A stretch of DNA of 64,000 nt from Aurelia coerulea (lineage: Eukaryota > Cnidaria > Scyphozoa > Semaeostomeae > Ulmaridae): the NCBI GenBank assembly GCA_039566865.1, contig CM076943.1, positions 17,167,501 to 17,231,500 on the forward strand, given 5' to 3'. Below the pieces are notes generated by a model. The model saw nothing but the letters and a program-made list of their open reading frames with translations, did no database searches and had not been told where the DNA came from. The position numbers were made by a program, and so were the translations under genes. Positions 1 through 64,000 of this stretch are shown piece after piece (position 1 is the first letter of the stretch; each line of letters opens with the position of its first letter).

Positions 1-249
1 TTCGCTCAAATTGCTTATTTGAATACGTAGTTTCACAAGGAGAAGGCGAAAAATAGTGGAAAAAATTATCATACATCATTCAAAGCAGTATTATCTTGTA
101 TTTCATCATAACGATACCAACCCCGGACTTGTCCTTTAAACAAAGCATTTGTCAATAGTTCTCAATGGTGGAAAAGTCCCTGTTCTACAAGGCTGCAAAG
201 AGACCCATATATTGAAAGTGTTAAAAAAAGAGTACTCTTCGAGACTTAC

Positions 250-391
250 CATGATATGTTTTGTACTTGCGCTTTATTTGGCTGCAGACAACTCCCATTA
301 AAATAAGGAGAATAACAATTACGACTGTCATTTGGAAAATGATTGATTGTGTATTTATAAATGAGATTGGTTGGTCTGCCTCTTTCTTTAT
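250..391 (-). CDS. Last transmembrane exon of the receptor-channel
   Basis: Acceptor CTTTGCCTTGCAG at 392 opens in phase 0 after the S2 exon. It encodes IKKEADQPISFINTQSIIF, then a strong membrane segment (MTVVIVILLILMGVVCS), then a basic stop-transfer QIKRKYKTYHG. This matches the last transmembrane helix after S2 in iGluR-like receptors. A good donor GTAAGT follows (244-249), so the cytoplasmic tail may continue in an exon left of the window. If unspliced, the frame stops at 221 after nine more residues. Confidence 0.72.
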
Positions 392-3300
392 CTGCAAGGC
401 AAAGTAGATGGTTTCAATTGTCAATAGTATACCAAAAATTAATCCACCGTTGTAGAAAATATTGCAAAAACTCGATGGGGGTTGCATAATTTGTAGCAAA
501 ATTTTCTATGAGGGCTTGATCGAGAATTCTCTTTTGTTGTCTAAAAGTTAGCTACTGTAGCAAGATAAAACTCAAATCCTTACTGGTTGCCAGAGCATGC
601 GGAATCACCCAATTTCATGCTTGTCAGCCAATGAGATCACCGCTTTCTAGCCCCTCGAGACAAACTCGGTCGTTTGAGGTGAATTTTCTAGTACCCTCAC
701 AAAAACTGAAATGGGTGTTAAAGTACTTCAGTTATTTGCACTTTTTTTAATAACTCAGTTGTGGGGATTTCCGTCCAGAATTGTTTACATGTTTAAACAC
801 ATAGCTTGTTTGGTGCAGGAGCTGCGCTCAATTTCCGGTCGAAGAATATTGACCTTCGTTGAAATATCTATAGAAATCGCTACAAATGAGATATACAGAT
901 AACAATTTCAGCGATTATGCATACTGACCTGGGCCGGGTTGTTCAAACCACGATTAGCATTAATCTTGGATTAAAGGCATGCTTATGTTGTCATTTGTAT
1001 AGTCTTAATCCGGTATTAGCCTAATACCAGCTTTGAACAACCGGGCCCTGAGCAATAACCCAAGCTCCTTCACTGCTATCACATCTCAAAATTGGAGGCA
1101 ATTTCTAACGATTTCTGGTAGAGACATCATTTGGGCCTTAGCTTTACTTCGCTTAGAACTCATTCCATTGCACTTGAAAAGTTATGGTAAAATTCTCAAG
1201 CTAAATAATGCACTTACCCATGACTCAGACACCAGTTTGAATTCGTTTGCCTTTTTTACTTCAGCAAATTTTTAAACCTCGGTCCATATTTTTCTCTGCA
1301 AAATCTCTCCGCTTCAAACATTAAACAGTGAGCTTTGACATTGTATCATAAGAGTCTCGCATCAAAGAACATTCCTATACCGGGTGTCCCAAAATGATGT
1401 ATCATTGTTTGATTGCTGACATGTCCATAGCCAATGAACCGATTTTCAAACACTTTATTTCATTTTATTGCCTAAAGCTAAATTGTATTTTAAGATGTTG
1501 GTTGTGGTATTACCAGTTTTTGAAAATCGGTTCATCGGTCATGGACATATAAGCTATCAAACGATGATACATCATTTTGGGACACCCGGTAGAACGATCA
1601 CACGCGGTTAAGCTGTTTAGCGAGGCACCTGTGAATTAGTTTCACGCATTTCGTTCTTTTCGTTCTGTTTTAAATAGATGCAAAACATAAAAAAAAAAAA
1701 TTTTGAGTTGCTAAAAAAGGTACCCGGTTTTGCTCTTTTGTTTGTTTGCATTGATTGATTGAGTCAAATGCGTGAAAACAATTCACGATTGCCTCGCTAA
1801 ACATATAAAGCGCATGAAATCGTTGATCTATAGGAATGTTCTGTGAAGCAAGACTTTTATGATATAATGTCGAAGTTCTCTGTTTGTTGCTTGAAGCGGA
1901 GAGACTGTACAGAGAAAAATATGGACCGAGGAAAGTTTTTGCGATTCACCCACAACTGATCGTTTCTTTTAAAAATTTGCTAAAGTAGAAAAGGCTAACG
2001 AAGTCAAACTGGTGTCTGAGTCATGGGTAAGTGCATTATTTAGCTCAAGAATTTTACCATAACTTTTTAAGTGTAATGGAATGAGTTTCAATTGAGGAAA
2101 AGCTTAGGCCCAAATGATGTCTCTACCAGAAATCGTTAGAAATTGCCTCCAATTTTGAGATATGATAGCAGTGAAGGAGTTTTGGTTATTGCTCAGGTCA
2201 GAATCACTGAAATTCTTATCTGTATATCTCATTTGTGTAGCGATTTCTATAAATATTTCAACGAAGGTCGATATTCTTCGAGCGGAAAATGAACGCAGCT
2301 CCTGCCCCAAACAAGCTATGTGCCTAAACATGTAAACAATTCTGGACGGACTTCCCCACAACTGATTTATCAAAAAATAGTGCAAATAACTGAAGTATTG
2401 TAGCATCCATTTCAGTTTTTGCGAGGGTACTAGAAAATTCACCTCAAACAACAGATTTTGTCTCCAGGAGCTAGAAAGTGGTGATCTCATTGGCTGACAA
2501 GCATAAAATTGGATTATTTCCGCATGCTCTGGCAACCAGTAAGGATTTGAGCCTTATCTTTACTGGCAGATCTTAGATCAAATGACGTGGGAAATTTGAA
2601 CATTTTATAAGGTTTATTCGATTTCTTTGTGAGATAAGATGAGCTGAAGACAAGCGGCGATGTAATTTTTACTAACATGCATCGCGCTCCAGTTACGTAT
2701 ATTAAGCGCGTCTACAGGGATTTGGTTAAAGACAGTAATAAATCGTATATAAAAGAGTTTTGATAATATAAATAGAAACAATGTCTAGTTCTTACCTTAA
2801 AACCAGCAGTTACATCTGCCAAGGTTTGTAGTATTTGGCGTTCCTCGACCTTTATATAGTCCTCGAACGTACTTGCAGCGTTAGTCATGTCATTTGACAA
2901 AATAAAACCGAAAGAGAAGGGATATTGTATCAGTTCAACAGCATATATATCTGGATGATTGAATACGTCAGGTTGAGATGCTGCCGATGCCACATCAACC
3001 AATGCTGACCGCACTTTGCGTCTTTTCAGTACGTCGGCAACATCCTCGATGGTTCGATATAATGCTTCTGCAACGACAAGACAAAATATTGCTCAAGCTG
3101 ATAAACAGACAAGATAGCTTGTTTAAAAAAATAACAAATTGGATTTGTCCTTGATTTATTTTCGTGGAATTTTTTTTATTTTGGAATTTTCTCAGGCTAA
3201 TTGGCCAAAGGTTTGGTTTAGAGGTGGACGCAAATTTGGACTCTAAAATTAACATTCAACTATCGAAGCACCCATATCAACGAACGAGATGTCTGTGTTC

Positions 3301-6300
3301 AAGGTATCTATTGAGGAATGTTTTGTGAATGATTCACCAAGGATTTATCTATTGAGGAATGTTTTGTAAATGATTCACCAAGGATTAAAGCTAAATTTTC
3401 ATGTCGCTTGAACCAAATGTATTTTGGGATACCCCTACTTGGAAAAAAAAGGATTACGAGTAAGGGAGCGGTCATTGTTAATCTTGGGTAACAGGGCTAA
3501 TGATAATTCTACACAATTAGACAACATTTCATACCCCGTCTTGAATATACAGAGTGTCCCAAAGAAATTTTGCCCCGTTTGCTTGAAGATTGCGACAAAA
3601 CGGCAAAATATTCTCGCCAAACTTTGTTATGATGTTGCTTTTCAGCTGTTCTAATAAATTTTGCTACCATTCCCGTAGAGATCCTTTCAAAAATCATGGA
3701 GCTATGACCTTCAGCAGACCAAATTTGACTGATGACTAAAACCAGTGGTCAATCATTTTGTCTTACTATTTTGCAGCGATAAATAGCTTCATGTAATGTA
3801 AGAAATATTTTCTGTAAGGTAACAAATAATTGAAATTTTTTTAATGATTATCAGAATTTTGAAAAAGCTACGGCATTAGGCTGCTGTTTTATTTCATTCA
3901 TGGAAATAACACCATGGAGCAAAATCATGCAACATTTTAGCGAGAATCTTTTGTCGTTTTTTTGTCATCTAAGACAAACGGGGCACAATTTTTTGGAACA
4001 CCATGTAGAAAAATAGGTTTTATACCCCTTTACCATTCAACAAAATGATTTGCAACCCCATCCAGAACTCTTTGAGGAAATATAAAAGATATATGCACAC
4101 ATACCAATTAGTCCCAGGCTATTTTCGTACCAATCCAGTGATTCATCATTTCCAGATGTCTGTTAAATTTACTTTTGAATGTTGACGGATGACTTCATAG
4201 AAATAATTTTGAAGCAAAATAGTTTTGCACCCATAGCAATTCTCATTGATAAGTTCGCACCCCCACAAAGTAATGGAAACAATGTTCATACTTCTATCAC
4301 AAATCTCCCCCCTCCCCGGTACCCAGGATTAAAAATGACCAATCCCTAACTGTATATTTTCTGACTTTGACATGAGGATTACTTAATGGATATGCGTGCA
4401 TACAAGATCTCGAAGAATGGCCAATTTATCACATCTTATGCATTATTGATAGAGTAAAATTTGAGGAATACTTACTGGTATTTACTTTCGCATTTCGACG
4501 AATTGCAATTTTGTGACCAGCTGAGTCGTGAATGGCTGCAATCTGAAACGTAGATGCTCAATCTGATAAACAATTGTGCTAAAGATGACAGGGAATATTT
4601 ACCATGATCTTTGGCGTTTGAAAGAATTGTGAATGATTTGATTTGTCAATTTACCATGTAACGCAATGGATCGTGGTAAAAATTCCATGGTGCCATCCGC
4701 AGCGTGATCATCTATCTAGCTTCTAATTTCCTAACAGACTCCAAATGACATAGATCAGCGGTACTACAAGAATTCAAACCCAAATACTAGCCTGCTACAG
4801 TATGTTCATTCAACTGATGGACAATTCTCAGTTCACGGGCTGATTAACAATCATTTACCTTGTGAAAAGGCGATACCTTTGTCATGAAACTTATATAAAG
4901 AAGCTTTCAGGAACGTTCCGTGATAAATGGTGCTATTTTGTGATATATAAAGCTGGTTGAAAGAGGGCGTCTCTGACACAGTGTGATCTTAATGCCAAAA
5001 TCGAAATTCTCATTTCTTGGCTCAGAAATGTCCGATTTGTATGAAATCAACTTTATTTACCAAATGAATATAACAGCTTTTAACGGATTGCCAGCCAGAA
5101 GAAATACGGATTCTAATTCTACACTTAATTGGACATGCTCAGGGGCAGCACGATTTTGGCATTTTTGGCATCAAAATGTGGAAATTTCATTTTTACACTT
5201 GAAAAACAAAAAAGTGACTCAAAGTGACTCTACCAGACTCACTTTTTGTGGAAGTACCATGTCTCAGCTGAAAATCTACCAAGGGGATCGTGCAGAATTG
5301 TACAGAAAAAAAAGTTATACGCAATTAAAAAAGTCAAGTGTACCTCTTGATTTTGAAGAAAAAGTTGGGCTTTTTTTGTTGCTTTCTAAGCAACATGAAA
5401 TTGAATGGAATTGTTGAAAGTAACTGCTAGTGACTTCAATTCATCTTTTGGGGAAATTCAAATCGTAAAATTGAAATAAAGCTTTTTCACTGCTCCTCCG
5501 CAGAGACAGATAATAAAGCAGTGTAGGCTGCTTCTTTTTTATCATTTCTTCACACAGCGTTAGGTCATCAACTTTATAACGTCCAAGATAACTTCATTAT
5601 GAAGTGCACTAACTTTTAAGCTAGTTACATCTAGAAAACTTGATAAAAGACTATGATTTAGTTATTATTTACGAATCGTATTTTGTTTCTTCAATAAAAC
5701 TTCATTCGTACATAGACTGAATCAGTGATTCCTCCTCATTGGAAACATGGGCAACAGGAGAAGAGTATCCTTTTTTGTTGACATATCTTGTCTCACATTG
5801 TAATTACCGGAGCTGATTTTGTTAGCATTCTGATAAAAATCTCATGAATGCTGGCTTAAACAGAAGTCTGTCTCGGTCTTTCAAATGCAGGACGGAGGAA
5901 CAATTGCTATTTGGTCTGAGAGTGGAGTTGAAGCATGGAACAAACAGGTATGCAGTTTCCGTAAGGGGGGGGGGGAGGGGGCAGGATGTAGAGCGAGACG
6001 GAATTCTGTACAAAAGTCAACATTCATGAAATTTTTGTAAGAATGCTAAAAAAATCAGCTCCGGTAAGTACAAAGGTGAGACAAGATATGTCAACAAAAA
6101 AGGACACTCTTCTCCAGTTTCCCATGTTTCCAACGAGGAGGAATCACTGATTCAGTCTATGTACGAATGAAGTTTTATTGAAGAAATAAAATACGATTCG
6201 TAAATATTAACTAAATCATAGTCTTTTATCAAGTTTTCTAGATGTAACTAGCTTAGAAGTTAGTGCACTTCATAATGAAGTTAACCTGGACGTTATAAAG

Positions 6301-9300
6301 TTGTTGACCTAACGCTGTGTGAAGAAATGATAAAAAAGAAGCAGCCTACATTGCTTTGTTATCTGTCTCTGCGGAGGAGCAGTGAAAAAGCTTTATTTCA
6401 ATTTTACGATTTGAATTTCCTCAAAAGATGAATTGAAGTCACTAGCAGTTACTTTCAACAATTCCATTCAATTTCATGTTGCTTAGAAAAAAAGCCCAAC
6501 TTTTTCTTCAAAATCAAGAGGTACACTTGACTGTTTTAATTGCGTATAACTTTTTTTTCTGTACGATTCTGCACGATCCCCTTGGTAGATTTTCAGCTGA
6601 GAAGTGTTACTTCCACAAAAAGAGATTCTGGTAGAGTCACTTTTTTGTTTTTCAAGTGTAAAAATGAAATTTCCACATTTTGATGCCAAAAATGCCAAAA
6701 TCGTGCTGCCCCTGTGCATGTCCAATTAAGCGTGAAATTAGAATCCGTATTTCTGCTGGTTGACAATCCGTTAAAAGCTGTTATATTCATTTACTAAATA
6801 AAGTTGATTTCATACAAATCGGACATTTCTGAGCCAAGAAATGAGAATTTGGATTTGGCATTAATTAGCCAATTAGAGGAAGATTTGATAAAATTGCCAT
6901 GAAATTGACACTTGTAGATTTCACCAAATTTTGACCCTGATTTTCTCTGGGCTCGCAATTCCGATTTCAATGAAATGTTTTTTATTTTGATGGCCAACAT
7001 ATCTAGTTTTCAGTGGTATGATCAGTGGTCAGAAATAAGCAACTTCATTTTTGGGTATTTCTTCCACTTGCTTGGCCTGTAAAAAATGGGTTAGAGTTCA
7101 TAACTACATGTTATTTGCCGTGTAATGCCGTAAGGACAATAATTCAATAGATATACCTCTTGACCATATAACTGGTTGTCTTTTGCTACAGAGACAGTCA
7201 AGGAAGTTGCGAGCTTGGCAGAAAGAAGCGATAAAGTGATCAAACCAACAATCATCCACACCATCGCAAAAAGGCGTGCAGGCTTCGATTTTGGCGTCAG
7301 ATCTCCATTTCTATGAAAATAAGAAATATCTTATGGTCCACGAAAGGAGTTATTTTTTTGGTCCAAATTGGCTACAAATGAGTTTCAAAATGGAAAAAAT
7401 GCTAAATATAGATAAAGGGCAAGTTGTATGTTTTATTCTTAATTGGCTCATTTGTCTAAAAGTGGAGGTAATTTTAGGGCTTTTGTTAGTAGGCACGAGT
7501 AACCATAGATTTGCGATGACACAATGCAAGAAAACAGACTGTTCTTCTTTTGGAATAATGGGTTTACGCGTAGGCTAATCTAGACCAGGCTTTTTGAAGC
7601 ATCCTCAGGCCTGGGGGGGGGGGGCTAAATTAGCTCCCCCCTCAGAACTCCGAATTAACAAGGGCTAGCAAGATGATTCTTGGTCATATTATGTAAATTA
7701 ATGTGAAACTTCTGAATATCTAATTCATGTTACTCTAATTGTTGTATTTTCTATGACGTCATCAATGTTCTTTGTTTTGTGCCAAAAACAGCACTGGTAC
7801 AGATTTACTGTAGGAAATCTCTTAAGAGGAATATTATGCTTCTTATAACTTTAATTGACAAATTATTTATTACCTAAATTCATTAGAGATATAAGTGATG
7901 AATGACGTCATACAAAATAAAAACAAAAAATAGGTTATTTCCATATTGTCTTATTGAATTATGGTTGCACTAAAATGTTCATCCATTTATCTCACTTTTG
8001 TCTTGAATAAAACAAACAAGATATTAAAGCTACTTTTTGAGAAATTGTTATATGTCCAAAACTACATGAGATATCGATTCAAAGCCATTTCAGGTCTTCA
8101 AAACAACGAGGAACGTGCTTCATTTTGCCTGAGAATATCTTTAAATACCTAGGGACTATAAACTTGCCCTGAAGACTTCCTACTGGGTTGCCTATTCCTT
8201 AGGTTAAAATGAAGCACGCTCCTCGTTGTTTTGAAGATTTGAAAATGGTTGTAAATCGATCCCCTGTTTTTACGACTATTTGAGGATTTCAGACATGCCC
8301 TTTTCCTCAAAATCCTTAATTTTGGAAATTTACCGTGCGAAAAAAAATTCCAAAAAATACCAACGTATTCTCATCGGATCCGTCCCCCTTCCTTCCAGAC
8401 CACTAAGATATGGAGAGAGCGAAGGGGGCTTCGCTGTCTGGAAGGAAAGTAGGATCATGGTGCGAACCGTCGCTGAGGGAGGAGTGGTGGGTCGATTTTT
8501 TACTGTGCACTGCTTGTTGCTCACAAAGAAGGCTGAAATGAGCTCGGATTTTTCCTATATACTGACCTATTCCCTAGGGGCTACGAAACTGCTCTCCCCA
8601 GGCCTCTCAAGCAGTCTCGGGTGTGTAGAACATTAGAGTCTTGGAATTTCGTGAGACTTCTCCGGTGAGAATACCAACGTATTCTCATCGGATCCGTCCC
8701 CCTTCCTTCCAGACCACTAAGATATGGAGAGAGCTTCGGGGGCCGCAGATCTGGACTAAACGAGAAATGGAGACATAAAATAAACACACTGAATATGTTT
8801 CCAAACATCATACATAATATAGGGCCCCCTCCATTACTCAAGTAGAATAGGTTCGTAGAAGATCGGCGCCAAATGAAAACAACGAGGAGCACAAATGTTA
8901 TGAACATTGCAAGTTATAAAAGATCATCGTACTCGGAAAATTACATAATTTGGAGACACCTGTGAATTTACTCGTTTTCTATCTTATTTCCTATGTGCCT
9001 TCTTGGGTTGAACTTATCGGTCTCTGACGGGTTGGGCTGGAGGGTTTCCCCCTAAAATTACATCAAGATAATTTGTCTTTAAACACTAATCCTCAGTTCA
9101 CTCAGATAGTTGCAGAAGGATGACAAACAATAATATTTTGGAATTAATAATTAAGACAAATGAGAAGGAAAACCCTCCAACCCAACCACTCAGAACAGCA
9201 GCTTAGAGCCGTGTATTAAGGTCTTTAGTTAGGCCCCCGAGTGGTTGAGAAGAAGTAAGCGATCCTTCAAATTGCTTTTGAAAAACTCCTTGCAATGCTT

Positions 9301-12300
9301 GCTCAAGCAGGGATATATAATCTCGATTCAAAACCCTTGACGGATCTAATCTTGCCACAACGATCCAAGCATCAGAAAATGTTCTTGTTCTCCTCTGATA
9401 AGATTGCTCCCGCAATTAGGGCTTCAGTGAGATACTATTATGATAAAAGCCAGTGTTGCTGAAAGAATATAACATTATATAATTATAGCCTTGAACCATA
9501 GAAATATGCCTTGAATATGCCATGAAATTCTCAGCCCAAAGCTAACGATGTCATGCTAAAACGCAGAGCTTTCGTTGCTGAAAAACATGCATAAAATTCT
9601 AAGCCTAAAGCTAACGATGTCATGCTAAAACGCAGATCTTTCGTTGCTGAGAAACATGCATAAAATTCTAAGCCTAAAGCTAACGATGTCATGCTAAAAC
9701 GCAGATCTTTCGTTGCTGAGAAACATGCATAAAATTCTAAGCCTAAAGCTAACGATGTCATGCTAAAACGCAGATCTTTCGTTGCTGAAAAACATGCATA
9801 AAATTCTAAGCCTAAACCTAACGATGTCATGCTAAAACGCAGATCTTTCGTTGCTGAAAAACATGCATAAGATTCTAAACCTAAAGCTAACGATGTCATG
9901 CTAAAACGCAGATCTCTCGTTGCTGAAAAACATGCATAAAATTCTAAGCCTAAAGCTAACGATGTCATGCTAAAACGCAGATCTTTCGTTGCTGAAAAAC
10001 ATGCATAAAATTCTAAGCCTAAAGCTAACGATGTCATGCAAAAAACGCAGATCTTTCGTTGCTGAAAAACATGCATAAAATTCTTGGCCTAAAGCTAACA
10101 ATGTCATGCTAAAACGCAGATCTTTCGTTGCTGAAAAACATGCATAAAATTCTAAGCCTAAAGCTAACGATGTCATGCTAAAACGCAGATTTTTCGTTGC
10201 TGAAAAACATACATAAAATTCTCAGCCCAAAGCTAACGATGTCATGCTAAAACGCAGATCTTTCGTTGCTGAAAAACATGCATAAAATTCTAAGCCTAAA
10301 GCTAACGATGTCATGCTAAAACGCAGATCTTTCGTTGCTGAAAAACATACATAAAATTCTCAGCCCAAAGCTAACGATATTCATGCTAAAACGCAGATCT
10401 TTCGTTGTTGGAAAACATGCATAAAATTCTTAGCCTAAGGCTAACGATGTCATGCTAAAACGCAAATCTTTCGTTGCTGAAAAACATGCATAAAATTCTA
10501 AGCCTAAAGCTAACGATGTCATGCTAAAACGCAGATTTTTCGTTGCTGAGAAATATGCATAAAATTCTAAGCCTAAAGCTAACGATGTCATGCTAAAACG
10601 CAGATTTTTCGTTGCTGAGAAACATGCATAAAATTCTAAGCCTAAAGCTAACGATATTCATGCTAAAACGCAGATCTTTCGTTGTTGGAAAACATGCATA
10701 AAATTCTTAGCCTAAAGCTAACGATGTCATGCTAAAACGCAGATCTTTCGTTGCTGAAAAACATGCATAAAATTCTTAGCCTAAAGCTAACGATGTCATG
10801 CTAAAACGCAGATCTTTCGTTGCTGAAAAACATGCATAAAATTCTTAGCCTAAAGCTAACGATGTCATGCTAAAACGCAGATCTTTCGTTGCTGAAAAAC
10901 ATGCATAAAATTCTAAGCCTAAAGCTAACGATGTCGTTGCTGAAAACATGCATAAAATTCTAAGCCTAAAGCTAACGATGTCGTTGCTGAAAACATGCAT
11001 AAAATTCTAAGCCTAAAGCTAACGATGTCATGCTAAAACGCAGATCTTTCGTTGCTGAAAAACATGCATAAGATTCTAAACCTAAAGCTAACGATGTCAT
11101 GCTAAAACGCAGATCTTTCGTTGCTGAAAACATGCATAAAATTCTAAGCCTAAAGCTAACGATGTCATGCTAAAACGCAGATCTTTCGTTGCTGAAAAAC
11201 ATGCATAAGATTCTAAGCCTAAAGCTAACGATGTCATGCAAAAAACGCAGATCTTTCGTTGCTGAAAGACATGCATAAAATTTTAAGCCTAAAGCTAACA
11301 ATGTCATGCTAAAACGCAGATCTTTCGTTGCTGAAAAACATGCATAAAATTCTAAGCCTAAAGCTAACGATGTCATGCTAAAACGCAGATCTTTCGTTGC
11401 TGAAAACATGCATAAAATTCTAAGCCTAAAGCTAATGATGTCATGCTAAAACGCAGATCTCTCGTTGCTGAATAACATGCATAAGATTCTAAACCTAAAG
11501 CTAACGATGTCATGCTAAAACGCAGATCTTTCGTTGCTGAGAAACATGCATAAGATTCTTAGCCTAAATCTAACGATGTCATGCTAAAACGCAGATCTCT
11601 CGTTGCTGAAAAAACATGCATAAAATTTTAAGCCTAAAGCTAACGATGTGATGCTTAAACGCAGGTCTTTCGCTGCTAAAACATGTTATGTTGTAAAGGG
11701 GCCTCGTCCATATCAACACAAGAGAAACTCTGGTTTGATCCATTTATCTCAGATATACTTTTTCCAGTTAATGATAAACAATCAGGGAATAAACATTTTT
11801 GAAAACGACATGTCTCGTGAGAGTTTCTTGTATCTGAATTGTGTCTCTTGAGGGAGTTGACCTTTGGACCCATCATCATAGACGCGTTAGCGTTCACAAC
11901 ATAAAAGCAAATTTGATATGCCCGAAGAAACATAAAATCGAATTGAATACTCATAGCATCGGCTATAGTCTTTTAGCGACAGAACAACGTTTGAAATATT
12001 TCAATCGGCAACTTACTCAATTTTCTGTAACAGATCGCGTTGGGTCACTTTTTTCTGGGTCACTTTTTTCTTGGTCACCTGGTATCATCTTTCAAACATT
12101 TATTGCAAAAGAATCTATGCACACTCCGCAAAATATAGCCTGTTTGTTACAAGTAAACATAGAGAGACTGCTGGGTTAACAAGAACATTCTGCTTGATAA
12201 TGAGATACAGCTATTATGAAATATTATGATTAATACAATGTCTTACCCAACGGTTGTCATGGTGACATATGCCCAGTAAATACCGCTACATACGCCTATT

Positions 12301-15300
12301 GGAAAACTTTTCGGAAATTCGTCTGCATTTTCTCTGTAGTCCTGCAAATAATTTTGTATTTCAGTTGGCTACCCACTAACGTGTTTCAGAGTAAGATAAG
12401 TTAATAATTACGTTTTTGCTTTCGCTATCGTTACGTTATTCTGCTCATCACAAAACATTGGGCACACAATATCATGGAAGTAATCTGTGAAGGTTAGTTA
12501 GTGGTCATACAGAACCGTCGAGAAGGGGGGAGGGGGGGAGTTAGCCCAGTTAGTTATCAGGGGGGCTCTGAACCTTAACGGGCCCAGAAAAGTAAGGGAG
12601 GTTTTTTCTTTATTTTCAGTTTTTCTACTAGGACCATGGGTTTTCGATCTTTCGATATCTCCTCCGCAGTACTATGAAAAATTTCCCCCGCAGATACATA
12701 TTATCCAGCGCTCCTCCATAGAAGCACAGCAACAGTGTCTAACTACCCACGCTAGGACTGCACGGCCATTGGTATTCAAAACTTAGGGTAAATTTATACG
12801 ATGAGCTGATGATGGGACGAACCTATTATTGAATTGGATCATCGTTGGCTCGTCAAAATCGATGTTTGGTTTTATGCGATGGGCTGAAGATGAACTAATT
12901 GCCTAATAATGCTAATTTCACGCATGCGTCCTTTGTCAGTACAAAATTTCAAAATGGCGCCGATCAATATTGACAACAACGAAAGAGTGGCTGTTTTCAG
13001 TCGAATTTAGCGTAAACATTCCAGGAGAGGAAGGAACATTATCTTCGTCACTCCAAGCCCGTCGTAACGAAATTCATACGTATTGGGTGATGGTATTGGG
13101 TGGCTGAAGCTCGATACGAGCGTAGCGAGCAAATATGGGGGTCCGGGAGTTGGACCCCTGGAAAATTTTTCATGATCACTCTATAGATCGTCGGAAAACG
13201 CAAAATTTTGGAGAATTTGCGTTTTAAAGAAGTAAAGGATCATGACAAATGGGGATCTTTCCGCGAAAATTTTGAAAATAGGACTTCAATTTCACGAGGA
13301 TATAGACTGTTTTTTAATCACATAACATCAAAAGTGATAGCTTGATAAATTCTGGTAACTTCTCTGAATACGGATAGGTTTGACTCTTCATTGCTGTTTC
13401 ATTTCCAAGAGTTTGGCTTTCACACCCGCGGGGGGGGGGGGGGTTGTACTTCACTATCGGATCAGACGTGGATGTGCGCACTTGGAATGAACTGTTATTC
13501 TAAAAATTCTGGTAATGGGTGTTCAATGTCCCCGTTGATTTGATTCTGAACAGATTTGTTCTTCTTGTGACCATATCTGACAGGATATCATTTCTTTCGC
13601 CTTGAAATTGAATTTCAACTTCAGCAAATTATTGCGGGGGCTGAAGCCCCCCAGCCCCCGCTTCCGACGGGCCTGCTCGCTACTTCAATCCAAAGTTCCT
13701 TCGCCAGGATCGATATTATTGCCACGTTCCGAAAAGATTGACGAAGCAAGTTTCCTGAACGGCCATTTTCTTTTTCATTGAGAAGCTAAACACTACTGTA
13801 CTGCGCATGCTCATTTGGATATCCCAAGCCAAATTTGGGGACTGGCGCCTGTTTTGAATTGGTTCATCGATGGATCATCCCATCTTATAAAATGGCGACG
13901 AGCCAAACATGAACTTATTAGAATTGGTTCGTCTGAAAGCGATGAGCCCATGATGAGCTCATCTTGGGCACGTGCTCATTAATTCAGTCTGTTTTATATG
14001 ATGGGCCAAGAGATGAACCGATTCAAAATAATAGGTTCGTCCCATCACTGCCTCATCGTATAAATTTACCCTTAGCTTTACAAACGAGATAAAGAAACTT
14101 TCCATTTAAAACTTATTTTTTAACAGTGTAGAAGAGGGTATGTCCCAAAAGAAAAATGGCATGGTCCAAGAAATTTACCGGCGCCTTTGCCGAGGGCCGT
14201 GCCACACCCTCAACGGACATGTGGTCATATTTTTTGAAAATATTTTGATTATTTTTACGTAAGGGCCTGACAGCAAATAATCTCATTTTTAGAAATGCAA
14301 AGAACTCTTTCCAAAGAATCATCGTTGAAATTTGACCCAACAAGACTGCACTGTGCTAATATGTGCAACTGTTTGCGAAAAATGTCCTGAAAATCATTGA
14401 GACGTTACTTCAGATTGTAGTTGTTTCTTCATTTGTGCAGAATGCATTTCTACAGAATAAGTTTATCACTTCGTGCAAAACATAAAAATTCCAAAGAGGG
14501 TCAGAGATACAATTTCAGAGTCATCAAAAGGATACATAGACTTGAAAACTTACCAAAGCCCAAATGCCGAAGCCTCCAATGACCATGAGCAAAATGATGA
14601 TAATAAAAAGCGGCCAGGTCTCTCGTATCTTCAGAGCAATATCCAGAGCTTGCTCATCCCATGTGTCCCTGATTCTGAAATGCACCACCCCGGGGTGTTG
14701 TACAACAGGCACCTTGGTGAGTTGCTCCGGATGTTCCTCCGAAGATCGGGAAACTAACATCCACATAGCCAACATCTCTGATCATCTCTTGCAGTGATTT
14801 TTTTTCTGCGGAATTATTATTCCCATCATTACGAAAATCGATCGTCGACTGCCTTCTCTCCTTACAGTTGCTGTATAGTGGTGACATGAGGTTGCGCAGG
14901 ATCTCGGGAAATAGTCCGTTGGCATGCCCCGACTTGTTTCTATATACGTACGGGGCATTTGAATGGAAATTGGTATGAATGACAGAAGGATAGGCGCATG
15001 TTTCTACAAGAAAGAAAATAAATTTGTAGATCTTGATTTACTTCTATGCTCTAAATGAGTAGTGAATTCTCTGAAATGCATAAGATATCACCTCAGTATC
15101 CCATAATTGGCAGCTTTTTAGCAAATAGTTTTTTTGGGAGTTTTGGATACCAACAGGCAAAGGGCTTATTTGTATGAAGAACAAAACCTCCCCTGCCAGA
15201 CCCGGGGCTGACAAGTGAAATTCCACGATCCAATAGAATCCTTATCTTTATTTTTTTTCACGTTTATATGACGAAAACAACACTGGTGCAGTGAGATCCC

Positions 15301-18300
15301 ACCTCAACAGAGGTGGAATCTCACATTATGGGCGAGATGAAGCTTTTCCATATAAACGAAAAACCACTGGTATGGTAAGGTGAGTTGAATGATTCCTTAT
15401 TCTCATTGGTTAATTTGTTCTGATGTCACCGAATTTTACCTCTCAGCCCTGGTACTGACAGGTGAGTTGTTTTTCCTCACAAAGCAGGCCCTAAATTGCA
15501 GACAGGGAACAGGGAGCGATTAGAGCATGAGGAAACCTTAAGAGGGAGAGGGGTACATTACTTGTGAATGGACGGGCGTCTGCCGCCCGGTTCTTAGAAA
15601 GGTACCCTCTTCTATTATCAAACTTGCCTTCGTACCTACCCACTGTTATGATCAATGTTAACGGGATACTTCCCATTTGCAAAGCATTTTTTATGAATTT
15701 TAGCCAAACCCAGCAATGTTTAAGAAAAGTTGCCGAAAAAGGACCCTTGTTCTTGGAATGCTATGGCCAAGAGCCCATCCATATGGGCGGCACACATCCG
15801 TATCCTCAACATGGCCCTCCCCCACCCGGAATGCAAAACAGCATGATTTGGTTCCAGAGGTGTGATGCAATCTCGTCGGAAAACACTAAAATCCTATGCT
15901 GAGAAGAATAATCGATAGAAAATGGAAAGCAGCGACGACAATCGCTGCTGGACGTCGGCCAAGCCAGGCTAACTTAGGTCCACAGTATCTTCGTAAAAAG
16001 GTTCTTATTTGCCACTGAAATTAATGGAAATAATGTCTCAGGCCTATCTAAACCTTTTTTGAAGCAAATGAAACGAATTTGAAGAGGAACCAACACATCC
16101 AGCGAATCACACATAAGCTGGTTTTAACATTAGCTGGCAATAATCAGGGAGCGCGCAATGGACAAGATAGTTGTTGCCACATGGGGTTCCGGAGTGTCAG
16201 GAAAGACAGTTGTTTTGGTTTCTGTGGCTTCCTGTGGTGCAGATTATGAAAACAACAGCTGTGTGATTGGATATAGATTACATAATCGTTGCGATCGGCT
16301 TGCTATTGTAAAATGAAACTGCGAGTTCAACCCGAAGCCAATGAGATAACAACTCTTACACATAAAAATGTTTTTATTGTAACAATAGCAGGCCGATCGA
16401 AACGATGACGTAATCTGTATCAAGTTACACAGCCGTTTTTTCATAACCAGGATCACAGGAAACCAAAGAAACCAAAACTATAGCTTTTACTGACACTCCT
16501 AGACCCTCTGTTGGAATACTATCTTGTCTGTTGCTCCTCCCAAGCTGCACGTTCCCTGATTAGGAGCAGCCATCATTTATCTTGCTACGCAACTATGCTC
16601 GATTTATGAATGTGAATGGATGAATGCAGCAAATGTTTTGAAGAAATATTTAAGAAATCGGAAATTTTACTTTTGGGTCTAAGTATGAGGACTGCTGTGC
16701 TTAAAGATAGTAGCAAACGGCTGCAATAAAAATCACTGCAGTTGAAGGTAATAACGAGACATTCAGTCAATCAACAGCTACGAAATAACTCTTGTTTGAA
16801 CTTGCTCCTGTTGAATGTAACCCTGGTCTCCCCTACAGTGTATTTTGTTGTTGAAACGAAAGGAGGGAAAGATGTAAATAGTGATAGTTGCTTGAGGTCG
16901 ACTTACCTCCAATGTTTGGGGAAGATGAAACGCCATCTCCAAGTTCATTAAACGCCAGCACGGAAACTGAATATCTTGAATTTGGTTGTAGCTCTGTTAT
17001 TGTTATTTTGTTTGTGCATGGATGCGTGGATTTTTCTTGTGTCTTTTCTGTGTACATCAATTTCCCCCCGATCTTTTCTAGCGCTATTCTTATCTTGTAC
17101 CCCAGCAGGTCCCCGTGCGAGTGCTGAGGTGACACCTGTTTCCAACATACGTCAAGTTCGTTCTGTCTGTTGTCAATGATTTCTACTTTTTCTGGTGCTT
17201 CCGATGGAGCTAGGGATTGAAATGCGATTGATTAGGGTAAGGTGGGGTGATTTAGGTCTACCTTGTAGGTTGGGTTTATTTGCTTTTTTCCCTATTATAA
17301 TGATCGTAAAGTCACAAACTTGATTCATGGCTTAGTGGGTAGTAAAACGTATACTTTTAGGAGTTTTTTAAGTGGTGTCGAAGAATTATAGGATATAATT
17401 CAATTTCTAGCAAAGAGATCCAAATTACGCCTGTATACGATATCGTAGACTAGTTGAACCGATTTCTCCCTAATGTTGACGAAGTAAAATCAGGCAGCAT
17501 GCAGGAAGTCGGAAATTGCCAACTTATTTCTGTAAAATGTCCTTACTTTCTTATTAACCAATCCCAGCTATTCTCCAGTCATTCATTTCACTGCAGTCGC
17601 AACCTTTCTTGGACAAATTTACCAAATCATCGATTGGTAAATTACGAGTTGCGAATTGCAAGTTACGATTTGAGTTGGTGCTTTGCTCTGAGTTGCAAAT
17701 TAAAAGTGAAAAGCGCGAGTTGATTTTATTTTTGAAATACGAATTGCGAGTTGGGGGGTAAAAATAAACTTGACAGTGCGATTGAGCGACGAAGCCAGTT
17801 AGCATGCCGTATTCATTTCGTGCCGTATTGAAGTAAGAACTCCCGGGGGGGGGGGGTTACTTGACTAGGGAAGTGACGGGGGTGTGCGGAAAACCTCTCC
17901 ACGCCCTGCACCCTGTCGCATAAAAAATAGGCCAAAAGTATACCCTGTCGCATAAAAATTTTGCCTCTCAAATACAGTGTAGAACGCAATTTTTGCTTGT
18001 GATATCCTGTCGCATAATTTTTTTTACCAATTATAATACCCTGTCGCATAATTTTCGCTAGAAAATGACACCCTGTCGCATAATTTTTACCGCAAAAGGA
18101 CACCCTGTTGAGCGGCACATCCCGTCAGGTCAAGTATGGGAGTGCCCCCCCCCCCCCCGGGTAAGAACTATGCCGGCATAGTATAAACGGGAGGCCAATA
18201 CGGCACAGTTTCGTCACACATTCATTTCGTACCAGCATATAGAGTAAACGGGTACTAAGTGCGACTGGCAACTGCAACTCGCAGCTCGCACCTTGCCATT

Positions 18301-21300
18301 TGACTCTAATCTGTTTAGTGCTACAAATCGAAACATGCCTGTTGCAAAACGAAAGAATCGAGTCCCTATTCAAAGCTGCATTTTTATCTCATTGCTAGTT
18401 GTGACAGCTTTGTGAAAGCAGTGACAGAAGTGACTAAAAAATCAAGAAGTTGAAAATAAAGTCAAGGGGCAGTTCATACGGGAATGCAGTAATTCCGTTC
18501 CATATCGCTCCTTTCCGAAAAGTTCCATATCGTTCCATATCGCTCATGGGTAGCGTTCACACGGGAATGTTCCAAAAAGTGGAACGATCAAAATGATACG
18601 AAAAATGGAACGATACACATTCGTTCCATTCCGCTCCCTTGTGAAAAGTTAATGAGGCGTGGAATTGGTCCTAAAATCCGAACTATAAGATTACTGCTCT
18701 TTGCGCAAGCGCGGGTGTTGCTGTTGCTGGAAAGAATGAAAAGAAATGAAAAAAAACCAACTGTGGAACGAAACGATTGCGTCCCCGTGTAAACAGAACA
18801 GAAGCTGATATGGAATCATTCCGTTCCCGTGCGAATAATCTCTTGTTGCATCCCACAAATTGGAACAAAGATGGAACGGAAAATTTCAGTAGTGCAATTG
18901 TCAGTACTTACTGCTGGGCAATGTTGTTGCCTTGGTTTTTTGGCACGGTCCATTTCCAGGCCGGGTCACTTGGCAGATCGAAATTGTGTAAGATGCTACT
19001 GGATGCAGGCCAGTGATTACGATGGAAGTTGAAGGATAGGAAACAGTAACGTTTCCTCTTTGTCCCTGGGAGCTGTTGTACATGATAAATGTACCAACAG
19101 GCTCCCCATTCCAATTTCCCGACGATGAGTGTTTCCACCAAACGGTTACTGTACGCTCTGAAGTTCCAGTAGCGAATACTTCGTTTGGTGGCTGACTTGG
19201 AACTAAAATAAGAACATAGTGGTTTTCAGAATTTCCAGAAATTTCAATTAAGTTTCACAGCAATTTTTGATCCAAGTACAAATGTGAAGCTCTGATTCTT
19301 TATCTTTAACTGTTACTCCTTGATTAAATTTGCATAATTTGCAGGAAATCATTGCTAGACACAGGCAAATTGTCACAATCGAACAGTGCAAGCATGGGCC
19401 TATTGATGTTTGCTCTGAAGTTGAGTTGCAGTCCCGGGAGGGGGTACTTGACCAGGTTTTGGTCGGGGACGTGCCATCGAAACTTCAAAAACATACCCGT
19501 TCGTTATACCAATTTTGCGAAAAAGTATACCCGACTTTATACCAATTTTGCGAAAAAGTATACCCGACCTTATACCATTTTTCCAAAAGTATATCAAAAT
19601 CGTTCCTTAAACTAAAATCGCGAAAAGTGATACCGTTCCTTATACCAAAATCGTAAAAATCGATACCGTTTCTTATACCAAAATCGCTAAAATCGATACC
19701 CTTCCCGATGGCACGTCCCCGTACCCAAAATATGTGAAGTACCCCCCCCCCCCCGGGGTCGCAGTATCCGTCCTCGTAAAGAACGTGCAACTCACATTAC
19801 AAGAAAACTATAACTGTTAGAACAAATATATTTGATAATTGGCTGAAGATTGTATATGACTGGCATGGCAGGATTAGCAGAAGAGAGCAGGGAAGAGATC
19901 GTTTCGTATTGAGTTGAATTCATATCATGCGATCATGCGAAGAATTCACAGAGTCTGAGCTCTAGCTCCTTTCCATTGTCTAAGCTTTTTTCTCTAAACC
20001 AATCACCTGCGTGAGAAAGGTCCTTTAAATGTGGGCAAGGCATATACTGGATTAAATCTATGGTATACGTGATTCTTTTGTAGAGGCAAAGTTCATTTTG
20101 CTGGCAACACCGTTGCCATGTTCGTTGTAGGCAACTACTCTAATTGAGTATCGGGTGTTAGGCTTCAATGCGGTTATTTTGGCTTTTGTTTTTAACGTTG
20201 ACAAACTTTTGTAATCTACGTTGCATTCCATCTCACGATAGAATATAATGTATCCTGAAACGTTCGTTGGTACTGAATCCCACTCAGCCTGAATGGATGA
20301 TTCTTCCAGTGGTGTTATTGTAAGATTGGACGGAGCAACCGCTGGAACTGAAAAGAAAACCAGTGTACTAAATATACTTTCTTTAATGATGAATATAACT
20401 AGATAATGCTTAATAATCATTTCAGAATCTGTGCGTTTAATTAAGATGAGCAAAATTTGCTATATTTCCAGTGCAATTGCTTCTATTTATATTTTAAAAC
20501 ACAGAGACATGTCTTATAGAAATGGCAGAAAGTTTAAACTGCATTGTGATGTCGTAAAAATGACACATAACCAACAATTCAGAATCTGCATAGAAAAGTT
20601 GATAGAACAGCAATATTGCATCTCGTTTCGCCAATAGTTGTTACCAACTAAACGCTGCTCTTAAACTACTTGAGAGTCAAAATCTCAGATTTCTTATTAT
20701 CCTTGTAAGTTATAGTGACTTGAAGTTTCGAGTTATTTCTTTGTTTTACTGTTCAATCTTTAACGGTGGACATATCTCTTTGCAGTGTAACATCTTTACA
20801 TACATACCTTTACATATTACATCTTGCTAGCAAATATTGATGATTTTACAAACAGTAGTAGTTTTTTGGAACGCCCGGTATATATGTATACAGAGAAACG
20901 ACAGCATTTACCAGGAAGCACTAATTGATAAGAAGTGAGTAAAATATGATTGAAGTTTAGAATGCGTTAGCAAACTACAAATTACTCTATGAAATGGTAA
21001 GGAACTAGTTGAGAACATTATGTCTTTGTAGAAAATCGTAGGATATGTTGAAGCACCTTTTACGATCCCTTGAAGGAGTGAGATAATGAGTCACTGTTGA
21101 AGTGTTCTTCTTGAAAGCTCCTACAGCATTTGATTATATACAAGCAGTCATTCTTTGGGATTCTTTATTCCTCTCCACGCACTGGTACCACTTTGAAATG
21201 TTTCATCTTAATGCGATGAATGTGCGATACTGGTTTTTCTCTTGCTAGTGGTGATCCTGGCCCCAACTATGGATTGGTTTGTCCAGTGACTATGGTTGGT

Positions 21301-24300
21301 CTCATCATTTGCTCATTGTATAAAGGCTATCTCAATAATGGAATGGGGGAAGAGGTAAGGGAGAGACGCCACAATTAGAAGGAATAATATTGTTAGTTGT
21401 GAATGTGGCAATAATTTTGAGATTCGAAATGAATGACCAAAAGTTCTTGAAGATGGCTTACCAAGGGATGTTTCGTATTGAGTTTGCAGTGAATAAATGA
21501 TTTTCATTTTTCCAAGATAATTGTCATTTTCCAGCGAATCTTGTAAGAGCAGCATTTGAGAGGAATCGAGGCCGGTGAACGAAATGTTGAGCGTCACGAT
21601 GGTGCTGTTTTCCCTTGGAAAAAAGAGACAAACAGATGTAAAATTCATGGTACAAAAAGGTCCAAAGAATACAAGATATAAATGAAAAAAATATATTAGA
21701 TAACATTAAATGACCAAAAGTGGTTCTTTTAATCGTTATGAAAAATTTTAAGGCATTTTAGAGTATTTGCATCAGTATTTAGGGGTTAAACTGATGTAAA
21801 TAAATGATGAATATATGACAAAAATAATGAGCTTAAATGGATTTCATATTGCCGATTTTCAAGAGTCGAAAAAGCCCGGTATTAATAGGGTTAACATAAT
21901 TAAGCTGCCAATGAAGCAAATAAGGTGCTAATTCTGATTAAAGTTGTTGTTGTGACAGGGCAAACATGGTTGTGATCTATCCATCTTATGGTATCAAATC
22001 TGTCTAACATGAAATAAGCCGATATCAAATTTTGCTATAGAATTTTGGTAAACTTCTGTTTCGTATGCGCGTTATGTGCGCTTTCTTTATTTCAGTGCCA
22101 ATTAGCAGAGATAAACGTTAATCAATTGGTTTGATGACAGCTTGACTCGCTTACTTCCTTCGGGATTGACTGATGGCAAAGCCCCTTCTTAGATTGCAAA
22201 GTACTTTGTCATTTCGTATGTACTTTCATTGCCTAGCCCCTCTATGCCATACTATTATGGTGTTGTGTTGGTCGTTGGACAAATTTTGTGGACAAATTCT
22301 ATGCAACGTAATGGCCATTTTGATATTTGAAATTTAGAAAATGCAGCAGCGACATGATCGAAATAAATACCCAAGTGGGCTCTATGAAAGGTTTATCCAC
22401 CAGATTCAAAAGGTCGTCTATGATCGCTCAGTTAAGGAAAAAACATATTAGTAGATCACAAAGCAATGACACCTTCCAAGAGAAGAGAACATCAGAGAAA
22501 AGAAAATTGACATTTTGCATGAATGAAATTTTTCTATGCTATTAAAAAGTAAAGAAGAATTCCTAAAGGGATGTCCAAATTTAAGTCTCTAGAATGAACA
22601 GAAACTCACCAAAGTGTATGTTTCTTTATACTTTCGATTTTCGTATAGAGATATCTCTGGTACGAGTGGCTGTGGCGAAATGTTCGTTGCATCTGGAATT
22701 AGATTAAAGTAGTTTTGAATGTCATAGATGTTGTGTTGAGAATAAATTGCATGCCTCTGGGAGGAGACTTGCACAAGTTATGGTATACATTCATTTTTAC
22801 TAGAAACAGCTTGTAAGACACGGTGGTAGTTTCAATTTTGCGAAAAAGCAACTACCCTACCCGAATTAAACAAGCGAAGAGGCTGTTGTTTTTTGCACTC
22901 AAATTGTTTTGACACTATGTAGTAATAGCAAATGTTTTGAAATTTGAATGTGAATTATAAATTACTTGTTTTGAGATCTTACTAAGTAATTTGGGAGCCC
23001 TCCCAATAAAACTAAATTAGCTTTATACTTCCGGCATCAAAAATATAAAAAATATTTACATATTTTTGGTAGCACAGTGTCCTAGAATTTTAGAAGCTGC
23101 CAACCAGCTCCAAACCTTAGTTTATTTCCAAACAAAAATGAGTTTAATCATCAACTTCTTACAATAGGTGCCACTTTTTCTTTCGTAAATCTCAGTTTTG
23201 TGAAGATGTGAAGATGGAATGATATCGTACAATGTGAGGCATTACGGAAAGTTGATGATTGCAGGCCATTTCATACTTACATTTATCTTTACACGCTTCT
23301 GGAAGTTGTTGAAAGCTAGGGAGCCATTTACAGCCATTTTACTGTCCCAAGCTTGCTCAATTTCCAAATTTTTTACGATTATATTCTCCGCTGAAATCAG
23401 ATAGGGCAAGTTGTTAATTCAAAATTCAGTTGCAAATCTTGACTTCTACGCTCCAAAGAAATTTGAAATAACTTGGAAATAAGTTAGAGTCTATGTATAT
23501 TCTGTAAATAATGCAATACGTATCTGTGTTATCAAACTATATCGTAAACCAATGTTTTCCTTGTCCAGCTTTGCAACATGAGTTTGATGCTTTCAATTTG
23601 AAATATTGGTCAAGGCTAGGTTAGGATGACATAGATGTTTCTCAGCATGTGTTGTTAATCAAATCCATTGCATATTTTTAGACAGTACATTGCGTTGGTG
23701 TTATGTAATTGGCCTTCAGCAAACAAATGATAACTCTGAAATCATTTTGCAGATGTTGAAAACAGTTGAATGGAATCATACATTCATCAGTTCATGACAC
23801 TTAGTAACCAAGCGATTTTTGATGACACTTAGGCCTAGTTTAAACATCATAGTTTTGGCATGTCGAATCGAACTGTATTAAACACGGCAGAATCTGCCAT
23901 GTTTGAAAATCTGAGTTAATCATCGTTTTTTGCCGCGTTAGATGGTGGTTAATCAAAATGACCATGTTTCAAAATCATGTCGTTAATGCGCAAGTGCAGT
24001 GTCTGATCACACCTAGAAACCGCAGACCATGGCCTAGAACTGATTAATTAAACGCGGCAGAAATACGATGTTTAAATCAAGTCTAACTTACTAAGCAGTC
24101 CTAAGGATATTCTAAGAAGACGTGGAGATAAAAAGACATAAGGACATACGAAGATATTATCAGTAAACTTTGAAATCAAATCAAACTCGTCAAGGGCATC
24201 ACCACAGTACAGGCCTTGAGCTCTGTCCAAGGGCTCTAGGACTAGATTGAAGTAGTTAAAAGAGATTTCTAATCATATGTATAGATATTATACCCGTTAC

Positions 24301-27300
24301 CAAGATGTTCATTGGTTGTTTCTTTATCGTTTCTTTATTTTCTTAGCTTTGCTATTCAAACGACATAAATCCCTTGTTTGCTCAAGTTGACATAAACCGT
24401 CTTCTTTCGCACGCTTTCGTCGGTCATGTTATGTTTCGAAAACAAGCCAAAGTGAGGTTGAGCTCACGTCAACTTAAACAAGAGATGGATCTGTCATGCG
24501 CTGTTTCCTCGTATAACAAGGCTTGTAACCCAGCCATCATGAATCAACAATGAATCATAATAATGAGCGTTGTATCATCACATGCCACGCGTATAGCTTC
24601 TTGATTGGATAAGAAACAGCGCATGACCAATCCATTTCTTTTTTACGTGGACCTGAGATCAACCTCACTTTCGTTTAGTTTTCGAAATAAGTAAAACATG
24701 GCGATGAAAGCATGCGAAGCAGACGGTTATGATTTGTTTTAACTTGAGAAAGCAAGGGATTTATGTCGTTTGAAAACAAAGCCAAGAGAATAATCAAAAA
24801 AGAAACAACTAAGAACAATCTTGGTAAGATGTATGATATTCTTGATATCCAAGGAGCTGTGACCTTTCAAACGGGGATTGTTTTTTCTGACTCACCCGGT
24901 ACTTTAATCTCGTCCTAGGGCCCTTGCTCGGTCTTTAACGTGATGTTACACAACAATTCCCTGGAAGTTCTTAACTAAGAATATTATGTTAAGAACCATA
25001 TTAGCAGGCAAATCCTGGCTAATAAATATATTAAATAGACCTGCCTTGGTGCCACAATGCCCTGGCTTAAATATAAAATATTTCAGGTTAAACTCTCACC
25101 GGGACATTTCCTTATGTTGCATGTTACATTCTCCATTGCTTTGCCAATGCAATCATTTCCACCAAACAGGGGAGCCGGGTTTGTGCAAAAGCGCCAGCGT
25201 CGATGCATGCCTGTGTTGCACGGTTTATCACAGGCCGTCCAGTTCGTCCATTCTGTCCAGTTACCATGAACTAAAACAAAATTGAAAGTTTATAATACAA
25301 CATTAGTAAACAAAACTTCACTGAAGTAATCTTTGTAAACCCATTTCTTTAAAATGTTGGTGTATAGATAATAGCTAATAACTAGAGGCATCTCAAAGTA
25401 TAACTCTTTTCAACATTAAAACCTAAAAATAAAAGTTGAAAATTCCTTTGCAATTTTCCCGTGATATCTGATCATACGGCTAGGCTCATTCGCAAAGCCT
25501 CTGGTTTCAGGTGCACTCTAAACTTTGACTATGCGAACTCGTATCTCAGGTGTTTGCTGATGGACGATTCTAAAACGCAAGGTATATGCGTTTAAGTTCA
25601 AGATCAACAAATTTAACATTGTTTTCAGAAAGTCCTGATATCTTATCGCTTTGTAGGGTTATCCAATCAAAAGGGGACATTTTTTGTGACACCCGGTAGG
25701 GTACCGAATCCATCAGCATTTAACTGTTTTTGATTGGGATATTTTTGAAGAAAATACCCCCTTTTGCAGAGATTCTATGTCATAAGCCTTCCTCCTTGCA
25801 GGAGTATGAGAGAAAATCTACTAGGGGGAGGGAAATTTGCCCCCCCCCCCATGACCAAAATAGGGCTAACGGGGATCAGCAATTGATACGACAACGCAAT
25901 TAGAAATACAATTGATTAGATGCTATCTAATTTCACCTCCCTTTCAAAGCACCATCTCTTGGGCCAATAGAGATGTGCCCCAAAAACAATTTAACCGTGC
26001 CTTTCCCTTAAGATGCGCAATGTTTGTACTGTAAAGATATACCTGGGCACTGTTGCACATTGCAAATTTCCGTTTTTATCGTATCCCCACAACAATCATA
26101 GCCACCATGCTGTGGAGCTGGGTTATTGCATTTTCTCGTTTTGGTCTGTTGTCCTCCTCCACATGCCGCATTGCAAGTTGACCAGCTGGACCAAGCCGAG
26201 AAACCACCATGACCTAAAATGAAAGAAAACCTCCCTAGCAAATCAAAGATGACCATTATGTTTTATTGTTTCTGTCATCTGAATTGGCCAGAAAAAAATG
26301 ATTCTCTCTCGTCGCAAGCAAATTTCTACTGCACAAAAAGTTGCAATGACTGACATATGTCAAAGAGTTTTTTAATCATTCAGTGCCAACAAATAGTTAC
26401 ATATTTGCGGTAAGAATAATTGAGCTATGGTGAAAAGCAATGCAAGGGAATGCAAAACAACTTTAAATTGACATATTGTTTGTAAATATCAAAATCTTAC
26501 TTGCACAAGGCTGGACGTTGCAGGTAGTTGTTTCATCAGTTCTGCCATTGCAAAAATCGGAATCGCAGAACCGCATTCTTGTGCGTGTTCCACCATTACA
26601 CGATACACTGCATTTTGACCATCGTGACCATATACTGTATTTGTCTTGTGTTGCTAAGGAAAGGGTCGAATACTGGATTAATATACAGACTGTCACGAGA
26701 ATATTGTGCCCCGTTTGCCTGAAGATTGCTACAAAATAGAAAAGATTCTTGCTAAACTTTTATATGATATTGTTCTTCAGATGTTCCAATAACGTTTGCT
26801 GCCGTCCCCGTAAAAATCCGTTGAAAAATGATGGAGCTATGATGTTCAGAAGACCAAATTTACCTGATGACTGAAACCAGCGGTCAGCCATTTTGTCTTA
26901 CTATTTTGCAGTGATAAATAGTCTAGCTTCGAAGAGTGAAAGAGTTTGCTTAATACCATATTGCAGACACCCATAAACTATGGGTTCCTTGAAAATTATA
27001 TCAGGTTTCGTCAGAAGGTTTAAAAATTACGTTGGTTTTAACTTTCTTTTATCAAAATTTCTCTTGAAATCTTAAAAAAGAAGGAAAGTAATGTAATTAT
27101 GAAAATTTTGAGCCTGAAGGAATCTGAAGAAAACTTTTTTAAAGATTTGGAACCTATGCTGAAATAACGTAAACTTTTTTGCATGCTATCCTTTTCCTCA
27201 TAGGCCATAAACCTCATTCTTTTTTATCAACCCCCCAATTTGGTGTTGTTTTCGAACTGATGAAGACTTTTTTAATTGCTTTTATCTGTATTATTAACTG

Positions 27301-30300
27301 TTCCCAATCCTTTTTAACTCTTTCTCATAGGAGCTATAAGAAATGATCAATAGGCATTTTGCGCATTGTATCATTTTGCCTACGTACGTCATAAGGGGGC
27401 TCCTGTAAAGCGCTATTGTGCTCCCTCTATATTGAGGCCATTCTCTAATAAACCCCTCCCCTCTGAGCCAATATTCGTCTAAATTTTACCGGTTGTTATT
27501 GATGACTGGCTTATGGTATTTTTTGACGGAACAATGGTTGTTGCAAAGTTTGAAACATTACGAGTAGATTCATATGTTGAAATGATGATATAGGAAGATG
27601 CTGGCGATAATAACATCGAGGGTGTTGGTTTTTTTTCTGTGGCTGGAAAGAAGACGCCAAAATCTTTCAGCAAGACAACACCGACAAGAATAATGATTAA
27701 ACCATCTTCTAAGAAGTGCATCTTAATATACCTTTTTACTTGCTAGAAGAGAGGTCAGGATCGAGCTTCCAAATCTGGTAAGTTTTGAGAAGGTTAGCGA
27801 AAGCTCGACCTCCTTTCTTGGTAGAAAAACTGTTATCGTCTAACTGTCGCTTGAAGTTCCCTTCGGATCTCAAGAACACTTTTTTCAGCGAGTTAATGAA
27901 CGATAACTTTGCACAAATTGACTTACGAGTGGCTCAATTTACACACTGGCAAGTTCTTATTTGCCTCTCGGCCTTGTTCCTTGTTATTTTCGTTCATCGT
28001 TAGCTGATTTTGTTCTATAACAGTTTCAAAACAAAGTGCGAGCATACGAGAGTTTCATTTTGCAACTTTACCAACAGAAGTTAGCTGTTTTTAACCGTTC
28101 ATATTCAAATGCAAGAAAAATAGGCTAAAGATGAATGAAATCTACGAGAAACAAAGCCAAAAGACCAATGAAATCTGCCTGTGTCTAAATTGAACCATTC
28201 CTAACTCACTTTGCGCAAAGTAATTGACAACAGAATTTCTAAAGAGTTTTGAGATCCACAGCAACTTCATCCCACAGCTAGCAGTGTATCCACAGAGAAC
28301 GGGGGGTTGTGCTTTCGTTTTCCTTCCCAAACTTTACCAGATTTGGACAGTCGATCCAAACCACTTCTAAAGTAAATGATTTATCCTGACTTTCTTTGAG
28401 AATTTGATTTCAACTAATTCTTCAATATTAAAGTTCCCCGCTCACTGACTCTCGACGAAAACAATGAGTTTTACAATAAGACTTTTCTTCCATAGATGAG
28501 ACTTTCCAAATCTCCAATGTCATTTTGAGAACGCAAGACTGACACAGCTGCTGGCCAGAATTTTGTGTAAGTAACGTAATTAAATGAATATATTGATTCC
28601 TGTCATTTATCGTCCCATTTCTAGAGTAAGGCTGTCAATTGATCTCCAATATATAACAAATATGAGGCGTACACTTCCTCCAACTTTGGAAGATGAATAC
28701 ATTTAAAATCGATAAATCTCAGAGCATTGTAAAATAGGATGAACATATCCACAATAGTAAAAGTTTAGATCGTACCATTCATGGTTGTTGATATGTTTCT
28801 TGCAGTAATTGCTTGGGTAGTTATGGTACTTGCATCATACTGGGCTGTTGAAGGTATAGGTACGGCCTTTTGTTTAGATGATGTTGATAATGACATCAAA
28901 GGTGTTAGTGTTGGTTCTGGGACTACCATTGCAAAAGAAAAAAGCAGAATGCTTCAGCAAGACGATACTGACAGGAAACTTAAATGAACTAATTTGCCAC
29001 TTTCCTAGTATTGTATCCTAATTATGACTTGCTTTGACCTCAACTGATTGTTCCATTCTTAAACTGCTAAGTGCATTCAAAGGATAATATTTACAATAAG
29101 GACGATTATTTTGAGATGAAACTTCCAAATTCTTCAATGTCACTTTGAGGACATAAACTGAGACAGCTGCTGGCCAGAATTTTGTTTCAGTACCACAGTG
29201 AAATGAAAATATTCATTCCTGTTATTTATCGTTCCATTTCTATAGTTAAGGCTGTCAATTGATCTCCGTGATTTAAAGAATTCGAGGCGTAAACTTCCTC
29301 CAACTTTGGAAGATGAAGAAATTTAAAATCGATAAATCTCAGTGCATTGTAAAATATGATGAACATATCTAAGATAGTAGAAGTCTAGATCTTACCATTG
29401 GTCGTTGCTAAGTGACTTGCAGTAATTTCTGGGGTAGATATGGTACTTGCATCATACTTGGCTGTTGTAGGCGTAGATACGGATGTTTGTTGAGATGCTG
29501 CTGATAATGATTTCAAATTTGTTGGTGTTGATTCTGGGACTACCACTGCAAAAGAAAAAACAAAAATGCTTCAGCAAGACGACACTGACAGGAAATTTAA
29601 ACGAATTAATTTGCCATTTTCTTAGTATTGTATCCTAATCATGACTTGCTTTGACTTCAACTGATTGTTCCATCCTTAAACTGCCAAGTGCATTCATAAG
29701 GAAGATTATTTTGAGATGAAGCTCCCCCAATCTTTAATGTCACTTTGAGGACATAACATAAGATCCTTTTGGATGATTACAAAGTCTGTCCTGAGCTAAA
29801 CAAGCATAAGAATATCTGAATGTTGATTTCTTCATAACCCCAAATGACCGTAGATGCTGTTTTTAGCTACAGTCAGAGAGATGAGTGTTGCTGCTAAAGT
29901 CGCCTTCAATGGAAAATCGAGCGCCTTGTATAAGGACAAGAATCGCCTCAAAGGCAATATTTTGGTCTTTATGTCAAACGAGAATGATACGCAAAAATCA
30001 AAAGTCATTACCCCTAGTTTGCTTAGTTCGTGCACGAAACTATTGGTGCATCTGTGTCAAATGAGATGTCATGTGAGATTTACGATAACGCAAAAATACT
30101 TATGCAGAACCCTACAGAACGTTTCAATTGTTGCTATTCGCGGGCATCTAATTTGAGACAAGCAGTCACGAAGATAACCTCTGTGCAAAATGATATGCAT
30201 GAAGATGTTTTGGTTCAGTGTGATCTCGTGCCTTCCCCCAGTCAATGGCGCCATAGACCTTTTAGCTATTCAGGAAAGAATCAGAATCGAACAAACTTTT

Positions 30301-30887
30301 GCTACACTTTGTAGAATTTTCGAATGTGCACAATAGTGAAAGAAGCTCTAACGCCACTCGATCGAATGTAACGTATAAAAATGTATAAAAATAACGTTCG
30401 ATCCAGGCTCCTTTTAGAATAGCTAAAAGGTCTATTGTTTGCTGGGATTCTGCACCTTTCTGTAGCTGTGTAGGAGGGGGATCCTTCTATCTTCGGTGAT
30501 GCTGCGAATGCTAGCCTCTGTGCAGGCCACCAGTTACATCATCCTCTAAAGTTGACTTATTTGCATAATGAGTACTATCAATAAGTGGCTAATGATTCGT
30601 TCGTTCTAGAAAACGATTGTTTTGACATAATTAAGCTGCTAATGAAGTCAAGAACGTGCCAATTCTGGGGAAATTTGTTGTTGTGCCAGGGTAAACATCA
30701 TGGTAATTTATCCATCTTATGGTGTCAAATCTGTCTAACATGAAATAAGCCGACGTCAAATGTTGCTATAGGATCGCGGGAAACTTCTGTCTTGTATGCG
30801 CTTTATGTGCGCTTTCTTTATTTCAGTGCCAATTAGCAGAGATAAAACGTTAATCAATCGCTTTAACGAGCGTGACGGAAGTGGGTT

Positions 30888-30918
<31 letters not shown>

Positions 30919-33900
30919 TCCTGACAGCCTGACATCGAAGCCCCTTCTTAGATTACAAAGTTGGACTTTGTAATCAAAAACTGAGACAGCTGCTGGTCAG
31001 AATTTTGTGTAAGTCACGTAGTGAAATGAAAATATTCATTCCTGTAATCCATCGTTCCATTTCTATAGCTAAGGCTGTCAATTGATCTCCAAATTGTAGA
31101 AAAGATGAGGTGTAGACCTCCTCCAACTTTGGATGATGACGGCATTTAAAGTCGATAAATCTAAATGCATTGTAAAAAAGGATGAATATATATAAAAGAA
31201 TAGAATTCTAGATCTTACCATTGGTCGTTGCTAAGTGACTTGCAGTAGTTTCTGGGGTAGATATGGTACTTGCATCATACTTGGCTGTTGTAGGGGTAGA
31301 TACAGAAGTTTGTTGAGATGCTGCTGATAATGATTTCAAATTTGTTGGTGTTGATTCTGGGACTACCACTGCAAAAGAAAAAACAAAAATGCTTCAGCAA
31401 GACGATACTGACAGGAAACTTAAATTAACTAATCCGCCACTTTCTTAGTATTGTATTCTAATCATGACTCGCTTTGACTTCAACTGATCGTTCTATTCTT
31501 AAACTGCCAAGTGTATTCATAAGGAAGATTATTCTGAGATGAAACTCCCCGAATCTTCAATGTCACTTTGAGAACATAAAACTGAGACAGCTGCTGGTCA
31601 GAATTTTGCGTCAGTAACGTAGTGAAATGAAAATATTCATTCCTGTAATCCATCGTTCCATTTCTTTAGCTAAGGCTGTCAATTGATCTCAAAAATGTAG
31701 AAAATATGAGGTGTAGACCTCCTCCAACTTTTGATGATGAAGGTATTTAAAATCGATAAATCTAATTGCATTGTAAAATATGATGAACATATCTAAAAGA
31801 GTAGAAGTCTAGATCTTACCATTGGTTGTTGGTGAGCGGCTTGCAGTAATTTCTGGGGTAGATATGGTACTTGCATCATACTTGGCTGTTGTAGGCGTAG
31901 ATATGGATGTTTGTTGAGATGCTGCTGATAATGATTTCAAATTTGTTGGTGTTGGTTCTAGAACTACCATTGCAAAAGAAAGAACAAAAATGCTTCAGCA
32001 AGACGATACTGACAGGAAACTTAAATGAAGTAATTTGCCACTTTCTTAGCATTGTATTCTAATCATGACTTGCTTTGACTTCAACTGATCGTTCTATTCT
32101 TAAAATGCCAAGTGTATTCACAAGGAAGACTATTTTGAGATGAAACTCCCCAAATCTTCAATGCCATTTTGAGGACATAAAACTGAGACAGCTGCTGGCC
32201 AGAATTTTGCGTCAGTAACGTAGTGAAATGAAAATATTCATTCCTGTAATCCATCGTTCCATTTCTTTAGCTAAGGCTGTCAATTGATCTCCGAATTGTA
32301 GAAAAGATGAGGTGTAGACCTCCTCCAACTTTGGATGATGACGGCATTTAAAGTCGATAAATCTAAATGCATTGTAAAAAAGGATGAATATATATAAAAG
32401 AATAGAATTCTAGATCTTACCATTGGTCGTTGCTAAGTTGCTTGCAGTAATTTCTGGGGTAGATATGGTACTTGCATTATACTTGGCTGTTGTAGGCGTA
32501 GATATGGATGTTTGTTGAGATGCTGCTGATAATGCTTTGAAATTTGTTGGTGTTGGTTCTGGGACTACAATTGCAAAAGAAAAAACAAAAATGCTTCAGC
32601 AAGACGACACTGACAGGAAACTTAAATGAACTAATTTGCCACTTTCTAATCATGACTTGCTTTGACTTCAACTGATCGTTCTATGCATTCATAAGGAAGA
32701 TTATTTTGAGATGAAACTCCCCAAATCTTCAATATCACTTTAAGGACATAAAACTGAGACAGCTGCTGGCCAGAATTTGCGTCAGTAACGTAGTGAAATG
32801 AAAATATTCATTCCTGTAATCCATCGTTTCATTTCTATAGTTAAGGCTGTCAATTGATCTCCAAATTGTAGAAAATATGAGATGTAGACCTCCTCCAACT
32901 TTGGATGATGAAGGTATTAAAATCGATAAAAAAGGATCAATATCTAAAATAGTAGAAGTCTAGATCTTACCATTGGTCGTTGCTAAGTTGCTTGCAGTAA
33001 TTTCTGGGGTAGATATGGTACTTGCATCATACTTGGCTGTTGTAGGCGTAGATATGGATGTTTGTTGAGATGCTGCCGATAATGATTTCAAATGTGTTGG
33101 TGTTGGTTCTGGGACTACCGTTGTAAAAGAAAAAACAAAAATGCTTCAGCAATACGACAGTGACAGGAAACTTAAATTAACTAATTTGCCACTTTCTTAG
33201 TATTGTATTCTAATCATGACTTGCTTTGACTTCAACTGATTGTTCCATTCTTAAACTGCCAAGTGTATTCAAAGGATGATATTTACAATAAGGAAGATTA
33301 TTTTGAGATAAAGTTTCTCAAATCTTCAATGTCACTTTGAAGACACAAAACTTAGACAGTTGCTGGCCAGAATTTTTTGTAAGTAAAGTAGTCCTGTGGA
33401 AATATTCATACCGGTAGTATACATCTTTTTCTGACTATACTTCGATGCTATCAGTAGATATCTGCGTGGCCGTAATCGTTCAACTTTACAACATGACAAT
33501 ATGAAGACAATTCAAAATCGTTAAATTTTAGTGCATTGTAAAAGATGAGCATATCTGAAGAAGTAAATTTATAGCTCCTACCATTTGTTGATGATAAGTG
33601 GCTTGAACTAATTTCTGAGGTAGTTACGGCACTTGCACCATGTTGGGTTGTTGCAGGGGTAGGTACCGATTTGCTTTGAGATGCTGACGATAATGTCGTG
33701 GCTGTTATAGCGTCTAGGTTCACTGCAAAAAAAACATCAAAATTTTCAGCAAGGCGACACTACTCGTATTTTTTTATAAGAAATTACTCTTAAGAAACTT
33801 TAGGCTCAATTTCTCGAAAGTTAAGAAACAACCCTACCTGAATTCGAAAAGCCAAGCAACTTTTGTAATTTGTAGTTTTCACTTTTCCAGCGAACTCAAT

Positions 33901-36900
33901 AATGCGCTGATACTGTACAGTTATAGCAACTGTTTGGACATTATTTTGAGTACGAATTGTATTGTTACTTTGAAAGCTCAAATTTGCGTCCACCTGCAAA
34001 CCACAGCTTTGGCCGTTTGGCCTAAGTAAGTTTCTGAAGCTTATAGAACTTAAGAACTGAAGTTAATGACAAATTAAGAAACTGCCCAAATGAGTGACTG
34101 GGGGGGGGGGGGATGACTTCTGGAAAACAAAATAACATGAGATCTAATATTGTTTAAATTTTATCAAAGCAACCTTTGATTTATACCGATTTATTTGCTG
34201 TGCCTTAAGAATTTGCTAAGGCCAAAAGGCTAATATTCTGGTTTGCAGGAAGAGGCAAATTTGGGCTTTCAAGATTTACATTTCTGCTCTCAACGCGCCA
34301 ATACCAACAAACGAGGTATCCATGCTCAAGTTAACTATCTAGGAACATTTTTAGAGTGATTAAGCATTGGTCGAATCTAAATTCACATCGCTTGATTCAA
34401 CCAAATCTGTATACATTTTTGGGACACCTGGTATTTTGAGAGCCCTCTTGACAAAGCTAAATTAACTCTACACTCCCAGCATTAAAACTGTAAGAAATAC
34501 GAAAAAGACTTTTGGTACAAAGTGGCCCAAAAAATTTCCTACCAGCCTAGGACCTTAGTTTCTTATGAAAAATACATGTAATCTATTATCAAATTTCTTC
34601 GTGTTACATCATTATTATGACTTGCTTTATTTTCACTTCAATTTTTCCTTCCAGTTTAGAACTATCAAGCTTACTGACTCTCAATTAAAATCATAGTCTT
34701 TATTTTAACAGAGATCGTTTCTCATTGCTAAAGTCACTTCATTTGTTTGATGACATTTACGAGAGTTCCTCTCAATTTTCAAATAGTTCTTTAGTTCTTT
34801 CCATTAATGTTTGTTTAACAATACTTTGATAAGCAGTACAGGTTTCATTTCTAAAAACGATCTCGTCCATCTACTACTGTACATTAGAGGACTTCGTTCT
34901 CCATTAAGATGATATATATCCAAAGCTACATGACTTGTAATCTTCACACACAAACTTTAAACCTACAAACTTTTGTCAATTTTATTATCTTGAGTAATTT
35001 GAAAGGCTGGTCAAAAAGTGTCAAGTTCTCAAAAAGTAAAGGTCTGAAATTTAAAGTCTGATAAATATGGGATATGAACCATTTTTATTTTGAGGATGTT
35101 CGTTTGCTCTCATTTTAGGTATACATCCTGCAAAATGCGTGGCTAGAACATTTGCAGGCAATAAAATATTAGGCGTTAGTCAAAAGGAGATAACAACGAC
35201 GGGAACGAGAGAAAAAAATAGAGGCTGTGCAACCGATCCACTTTCCTTGTTCACAGGTTCCCAGGAATCAAGGAAGCAAATTTTTAATTGGTTTGGGGGA
35301 AATTCGAGCGTCTTTGTTACTTTTCATAGTGGCATCTTCAAAGCAAACAGCGTAGTAAGTCTGGAATCAGGAAAAGTTTCACAAAGCTTTGAAATATTCA
35401 TATGTGGAGTGCATTCCATAGACGAGATTAAAGTTGTAGCTGAAACAAAATGCTGGTGTCAGTGAACAAGAAAAGTGGATCAGTGGATCTACGATCATTC
35501 TTGCAAAACTAGATTGCCTTCCTTAAATGTCCAGCTGACCACGTATTGAAAAGAGGCTGGTCACGTGATCAGTATCTACAATTTTGAAACCAAATTTCAA
35601 ATTTCACTTAGCTCATGAAATTTTAGGAGAAGTAGCAAAGTTTCAGCTCTTTATCTTTCGAACTGACGGCACTACATCATATAAACATTGCCGCAGGCAC
35701 TTTGTGCCTCCCCGGTAGTAGTAGGGTTAGGGCCCTAAAATCTATAAACCAGTGACTGCTGCCAAGATAATCCAAACGTTTCCTTTCTTATCAGAATAAT
35801 TACTAATTACTAACATTGTAATGATTACTTTCAAGCAAACCTTCCTCCTTGCACACCAACAAATCTGTAGATACTAGCCATTGAACTGAAAAACTAAGAT
35901 TAACCAAAATCCAAATTGTTTTATAATATCTTATTTCATCAGTCTTCTTTATATTTCAGAAAGGAAACTCTTTCTACCAAGAACCCAAACACAGTAATTT
36001 ATGGGACTGAAACAGTATCGTTCAGATGTAGTCGTATTGGAATACCATCCCTGCCGATGTAAGAAATGCAAACACTATAGCAATCTTTGAAAGAGAAGCC
36101 AATCAAATTTCAATTCCATGCTCCTGCAAATTATGCACCCAATATATACCATAGGATAGGAACACAGTCATGTATGGGACTGAAACAGTCTGGTTCCAAG
36201 TTAGTCATATTGGAAAAATATCCCTGCCGAAGTAAGAAATGCAAACAATATAGTAATGTTCAAAAAAGAAGGAAAGCAAATTTCATTTCCATGCTCTTGC
36301 AAATTATGCACCCAATATATACCAAAGCCAGGATACATCACATAGGTATACTCGGGTATATTATATGTAGTCTCATTTTAGCTTTGTTGCTGCTCTGTTA
36401 GTTGGTATTAATTAGCTGATTGTTTTTTAAGCCATTTCTTGTCCTTGGATTTGAACCGTTGTCTTGCAGAAAATATGGCTGATAAACGCAATAAATGAAT
36501 TACAATTTTTATTAACACGACAACAAAAAGTAAGCGATGAAAACAGTAACAGTCTAAACAGATGACCAATTGAATTCAAATAATAGAAATAAGTAGCAGC
36601 TTGCCGTTGTGTCTCTTTCCAAAAACGATTTTCATTGAAAAGAATATCATTGTCTACAAAGCTCTAAATTAAATTGCATCTCATGATAAACATGAATAAA
36701 GAATTACCTTCAATAAATCCCTGAGGGCCTAAATGACAAGGTAGAAGTCCGATATATGCATCAAATCTCCCCCAACACATATCGATGATGGGATCATATC
36801 TGTAAGTAGTAGATGCGTTGATGTATGTGAAGGAATCTGTGCAGGAATCTACAAAACATAAAATCGCTGCTACAGGAAATCAATAATTACACAATAAAAC

Positions 36901-38544
36901 GATTAGCAAGTTGCGAAATGTTTTTCCTGCTGACCAACAGCACCGTGCGCCCCCAGATTCAATTGAAATCTGTAAATCTGGAAAGCTGCCAGGAAAAACC
37001 AAGGACGCCTACCTTGTAGGAAGTGTGTTTATTCCCAGTACTGTAGAGTAATGGGTGTCCTGTGACTGAGTACAGAGAGTGTCCTAAAACCGTACCGTGA
37101 CCCAGAAGTACACAGAGTCAGTCCACAGTGATCCAGAATGGCAAAATAATGTAATAAATGCCGAAAAATGAAAGTTCTCAAAATCAATCACGCTGTAGCT
37201 CATTTGAAAGAGCAATGATTGGCAGTCAAAATAAAAAAGGAATTATTAAAATCGGACCTATGAGAGCCAAGAAACAGATTTTACAGTTTCAAGAAATCAC
37301 AATTTTACAAATTTCATATCGAGAAGACAATTAACACTTGATTTAGGCTAACTTCAAAATTCAATTTCTCTGCTCAAACAGCTCCGATTCTTGAAATTAT
37401 TTTTTATTTTCATTGTATACATCTCAGCATTATCGGGCAGCCCCCCAAATTTTATCTCCCCCTACGCCGATGAAATTTGCCAAAATTTATTCCTGGAATT
37501 TATAGCTCAAAATTTCCTATAATGTTAAATTCTCAAAAATTTATTCCCGCGAAATATTCGTAATTAACGAATTTGCGAAATTCTAAATTTGCTAAATATC
37601 AATTTAAAAAGGATTGAGAAATTAATTATGCACTACTTTCTTTCATTATTCGGTCAGTTATCTTATCTTTGAGTGTACTCTCGCGATACTGTAATTCCAA
37701 TTTTGAGGGATTCACAAAAGTAAATTCCAAAATTACTTTGCCCCTTCATTTTGGATTTGCAGCCCCCCTAAAAACGCTCCGTGCAAGCGTGTAAAAACCC
37801 TCTGTCCCTAAATGAAGGCGATAATTTATTCAAATACGCGAACTGAAGTGAAAGCAATCGCAGAAATGTAAATTCAAAGCTTTTGTACAAGGTGACCACA
37901 AATCGTTGAACTCACGCAGTTCTCGGCCTCTTGATTTTGCTTTCCATGGTTGAAGAGAGTGGTCATTTTGTGTACTTTATGAACAAAGAACGTGAGGTCA
38001 AAAACGTCAATCAAACCAACTTAATGCGTGTCCTTTGAAGCCTGTGATGCAGTAGCATACACCTGACCTCGCTTCATTTGCTCGAAAAACCTAACGGAGA
38101 AAAACTTCTTCTTTTTCTCCACGTACGAAACGAATTTCGACATGAACTTTACAGATAGTGGTAAATACATCTATGGTCTGTGTAAAATCGTGCAGAGTAA
38201 ATCGAAAGCGCTTGTCTGACATCAGAAATTTATCGAAGTTCTAGGACCACTTCTGAAGCGGCTCGACGAAGTTTCATTTCTTTCCTACTATACTATATTC
38301 TACTGTAACAATAGCTGGCTGACCGCACACAAGGATGATGTAATCGGTATCAAATTACACAGCTGTTATTTTCATGACGAGCCCAGGAACGAAGGAACCG
38401 AGAACCGCGGAATCAAGAAACCAAAACTACAGTGGTCTTCACTGACATTCCTGGACCCCCTGTGGAACAAGCAGTTGTAACATCAGAACTGTGGAAATCA
38501 GCATAATAATAATAATGATAATAATAATAACAATAATAATAATA

Positions 38545-38577
<33 letters not shown>

Positions 38578-40218
38578 TGAAAAACAAAACTGTTAAAAGC
38601 AAAAACATAATAATAATAATAATAATGATAATAAACTAAACCACCATCATGTGTTAACAGAAAAATAATATAAAAACACAACTGTTAAATGCCTCAAACG
38701 TTTCGATAAAAATCTTCGTCAGTGTCATATAATAATAATAACAATAATAATAATAATAAGAGAAATATTTATCCAGGGTAAAACCTTGTCGATACTTCAA
38801 GTACTGTGATCAATAAGGGCCCTGTTTGAAAATTAAAGAAAAGTAAAACTATCAATATACAAAGTACAATGTAAAAAGCTTAAAATGTCTAAAAACATTT
38901 ATCGTTAAAATCCTTGGGTAGAATAGTTATGCTCTTTGTAGATGTTCTTTAAGTCGTTGCTTAAAAACAACGATGGAATCCAGACCATATGGGTATTGTG
39001 GACACGATTTGTGTCGATCGTCTCCACAATACCTGGCCTAAATGTTACTAATCTGGGAACTAGTTTAGAGCGCGGCACTGTTATAAAACCCTAGGCCGTT
39101 ATGAATTTGAGTAAGCAAGAATGGCTGCCGAAGTAAAAGAGCAGAGATACTCATGAAATGAAGACGAGCAAGGTAACGAACTACATGCGTTCACTTAGTA
39201 ACATTTAGGCCAGGTATTGTGGACACGATCGACACAAATGGAATGGTGTCCACAATACCCATGTCCAGACTCCGAATGTCAAATGGTAGCTCGTCAATTT
39301 AGATGAGCCTTGGAACCAGAAGGATTTTTTCGCAGGTTCTGTTCTGACCCTTGAACGCGCAGTGTAGCTTTATTGCCTCTAGTACCATAATTATGGCTAA
39401 CTCTCTCAACATAGGACGCTAAGTGATCTTATAATTGTCAGTATCTTTGCTTCAGACATAAAAAATTTTACTAGGTTAGTTGTTATAGTGAAAGTTTTGG
39501 AATGCCATTATTTCAGAAGGATGCAGTTTTTCTCTGACAAACCAAATTTTGCTGAATTAGTTGAACTTTGACCCGTGCTTTACTTCTCTTTTAGATTTCT
39601 ACCTAGATTTTTCAAAAGTTTAGATAAGAAAATTCTTGAACTACACGTGTTTTCTCATAAGAAACTAAGAAGTTAGGCCTGACAGTTTCTTAAAATTATC
39701 AGATTTTGAGAACTCAGAGTTTCTTACGAGTTTCTTAAACGTTCCATAACAATCTTCATGTTCACTATCTGTGCCCTTATGAACATTTAAAAACAAGGTT
39801 TTTTAAGCCTTTCAAATGTTTAGACATTACTCAAGTACCTAACGAGTAATATGATACAGGAAACAAGTGAAAATAATTCAAAATTTGTTAAGGATTTCCT
39901 TTGCAAAAATAAGTAGTTTCTCAACCTATATTTTCCCAGTACTGAAGTTTCTTAATTTTTTGGCGATCTGAGAGTTGAGTTTCTTATGGGCCGTTTCTTA
40001 TAAACAAAATACGTGTAATCATTTTGTAAATGAAGAGCTTATACCTTTCAAGTATAAACCAAAGAATACTTCTTTTACGCATTTTTCGCCATTTTCGTTT
40101 CGTAATGTGCCATCATTGTGCTTGTATAACGTGAGAATTGGATCCCCTTTGGACAAATACAGTCTGCCGGTATGACTATTAACTGATACATGGTACTCGC
40201 TATGTTTGATCTGGATGC
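250..40218 (-). CDS. Multidomain adhesion-type ionotropic receptor / K+-channel-like gene (25 exons, 5' end missing)
   Basis: Twenty-five minus-strand exons join with matching phases across 40 kb. Order: two Cys-containing N-terminal exons, eight Ser/Thr-rich stalk exons, TSP1 x3, SEA-like segment, FN3 x3, receptor S1 half, TM1, pore loop, TM2, S2 half, TM3. Ectodomain exons are almost all phase 1-1, as expected for shuffled modules. The FN3-3 exon ends in phase 1 and the next good acceptor (15003) opens in phase 1 on the ligand-binding domain, so the adhesive and channel parts look like one gene. Known from families: TSP1, FN3 and SEA are extracellular, and S1-pore-S2-TM is the iGluR plan. 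Inferred: a surface channel with a long adhesive stalk, about 1,360 residues without the missing signal exon. The alternative is two adjacent genes whose phases match by chance. Splice sites are by eye. Confidence 0.72.
932..1049. mobile_element. Short MITE with GGGTTGTTCAAA ends and 3-bp duplication
   Basis: Ends GGCCGGGTTGTTCAAA and TTTGAACAACCGGGC are inverted. The matching place in the right arm (2190-2200) reads GAGCAATAACC-type sequence joined directly to the ACTGACC side, giving an empty site; CCT flanks the element on both sides. Confidence 0.75.
1381..1588. mobile_element. MITE with CCGGGTGTCCC ends and TA target duplication
   Basis: CCGGGTGTCCCAAAATGATG at the left and its near-perfect inverse at the right extend as ~75-bp inverted arms. 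Flanking TA on both sides; the other arm of the surrounding palindrome shows the empty site CCTATAGA, confirming the insertion and the TA duplication (Tc1/mariner style). Confidence 0.85.
2796..3067 (-). CDS. Main S2 ligand-binding exon
   Basis: 272-bp exon (phase 1 to 0), acceptor CGTTGCAG, donor GTAAGAAC. It encodes ALYRTIEDVADVLKRRKVRS, ALVDVASAASQPDVF, YPFSFGFILSND, and KVEERQILQTLADV. In the iGluR/PBP fold the ALVDV aspartate sits where the ligand amino group is bound; FSFGFIL is the return strand. No stop or frameshift. Next is the last TM exon. Confidence 0.76.
3548..4012. mobile_element. Degenerate TIR element, related copy at 26690-26935
   Basis: Starts AGAGTGTCCCAAAGAAATTT, continues TTGCCCCGTTTG, and ends with the inverse CAAACGGGGCACAATTTTTT. 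The part up to ATTTTGCAGCGATAAATAG is repeated directly at 26690-26935 beside the first TSP1 exon. No transposase. Confidence 0.7.
4476..4542 (-). CDS. S2 ligand-binding exon (short)
   Basis: 67-bp exon (phase 0 to 1) between acceptor GTTTCAG and donor GTAAGT. It encodes IAAIHDSAGHKIAIRRNAKV, continuing S2 directly from YGQE. This is too short to stand alone; its assignment rests on phase agreement with both neighbours and on the IAAxxxSxGHxxAxRRNAK pattern common to the S2 lobe of such receptors. Confidence 0.7.
4983..6863. repeat. 1.9-kb foldback element (second large palindrome)
   Basis: Arms 4983-5848 and 6021-6863 are inverted copies with a ~170-bp centre containing a G-run. Matching peptides from opposite arms (e.g. 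QLKIYQGDRAE, SSVPLDFEEKVGLF) show the open frames at 4983 and 6483 are the same sequence read from both sides. It lies in the intron between the filter/TM2 exon and the short S2 exon. Confidence 0.88.
7157..7310 (-). CDS. Filter end, TM2 and S2 start of the receptor-channel
   Basis: 154-bp exon (phase 2 to 0), acceptor TTTCATAG. The first residues are NGDLTPKSKPARLFAMVW, then TM2 (MIVGLITLSLLSAKLATSL), then VSVAKDNQLYGQE. Joined to the previous exon, the filter is T-V-G-N-G-D. GDxTPxSxxGRxFAxxW after the filter is characteristic of K+ channels; SLTV...YGQE matches the step into S2 of this receptor class. Donor GTATATC. Confidence 0.78.
8066..8265. repeat. Hairpin element
   Basis: Inverted arms CTTCAAAACAACGAGGAACG (8097) and the complement near 8215-8235, with a ~60-bp loop. 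Noncoding. Confidence 0.75.
8357..8736. repeat. Pair of direct repeats
   Basis: ATACCAACGTATTCTCATCG through GATATGGAGAGAGC occurs at 8357-8421 and again at 8671-8735, 314 bp apart. Probably internal repeats of a dispersed element. No gene seen from 7311 to 9528. Confidence 0.8.
9529..11690. repeat. 69-bp minisatellite, about 31 copies
   Basis: Unit core GCTAACGATGTCATGC, AAAACGCAGATCTTTCGTTG, CTGAAAAACATGCATAAAAT. Period is exactly 69 bp over most of the array, so minus-strand frames run for many copies (23-residue repeats such as LALGLEFYACFSATKDLRF). Several units carry 1-bp indels or are shortened (e.g. ~10930-10990) and break those frames, so they are not genes. It lies in the intron between the S1/TM1 and filter exons. 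Confidence 0.95.
12247..12341 (-). CDS. Pore-loop exon of the receptor-channel
   Basis: 95-bp exon (phase 0 to 2). It encodes DYRENADEFPKSFPIGVCSG, then IYWAYVTMTTVG: the pore helix and first half of a K+-channel-like selectivity filter. WAYVTMTTVG matches the W-x-x-x-T-M-T-T-V-G pattern of voltage-gated and prokaryote-type K+ channels rather than the pore of vertebrate AMPA/NMDA receptors. The filter is completed by the next exon through a split Gly codon. Confidence 0.78.
12786..14071. mobile_element. 1.29-kb TIR element with TTA target duplication (PIF/Harbinger-like, nonautonomous)
   Basis: GGGTAAATTTATACGATGAG at the left is inverted at the right (CTCATCGTATAAATTTACCC). Both sides are flanked by TTA. 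A TTA/TWA duplication is typical of PIF/Harbinger elements. No transposase frame. The interior contains a second G/C-rich inverted segment (13.09-13.69 kb). Confidence 0.8.
14554..15003 (-). CDS. Receptor S1 ligand-binding half plus TM1, with one surplus base
   Basis: 450-bp exon, acceptor CTTGTAG, donor GTAAGT after WAL. The first frame reads ETCAYPSVIHTNF, PYVYRNKSGHANGLFPEIL and DVGYVDVSFPIFG, the typical start of an iGluR/PBP-like S1 lobe. The second frame reads EQLTKVPVVQHPGVV, then TM1 (LFIIIILLMVIGGFGIWAL). The two frames meet near 14735-14750 and are offset by one base. Exon length also disagrees with flanking phases by exactly one base. Dropping one G of a GGAGG run would restore continuity. 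Assembly error, recent inactivation, or frameshifting are all open. Confidence 0.72.
16137..16566. mobile_element. Foldback MITE; second related copy at 38290-38470
   Basis: Inverted ends ATCAGGGAGCGCGCA and the inverse of TGCACGTTCCCTGAT. The internal arms ACAATAGCAGGCCGATCG and complement pair. The right half is repeated at ~38300-38465 (TGACATTCCTGGACCCCCTG). Confidence 0.75.
16907..17209 (-). CDS. Fibronectin type III domain exon 3
   Basis: 101-codon phase 1-1 exon (acceptor TCCCTAG, donor GTAAGTCG). FN3 landmarks: PSEAPEKVEI, LDVCWKQV, LLGYKIRIAL, KITITELQPNSRYSVSV and LAFNELGDGVSS. Ends GGA G in phase 1; the next acceptor on the strand opens the receptor ligand-binding domain in phase 1, making the last split codon Glu. 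This junction is the key link between ectodomain and channel. Confidence 0.83.
17636..17760. repeat. GAGTTGC heptamer tract (with an inverted partner at 18255-18300)
   Basis: Imperfect (GCGAGTT)n, e.g. TTACGAGTTGCGAATTGCAA; the inverse GCAACTCGCAG lies at 18255-18300, on the other side of MITE A. Confidence 0.7.
17842..18161. mobile_element. CCCGGGG-ended MITE A with internal ACACCCTGTCGCATAAT repeats
   Basis: Starts CCCGGGGGGGG...TTACTTGAC and ends with the inverse. The interior is five to six imperfect copies of ACACCCTGTCGCATAATTTT. Same end type as the elements at 19433 and 45985. Noncoding. Confidence 0.75.
18475..18900. repeat. GTTCCATATCG-rich repeat region
   Basis: Repeated TTCCATATCGCTC and ACACGGGAATG words with inverted copies (GGAACGATC). 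Likely a diverged MITE. Directly abuts the FN3-2 exon donor. Confidence 0.5.
18912..19202 (-). CDS. Fibronectin type III domain exon 2
   Basis: 97-codon phase 1-1 exon (acceptor TTTTAG, donor GTAAGTACTG). FN3 landmarks: PSQPPNEVFATGTS, TVTVWWKHSS, VGTFIMYNSS, TSIVITGLHPVASYTISI. The last strand has two cysteines (SICQ and GPCQ), probably a domain-specific disulphide. Several NxS/T sites. The domain follows FN3-1 without linker exons. Confidence 0.8.
19433..19758. mobile_element. CCCGGGG-ended MITE B with TTATACCAATTTTGCG repeats
   Basis: Ends CCCGGGAGGGGGTACTTGAC and inverse. The interior has about six ~32-bp imperfect repeats around TTATACCAATTTTGCGAAAA. Lies in the intron between FN3 exons 1 and 2. 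Confidence 0.75.
20069..20347 (-). CDS. Fibronectin type III domain exon 1
   Basis: 93-codon phase 1-1 exon encoding one FN3 domain. Landmarks in order: APSNLTITPLEES, the core Trp (IQAEWDSV), VSGYIIFYREM, KAKITALKPNTRYSIRV and VVAYNEHGNGVAS, the tyrosine-corner and final strands of FN3. Acceptor TTTTCAG at 20348; the donor is the weak GTATAC after TCA C, chosen because it keeps phase 1 and precedes a stop. Extracellular beta-sandwich. Confidence 0.83.
21462..23390 (-). CDS. SEA-like segment encoded by three exons
   Basis: Exons 23281-23390 (phase 1 to 0), 22610-22692 (0 to 2) and 21462-21613 (2 to 1) chain only in this frame. The third exon starts by completing a Trp codon from the second. 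Together they encode ~115 residues: NLEIEQAWDSKM, a helix-like FQKRVKIN, then TKIESIKKHTLW, STIVTLNISFTGL, and LQDSLENDNYLGKMKI. The alternation of helix and strand and the terminal LQDSL..LGKMKI resemble SEA domains, which sit near cell membranes and sometimes self-cleave. I see no clear GSVVV cleavage site. The SEA call is tentative; the exon chain is better supported. A 308-bp dispersed repeat sits in the intron at 21893-22200. Confidence 0.5.
21893..22200. repeat. Dispersed repeat, second copy at 30628-30960
   Basis: Both copies share CATAATTAAGCTGC, CCATCTTATGGT, AATCTGTCTAACATGAAATA and AGTGCCAATTAGCAGAGATA. The second copy sits in the ~1.2-kb insertion that splits the stalk-exon array. 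Confidence 0.8.
23828..24085. mobile_element. MITE with TAGTTTAAACATC ends
   Basis: Left CTAGTTTAAACATCATAG and right GATGTTTAAATCAAGTCTAA are inverted; CGGCAGAA words inside pair as well. Confidence 0.55.
24300..24812. repeat. ~510-bp foldback
   Basis: Arms carry CATAAATCCCTTGTTTGCTC / complement, AAAGTGAGGTTGA / complement, and GCGCTGTTTC / complement, about a centre near 24555. Confidence 0.75.
25100..25270 (-). CDS. Thrombospondin type 1 repeat exon 3
   Basis: 57-codon phase 1-1 exon, same length as repeat 2. It has no Met, so it is easily missed. TSP1 motifs: WTEWTNWTAC (three Trp), CNTGMHRRWRFC, NPAPLFGGNDC and VTCNIRKCP. Sequons NWT and NVT suggest N-glycosylation. Acceptor TTTTAG at 25271, donor GTGAGAG. 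It ends in phase 1, matching the first exon of the SEA-like segment. Confidence 0.83.
26043..26213 (-). CDS. Thrombospondin type 1 repeat exon 2
   Basis: 57-codon phase 1-1 exon. It has a complete TSP1 core: FSAWSSWSTC, CGGGQQTKTRKC, NPAPQHGGYDC and EICNVQQCPG. Both WxxW tryptophans and the six cysteines are present. The C-terminal half NPAPQHGG resembles the next repeat (NPAPLFGG), so the two are probably a duplication. Donor GTATAT, acceptor TTTTAG. Confidence 0.85.
26501..26653 (-). CDS. Thrombospondin type 1 repeat exon 1
   Basis: 51-codon phase 1-1 exon (acceptor CCTTAG, donor GTAAGATT). It shows the TSP1 pattern: two stacked tryptophans (YSIWSRWSKC), then CSVSCNGGTRTRMRFC, then a second half with FCNGRTDETTTC and CNVQPC. 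Six cysteines are spaced as in TSP1 domains, slightly short against the usual 55-60 residues. TSP1 repeats are extracellular and often bind glycosaminoglycans; WxxW Trp residues are commonly C-mannosylated. Joins in phase to the next TSP1 exon. Confidence 0.82.
27490..27642 (-). CDS. Diverged eighth Ser/Thr-rich stalk exon
   Basis: 51-codon phase 1-1 exon, acceptor CTTTCCAG, donor GTAAAAT. It is Ser/Thr/Pro-rich (ATEKKPTPSMLLSPASS near the start, SQSSITTG at the end) and ends at the same relative place as the seven-copy array, so it is probably an older member. It lies between the array and the first TSP1 exon and would complete a ~390-residue glycosylated stalk. Confidence 0.55.
27770..28360. 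repeat. Degenerate inverted repeat between stalk exons
   Basis: 27776-27975 matches the complement of 28140-28335 at low identity (e.g. GTGGCTCAATTTACACACTGG versus ATGGTTCAATTTAGACACAGG). Frames at 27785 and 28142 are by-products. Confidence 0.55.
28776..33722 (-). CDS. Seven tandemly duplicated Ser/Thr-rich stalk exons
   Basis: Seven homologous exons, in transcript order 33582-33722, 32971-33114, 32421-32564, 31820-31963, 31219-31368, 29396-29545 and 28776-28922. Each has 47-50 codons, phase 1-1, and a donor in the context AATG|GTA. A typical copy reads PTPTNLKSLSAASQ, then TSISTPTTAKYDAST, then ITASNLATTNG. There are no cysteines; Thr, Ser and Pro dominate, as in O-glycosylated mucin-like stalks. 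The duplicated genomic unit is about 600 bp (starts 550-620 bp apart) and includes intron sequence, so these are recent whole exon-intron duplications. A ~1.2-kb insertion separates the 29.4 and 31.2 kb copies. Copies at 28.8, 31.8, 32.4 and 33.0 kb lack the AG used by copies at 29.4 and 31.2 kb and would use TAG six bases further in, keeping phase but dropping two Val codons. Confidence 0.7.
29750..30970. repeat. Insertion splitting the stalk-exon array
   Basis: The regular ~600-bp exon unit is interrupted here by ~1.2 kb. It contains a small inverted pair (AGACCTTTTAGCTATT at 30257 and complement at 30417), the second copy of the 21.9-kb repeat and a (TTTC)n tract at 30892-30920. No credible gene. 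Confidence 0.65.
34250..34440. repeat. Dispersed repeat related to 3215-3430 and 33950-34000
   Basis: Shares the TTTGCAGGTGGACGCAAATTT-like start and a TTTTGGGACACC end with 3215-3430. Because of this match the frame at 33790-33999 was not called as an exon. No other gene seen from 33723 to 36707. Confidence 0.6.
36001..36329. repeat. Two direct copies, period 173 bp
   Basis: ATGGGACTGAAACAGT...CTGCCGA.GTAAGAAATGCAAACA...CAATATATACC occurs at 36001 and again at 36174. The first copy follows a polypyrimidine-AG and reads VIYGTETVSFRC on the plus strand, which looks Ig-like but is too short to call. Confidence 0.7.
36708..36848 (-). CDS. Exon 2 of the multidomain receptor, Cys-containing linker
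   Basis: 47-codon exon with acceptor TTTTGTAG and donor GTAATTC, phase 1-1. Three cysteines lie in the contexts SCTDSF, DMCWGR and LPCHLG, with N-glycosylation sequon NAST. Aromatic, polar and Cys-rich composition fits an extracellular module closing with the Cys of exon 1. It ends GPQGFIE and joins in phase to the first Ser/Thr-rich exon at 33722. Family not recognised. Confidence 0.6.
36849..40044. other. Intron with no recognised exon
   Basis: AT-rich. Contains a MITE half (38290-38470), an ATAATA microsatellite (38497-38757) and an inverted pair CCATATGGGTATTGTGGACA (38987) / TGTCCACAATACCCATG (39246) around a ~240-bp centre. Confidence 0.6.
38497..38757. repeat. (ATA)n/(ATAATG)n microsatellite
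   Basis: Near-continuous ATAATAATAATGATA words in two blocks separated by ~100 bp. The minus-strand frame through it (IIIIII...) is an artefact. Confidence 0.9.
40045..40218 (-). CDS. Exon 1 (first identified) of the multidomain receptor, unknown N-terminal module
   Basis: 58-codon exon, acceptor TTTTAG at 40219, donor GTATAAG at 40044, phase 1-1. It encodes a beta-rich stretch with motifs HVSVNSHTGRLYLSKG and TLRNENGEKCV, one cysteine and no transmembrane segment. The alternation of short hydrophobic runs with GRLYL/GTLRN is loosely like a beta-trefoil or carbohydrate-binding module, but I do not recognise the family. It joins in phase to the 36.8-kb exon through an Asp codon split across the junction. 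The upstream phase-1 exon with the signal peptide was not identified. Confidence 0.6.
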
Positions 40219-40856
40219 CTAAAAGAAAGAGAGTTACAATTTTTTATGACTTCATTGATTTCATTTCATTTTAAAGTTCTTTGGACACGGTTGCCCTATC
40301 GACTAAGAATGGCTGCTTTTCAGGGGGTAGTAGCAAAACCTAGTTACACTATTATAATTGAAATAAAATAGGAACAATTAGGGGAGACCGGGTCTAAATA
40401 ATGATTAATTGTGCTCTTGAAGGAAAATGATATTGTAGTTGCATCCCTTGGAATAAAATAGACATTAATTTCCATCACATAGGACACATTTTTGTGACGC
40501 TTTGATAGTTTCAAAATGAGTTGTCAAGTGTTACAACTGCCCCTGGCCACCACTCAGCTGTACCCCAGTACAAATTTCCTCAAGGCCACGCAAGCTATGG
40601 TGCGAGAGATTATAAATTACAAGCATTCCCCCCTTTCAGGCAGTGGTCTGACACAAAATGCCAGGGTACAACAGAGTGGATATACTGAATTCAGGAAATC
40701 TTGGACGAATAAAAAGGTGTGCACAATTATGCATTCTGCGTGCATTGAATGCTTGTGACACGGGGCTAGAAAACTTTATAGGTTTGAAAGTTACTTGGTT
40801 CAACTTCCCACTAAACCTGACACACATTGGCTACTGATTGGTTGATATCCTTTTTA

Positions 40857-41245
40857 CCGGGTGTCCCCAAAAAGAGCACTTTCATTTGAAAAATCGCCAA
40901 AATTCAATTACGGGACTTATCATAACATTTGTTTCTCTTCTTTTTGTCAATGATCCAAATATGTTTGAAGATGATTAAATGTTTGTTTTCATCACTTAAA
41001 AAGGCATAAAATAACGCATTGAAATACCTCATTCTGAGCTATACGCTTCAAGCAATATCATAAATCATGCCAAAGGGGCATTATTTTGGGATTTTCCATT
41101 ACCTTTAACGATCATTTGCGTTTCTTTCTGATCTTTATGACTAAACTGGAAACTTTACATTATTCAAAACGTTATTTTGAAGATCTCTCTTGTGATAGAA
41201 TTGTGGTGATTTTTCAAACAGGAATACTTTTTTGCACACGCGGTA
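40857..41245. mobile_element. Degenerate member of the CCGGGTGTCCC MITE family
   Basis: Left TTACCGGGTGTCCCCAAAAA, then TTTGAAAAATCGCCAAAATT; the right end is a decayed inverse (AATTGTGGTGATTTTTCAAA ... GCACACGCGGTAA). Confidence 0.6.
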
Positions 41246-43232
41246 ACTGGAAAAATTTACTAATGCGTAACAGACTTACGAGTTCGTTGGGCAGCGAAAG
41301 TGAGTTTCATCCACTTTTGCAATAAAAGCACACAAAGGAATACCTACAATTTAAGAAATGAAGTTTAATTGGAGAAAAACACTTCGAACTCATTAAATGG
41401 CTTCAGACGATCTTGAAAATGCGTGTCAAGGATCACTCGGGATATGTTAAAAGTGCGCTTCATTTCATTTCATTTCAAATTCTTTAAAAAGGGTTAAATA
41501 TGCAGTTAAATACTGATTTCCAAATTACCCTGTAAAATAGCAACATCATAAATATCTCTAACCATAAAATTTACATATAATGATTAAGATAAATAAAACT
41601 GGTATGTAAATAAGGAGTTTAACCGAAAACATTACTTGCTGGTTTTATATGCAGCTTTGAATCGGTTTAAGGTGGACATGTCTTGACATCAGTGCTAAGA
41701 CTATTCCATAATCGTCCGCTATAAGCAAAGCACCGCTGCTGTCTTTTCATTCTCAAGATCTACACAACGACACTTCGTTACAGTTATTAAGTCAGTTCTC
41801 AAATTTTGAAAATTCTTTACAATTGGAGATGATAGCCACTGTGGCTGAAAGCTATTTGAGTAAACCTTTGTGACTGTTGAAAGGTGAAAAATGTAGTTAC
41901 TGATGCCGATAACTTAATCTGCTGTGATAAACATGATGAGTGCTATTATTTTTGCAAATTTTAAGCAAGCAAGATATTTTTATGAGAAAATGAACATGAC
42001 TATCCTGCAAAACTCATGGCAATTGCAATACAACTCTGTAGCAGAATTTTATGGATTTCCGAAGTTATTCATATGTAAAATTGACCATGTTCTATGTTCT
42101 CATTTTCCTAATTGCTCCAGTATATACTTTACCTTGTTATCAAATAAATGTTTATAAACATGAAAAAGGTTAATGTATCGAACAAGATATGATTTTACTT
42201 GTATGGAAATTGCTGAAATCTTCATCTTGCTCTGCCTGTCTCCAGTTGTCAACTTCTCAACTGATGTTTTCACAGCCGCTGATAAAAGTGCCCCAACAAG
42301 AAAACATTTACCTCTAATGTGGGAAATTGTGCTCTCAATACCTCTTTCCTAATTGCTTGAATTATTCATCATCACAGAACTTCCAGTGGGTTCAATAGTA
42401 CTTGTGGAATCAAGGGGCAGTACAACAAACCACTATCCTGCCTCTTGTAAGCTACAAGCTAGTTATTCGATGGGAGGTATTTCGTACACTGCTGGCAAAG
42501 ATAACCCGGCCACCCTGCATAATCAGTAACGTTACGCAGTTTTTGATAATCAGTCAACTTTGTAATCTAGCAAGTGGCTTCCATGTCACTCGATACCAGG
42601 ACTGGGGGGTGTGGGGCAATCTATTGATTTGACTCCAAGCAAGGCATGCTGGGGGTACTCCCTTTAAACAGTCAACTTTGTAGTTTAGTAAATGGCTTGC
42701 CCACCCAGCTAGTATGTTAAATATGGCCCTGCAGAAACGCAAGTATTTAATTGCCGAGCAGTGATACAAAGCACTGCGAAGCAGAATAATAGTCTTGAAA
42801 ATCATGATTTTCGATCTGTCAAAATATCGATCGTTGGAACATTGCCTAAAAGGCCACCCTGGGTTTTGTTCCTCTACATGAAATAATTGTATTGTTGCTG
42901 CGAAGTTTACTGTGTAAAACACAAGAACCAAAGGACAATAACAGCAGCCGGTGATTGGATAGACCATAGTCACTAGCTAGTGACTATGGATAGATTTGCC
43001 CCAAGTCTGTTTTGTCAACTGTAATAAATCTACCGGAAAGTACTTCAATTTTTTGTTGACGAAATTTTTTTTGACGAAATAGACTTGGAGCAAGTCTAAC
43101 ATCACTGTGTTCTTTCTCGCTATCAATTTATTGTGTTTCAAGACGTTGGCCGATGAGTTCGCAAGATGGAGAGGTTTTTGATCAACAAAGCAATCTGGCT
43201 TATCATTTCTTTTCTCCGTAGACTCTTCGACC
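41246..43232. other. No recognised gene
   Basis: AT-rich sequence with short frames lacking splice context. One minus-strand donor (GTAAGTCTG at 41273) ends a short frame MKLTFAAQRT in phase 1 that could precede the 40.2-kb exon, but the support is too thin to call. A TAGACTTG.CCCAAGTC-type MITE half lies at ~42975-43100. Confidence 0.4.
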
Positions 43233-43323
43233 ATGCCTGACCGCAGTCTGAGCAACCTGAAGAAGTTAACATTCCTTTTCTCTTGCTTGATGCTGATTGG
43301 AGTGAGCATGCCTGCAAGCTACC
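43233..43323 (+). CDS. Candidate signal-peptide exon of a secreted protein
   Basis: ATG at 43233 in context CGACCATGC. Residues MPDRSLSNLKK, then a hydrophobic core LTFLFSCLMLIG, then VSMPASY: n-, h- and c-regions of a signal peptide with plausible cleavage after MPA. A GTGAGA donor follows in phase 1 (a second GTGAGC donor lies at 43301). Phase agrees with the ShKT exon at 51156, but no exon between them was recognised and the intron would be 7.8 kb. Could be a chance hydrophobic ORF. Confidence 0.35.
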
Positions 43324-44223
43324 GTGAGATATTTCTTCTCATTACTTTTGCAAACAAGTCATCTCGAGACTTTCGCAGGCTAGGCACGTTAAATACAATT
43401 ACTCACTCACTCAATGGAAACATTAAAAGTAATAGACAGAGGTCCGTCTGTCTAAGCAAAGAACAAAGAAAAACCCACCCCGTTCACACGAGCACGCAAT
43501 ACGGTGGAATATTGTTCTGCTGGCGAGGATGTAATGTTTAACTGGTTTCAACTCAGGATTTTTAACACTTCGCCTTAGGTATCTGCAAAGGCCCATAATC
43601 TTATCAAAAAACATGTGGACTGCTTGAGAGGAAGGAGGATTGCCAGACCTTCCCACAATGCAACAGCGATCATTCAACTATACAAAACGAGGCGCACGCA
43701 GATCTCAGATCAATTGCGATGAGCAAGCGTCAGACCAGCATCTGTTTGTTTCATGTGAACATCTGTTAGTAAAATGTTCATTTTAATGATAGTTTGGACA
43801 AATTATGAGGCTTGGATCTTAGCTATTGCGCTCGCAGGGCTCGTTTAATGTTTACTTGAGCAAGAGCAATTGACTCAACTGCACGATCAACGATCGGACG
43901 ATTTCATGAATGGGCCTAAGCAAAGAGAGGCGGAAGTTTGTCTGTGGGAATCAAGGATGGAGTGATGTGTCTTTGCCTTCAAGACCATAGCAGTACTTAT
44001 GTCTACTGCATCGAAATTCATAACATTGTAACCTAAAGATAAACGATCTGGTAGCTGTGAGCTTCAACCTGTTTTTGCTGACATTTTACAGACTAGTATA
44101 CCGAAAACCTGGGTACACACAGGCTGCAGGGTACACCTGCAGGGAAGATTTGTTGCTAGCTGCTAGCAACTGACGATGTTGATGAGCTTTCCCAGCGACA
44201 TTCACCTTTTAATGGTGATATGG

Positions 44224-45862
44224 TGAAGTGCGAGTTGCGAGTTGCAGTTGCGAGTTGTGAGTTACATTTATTTTGCAAGTTGCAAGTTGCACTTATTATG
44301 CGAGTTACGAGTTGCGAGTTGCACTTAATTTGCGAGTTGCGAGTTGCGAGTTGAACGAGAGTTGCGAGTTGGAAACTCAAAAGTGCGAGTTGGAAACTCA
44401 AAAGTGTGAGTTGAAACTAAAATTACGAGTTGCCTGTTTTTTTAATGAATGCATTTTTCGCCAAATAAAAGGATTTTTTGACAGTTGCAATTTAATTTAG
44501 AACTGTTTTATGGATTTAGCGTTTTTAGGCCGTTGTAATTTTCTTTATAATATATCTATTATAAGAAGCTGCATGCCTATTACAATGTGTGGCTTTCATT
44601 CCCCCAAGGCGTTCACGAATATTACTGTAATGCAGTAAACTGGGCTGGGGAATTGCTTTAGTTGTCTTGAAAGAAAATTAAAGGAGAATCATTAATTTGT
44701 TGTCTTTCCCTTTCAAGACGACTTGTGCAAGTCCATGTTAATTGCTGAGCTCAGAAAAGAAATTGAAGTAAATTGAGCTCTGCTGAAGGTGTTTTTCAAT
44801 TTGGAAAAGCATCGTCAACAACAGCAAATTCGAGAGGCATCACACTCCAGTAAAATCTGGTGCTATTTAGCAAAAACGCTTTGCTTTTCAAGGAATTGGT
44901 AACAATTCCCTACACAACCTCTTGCTTTTCAAATTTCGTAGGTATTTTCAACGGAGTGATATATCACTAATGTTCGAAGTAGCTTCAGCACGATTTCTTG
45001 CATATTCTTCAGTCAGGCCTGATCTGATGCACGTTTTTTCTTTTAGCCCACAGTACTAAAAGTTTCTTATTTGCAAGTGAAAATTTCTGCTTTTTAGTTC
45101 TAAAAGTTTCTTAATGTGTTTCTTATTTTTTAGATGCATGTACTGCCACTGCCACGTATTCGTTTCTTGACAGACAGCCTATACTTTTTAGCAAGAAAGA
45201 GACTTCACTTTGAATCAAAACACAAATTCATCATGAATATCACTAAAAAATAAAGGCTTAACGATACTTTCTCATCACATCTTTGTATTTGGCTTCAAAA
45301 ATTTCTTAGCAATTCTCAAGCATAGTACTATAATTTCTTAAATTTGTCTTAATCCTAGTACCAGTTTCTTATATAAAAAATGTGTATTTCTTCATTTTTT
45401 CAACAAAGGAAGCAAGAACCCGCTTATAAGTAAGTGAAGGGCATCCCAGTAAATTAAGAAACTCTATAGAAGCGACAAGAGGTTAATTCGAAGTTAAGAA
45501 ACTCGTCAATCTTTATTTATGAGTTAAAAACTGTTTTGGACATACAGCCTATTTGTATTACCAACTCAAGAATACCAAAGAGAATAATTGTTCTTCTCTG
45601 TAGGCCTAATTGACAGAGCTCAAAGCAAATCCTTTATCAGCGGCTCTCTGCGAATCAAAAAACCGTCTTTAACTCCCCTGATCTTGACAAAGGCTCTCCA
45701 AAAAATACGGTGTTTTAGCTGCAAAGGATGGAAAATTTGAAGTGTTTTTTACCGAACTCGCAACTCGCATTTTAAATGTACCAACTCGCACTTTTCATTA
45801 TTAACTCGCAACTTGCAACTCGCAGAAAGCACCAACTCGCAACTCGCAACTCGCACTTTACC
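44224..45862. repeat. GAGTTGC heptamer tracts in inverted orientation flanking ~1.3 kb
   Basis: (GCGAGTT)n at 44224-44423 and its inverse (GCAACTC)n at 45757-45862. The interval has no gene. The same pairing occurs at 17.6/18.3 kb. Confidence 0.75.
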
Positions 45863-45984
45863 AATCCACGAGGTACTGGTCCCGCTCTTTAAGGTACACA
45901 TTTAAATCATGACATCCCGCATGACATCCCGCATGACATTACCCATGTATATTGCAATTGCCTCTTGAAGACATACAGTTAAAG

Positions 45985-46289
45985 CCCGGGGGGGCTACCT
46001 TGGAGAAAAGCAACGGGGATGTGCCTGCCAAAAGAAAATTCTATGACCCTGTCCTGGAATAAATTTTTGAAAATATAGTACCTGTCCTGGATAATACAAG
46101 TGTTTTACGTAAGTTATCTTAATTGTGCACATCAAGTCTGACCTGTCTTGGGAAAAAAGCTTTAATGAACATACCAGTGCCGAATAAATACACAAAAGGT
46201 ATAATCCTGTCCTGGAATTTTCGACCGAAAATGGGACCCTATTGGCAGGCACATCCCTGGGTGCTCAGTACATTAAGTAGACCCCTGGG
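45985..46289. mobile_element. CCCGGGG-ended MITE C with CCTGTCCTGGA repeats
   Basis: Ends CCCGGGGGGGCTAC and inverse, subterminal GGGGATGTGCCTGCCAA and inverse, interior repeats of CCTGTCCTGGAATA. Confidence 0.65.
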
Positions 46290-46615
46290 AGTTAAAGACA
46301 GGATGCTAATCAACTATCTTCTTTCTTGTGTGAGGCCAAGTTTAGGACTCAGTTCTTCGCATCTGCAAACGATGACATTCAAAATATTAAAAGCACCTTA
46401 AGTTTTCGTGCTTAACTGGTCCAGAATATTTAATTCATAGCTGAAAGCGTGTCGATATATGTGCTTGTTCTTGTAATCACAGAAGTTCGATAAACAACTT
46501 TTCCAAAACGGCATTTTGAAGACATTTCAGCAATCAAGGATTAGGCATCAATTCCTTGCACTGACTGCAAATGCACATGCAGCGTCTGCCAGTATGCAAG
46601 TGACCGATGCAAGTA

Positions 46616-46860
46616 TTCACGATAAGTACGATATTCACGATAAGTACGATAGTCACGATAAGCTCGATATTCACGATAAGTACGATATTCATGATAAGTA
46701 TGATATTCGCGATAAGTACAATATTCAAACTCGATATATATATTCAATCCACAATTTATATATTCACTCTCGATATTTATATTCAATCCACAATTTATGT
46801 ATTCTCTCTCGATATATATATATTCAATCCACAATTTATGTACATGCAAACTTGATATAT
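46616..46860. repeat. Two adjacent minisatellites
   Basis: 46616-46730: ~18-bp unit TTCACGATAAGTACGATA, seven copies. 46735-46860: ~40-bp unit CTCGATATATATATTCAATC + CACAATTTATGTATT, three to four copies. Frames on both strands are repeat artefacts. Confidence 0.9.
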
Positions 46861-48770
46861 AACTATGAACACGATCTATATAATGCAACCTTGATTTGTA
46901 TTTGAGAATCATTCAACATTATATATTTTTGAATTTCACAATATATGATGTAGTTTGAGTGTATAAATGAAGGAAAATAACAAGATCTCGTTGCACCATA
47001 TTATATATACAATGCTGATATACAATATGGTGTTGCTTGACTTTTGTCCACTTTGGCAGGGGATAGATACTGCACGAGGTAGCACGAGATTCGTTATAAA
47101 AATGTGACTAAAAACGGTCCAAACTTCCATTGTTGGCATTATTTTGCTGTCCAGCTTCTTAGGCAGGAGCAGCTGCAGCAGCAGGAGCGTTGTTTCCATT
47201 GGCAGTGGCATCAGCTTGTTGCTGCCCTAAAGCGAAACCAAAGTCCTGTTAGGCTGATTTGGTGCCTGTTGTGCCATCGTCATATTAGCGATAGTTTCAC
47301 AATATTTGTCGAAAAACCGCAGATAGACGTCTTGTTCCTTGAAAGGGCAGAAATGAAGCGCATTTGAGCTTGAAGAGCCACTGTTAACCATGATCCTTTG
47401 TAGTGCCAAAGTCGATTATCTAAAAGTCTTTTCTGGCTTGAAGACCCATTGTCAACCGCATGCTTTGGGTGGACCAGCAATACCACAAAGCAATTCTTGA
47501 CTGTCGAAACAAGACAAACTCTCATGAAAGTAATGACTGAAGAGCCCCCTTGCAACAGAAAACTTTTGACGTACGCTAACACAAGCCCCATGATACAATC
47601 TGATCCTTATCATGTTTTCTTTATCGTTAAGTTGAATTGAGAAAGTTCTATTTTTGAAGCCATACAGTTTTCGTGTAATATTTGAATGTAATTCGTCGCA
47701 GCAAATGGTTTCCAGATCATATTGCGGAAAGGCTTTAAAGGCCTTATGCAGCCAAATTTTCGACATTGATTTTTCAATCTTTTCAAATAACTAATAATAT
47801 TATAAACATTTTGTGAAAGTTTCAAATCGAAATTATCAGTTTAAGTACTGAAAATTGTGTGTCAAAATTGAGTAGTTTTGCAAGTTTAGCGCGACATTGA
47901 CTTGGCCAATGTGACGTCACAATTATGACGCGCGAAACTGCGTGCATTGAACACACAGTACGAGCATGGCGATTGCATCAACGAGAAAGGGAGGGACCCG
48001 TATGAAAAAAGCTTTGAAAATCTTGGGAGTTCTTGAAGAAAAGGCTGGTATTTTTACCATGATATCCATAAAATCAAGGAGCTTGGAATCAGGGTGAAAA
48101 GCCCGTAGCGTCACTGTTATTAAGGGCGATGTTGTGATGCTCTACAGTGCGGCCTAATGAAGTTCAATTGGTTCCTACAATAAATTGCCTGGTCGTCTAA
48201 ATCAAACTCTTCTATGACGATTTTTTGGAGTAACGATACCTTTATAAGTGCTTGCTTCACTCCTCTTGGATGAATCAGAAATTTCAGGGCCAAATCCTGT
48301 CCTCGGTTAACGCTGAAGCGCTCAATGAAGTTACTACCCTACGATCCACTGTAGTTGTTTCTTTGAAGGGACCTGGTTGCTATCGAAAGCTTCCCCGCCA
48401 TGCGTTCTTGCTTTCAAATAGAAAATTTGTTAAAGCCAAGCAACTGAATGTTTTCAAGACACTACATAGCTTTTTGTTTACATATCAGACTTACCGAATG
48501 ACCCTCTTGTTTTGTAATTATGCCTCGATGTCTTTCATTGCCTCTGCCCACTTCAGGGTCATAAATTAGGCCTATGTTTGACTAGAGTATATATCCCATG
48601 TAATTCGTTATCATTTTGCATTCAGTGTCCTAATTTCTTGACCTTTCTCCAAGCAACGACCAGGAATCGCAGAGCAGAGACGATCGTAGTAATAACTGAG
48701 AACGTTAATGAAAGAGTCATGCAAGATAAACACCAAGTCAAACTTCCTGGTTGCTTGCACCACATTTGAT

Positions 48771-49393
48771 ATCCAGCCAACAAGGGCAGATTTTGTAATA
48801 CAATAGCAACAGTTGCGTTTGATCGACTCCTCAATTCAAAGAGATTAGCGGATGCAGACAAAGGAAATTCTCTCAACCAGTAATTCAAAACAAACAAAGC
48901 CGCAAAAGTTTCCCCGAAACTAGTAGGGCAAACTCTCGCCTTGTGCAAGCGAAAGATGGTTTTTAAGAGAAGTTATGTGCTTATAGCGAAAGAGGAAGGG
49001 TAAATCTAAAGTTCTATCGCTTAGATTATGTTTATTTGATTCATGAGCCGAGCAGAAGGCATTGTAATTCTCGCGTCTTTAGGGCTTAAAATGAAACGAT
49101 TACAAAACAGCTCCTAAATCAAATAAACATAATCTAAGCGACAGAGCTTTAGATTTACCCTTCTTCTTTCGCTATAAGCACATAACTTCTCTCAAAAACC
49201 ATCTTTCGCTTGCACAAGGCGAGAATTTGCCCTACTAGTTTCGTGGAAACTTTTGCGGCTTTGTTTGTTTTGAATTACTGGTTGAGAGAATTTCCTTTGT
49301 CTGCATTCGCTAATCGCTTTGAATTGAGGTGTCAATCAAACGCAACTGTTGCTATTGTATTACAAAATCTGCCCTTGTTTATCCAGCCAACAA
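48771..49393. repeat. Near-perfect ~300-bp-arm palindrome
   Basis: Both arms encode the same spurious peptide in opposite directions (CPTSFxETFAALFVLNYW). Centre at ~49075 between AAACATAATCTAAGCGA-type words. Confidence 0.85.
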
Positions 49394-49539
49394 AATAATT
49401 GTTTTTGCGCATTGGGAAAACTCTTTTCTTATGTAAAACAGAAAGATATTTCTTTCACTCTCCGTAATAAAAGGAGCTCACACCATTAAACACTCCCGTG
49501 AGAATATTACAATGACTCAATCTACGATAAAATCAATAA

Positions 49540-50145
49540 TAACTTTAATACAAGCATTCCTAAAGCTTGGTTCCAGTTACTGGGATGTTACAGGGAAGGC
49601 TTGACCTTCCAGACAATTCTTGTTTTTCCAGGCTTTCAGCTAGGCTTCACTTGTACGGCGACTTCGTGAAGCGCTGATACATCAGTCTCTAAAATTATTG
49701 TCAAGAAACCTCGAACGATCCTTGTTCTTTCAGGCTAATTCAGGTAAACTTGGACCCTGAACTCTATTTCCAGCCTTCTCTCGGCCTTTTTCAAGCCTCT
49801 GGTATCGCGGCTATCGCTGAGTAATTGCATTACACTTCACTTTCCACACTAGCCTGGAATCGAAGTCCAGGCTTTCGTGGCTAGTCAGGAAAATTTCCAG
49901 CAACTAGGCTCGCAGAACAGGCACCAGCCCTGTCGAGTCCGGCTCACTGTTCCCGCGACTGTTCCCGCCTGTTTAGCTTATTCTAGCCCTATAAGGTTGG
50001 GAAGGCTGGAACTCCCAGATATTTCCTATTTTTCCAGACTTTCAGGAAGGCTTCACTCGTACGGGGACTTCGTGAAGCTCTAATGCATCAGTATCTTAGA
50101 TTATTTTGAAGAAACCTTGAACGGTCTTTGATCTTTTCGCCAGCT
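49540..50145. other. No gene; imperfect internal duplication
   Basis: Words such as CAGGCTTCACTTGTACGGCG / GAAGGCTTCACTCGTACGGG and TTTGAAGAAACCT occur twice ~400 bp apart. Noncoding. Confidence 0.45.
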
Positions 50146-50778
50146 CCGCATTGGGATTTACGTGACAAAACTTGTGCGTTGTGTTTGTGGTCATAATTGT
50201 GACGTCACGCGCGAAGGTCAAATGTCGCGCTGAGTAGCAATTTTCTAAACGGAATTTCACACCCTAACTGCAATGATGTTGAGTAAAATTTGGTATCAAT
50301 GAAATCAGTAAAGTTTGAATATTTCGAAAATCGAAAAAAATCAATGTCGAAAATTTGGCTGCATAAGGCCTTTAATGGGGGCCTTTGTTTGCGTTTGCTT
50401 TATTTTGGCAACTGATCTCAAAGGCTTTGTGTTACTTGCACGGGCTTTTTCAGTTAAAATTTTGAAATAGATAGTTTGTTTTAATCGGCAGTCAAGAATT
50501 GCATTGTGGTATTGACGATGTACCCAAAGCATGCCGGTTGACAATGGGTCTTTAAATTCCTTCTGCCTTGCTTTTCATTGAACACACAAAGGATTTTGTT
50601 TGACAATGGGTCTTTAGCGTGGACAAAAGCATAAAGTTCGAAAGTTGATATTTCCCTTTCTCCAATTTTAAAGGGGCCTTTGCAACAAAAATACCTTCCA
50701 TACCTCGAGCGTCCCATCTCTAGTTGCACTGCAAAGAATGTTCGCAAAGCCCATATGTTAGCAGGGGTCTTTAATATG

Positions 50779-50984
50779 TAGACTTGCCCCAAATCGATCT
50801 CTTCCGTCCGTCTACCGTTCCCTTTACGGTAGTTCCTGGATCCACCCTTTCCTGGATCCGCCATTCCAACATTCCACCCAGAAATCTCTCGAGCTCTCTG
50901 GTTGGAATGTTGGAATGGCGGATCCAGGATCTACCGTAAAGGGAGCGGTAGACGGATGGAAGAGATAGACTTGGGGCAAGTCTA
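50779..50984. mobile_element. MITE with TAGACTTGCCCC ends
   Basis: TAGACTTGCCCCAAATCGAT and its inverse close a ~95-bp-arm hairpin (GTCTACCGTTCCCTTTACGG and complement; two TGGATCC words). A decayed relative lies at ~42975-43100. Confidence 0.85.
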
Positions 50985-51155
50985 TTAAATATGCCACTTG
51001 GTCCCCAGGGACCTGCTAGGGGTATGCAAAGAGTTATACTAGGCCATTTAGGATCCCCAGGGAATATCCAGATTGAGGTCAAATTTGAAAACAAGGCGTT
51101 CTAGCCAGTGAGAATACTTATTTATATATTAACTGGATGCTTCTTTCTATCACAG

Positions 51156-51290
51156 AGTTTGTAACATGTAAAGATCTGGCTGCTTCTTTATGCAAAGAAG
51201 AACTCATCGACCATTGCGAATCTTTTCCAGGACAAATAGAATATTTTGGATTGAATTTATCGTGCAAGAAAATGTGTGGATTATGTACAC
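51156..51290 (+). CDS. ShKT-domain exon
   Basis: 45-codon phase 1-1 exon, acceptor TTTCTATCACAG, donor GTAAGTCA. Six cysteines in ShKT spacing: VTCKDLAASLCKEEL, DHCESFPG, LSCKKMCGLCT. ShKT domains are named for a sea-anemone K+-channel peptide but are mostly modules of secreted enzymes and matrix proteins in cnidarians, so a toxin role is not implied. A start exon could be the one at 43233; later exons would lie inside or right of the mobile element at 51766. Confidence 0.72.
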
Positions 51291-51765
51291 GTAAGTCATT
51301 TCTCATTACAAATACACTTATTTGCGTTGGGAGAAATTGGACACTTAACTATATCCAGACTAGGGGGGGACACAAAGTGCACCCCCTCCCTAGTAAACTT
51401 TTCCACACAGCACGTCGAGTATCTCTAGAATAGTCTAGCTTTTTTGTGACTTTTAGTTTCTATCTATGAGTCACCCTTTCATGTCAATTTCAAAATTTAG
51501 GGGTCAACAAATAACTTTAGATTGAGTGCTCCGCAAAATAAATACCTTTTAAGTTACAACTTTGGAACCACTGACTCTATGACAATGAGACAAGCATTGT
51601 TGAACTTGTCTTGAAACAAGCTTTCATTTGATATATAGTTTATTCATGTTTGTCGACGGAATCAACAATTGGTTGTTGCACCTACGTACTGACAAAAACC
51701 ATGTTAGGCTTCATTTTCATGTTTGAAGAATGAAAACATTATGGAGGGGCTTTTGCTCCAACCGG
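51291..51765. other. No recognised gene
   Basis: Presumed intron downstream of the ShKT exon, up to the left end of the composite element. Nothing else seen. Confidence 0.5.
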
Positions 51766-51784
51766 AAGGAACACACCTATATAT
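51766..51784 (+). repeat. Left terminal inverted repeat of the composite element
   Basis: AAGGAACACACCTATATAT, perfect inverted match to 59474-59492. The AT-rich tail makes the last seven bases less informative; AAGGAACACACC is the specific part. Confidence 0.6.
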
Positions 51785-52496
51785 CTCTCTATCTCATTAT
51801 ACTGTTCATTGAATTTAAGTAATGTCCATGCATTGGTTTTATGAGTAAAAGTTTAAAATATACATATACTTTGGTTATTTATACGCGCTGATCAATCTGA
51901 TTTATATAATCCTATTGTACCTTGCATATCCAAGGAGCTGCCCCCAATTCTCAATAGAGAAGGAACAAAAAGTTGGACCTTAAACCCATTGAACTCAGAT
52001 GTCGTTAATGACCCAAATAGTGTAAGGAGAACAAGGCAATCATCCCATAGGTAACTAGGGCTGACATAACTACGAGATCACTGTTCCTTGCCGGCCTAAC
52101 AGGATGTCTGCCGGGATCACAATGACGAACAAGGACCTAGACATCTCATAGTTCCCTCGAGAATGATCCAATCAGTCCCCTTGAGAATGATCTAGACAAG
52201 GAGTCATTCTGGAGTCCCTGTCTCCATTAAATTCCCCCAGAGTTGTAGTGGAGACTGAGACAGTGCTTTTTTGAATCCTCTGAGACAGTGTAACTTGCTG
52301 TTTGTTGTTTAGAAATCTTTGAAGGGAGAGCAAATAAGATCAATATGTAAAGGCTTTTTATTTCCTTTTCCCTGGTGAAGAAACGTTTTGCGGAAAATGT
52401 TAATCTTTTGTTTTGGAATAGTAAAATGCGTGCTTGCTGGTATGCCCTTGTTATTGTTGGTATAAAATAAATGTTATTGCAAGCGAGCTAGTGAAC

Positions 52497-54245
52497 ATGG
52501 ACTGGTCAAAGGTTGAGGGTGCGAGACAACAGCGAAGAACGATAATATTGCAAGAAAACAAAGACAAGATCTTTATTTGTCCAGTTAATTTCTGTGAGAA
52601 TAGACAGTTTTTCAGCAAAAGGGGTTGCAGGAAGCACATTGACACAAAGCATAGATGGTACTGCTATTTTGACATAAAGCCAAGTGAAAGGGTGATCGAG
52701 CATTCCATACGACAACAAAGCACCAATGATGGACAAAAGTGCAATGGAAGTGTCAGAAAGCGTGCTGATACCACAAAAAGACCATGTTATTCTATCAAAG
52801 AGGGTTTTGGCAAAAAGTACATCGATTGGCTGTGTGCAATATGTGGAGGGGGGATGTCAGAAACTCAAGCCGCACAAAATGGAACTCGGGTAATGAAGTT
52901 TTTGAAATTTTGCAGCGAAGATGATGATGAGCAGTTGACCGAAGAACATGTAGACTATTGTATTGGTTCGGCAGGACTCGTATGCAATTTCATAGAGCAC
53001 ATTGGAAAGGAATGGGGTCTCGGCAGTTCAGCCCAGTTTGGATACCTTCAGTCGATAACAGACTTGATTGATTTTCGCAAGTCGGCTGGACTATCAAGCA
53101 CAGTTCTCCGGAATTTAGCAACCTCGGAGGTGTATATCAACAGAGGGAAGAGAGCACTTGCAAGGCGTAAAATCACCGAATGGACTAAGAACCTCTCGAT
53201 TGAAGTTCTACGAGCAACGAATCAATGGGCGACAATGGAAGAGATGGAGAAAGTGATACCATTTCATCTTTCGCGTTACAAGGACGTACTAACGAGATGT
53301 AAAGACTACCCATTAACCTCAGTAACGGCTGCCGATCTTACTTTCGCCACTCGTTTTGTAGCTGTCTACTTGTTTACAAGGGTGAAGGGGTCAAGACCGA
53401 TGACTTACCAGTATTTGCCGTTGTCGATGTTTGAAAAGTCAAAAGAAAATGATGGATTCGTGGATCAAACCGAATTCAAGACTGCCAATCAGTACAGCTT
53501 TGACTCTCTAATTTTTGACGAAACGAGCACACGAATAGTTGACGAATACATTGAATATGTACGACCACTGTTGAACCCACAATGCGAATATGTTCTCGTA
53601 ACGAGAAGTGGAACACAGTTTCAAAACTTTAGCAACCTGATGTCGGAGCTTGTATTTAAAGCAATTGGAAAGTACGTTCATCCGACAAGATATCGCCAAA
53701 TTGTGGAGACCGAAAGTTGTCGTAAACTGTCATCGGAAGAGCAAGATGCTGTCACGCGTGATCAGAAACATAGTTCGCAAGTAGCGAGGACTTATTATCA
53801 GAAAAGAAGTTCTCGTGAAATAGCATCCACTGCAAAGTCGGCAATGAAAAAATTACAGAACAGCGAAGTAAACAAAGAAGTGCGGAAAGTTATTTTCGAC
53901 TGTGACGACCATTCCGATTCCGAGGGTGTGACATCACTTGAAGGCGAAACTTCATCGGAACAAATGAATGAATGCAAGGACACGGGTACACCGACAAGTT
54001 CTTCACAGGAGAGCATTACGAGTTTTCAACCACCAGTGCGAAAAGCAAGTAAAATGAAAGCAAAGCCAATTGTTGGCCAAAGAGTGCCCTTCACTGCTGA
54101 GGAAGACCTTTTTTTGAAAAAATGCCTAAAGATTTATGGATTTGGGAAATGGACAGCCATGCTGCGAGATCCACGATTCAAATTCAACAAAAAGAGGACA
54201 GCAGATTCTCTCAAAAAGCGTGCAGAAATATTATCAAGAAAGTAA
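52497..54245 (+). CDS. Tyrosine recombinase with N-terminal zinc finger and C-terminal Myb-like domain
   Basis: Intronless 582-residue ORF. Start is the ATG in context GAACATGG; the frame is open 63 bases upstream but without ATG. A C2H2-type finger (CPVNFC ... HIDTKH) lies at about residues 28-52. A helical SAM-like core-binding region precedes the catalytic part. Box I is TRVKGSRPMTYQYL (Arg ~295/300), the beta-hairpin Lys is in EFKTANQ (~328), the HxxR box is HPTRYR (395-398), a second His is at ~425 and the nucleophile Tyr in VARTYY (~433/434). All YR catalytic positions appear present. A Myb/SANT-like domain (PFTAEEDLFLK, YGFGKWTAML, RTADSLKKRA) at ~530-576 follows an acidic Ser-rich linker. 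The gene could insert or circularise the surrounding element. Family: Crypton-like by catalytic motifs; subfamily uncertain. Confidence 0.85.
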   Translation: MDWSKVEGARQQRRTIILQENKDKIFICPVNFCENRQFFSKRGCRKHIDTKHRWYCYFDIKPSERVIEHSIRQQSTNDGQKCNGSVRKRADTTKRPCYSIKEGFGKKYIDWLCAICGGGMSETQAAQNGTRVMKFLKFCSEDDDEQLTEEHVDYCIGSAGLVCNFIEHIGKEWGLGSSAQFGYLQSITDLIDFRKSAGLSSTVLRNLATSEVYINRGKRALARRKITEWTKNLSIEVLRATNQWATMEEMEKVIPFHLSRYKDVLTRCKDYPLTSVTAADLTFATRFVAVYLFTRVKGSRPMTYQYLPLSMFEKSKENDGFVDQTEFKTANQYSFDSLIFDETSTRIVDEYIEYVRPLLNPQCEYVLVTRSGTQFQNFSNLMSELVFKAIGKYVHPTRYRQIVETESCRKLSSEEQDAVTRDQKHSSQVARTYYQKRSSREIASTAKSAMKKLQNSEVNKEVRKVIFDCDDHSDSEGVTSLEGETSSEQMNECKDTGTPTSSSQESITSFQPPVRKASKMKAKPIVGQRVPFTAEEDLFLKKCLKIYGFGKWTAMLRDPRFKFNKKRTADSLKKRAEILSRK

Positions 54246-54382
54246 GAGAAACTGCTTTCACAGAGAAGGACTGATTATGAATTAAGACTCAGGACTTGCT
54301 GAAAGAAAAACATAAATTTAACTTGAACACTTTAATTCAACGAAAGAGCATCTAATATTGACTTATGAGAAAATATTATGTA

Positions 54383-57300
54383 TTTGTAACATAATGATGT
54401 AATCTCGATTACTTACTCACAGGGATCTAATGCATACAATTCTTCAGGGAAATATCTCATTTTCATTCATCTTATTTTCTCATAAGGTTTTGATTTTGAA
54501 AATCAGATACATAGAATAAGATATACATGACGTAATTACAGGGATCTAATGCACACAATTGTTCAGGGAAATATCTCATTTTCATGCATCTTATTTTCTC
54601 ATAAGGTTTTGATTTTGAAAATCAGATACATAGAATAAGATACATGACGTAAATACAGGGATCTAATGCATACAATTCTTCAGGGAAATATTTCATTTTC
54701 ATGCATCTTATTTTCTCATAAGGTTTTGATTTTGAAAATCAGATACATCTAATAAGATACATGACGTAATTACAGGGGAACAATGTATATTTGTAACAGG
54801 ATGATGTAATCTCGATTACTTACTCACAGGGATCTAATGCATGCAATTCTTCATGGGAATATCTCATTTTCATGCATCTTATTTTCTCATAAGGTTTTGA
54901 TTTTGAAAATCAGATACATAGAATAAGATACATGACGTAATTACAGGGGAACAATGTGTATTTGTAACACAATGATGTAATCTCGATTACTTACTCACAG
55001 CGATCTAATGCATACAATTGTTCAGGGAAATATCTCATTTTCATGCATCTTATTTTCTCATAAGGTTTTGATTTTGAAAATCAGATACATAGAATAAGAT
55101 ACATGACGTAATTACAGGGGAACAATGTGTATTTGTAACACAATGATGTAATCTCGATTACTTACTCACAGGGATCTAATGCATACAATTCTTCATGGGA
55201 ATATATCATTTTCATGCATCTTATTTTCTCATAAGGTTTTGATTTTGAAAATCAGATACATAGAATAAGATACATGACGCAATTACAGGGGAGCAATGTA
55301 TATTTGTAACAGGATGATGTAATCTCGATTACTTACTCACAGGGATCTAATGCATACAATTCTTCATGGGAATATCTCATTTTCATGCATCTTATTTTCT
55401 CATAAGGTTTTGATTTTGAAAATCAGATACATAGAATAAGATACATGACGTAATTACAGGGGAACAATGTGTATTTGTAACACAATGATGTAATCTCGAT
55501 TACTTACTCACAGCGATCTAATGCATACAATTGTTCAGGGAAATATCTCATTTTCATGCATCTTATTTTCTCATAAGGTTTTGATTTTGAAAATCAGATA
55601 CATAGAATAAGATACATGACGTAATTACAGGGGAACAATGTGTATTTGTAACACAATGATGTAATCTCGATTACTTACTCGCAGGGATCTAATGCATACA
55701 ATTGTTCAGGGAAATATCTCATTTTCATGCATCTTATTTTCTCATAAGGTTTTGATTTTGAAAATCAGATACATAGAATAAGATACATGACGTAAATACA
55801 GGGATCTAATGCATACAATTGTTCAGGGAAATACCTCATTTTCATGCATCTTATTTTCTCATAAGGTTTTGATTTTGAAAATCAGATACATAGAATAAGA
55901 TGCATGACGTAATTACAGGGGAACAATGTGTATTTGTAACACAATGATGTAATCTCGATTACTTACTCACAGCGATCTAATGCATACAATTGTTCAGGGA
56001 AATATCTCATTTTCATGCATCTTATTTTCTCATAAGGTTTTGATTTTGAAAATCAGATACATAGAATAAGATACATGACGTAAATACAGGGATCTAATGC
56101 ATATAATTGTTCAGGGAAATATCTCATTTTCATGCATCTTATTTTCTCATAAGGTTTTGATTTTGAAAATCAGATACATAGAATAAGATACATGACGTAA
56201 TTACAGGGGAACAATGTGTATTTGTAACACAATGATGTAATCTCGATTACTTACTCACAGGGATCTAATGCATACAATTGTTCAGGGAAATATCTCATTT
56301 TCATGCATCTTATTTTCTCATAAGGTTTTGATTTTGAAAATCAGATACATAGAATAAGATACATGACGTAATTACAGGGGAACAATGTGTATTTGTAACA
56401 CAATGATGTAATCTCGATTACTTACTCACAGCGATCTAATGCATACAATTGTTCAGGGAAATATCTCATTTTCATGCATCTTATTTTCTCATAAGGTTTT
56501 GATTTTGAAAATCAGATACATGACGTAAATACAGGGATCTAATGCATACAATTGTTCAGGGAAATATCTCATTTTCATGCATCTTATTTTCTCATAAGGT
56601 TTTGATTTTGAAAATCAGATACATAGAATAAGATACATGACGTAATTACAGGGGAACAATGTGTATTTGTAACACAATGATGTAATCTCGATTACTTACT
56701 CACAGGGATCTAATGCATACAATTGTTCAGGGAAATATCTCATTTTCATGCATCTTATTTTTTCATAAGGTTTTGATTTTGAAAATCAGACACAAGGAAT
56801 AAGATACATGACGTAATTACAGGGGAACAATGTGTCTTTGTAACACAATGATGTAATATTCAATACTTAGTCACAGGGACCTATTGCATACAATTTTCCA
56901 GGAGAATATCTAATTTTCCTGTATCTTGCTTTTTCATAAGGTCTTGATTGTGAAAATCAGATACAAAAAGTGAGATATATGACGTAATTATAAGAAAATA
57001 TCTGATAATAATGTATCTTATTTTCTTACAAAGTCTTGATTGCGAAAATCAGACATAAGAAATAAGATACATGACGTAATTACAGGGAACTAAAGTATGT
57101 TTGTAAGTTGCAACGCAGACCGTTTAATCACTTCAGATATCTTGTTTTGTGTGTCTGATTTTCTTAAAAAAGACCTTTGTTGATAAACAAGATACATGGA
57201 AATCAGATGTTCCTCTGAAGACTTGTATATGTATTAGACCCCTGCAACTAAGTATTCAAGATTACATCATATTTACAAATGTTCCTTGGTCCCCTGTAAT

Positions 57301-58025
57301 TACGTCATGTATCTATTTTGTGTATCTGATTTTCACAATCGAGACCTTGTCAGAAAATAAGATGCATGAAAACGAGATATTCCCCTGAACAATTGTGTGC
57401 ATTAGATCCCTGTAATTACGTCATGTATCTTATTCTATGTATCTGATTTTTGCAATTAAAACCTTATGAGAAAATAAGATGCATGAAGATGAGATATTCC
57501 CCTGAAGAATTTGTGTGCTTTAGATCCCTGTCAGTAAGTTATCGAGATTACATCATCCTGTTACAAATATACATTGTTCCCCTGTAATTGCGTCACGTAT
57601 CTTATTGTGGGTATCTGATTTTTACAATCAAAACCTTGTTAGAAAATAAGATGCATGAAAATGAGATATTTTCCTGAACAATTGTGTGCATTAGATCCCT
57701 GTAATTACGTCATGCATCTTATTCTGGGTATCTGATTTTTGCAATCAAAACCTTGTTAGAAAATAAGATGCATGAAAATGAGATATTTTCCTGAACAATT
57801 GTGTGCATTAGATCCCTGGCACTAAGTTATCGAGATTACATCATCCTTTTACAAATATACATTGTTCCCCTGTAATTGCGTGATGTATCTTATTCTGGGT
57901 ATCTGATTTTTACAATCAAAACCTTGTTAGAAAATAAGATGCATGAAAATGAGATATTTTCCTGAACAATTGTGTGCATTAGATCCCTGGCACTAAGTAA
58001 TCGAGATTGCATCATTATGTTACAA
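54383..58025. repeat. 171-bp/~116-bp satellite array, direct then inverted
   Basis: From 54383 to ~57110 units repeat head-to-tail. A 171-bp unit contains GATGTAATCTCGATTAC, a TCAGGGAAATATCTCATTTT block and GGTTTTGATTTTGAAAATC; shorter units lack a ~51-bp segment. From ~57115 to 58025 the same units continue in reverse complement and more diverged. Units contain two small palindromes (GTAATC-TC-GATTAC and GATTTT-G-AAAATC). The array fills the space between the convergent recombinase and Rep genes. No coding potential seen. Confidence 0.9.
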
Positions 58026-58099
58026 CGTCAGGGTGTAGGCTGAAGAGGGTGAAGGCTGAAGACACAACACAAGAAACAAGACAAGAATCAACTATTTCA

Positions 58100-59347
58100 T
58101 TACAATGAGATGCTTTTTTCAGATAACTGAACTATTGATGTCTCTTTATTTTGTGCAAACCTGTTCTCAAATACACAGTCCTTGCATAGGCATTGGCTGT
58201 CGTGTAATAATTCTGGTTCTTGTGATTTTCGTGCCTCTACGATGCTTCCAACTTCGTCGTCTTGATTGTTGAAGAAATCATAGAATTTCTTTTTCACCCT
58301 TTGGGACATCAGATCCTCCATCTTCTCGAGGGGAACAAATTTCAATGAATCTTCTGGTTGATGGCACCATTCGTTCCACGCCCTTGTTACCATCGTTTTC
58401 TCGCCTCCGTCTTCTTTTTTAAACCACAACATTTCAAGCCGGCCCGTTGACAAATTCTTGTACAGCTCAGGTCTTTTGTTCATGAAGACAACAACTCTTG
58501 GCGGCTGGTATAGCTTCAGTCGTGACTGAAGCTACTCATACCACTCATACTTGGTGGAAAAGATCATTCCATTCTTGAGGGATTCTATCGTATCGAAATT
58601 GATCTTCTCCAGCTGTGATCGACTCAGGTCGAAAATTACGCCACTTTCCCCATTGTATGCATAAGCAACATCTCCTCGTTTTGTCGTTGTATATACTGCC
58701 GCTTCCAAATTCACGTGGTACCACTTGGTTAGCCATGTCTTTCCAAGGCCACCCGCCTCATCGACCACAAACAGCACTCTCCGGTCGCCCTGGAACTCCA
58801 TCATCGACACCACCCATTTCTGCCAAGGGCGCAGCTCCATACTTTTCATTTTCTCTCTGATTATCTCTTCAGCTTCGATGTTTTTCATCCTTGACGCTGT
58901 ATTCTTTATGGCAGAGTAGTTCGACCAAAATTCATCGCCATACTTTCTCGAAGTATCGCCCTCTCCATTCACTTTTAGCTCTTCTGCCATCTCCTCCAGT
59001 GTGATGCGCTCCGTTTGTTCCTTCATTTCTTGCAAAGTACCTATTGCACTGCATTGCCTTACCAATTGTTGTTTTGACCCTTTTGCCTGCTGGAACGCTG
59101 TCCTTTCCGCAGCATCACCAAAAAGACTCTTCATTTGGGATAAGTACACTTGTGTGCCTTTTTTGAATTCCAAATATCCCTTTATCTCCGTCTCATCTCT
59201 TCCATAGCACAGATACCGTAGTGGATGCTTTAGCTGTTCCCAGATTGTGTTGAGCAACTCAATATCTAAGTCACCGTGGTTATTCACTGAAAATATCCAG
59301 CGCGTAGCTTTTGGATTCGGTCTTCTGACCACCCTTACGTTAGGCAT
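58100..59347 (-). pseudogene. CRESS-DNA-type Rep protein with SF3 helicase; degenerate nuclease and one in-frame stop
   Basis: ATG at 59347 in context AACATGC (open upstream without ATG). A 415-codon frame is interrupted once by TAG at 58532-58534 after 271 residues. The N-terminal region resembles a HUH Rep: RWIFSVNN (~16-23) for motif I, TEIKGYLEF (~53) where the HxH of motif II should be, and KQQLVRQCSAIG (~92) where the catalytic Tyr motif III should be. Both histidines and the tyrosine are absent. The superfamily 3 helicase is better kept: Walker A GGLGKT (199-204), Walker B VIFDLSR (237-243), motif C VVVFMNKRPE after the stop. So: nuclease probably dead, ATPase possibly alive if the stop is bypassed. 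It could be an endogenised viral Rep or a captured transposon gene. Confidence 0.7.
58511..58534. repeat. 24-bp palindrome containing the Rep stop codon
   Basis: Arms TAGCTTCAGTC and GACTGAAGCTA flank a 2-base centre. On the Rep coding strand its first three bases are the in-frame TAG. A duplicated TATGAG lies just upstream. The surplus sequence is a multiple of three, so frame is kept on both sides. Confidence 0.8.
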
Positions 59348-59473
59348 GTTTATAGGTTTTTGAACTTCAATTATCGATCTAGCAAAGATCACCGTGATCC
59401 AGGCATTCCCATTAGATTAGAAACTGATTGTTTCTTTGGCCCCTTAAGAACACGAGTGAACCCTATTCCGGAT

Positions 59474-59492
59474 ATATATAGGTGTGTTCCTT
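59474..59492 (-). repeat. Right terminal inverted repeat of the composite element
   Basis: Reverse complement of the left end. It abuts an (AT)n tract at 59491-59512, which obscures any target duplication. Confidence 0.6.
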
Positions 59493-59512
59493 ATATATAT
59501 ATATATATATAT

Positions 59513-59667
59513 GTAGTCAAGAAAAACACATTCTAGTAAACGTTTCGGCGTAAGCCTTCATCAGTAATCTTGATGAAGGCTTACGCCGCTTCCAATCGGC
59601 TCACGCCGATTTACTGATGAAGGCTTACGCCGAAACGTTTACTAGAATGTGTTTTTCTTGACTACAT
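59513..59667. repeat. Inverted repeat with two opposed hammerhead-like cores
   Basis: Arms running from GTAGTCAAGAAAAACACATT inwards are nearly perfect complements around a ~45-bp spacer. The plus strand reads CTGATGA, stem GGC-TTAC-GCC, GAAA, then the self-complementary AACGTT (59614-59640). The left arm gives the same core on the minus strand (about 59540-59566). Core elements match hammerhead ribozymes; the stem I partner is weak, so activity is uncertain. Confidence 0.5.
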
Positions 59668-59735
59668 ATATCTTTTTTATTACATATTGCGAATGAGCTT
59701 ATGAGAATATATATATATATATATATATATGTCGA

Positions 59736-60062
59736 AACGAAAAAAGTACAATACGCAAGTAAAATATATATCGAAACTTATAGAAGGCATTAACAAAAAC
59801 AACACTCGTTTCTTTGGCGACTAGTTTCGTCTGTTCATGCAGACTCTTCAGGCTAAAATGATTAATTTACAGTGGCAACAGAGTTTATGTTTATGGTTCT
59901 TATTCATATGGTGTAAGATTTCTAATTATATTTATCTGACGTAAGATTCAATTTCCGTCTGGCTTTAGTTAATTTAGTTAACTTTATAGGCATAGGAATT
60001 TTAGTTCTAGGGTTTGCTTTAATGTCCGTTTCCTTAAACCTGGATACTGTGTTATTATCATG
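59736..60062 (-). repeat. Inverted partial copy of the hammerhead-bearing repeat
   Basis: Reverse complement of 60165-60500 with few differences, including the end of the coiled-coil ORF and the hammerhead core. An inverted partial repeat next to direct repeats is the layout often seen at the 5' side of Penelope-like insertions. Confidence 0.85.
59819..59851 (-). ncRNA. Hammerhead ribozyme core (inverted copy)
   Basis: Minus strand: CTGAAGA, stem II GTCTG-CATGAA-CAGAC, GAAA, CTAGTC. Same core as at 60376 and 61729. Confidence 0.75.
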
Positions 60063-60158
60063 CTGAATAAATGAAAAAAAGCGCAAAAATCAACTCGATG
60101 CCTGCTCTCTGAGGATGTTGTCCCTCTTCTTCATTGTTCACTATATATATATATATAT

Positions 60159-60505
60159 AACAGAAATGTTAATAACACAGTATCCAGGTTTAAGGAAACG
60201 GACATTAAAGCAAACCCTAGAACTAAAATTCCTATGCCTATAAAGTTAACTAAATTAACTAAAGCCAGACGGAAATTGAATCTTACGTCAGATAAATATA
60301 ATTAGAAATCTTACACCATATGAATAAGAACCATAAACATAAACTCTGTTGCCACTGTAAATTAATCATTTTAGCCTGAAGAGTCTGCATGAACAGACGA
60401 AACTAGTCGCCAAAGAAACGAGTGTTGTTTTTGTTAATGCCTTCTATAAGTTTCGATATATATTTTACTTGCGTATTGTACTTTTTTCGTTTCGACATAT
60501 ACCTC
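60159..60505 (+). repeat. Left direct repeat (pseudo-LTR) with hammerhead
   Basis: About 347 bp, repeated directly at 61512-61858 (period 1353 bp) with few changes. It contains the last ~45 codons of the coiled-coil ORF, its stop, a hammerhead core and a leader, ending just before the ATG at 60522. The two copies plus the interval make a partial head-to-tail dimer of one unit. Confidence 0.88.
60376..60408 (+). ncRNA. Hammerhead ribozyme core (left repeat)
   Basis: CTGAAGA fits the CUGANGA core; stem II is a perfect 5-bp GTCTG/CAGAC with loop CATGAA; GAAA follows; ACTAGT is self-complementary (short stem III); GTC is a standard NUH cleavage triplet. Upstream TTTTAGC can pair with downstream GCCAAAG for stem I with one mismatch. 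Such tiny stem III forms are known from Penelope-like elements and retrozymes and act as dimers. Confidence 0.8.
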
Positions 60506-60521
60506 TCCTTACGTATAAGAG

Positions 60522-61658
60522 ATGGCAGAAAGCAAACAACAGAAAGGTTTTGAAGACCAAGAAGATGAAACAAGATTTCAGTCAGGTCAAGCATCCTTTA
60601 TTCTCGTCGTTATAAGACAAATCAGAGAGACAGCAACTGTCTTATCAGAAAGCAACATAACAGAAGAAATTGATTTGGCAGGAAACATAGTGAAAATGTC
60701 TAGAATCCTTGAAGATTACGTCCAGTGTGGCCAAACAAGAGCTACGACCAAAGAACAGAAACCATTAGACTATTCAAAGATCATACGAAAGATGAAGAAG
60801 AAGAGAAAGCTAGCCTATTACCACTTTTTTAAGAACAAGAGAATGACCGAGATTTACAAGGAAAGTTATAATAAAAATAAAAATGAAATAAAAGTACCAA
60901 AGCACCTAGTTCCGAGGCATCATCCAGAAGAAACGAAACAAGAGCTTCAACTACGAACAAAACACGCGAGACAAAAGTTAAAGCAAGAAATGGAATTATC
61001 AGAATCAAAAAGAAATACCTACGAAAAGAGAATCAAGACAATTGACGATAAAATTGATAACCTAATCGAGATGAAGTATGGTGAGTATCCTCTCAAAATG
61101 CAGTCGATTAAAAACAAATGGAAAACAGAATGTGAAAAGGAAGAAGTTAAATCTATTCAAATTTGGCAAGTGAATGAAACAAAAATGAAGTCGAAAATGC
61201 GTACATTCAAAATACCTCCTGATTTAGTGATAGAGAAGCTAGATAAAGAGAACCGCATGGTTACAGAAACAGCGTCAAAAAAGATGGCTGTCACAGAACA
61301 CCCATGTAAAGAAAAGAAATACGATAATTACCCTAATGATACCATAAGCAACATTAGAGAGCTTGAATCCAAATACATACAAGAATTTGAAAAAATGATG
61401 CACGCTGAAGAAAATGGCGAATTTTTTGATAAATCTGCACTTGAAAGAATTGGCGCAGAAATAGACCGACTTGAAAAAGTCCTTGGAGCTACTACCAATA
61501 ACTATAACTGTAACAGAAATGATAATAACACAGTATCCAGATTTGAGGAAACGGACATTAAAGCAAACCCTAGAACCAAAATTCCTATGCCTATAAAGTT
61601 AACTAAATTAACTAAAGCCAGACGGAAATTGAATCTTACGTCAGATAAATATAATTAG
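60522..61658 (+). CDS. 378-residue basic coiled-coil protein inside a hammerhead-flanked unit
   Basis: Intact intronless ORF, ATG in context GAGATGG, stop inside the right repeat. No known enzyme motif: no RT, nuclease or capsid signature. It is Lys/Glu-rich with heptad-like helices at ~135-210 (KQELQLRTKHARQKLKQ..., then ESKRNTYEKRIKTIDDKID) and ~285-330 (NIRELESKYIQEFEKMM, SALERIGAEIDRLEKVL), and a basic tail (PIKLTKLTKARRKLNL). The last 45 codons are repeated upstream of the ATG because of the dimer layout. It could be the detached N-terminal ORF of a Penelope-like element or the sole protein of a nonautonomous element. Function unknown. Confidence 0.7.
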   Translation: MAESKQQKGFEDQEDETRFQSGQASFILVVIRQIRETATVLSESNITEEIDLAGNIVKMSRILEDYVQCGQTRATTKEQKPLDYSKIIRKMKKKRKLAYYHFFKNKRMTEIYKESYNKNKNEIKVPKHLVPRHHPEETKQELQLRTKHARQKLKQEMELSESKRNTYEKRIKTIDDKIDNLIEMKYGEYPLKMQSIKNKWKTECEKEEVKSIQIWQVNETKMKSKMRTFKIPPDLVIEKLDKENRMVTETASKKMAVTEHPCKEKKYDNYPNDTISNIRELESKYIQEFEKMMHAEENGEFFDKSALERIGAEIDRLEKVLGATTNNYNCNRNDNNTVSRFEETDIKANPRTKIPMPIKLTKLTKARRKLNLTSDKYN

Positions 61659-61858
61659 AAATCTTACACCATATGAATAAGAACCATAAACATAAACTCT
61701 GTTGCCAGTGTAAATTAATCATTTTAGCCTGAAGAGTCTGCATGAACAGACGAAACTAGTCGACAAAGAAACGAGTGTTGTTTTTGTTAATGCCTTCTAT
61801 AAGTTTCGATATATATTTTACTTGCGTATTGTACTTCTTTCGTTTCGACATATATATA
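61512..61858 (+). repeat. Right direct repeat (pseudo-LTR) with hammerhead
   Basis: Direct copy of 60159-60505, carrying the 3' end of the ORF and a hammerhead core at 61729-61761. It ends in an (AT)n tract that abuts the hAT-like element. Confidence 0.88.
61729..61761 (+). ncRNA. Hammerhead ribozyme core (right repeat)
   Basis: Identical core to 60376-60408: CTGAAGA, GTCTG/CAGAC stem, GAAA, ACTAGTC. The base after the cleavage site differs in stem I (GACAAAG instead of GCCAAAG). Confidence 0.78.
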
Positions 61859-61860
61859 TA

Positions 61861-62941
61861 TAGCGTCGTGGCCGGGGGGCCAGGGGGGGCCATGGCCCCC
61901 CCTGTGAAAATGTTGTCGGAAAATTCGTCAGTTTTCCATTCTTGTCGGAAAATCGAAAAAAATTGAATTAATCCATTTTCCTTACATAGCTACTTTATGG
62001 CAATCGAAATGTATACATGAAATATCACTTTTTCGATCGCAAAAACTTAGTTTTTGATGAAAAAGTAGGTTTTTTGACAAAAAACTAGGTCCTTCGTTCG
62101 TTTTTCTGCAAAAAATTCCTTTTTCAATCGAAAGAAAGTGTGTTTTGTATTGGAAAAATAGACACATTAGGCGCAAAAAGTTTCTGACGAATAAATTTCA
62201 GACAAATGCTTTCGGTCAAAACATTCTTGGACTTTTTCCCCGAAAATTCGGTCGTCTTACCTACATTTTGGTGACTAAAAACGATACATTTACAATTTAT
62301 TTTGCACGTTTTATACCTAAAAAATGTCATGCAATTATGGTTTGTGCATTAAGCTTTCAATGAGTTGCTCATCAGAATTTGCACAAGTGAATATTGTTGA
62401 GGAAGATGGAAATGATTACTAAGATGGGATTACTTTCAGTTTCTGTAAACGGATGCGTATAGAAATGAAGATTTATATCAAGCTATCATGCTGCTATCTA
62501 AAATTTGAAACCGATCTATTTTTCAGTGCTTCTAAGGTCATTTTTTTCGAAATTTCCCATGAAAAACCAATAGTAGATTCTTCAAAATAGGGGCGTTTTG
62601 CAACGATCTAAAGGGCGTGGTCACAGAAAATTTTCCCGGGGGCAAGCCCCCGAACCCCCAGTTTTCCACCCTCCTTGCACATATAGCTTCAGCCTCACAT
62701 TCATCACCAATCACGTCTCAACAACAGCCTCACCTCCAACAAGAATCGCCTCTTAACAGGACTGCTGTGTCCCTTTCAAAAATTCTTCGCTATTATGGAA
62801 CTTTTATATGACAAAAGTTCTTGCCATTTTGCCACTTTTTGTTCGTTACATTCCTGCTTAATTTTTGTCGGAAAAATGTCTCTTTGTCGGAAAATTATGA
62901 CCCTTGGCCCCCCCTAAAATCATGCTCCCACGACGCCACTG
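61861..62941. mobile_element. Nonautonomous hAT-like element (~1.08 kb)
   Basis: The right end read inward is CAGTGGCGTCGTGG and the left end is AGCGTCGTGG, with GGGGGGCCA-type subterminal tracts on both sides. CAGNGGCG ends are common in hAT transposons. No transposase; internal sequence is AT-rich with short spurious frames. It sits inside the hammerhead-element cluster and joins an ORF fragment on its right. Confidence 0.55.
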
Positions 62942-63069
62942 GGTAATAGGCTAGCTTTCTCTTCTTCTTCATCTTTCGTATGATCTTTGAATAGTCTAAT
63001 GGTTTCTGTTCTTTGGTCGTAGCTCTTGTTTGGCCACACTGGACGTAATCTTCAAGGATTCTAGACAAT
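62942..63069 (-). pseudogene. Inverted fragment of the coiled-coil ORF
   Basis: The reverse complement matches 60698-60825 of the 378-residue ORF almost base for base (encoding ILEDYVQCGQTRATTKEQK and KIIRKMKKKRKLAYY). Truncated on both sides: hAT-like element left, Penelope-like 3' end right. Shows a second insertion of the same unit in opposite orientation. Confidence 0.85.
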
Positions 63070-63130
63070 GGATACTATAAGTGCGGATGAAGAACGAACG
63101 AGAAATAGACAAAAATTTGATGTTTTTTAG

Positions 63131-63171
63131 CACACTAAGGCCTTTCAAGTCATTACTATCATCAGAGTGTG
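63131..63171 (-). ncRNA. Hammerhead ribozyme at the 3' side of the Penelope-like element
   Basis: Minus strand: CACACT, CTGATGA, stem II AGT-AATG-ACT (closing pair mismatched), GAAA, self-complementary AGGCCT, CTT cleavage triplet, then AGTGTG, which pairs perfectly with CACACT as stem I. It lies ~80 bp downstream of the GIY-YIG ORF stop, where Penelope-like elements are known to carry hammerheads. Confidence 0.78.
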
Positions 63172-63250
63172 ACTGACAAACTGAATTGAAATTCTTATAA
63201 TAATACTGAGATTAATATGTTTACGTAATAACAGACGAGTGAGAATAGTG

Positions 63251-64000
63251 TTAAGTTAATGTGTCAATTGAGGATTGCGTGTCCTGCTTTGAATAGCTTT
63301 CTTCATAGGTGGTCAGTAATTTCGAGGAACTTAATGACATGAACGCAAAGACTTTGAAAAACGGTTCTTTCAAGTTATTATGTTTATTTCCACATTGAAA
63401 AACATGTCTTGGAAAGATGCACGACGAGACTCCAGACCGTGACTCTGAAATGTGGTTGTTCATGCGGAGGCGAAAGTTTGTCGTTTGACCAATATAACTG
63501 ACTTTTTCATGACACAAATTGCATAATAAAAAGTAAACAACGTTTTTGCTCTTGCACGATATATCGCATCTTATGTTCCAAATAACGTTTTTTGCTGTTA
63601 AAAACGAATCAACGGGCTGTAAATACAATTTGCAAAGTTTACATCGCTTATCATTGCAAAGAGTGATACCATTAGAGGATATTGTTGCTGTTGTCATTGG
63701 TGTGTTAGCCGATGACACGAATCTAGCATTTGTTAACAACGATGAAATGTTTCGGGGTTGTTTGAGTGCTAAAACGGGTTGTGTGTTTTTGAATTTTTCT
63801 TTTGTTGTTGAAGATAGATGATTGAGCAAGGAATGGATTGTTTTCATCATATGACTAAATTGAAGATTGGGATAATGTGTTGTTACCAATGGTAGTTTGC
63901 GTATATCACTTTGGTTGGGTGCAGGTCCTTGAAGCTCTGCTCTATGGAATGCTTGCTTAATAACGTTCTTTGGATAGTTACAATCTAGCAGCCATTTTTC
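63251..64000 (-). CDS. Penelope-like retroelement, C-terminal part with GIY-YIG endonuclease (partial)
   Basis: Frame open from the window edge (64000) to a stop at 63251, 249 codons; the start and reverse transcriptase lie outside. The edge reads LLDCNYPKNVIKQAFHRAEL, typical of the linker after RT in Penelope-like elements. Then come a Cys-rich patch (CNDKRCKLC), CDISCKSKNVVYFLLC, and CNLCHEKVSYIGQTTNFRLR: the CxxC and GIY-YIG nuclease core with the catalytic-type Arg, then HISES. Penelope-like elements combine RT and GIY-YIG. A hammerhead follows 80 bp downstream. No stop in the visible part. Confidence 0.85.
   Translation of the reverse strand, partial: EKWLLDCNYPKNVIKQAFHRAELQGPAPNQSDIRKLPLVTTHYPNLQFSHMMKTIHSLLNHLSSTTKEKFKNTQPVLALKQPRNISSLLTNARFVSSANTPMTTATISSNGITLCNDKRCKLCKLYLQPVDSFLTAKNVIWNIRCDISCKSKNVVYFLLCNLCHEKVSYIGQTTNFRLRMNNHISESRSGVSSCIFPRHVFQCGNKHNNLKEPFFKVFAFMSLSSSKLLTTYEESYSKQDTQSSIDTLT

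What the first reader, a model, noticed from the sequence alone, without database searches (positions are those of the whole stretch)
250..40218. Adhesion-type ectodomain fused to a glutamate-receptor-like K+-channel module in one gene
Phase-consistent minus-strand exons encode Ser/Thr stalk, TSP1 x3, SEA-like, FN3 x3, then S1-TM1-pore-TM2-S2-TM3. The plan combines an adhesion-GPCR/mucin-like ectodomain with a ligand-gated channel. It could couple matrix or cell contact, or mechanical force, to ion flow. I know of no described receptor with this full order. Seen: exons and phases. Known: module families. Inferred: one transcript, and its role.
Basis: partly seen in the sequence, partly recalled or inferred. 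Interest (0 to 1): 0.88.

Follow-up and report, generated by a model that had tools for sequence, protein, structure and literature searches.

The report
Coral adhesion-type ectodomain on receptor channel
This window, likely from a coral relative, holds exons that likely form one gene for a predicted cell-surface protein whose adhesion-type outer part is joined to a glutamate-receptor-like, potassium-channel-like pore; five predicted coral proteins and one metagenome protein share the join between the last outer (FN3) domain and the channel, but this copy has a shifted reading frame and an altered pore filter, so it may be damaged or may pass ions differently.

Summary
I fitted a 24-exon minus-strand model (40218 to 250) with AG/GT borders and agreeing phases: S/T-rich stalk, TSP1 x3, SEA-like, FN3 x3, then S1-TM1-pore-TM2-S2-TM3. 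Two things were missed. The S1 exon has a net +1 frame change, so no single frame is open. The filter reads TVGNGD, while all 29 pore-bearing proteins retrieved read TVGYG. The FN3-to-channel join is real: six proteins (three Acropora, Oculina, the octocoral Dendronephthya, one metagenome) have FN3 running straight into the same '(E/K)TC' start of S1. The Dendronephthya protein also has SRCR, LamG and a SEA-like stretch ahead of FN3. No retrieved relative has TSP1 plus channel, and no transcript could be checked; a gene border between SEA and FN3-1 stays possible. I read it as an anthozoan variant of the GluR0/AvGluR1 kind, a K+-pore glutamate-receptor-like channel with an adhesion-type ectodomain, not described in the papers our searches listed. 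Contact or force gating is untested; this copy may be a pseudogene or hold an assembly error.

The parts
40045..40218 (-). exon X0, 58 aa, no recognised domain; membership uncertain
   Evidence: AG/GT borders, phase 1-1; no Pfam match
33582..33722 (-). stalk exon ST1, Ser/Thr-rich
   Evidence: AG/GT, phase 1-1
28776..33114 (-). six repeated Ser/Thr-rich stalk exons ST2-ST7 (33114-32971, 32564-32421, 31963-31820, 31368-31219, 29545-29396, 28922-28776)
   Evidence: phase 1-1 each; neighbours 81-97% identical at DNA level
27490..27642 (-). stalk exon ST8; an in-frame ATG at 27721 with a hydrophobic stretch could be an alternative start
   Evidence: AG/GT, phase 1-1; upstream ATG
26501..26644 (-). 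TSP1 domain 1
   Evidence: Pfam TSP_1 E 1.6e-11; exon edges
26043..26213 (-). TSP1 domain 2
   Evidence: Pfam TSP_1 E 2.1e-13; exon edges
25100..25270 (-). TSP1 domain 3
   Evidence: Pfam TSP_1 E 1.3e-10; exon edges
21462..23390 (-). SEA-like domain in three exons (23390-23281, 22692-22610, 21613-21462)
   Evidence: phases 1-0, 0-2, 2-1 fit; Pfam SEA 20.3 bits, cut-off 26.4
20069..20347 (-). FN3 domain 1
   Evidence: Pfam fn3 E 3.2e-15; exon edges
18912..19202 (-). FN3 domain 2
   Evidence: Pfam fn3 E 3.7e-8; exon edges
16907..17209 (-). FN3 domain 3, spliced to S1 at 16907/15003
   Evidence: Pfam fn3 E 9.7e-12; join matches relatives
14554..15003 (-). S1 half of the predicted binding domain plus TM1; contains a net +1 frame change
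   Evidence: translation in two frames; aligned to P0001 and P0029
12247..12341 (-). pore helix and start of selectivity filter (...YVTMTTVG)
   Evidence: phase 0-2; Ion_trans_2
7157..7310 (-). rest of filter (NGD) and TM2
   Evidence: phase 2-0; Ion_trans_2
4476..4542 (-). S2 first exon (IAAIHDSAGHKIAIRRNAKVNT)
   Evidence: one of nine phase 0-1 candidates, the one that aligns with relatives
2796..3067 (-). S2 second exon
   Evidence: phase 1-0; aligned with relatives
250..391 (-). linker and TM3; gene continues beyond the window in phase 1
   Evidence: hydrophobic stretch read by eye

Best explanation
The minus-strand exons from 40218 to 250 likely form one gene, predicted to encode a receptor channel of a likely anthozoan whose adhesion-type ectodomain (Ser/Thr stalk, TSP1 x3, SEA-like, FN3 x3) stands directly on a predicted GluR0/AvGluR1-type module of split clamshell domain and K+-channel pore. 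Shown: the exons, their borders and phases, the TSP1, FN3 and pore domains, the FN3-to-S1 join in six other proteins, the broken frame in S1 and the TVGNGD filter. Inferred: in intact relatives four subunits would form a pore whose opening is controlled by closure of the S1/S2 clamshell, with the FN3/adhesion stalk taking the place of the amino-terminal domain of ordinary glutamate receptors and fixing the channel at a cell or matrix contact; opening a TVGYG pore would let K+ out and quiet the cell. Inferred for this copy: the Y-to-N change in the filter would weaken K+ selectivity, by analogy with the non-selective NaK filter TVGDGN, if a protein is made at all, since the S1 frame is broken in this assembly.
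Against: The S1 exon is not open in one frame. The filter differs from 29 of 29 retrieved pore proteins. One Cys of each of two conserved pairs near S1 is missing in the window. No relative with TSP1 plus channel was retrieved. The exons were picked because they are open and fit, so that openness is partly by construction; stalk, TSP1 and X0 have no homologue in this arrangement. Alternative gene edges exist around 27721, 21316 and 20420. No Pfam binding-domain hit in S1 or S2; the S2 profile search also listed tyrosyl-tRNA synthetases (E 0.074 and 0.68). The P0001 models have low mean confidence (52.3 and 51.6); the Foldseek rows have rmsd 10-16 A and query TM-scores 0.21-0.26; the alignment behind that model included 17 proteins with a bacterial-type binding domain, which may have lent it the fold. 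The arginine that holds the amino-acid carboxylate in GluR-type sites is not conserved in the anthozoan members (role recalled), so an amino-acid ligand is doubtful.
Confidence: 0.68

Rival explanations
1. Two neighbouring genes: a mucin-like TSP1-SEA surface protein ending near 21316, and an FN3 x3-channel gene starting near 20420, as in Oculina and Acropora.
For: Exon SEA3 reads on 49 aa with a hydrophobic stretch (KD15 2.41, the highest of the 6 read-throughs that reach 15 aa) to a stop; FN3-1 is open upstream to an ATG 24 codons before, KD10 2.06. P0002 and P0004 begin, by eye, with a signal-like stretch and then FN3.
Against: The 21462/20347 junction has AG/GT borders and fitting phase. 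P0029 has a SEA-like stretch ahead of FN3 in one chain. The leader upstream of FN3-1 is broken by a Lys and includes the pyrimidine tract of the acceptor; ST8 and TM3 have stronger hydrophobic upstream stretches (3.71 and 2.62), so such stretches also occur elsewhere in the model.
Confidence: 0.22
2. The copy is a decaying pseudogene or non-functional allele of the anthozoan FN3-channel family. This is compatible with the one-gene reading.
For: Net +1 frame change in S1, filter asparagine where relatives have tyrosine, two family cysteines missing.
Against: The other 23 exons stay open over about 1260 codons with AG/GT borders, although they were chosen for that. The two missing cysteines are one from each pair, as if lost as partners (inference). 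A single assembly error could explain the frame.
Confidence: 0.3
3. The joined order is chance: unrelated exons strung together by eye.
For: Tandem repeats lie in the introns, and exon X0 and ST1 have no homologue found.
Against: Homology runs from FN3-1 to TM3 against P0029 (E 2e-70, pairwise).
Confidence: 0.03

Closest known systems
Predicted 'uncharacterized protein LOC114520285', Dendronephthya gigantea (P0029)
   Same: Adhesion domains, SEA-like, FN3 array, then the same channel module in one predicted chain
   Different: SRCR and LamG in place of stalk and TSP1; more FN3 domains; filter TVGYGD; 28% identity over the searched region
Predicted uncharacterized proteins of Oculina patagonica and Acropora (P0002, P0004, P0005, P0006)
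   Same: FN3 directly before (E/K)TC-S1-pore-S2, with TM3 in P0002, P0004 and P0005
   Different: No TSP1 or SEA found by Pfam; TVGYGD; 26-29% identity
AvGluR1 of the rotifer Adineta vaga
   Same: Eukaryotic glutamate-receptor layout with K+-channel filter (PMC12332018, PMC12226733 and PMC3483616, passages)
   Different: No adhesion modules (recalled); filter TVGYG type; not compared by sequence here
GluR0 of cyanobacteria
   Same: Binding domain with a K+-type pore; binding cores 1ii5 and 2pyy match the model of relative P0001
   Different: Only two transmembrane domains (PMC12332018, passage); no ectodomain modules (recalled)

Membership tests
GluR0/AvGluR1-type receptor | Clamshell binding domain split in two by the pore | tested here: inconclusive
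GluR0/AvGluR1-type receptor | K+ filter TVGYG | tested here: not met
   Window reads TVGNGD; P0001-P0029, 29 of 29, read TVGYG
GluR0/AvGluR1-type receptor | Arginine binding the ligand carboxylate in S1 | tested here: inconclusive
   Present in P0009, P0014, P0022; not conserved in the animal rows (P0001 and P0002 have an Arg a few columns away); in the window the frame change falls in this stretch
GluR0/AvGluR1-type receptor | Acidic ligand residue in S2 | tested here: met
   Asp invariant in 7 of 7 rows of A6, window included; its role is recalled
Ionotropic glutamate receptor | Third transmembrane helix after S2 | tested here: met
   TM3 exon 391-250, hydrophobic by eye, aligned with relatives
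Ionotropic glutamate receptor | Current gated by an amino acid | not testable with these tools
   No electrophysiology
K+ channel pore | Ion_trans_2 pore domain | tested here: met
   47.6 bits, cut-off 22.5
Anthozoan FN3-channel proteins | FN3 followed directly by (E/K)TC and S1 | tested here: met
   Window, and 6 of 9 animal or metagenome pore proteins; of the other three, P0003 starts inside S1, P0007 and P0008 have no FN3
Anthozoan FN3-channel proteins | CxC and CxxC pairs in S1 | tested here: not met
   Window keeps one Cys of each; CxC in the 6 FN3 members, CxxC in these and P0003 (7 of 7); P0007 differs
SEA domain | Pfam cut-off | tested here: inconclusive
   20.3 bits against 26.4
Adhesion GPCR | GAIN/GPS and seven-helix domain | tested here: inconclusive
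   No such Pfam match in the pieces scanned, but both gene ends are unseen

The most novel reading that the evidence does not exclude
Anthozoans carry a family of adhesion-channel hybrids in which contact or matrix binding by a long TSP1/SEA/FN3 ectodomain directly steers a clamshell-gated K+-type pore, and this member has turned its filter to TVGNG and so conducts other cations: an adhesion receptor that is itself the ion channel.
Probability: 0.2. Interest if true: 0.88.

Novelty: new variant of a known kind. Interest (0 to 1): 0.62.

Why it matters
K+-pore glutamate receptors are seen as links between bacterial GluR0 and animal iGluRs, with a rotifer protein as the animal example in the passages I saw. 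An anthozoan family that keeps this pore and has exchanged the usual amino-terminal domain for adhesion modules would show the same channel core being reused under a different sensor. It would make contact-controlled ion flow testable with a single protein.

Tried and rejected
The genome search on the window's own genome did not complete, so copy number, the gene's missing ends, paralogues and the source species are unknown; that it is an anthozoan rests on its nearest relatives (26-29% identical), and a hydrozoan (Clytia, P0007) has the channel too. One scan of the viral collection gave no relative. The scan of bacterial and archaeal genomes gave 18 loci that encode a relative, mostly of the pore part, not studied further. 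Rfam gave no match at gathering scores. NCBIfam gave only weak K+-channel matches far below cut-offs, and one unrelated. Ten paper searches listed no paper that I recognised, from titles and abstract starts, as describing an FN3 or TSP1 ectodomain on a glutamate-receptor-like K+ pore; some listings were cut (for example 20 of 39) and only open-licence papers are held. A signal-peptide exon between FN3-3 and S1 was sought: none in the strict scan (the same scan gave 0 in the 23.8 kb upstream of X0, 1 in 22.8 kb and 1 in 14.2 kb elsewhere on the minus strand, and 6 in 64 kb of the plus strand), one ATG with two donors in the loose one. Of the 11 hits, ten (P0030-P0039), most of them named as Sidekick, lack the pore motif and were left out of the counts. 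The second model was not searched because its confidence in the channel part was low. In the 50 VIA-align rows shown all are binding-protein-type domains or GluR0 cores; no full-length channel chain is among them.

Full report
Gene model. I read the window's minus strand in all frames and fitted exons by splice sites and phase. The result is 24 exons: X0, eight stalk exons, TSP1 x3, SEA in three exons, FN3 x3, then S1-TM1, pore, TM2, S2a, S2b and TM3. Every exon is flanked by AG and GT. Stalk, TSP1 and FN3 exons are all phase 1-1; the SEA and channel exons mix phases and still agree, taking the S1 exon as ending in phase 0 after its frame change. Up to the end of FN3-3 the joined frame runs 1017 codons without a stop; the five exons after S1 add about 243. 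These exons were chosen because they are open, so homology, not openness, is the independent check.

Domains. Three TSP_1 and three fn3 domains pass Pfam's cut-offs, as does Ion_trans_2; Lig_chan misses its cut-off by about 1 bit. The SEA domain scores below its cut-off. X0 has no match. No binding-domain family was hit in S1 or S2. Stalk exons ST2-ST7 are near-identical tandem copies, 81-97% between neighbours.

The S1-TM1 exon is 450 nt long, which does not fit its flanking phases, and it is open in no single frame: the first part reads up to about FPIF in one frame and the rest from about SSEEHPEQ in the next. The relatives align to both parts, so both are coding in origin. I cannot tell an assembly error from a damaged gene. 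Second, the filter across the pore/TM2 junction reads TTVGNGD, while P0001-P0029 all read TVGYG (29 of 29). In the NaK channel, TVGDGN is non-selective and TVGYGD is K+-selective (passages of PMC9822992), so loss of the tyrosine would be expected to weaken selectivity; that is an analogy, not a test of N. Third, the six FN3 relatives have CxC at the FN3/S1 border, and these and P0003 have CxxC further on; the window keeps one cysteine of each.

Relatives. The first protein search (935-residue query, channel part) returned one protein, P0001. A profile of the window and P0001 returned 28: P0001-P0008 from animals or metagenome, 17 proteins with a bacterial-type binding domain and a pore (P0009-P0025, three of them listed under bacterial names), and three other pore proteins (only the 7997 candidates sharing most words were scored). 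FN3 is found by Pfam in P0001, P0002, P0004, P0005 and P0006 and not in P0003, P0007 and P0008. A third search with the long model, region FN3-3 to TM3, returned 11, of which only P0029 has the pore. P0029 is a 2449-aa predicted octocoral protein: SRCR, LamG, a SEA-like stretch (18.1 bits, below cut-off), an FN3 array, then the channel. Thus 6 of the 29 pore-bearing proteins carry FN3. None carries TSP1 in the Pfam scans made (P0009-P0028 were judged from the listing only).

One gene or two. The FN3-3/S1 join is the best-supported part: six of the nine animal or metagenome pore proteins have FN3 followed at once by (E/K)TC, as here. Of the other three, P0003 starts inside S1, and P0007 and P0008 reach upstream without FN3. 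The SEA/FN3-1 join has parallel support from P0029 only. At that intron there are also a possible hydrophobic end for the upstream part and a possible start for the downstream part, so a two-gene reading keeps about one chance in five. Upstream of ST8 there is a further in-frame ATG (27721) with the strongest hydrophobic stretch of the set (KD10 3.71), a possible alternative start. The TSP1 and stalk exons are tied in by phase and position alone.

Verdict. A real and unusual architecture, with an independently supported FN3-channel core, belonging to a mainly anthozoan group that I did not find described in the ten paper searches. This copy departs from its relatives in the filter and in an S1 frame break. 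I file it as a variant of the GluR0/AvGluR1 kind by layout, not as a proven K+ or glutamate receptor.

Noticed in passing
58103-59416 minus: Two open pieces in different frames; the first matches Viral_Rep (PF02407, E 1e-6): likely an endogenous circular-DNA-virus replication gene fragment beside satellite repeats.
   Followed up: partly
52425-54242 plus: 606-aa ORF with a Myb/SLIDE-like C-terminus just below cut-off; looks like a mobile-element gene by eye.
   Followed up: partly
63254-64000 minus: GIY-YIG domain (E 8.7e-6) on an ORF running off the window; resembles the end of a retroelement.
   Followed up: partly
9521-11685: Tandem array of a 69-bp unit inside the intron between pore and TM2 exons.
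   Followed up: no
54419-58015: Satellite-like arrays of 117/171/288-bp periods.
   Followed up: no
51089-51430 plus: Cysteine-rich stretch resembling a ShK motif by eye; no Pfam match.
   Followed up: partly
21316-21462 minus: Reading past the SEA3 donor gives 49 aa with a hydrophobic stretch and a stop: a possible ectodomain-only isoform.
   Followed up: partly
27642-27721 minus: In-frame ATG and hydrophobic stretch just upstream of stalk exon ST8: a possible alternative start with signal-like leader.
   Followed up: no
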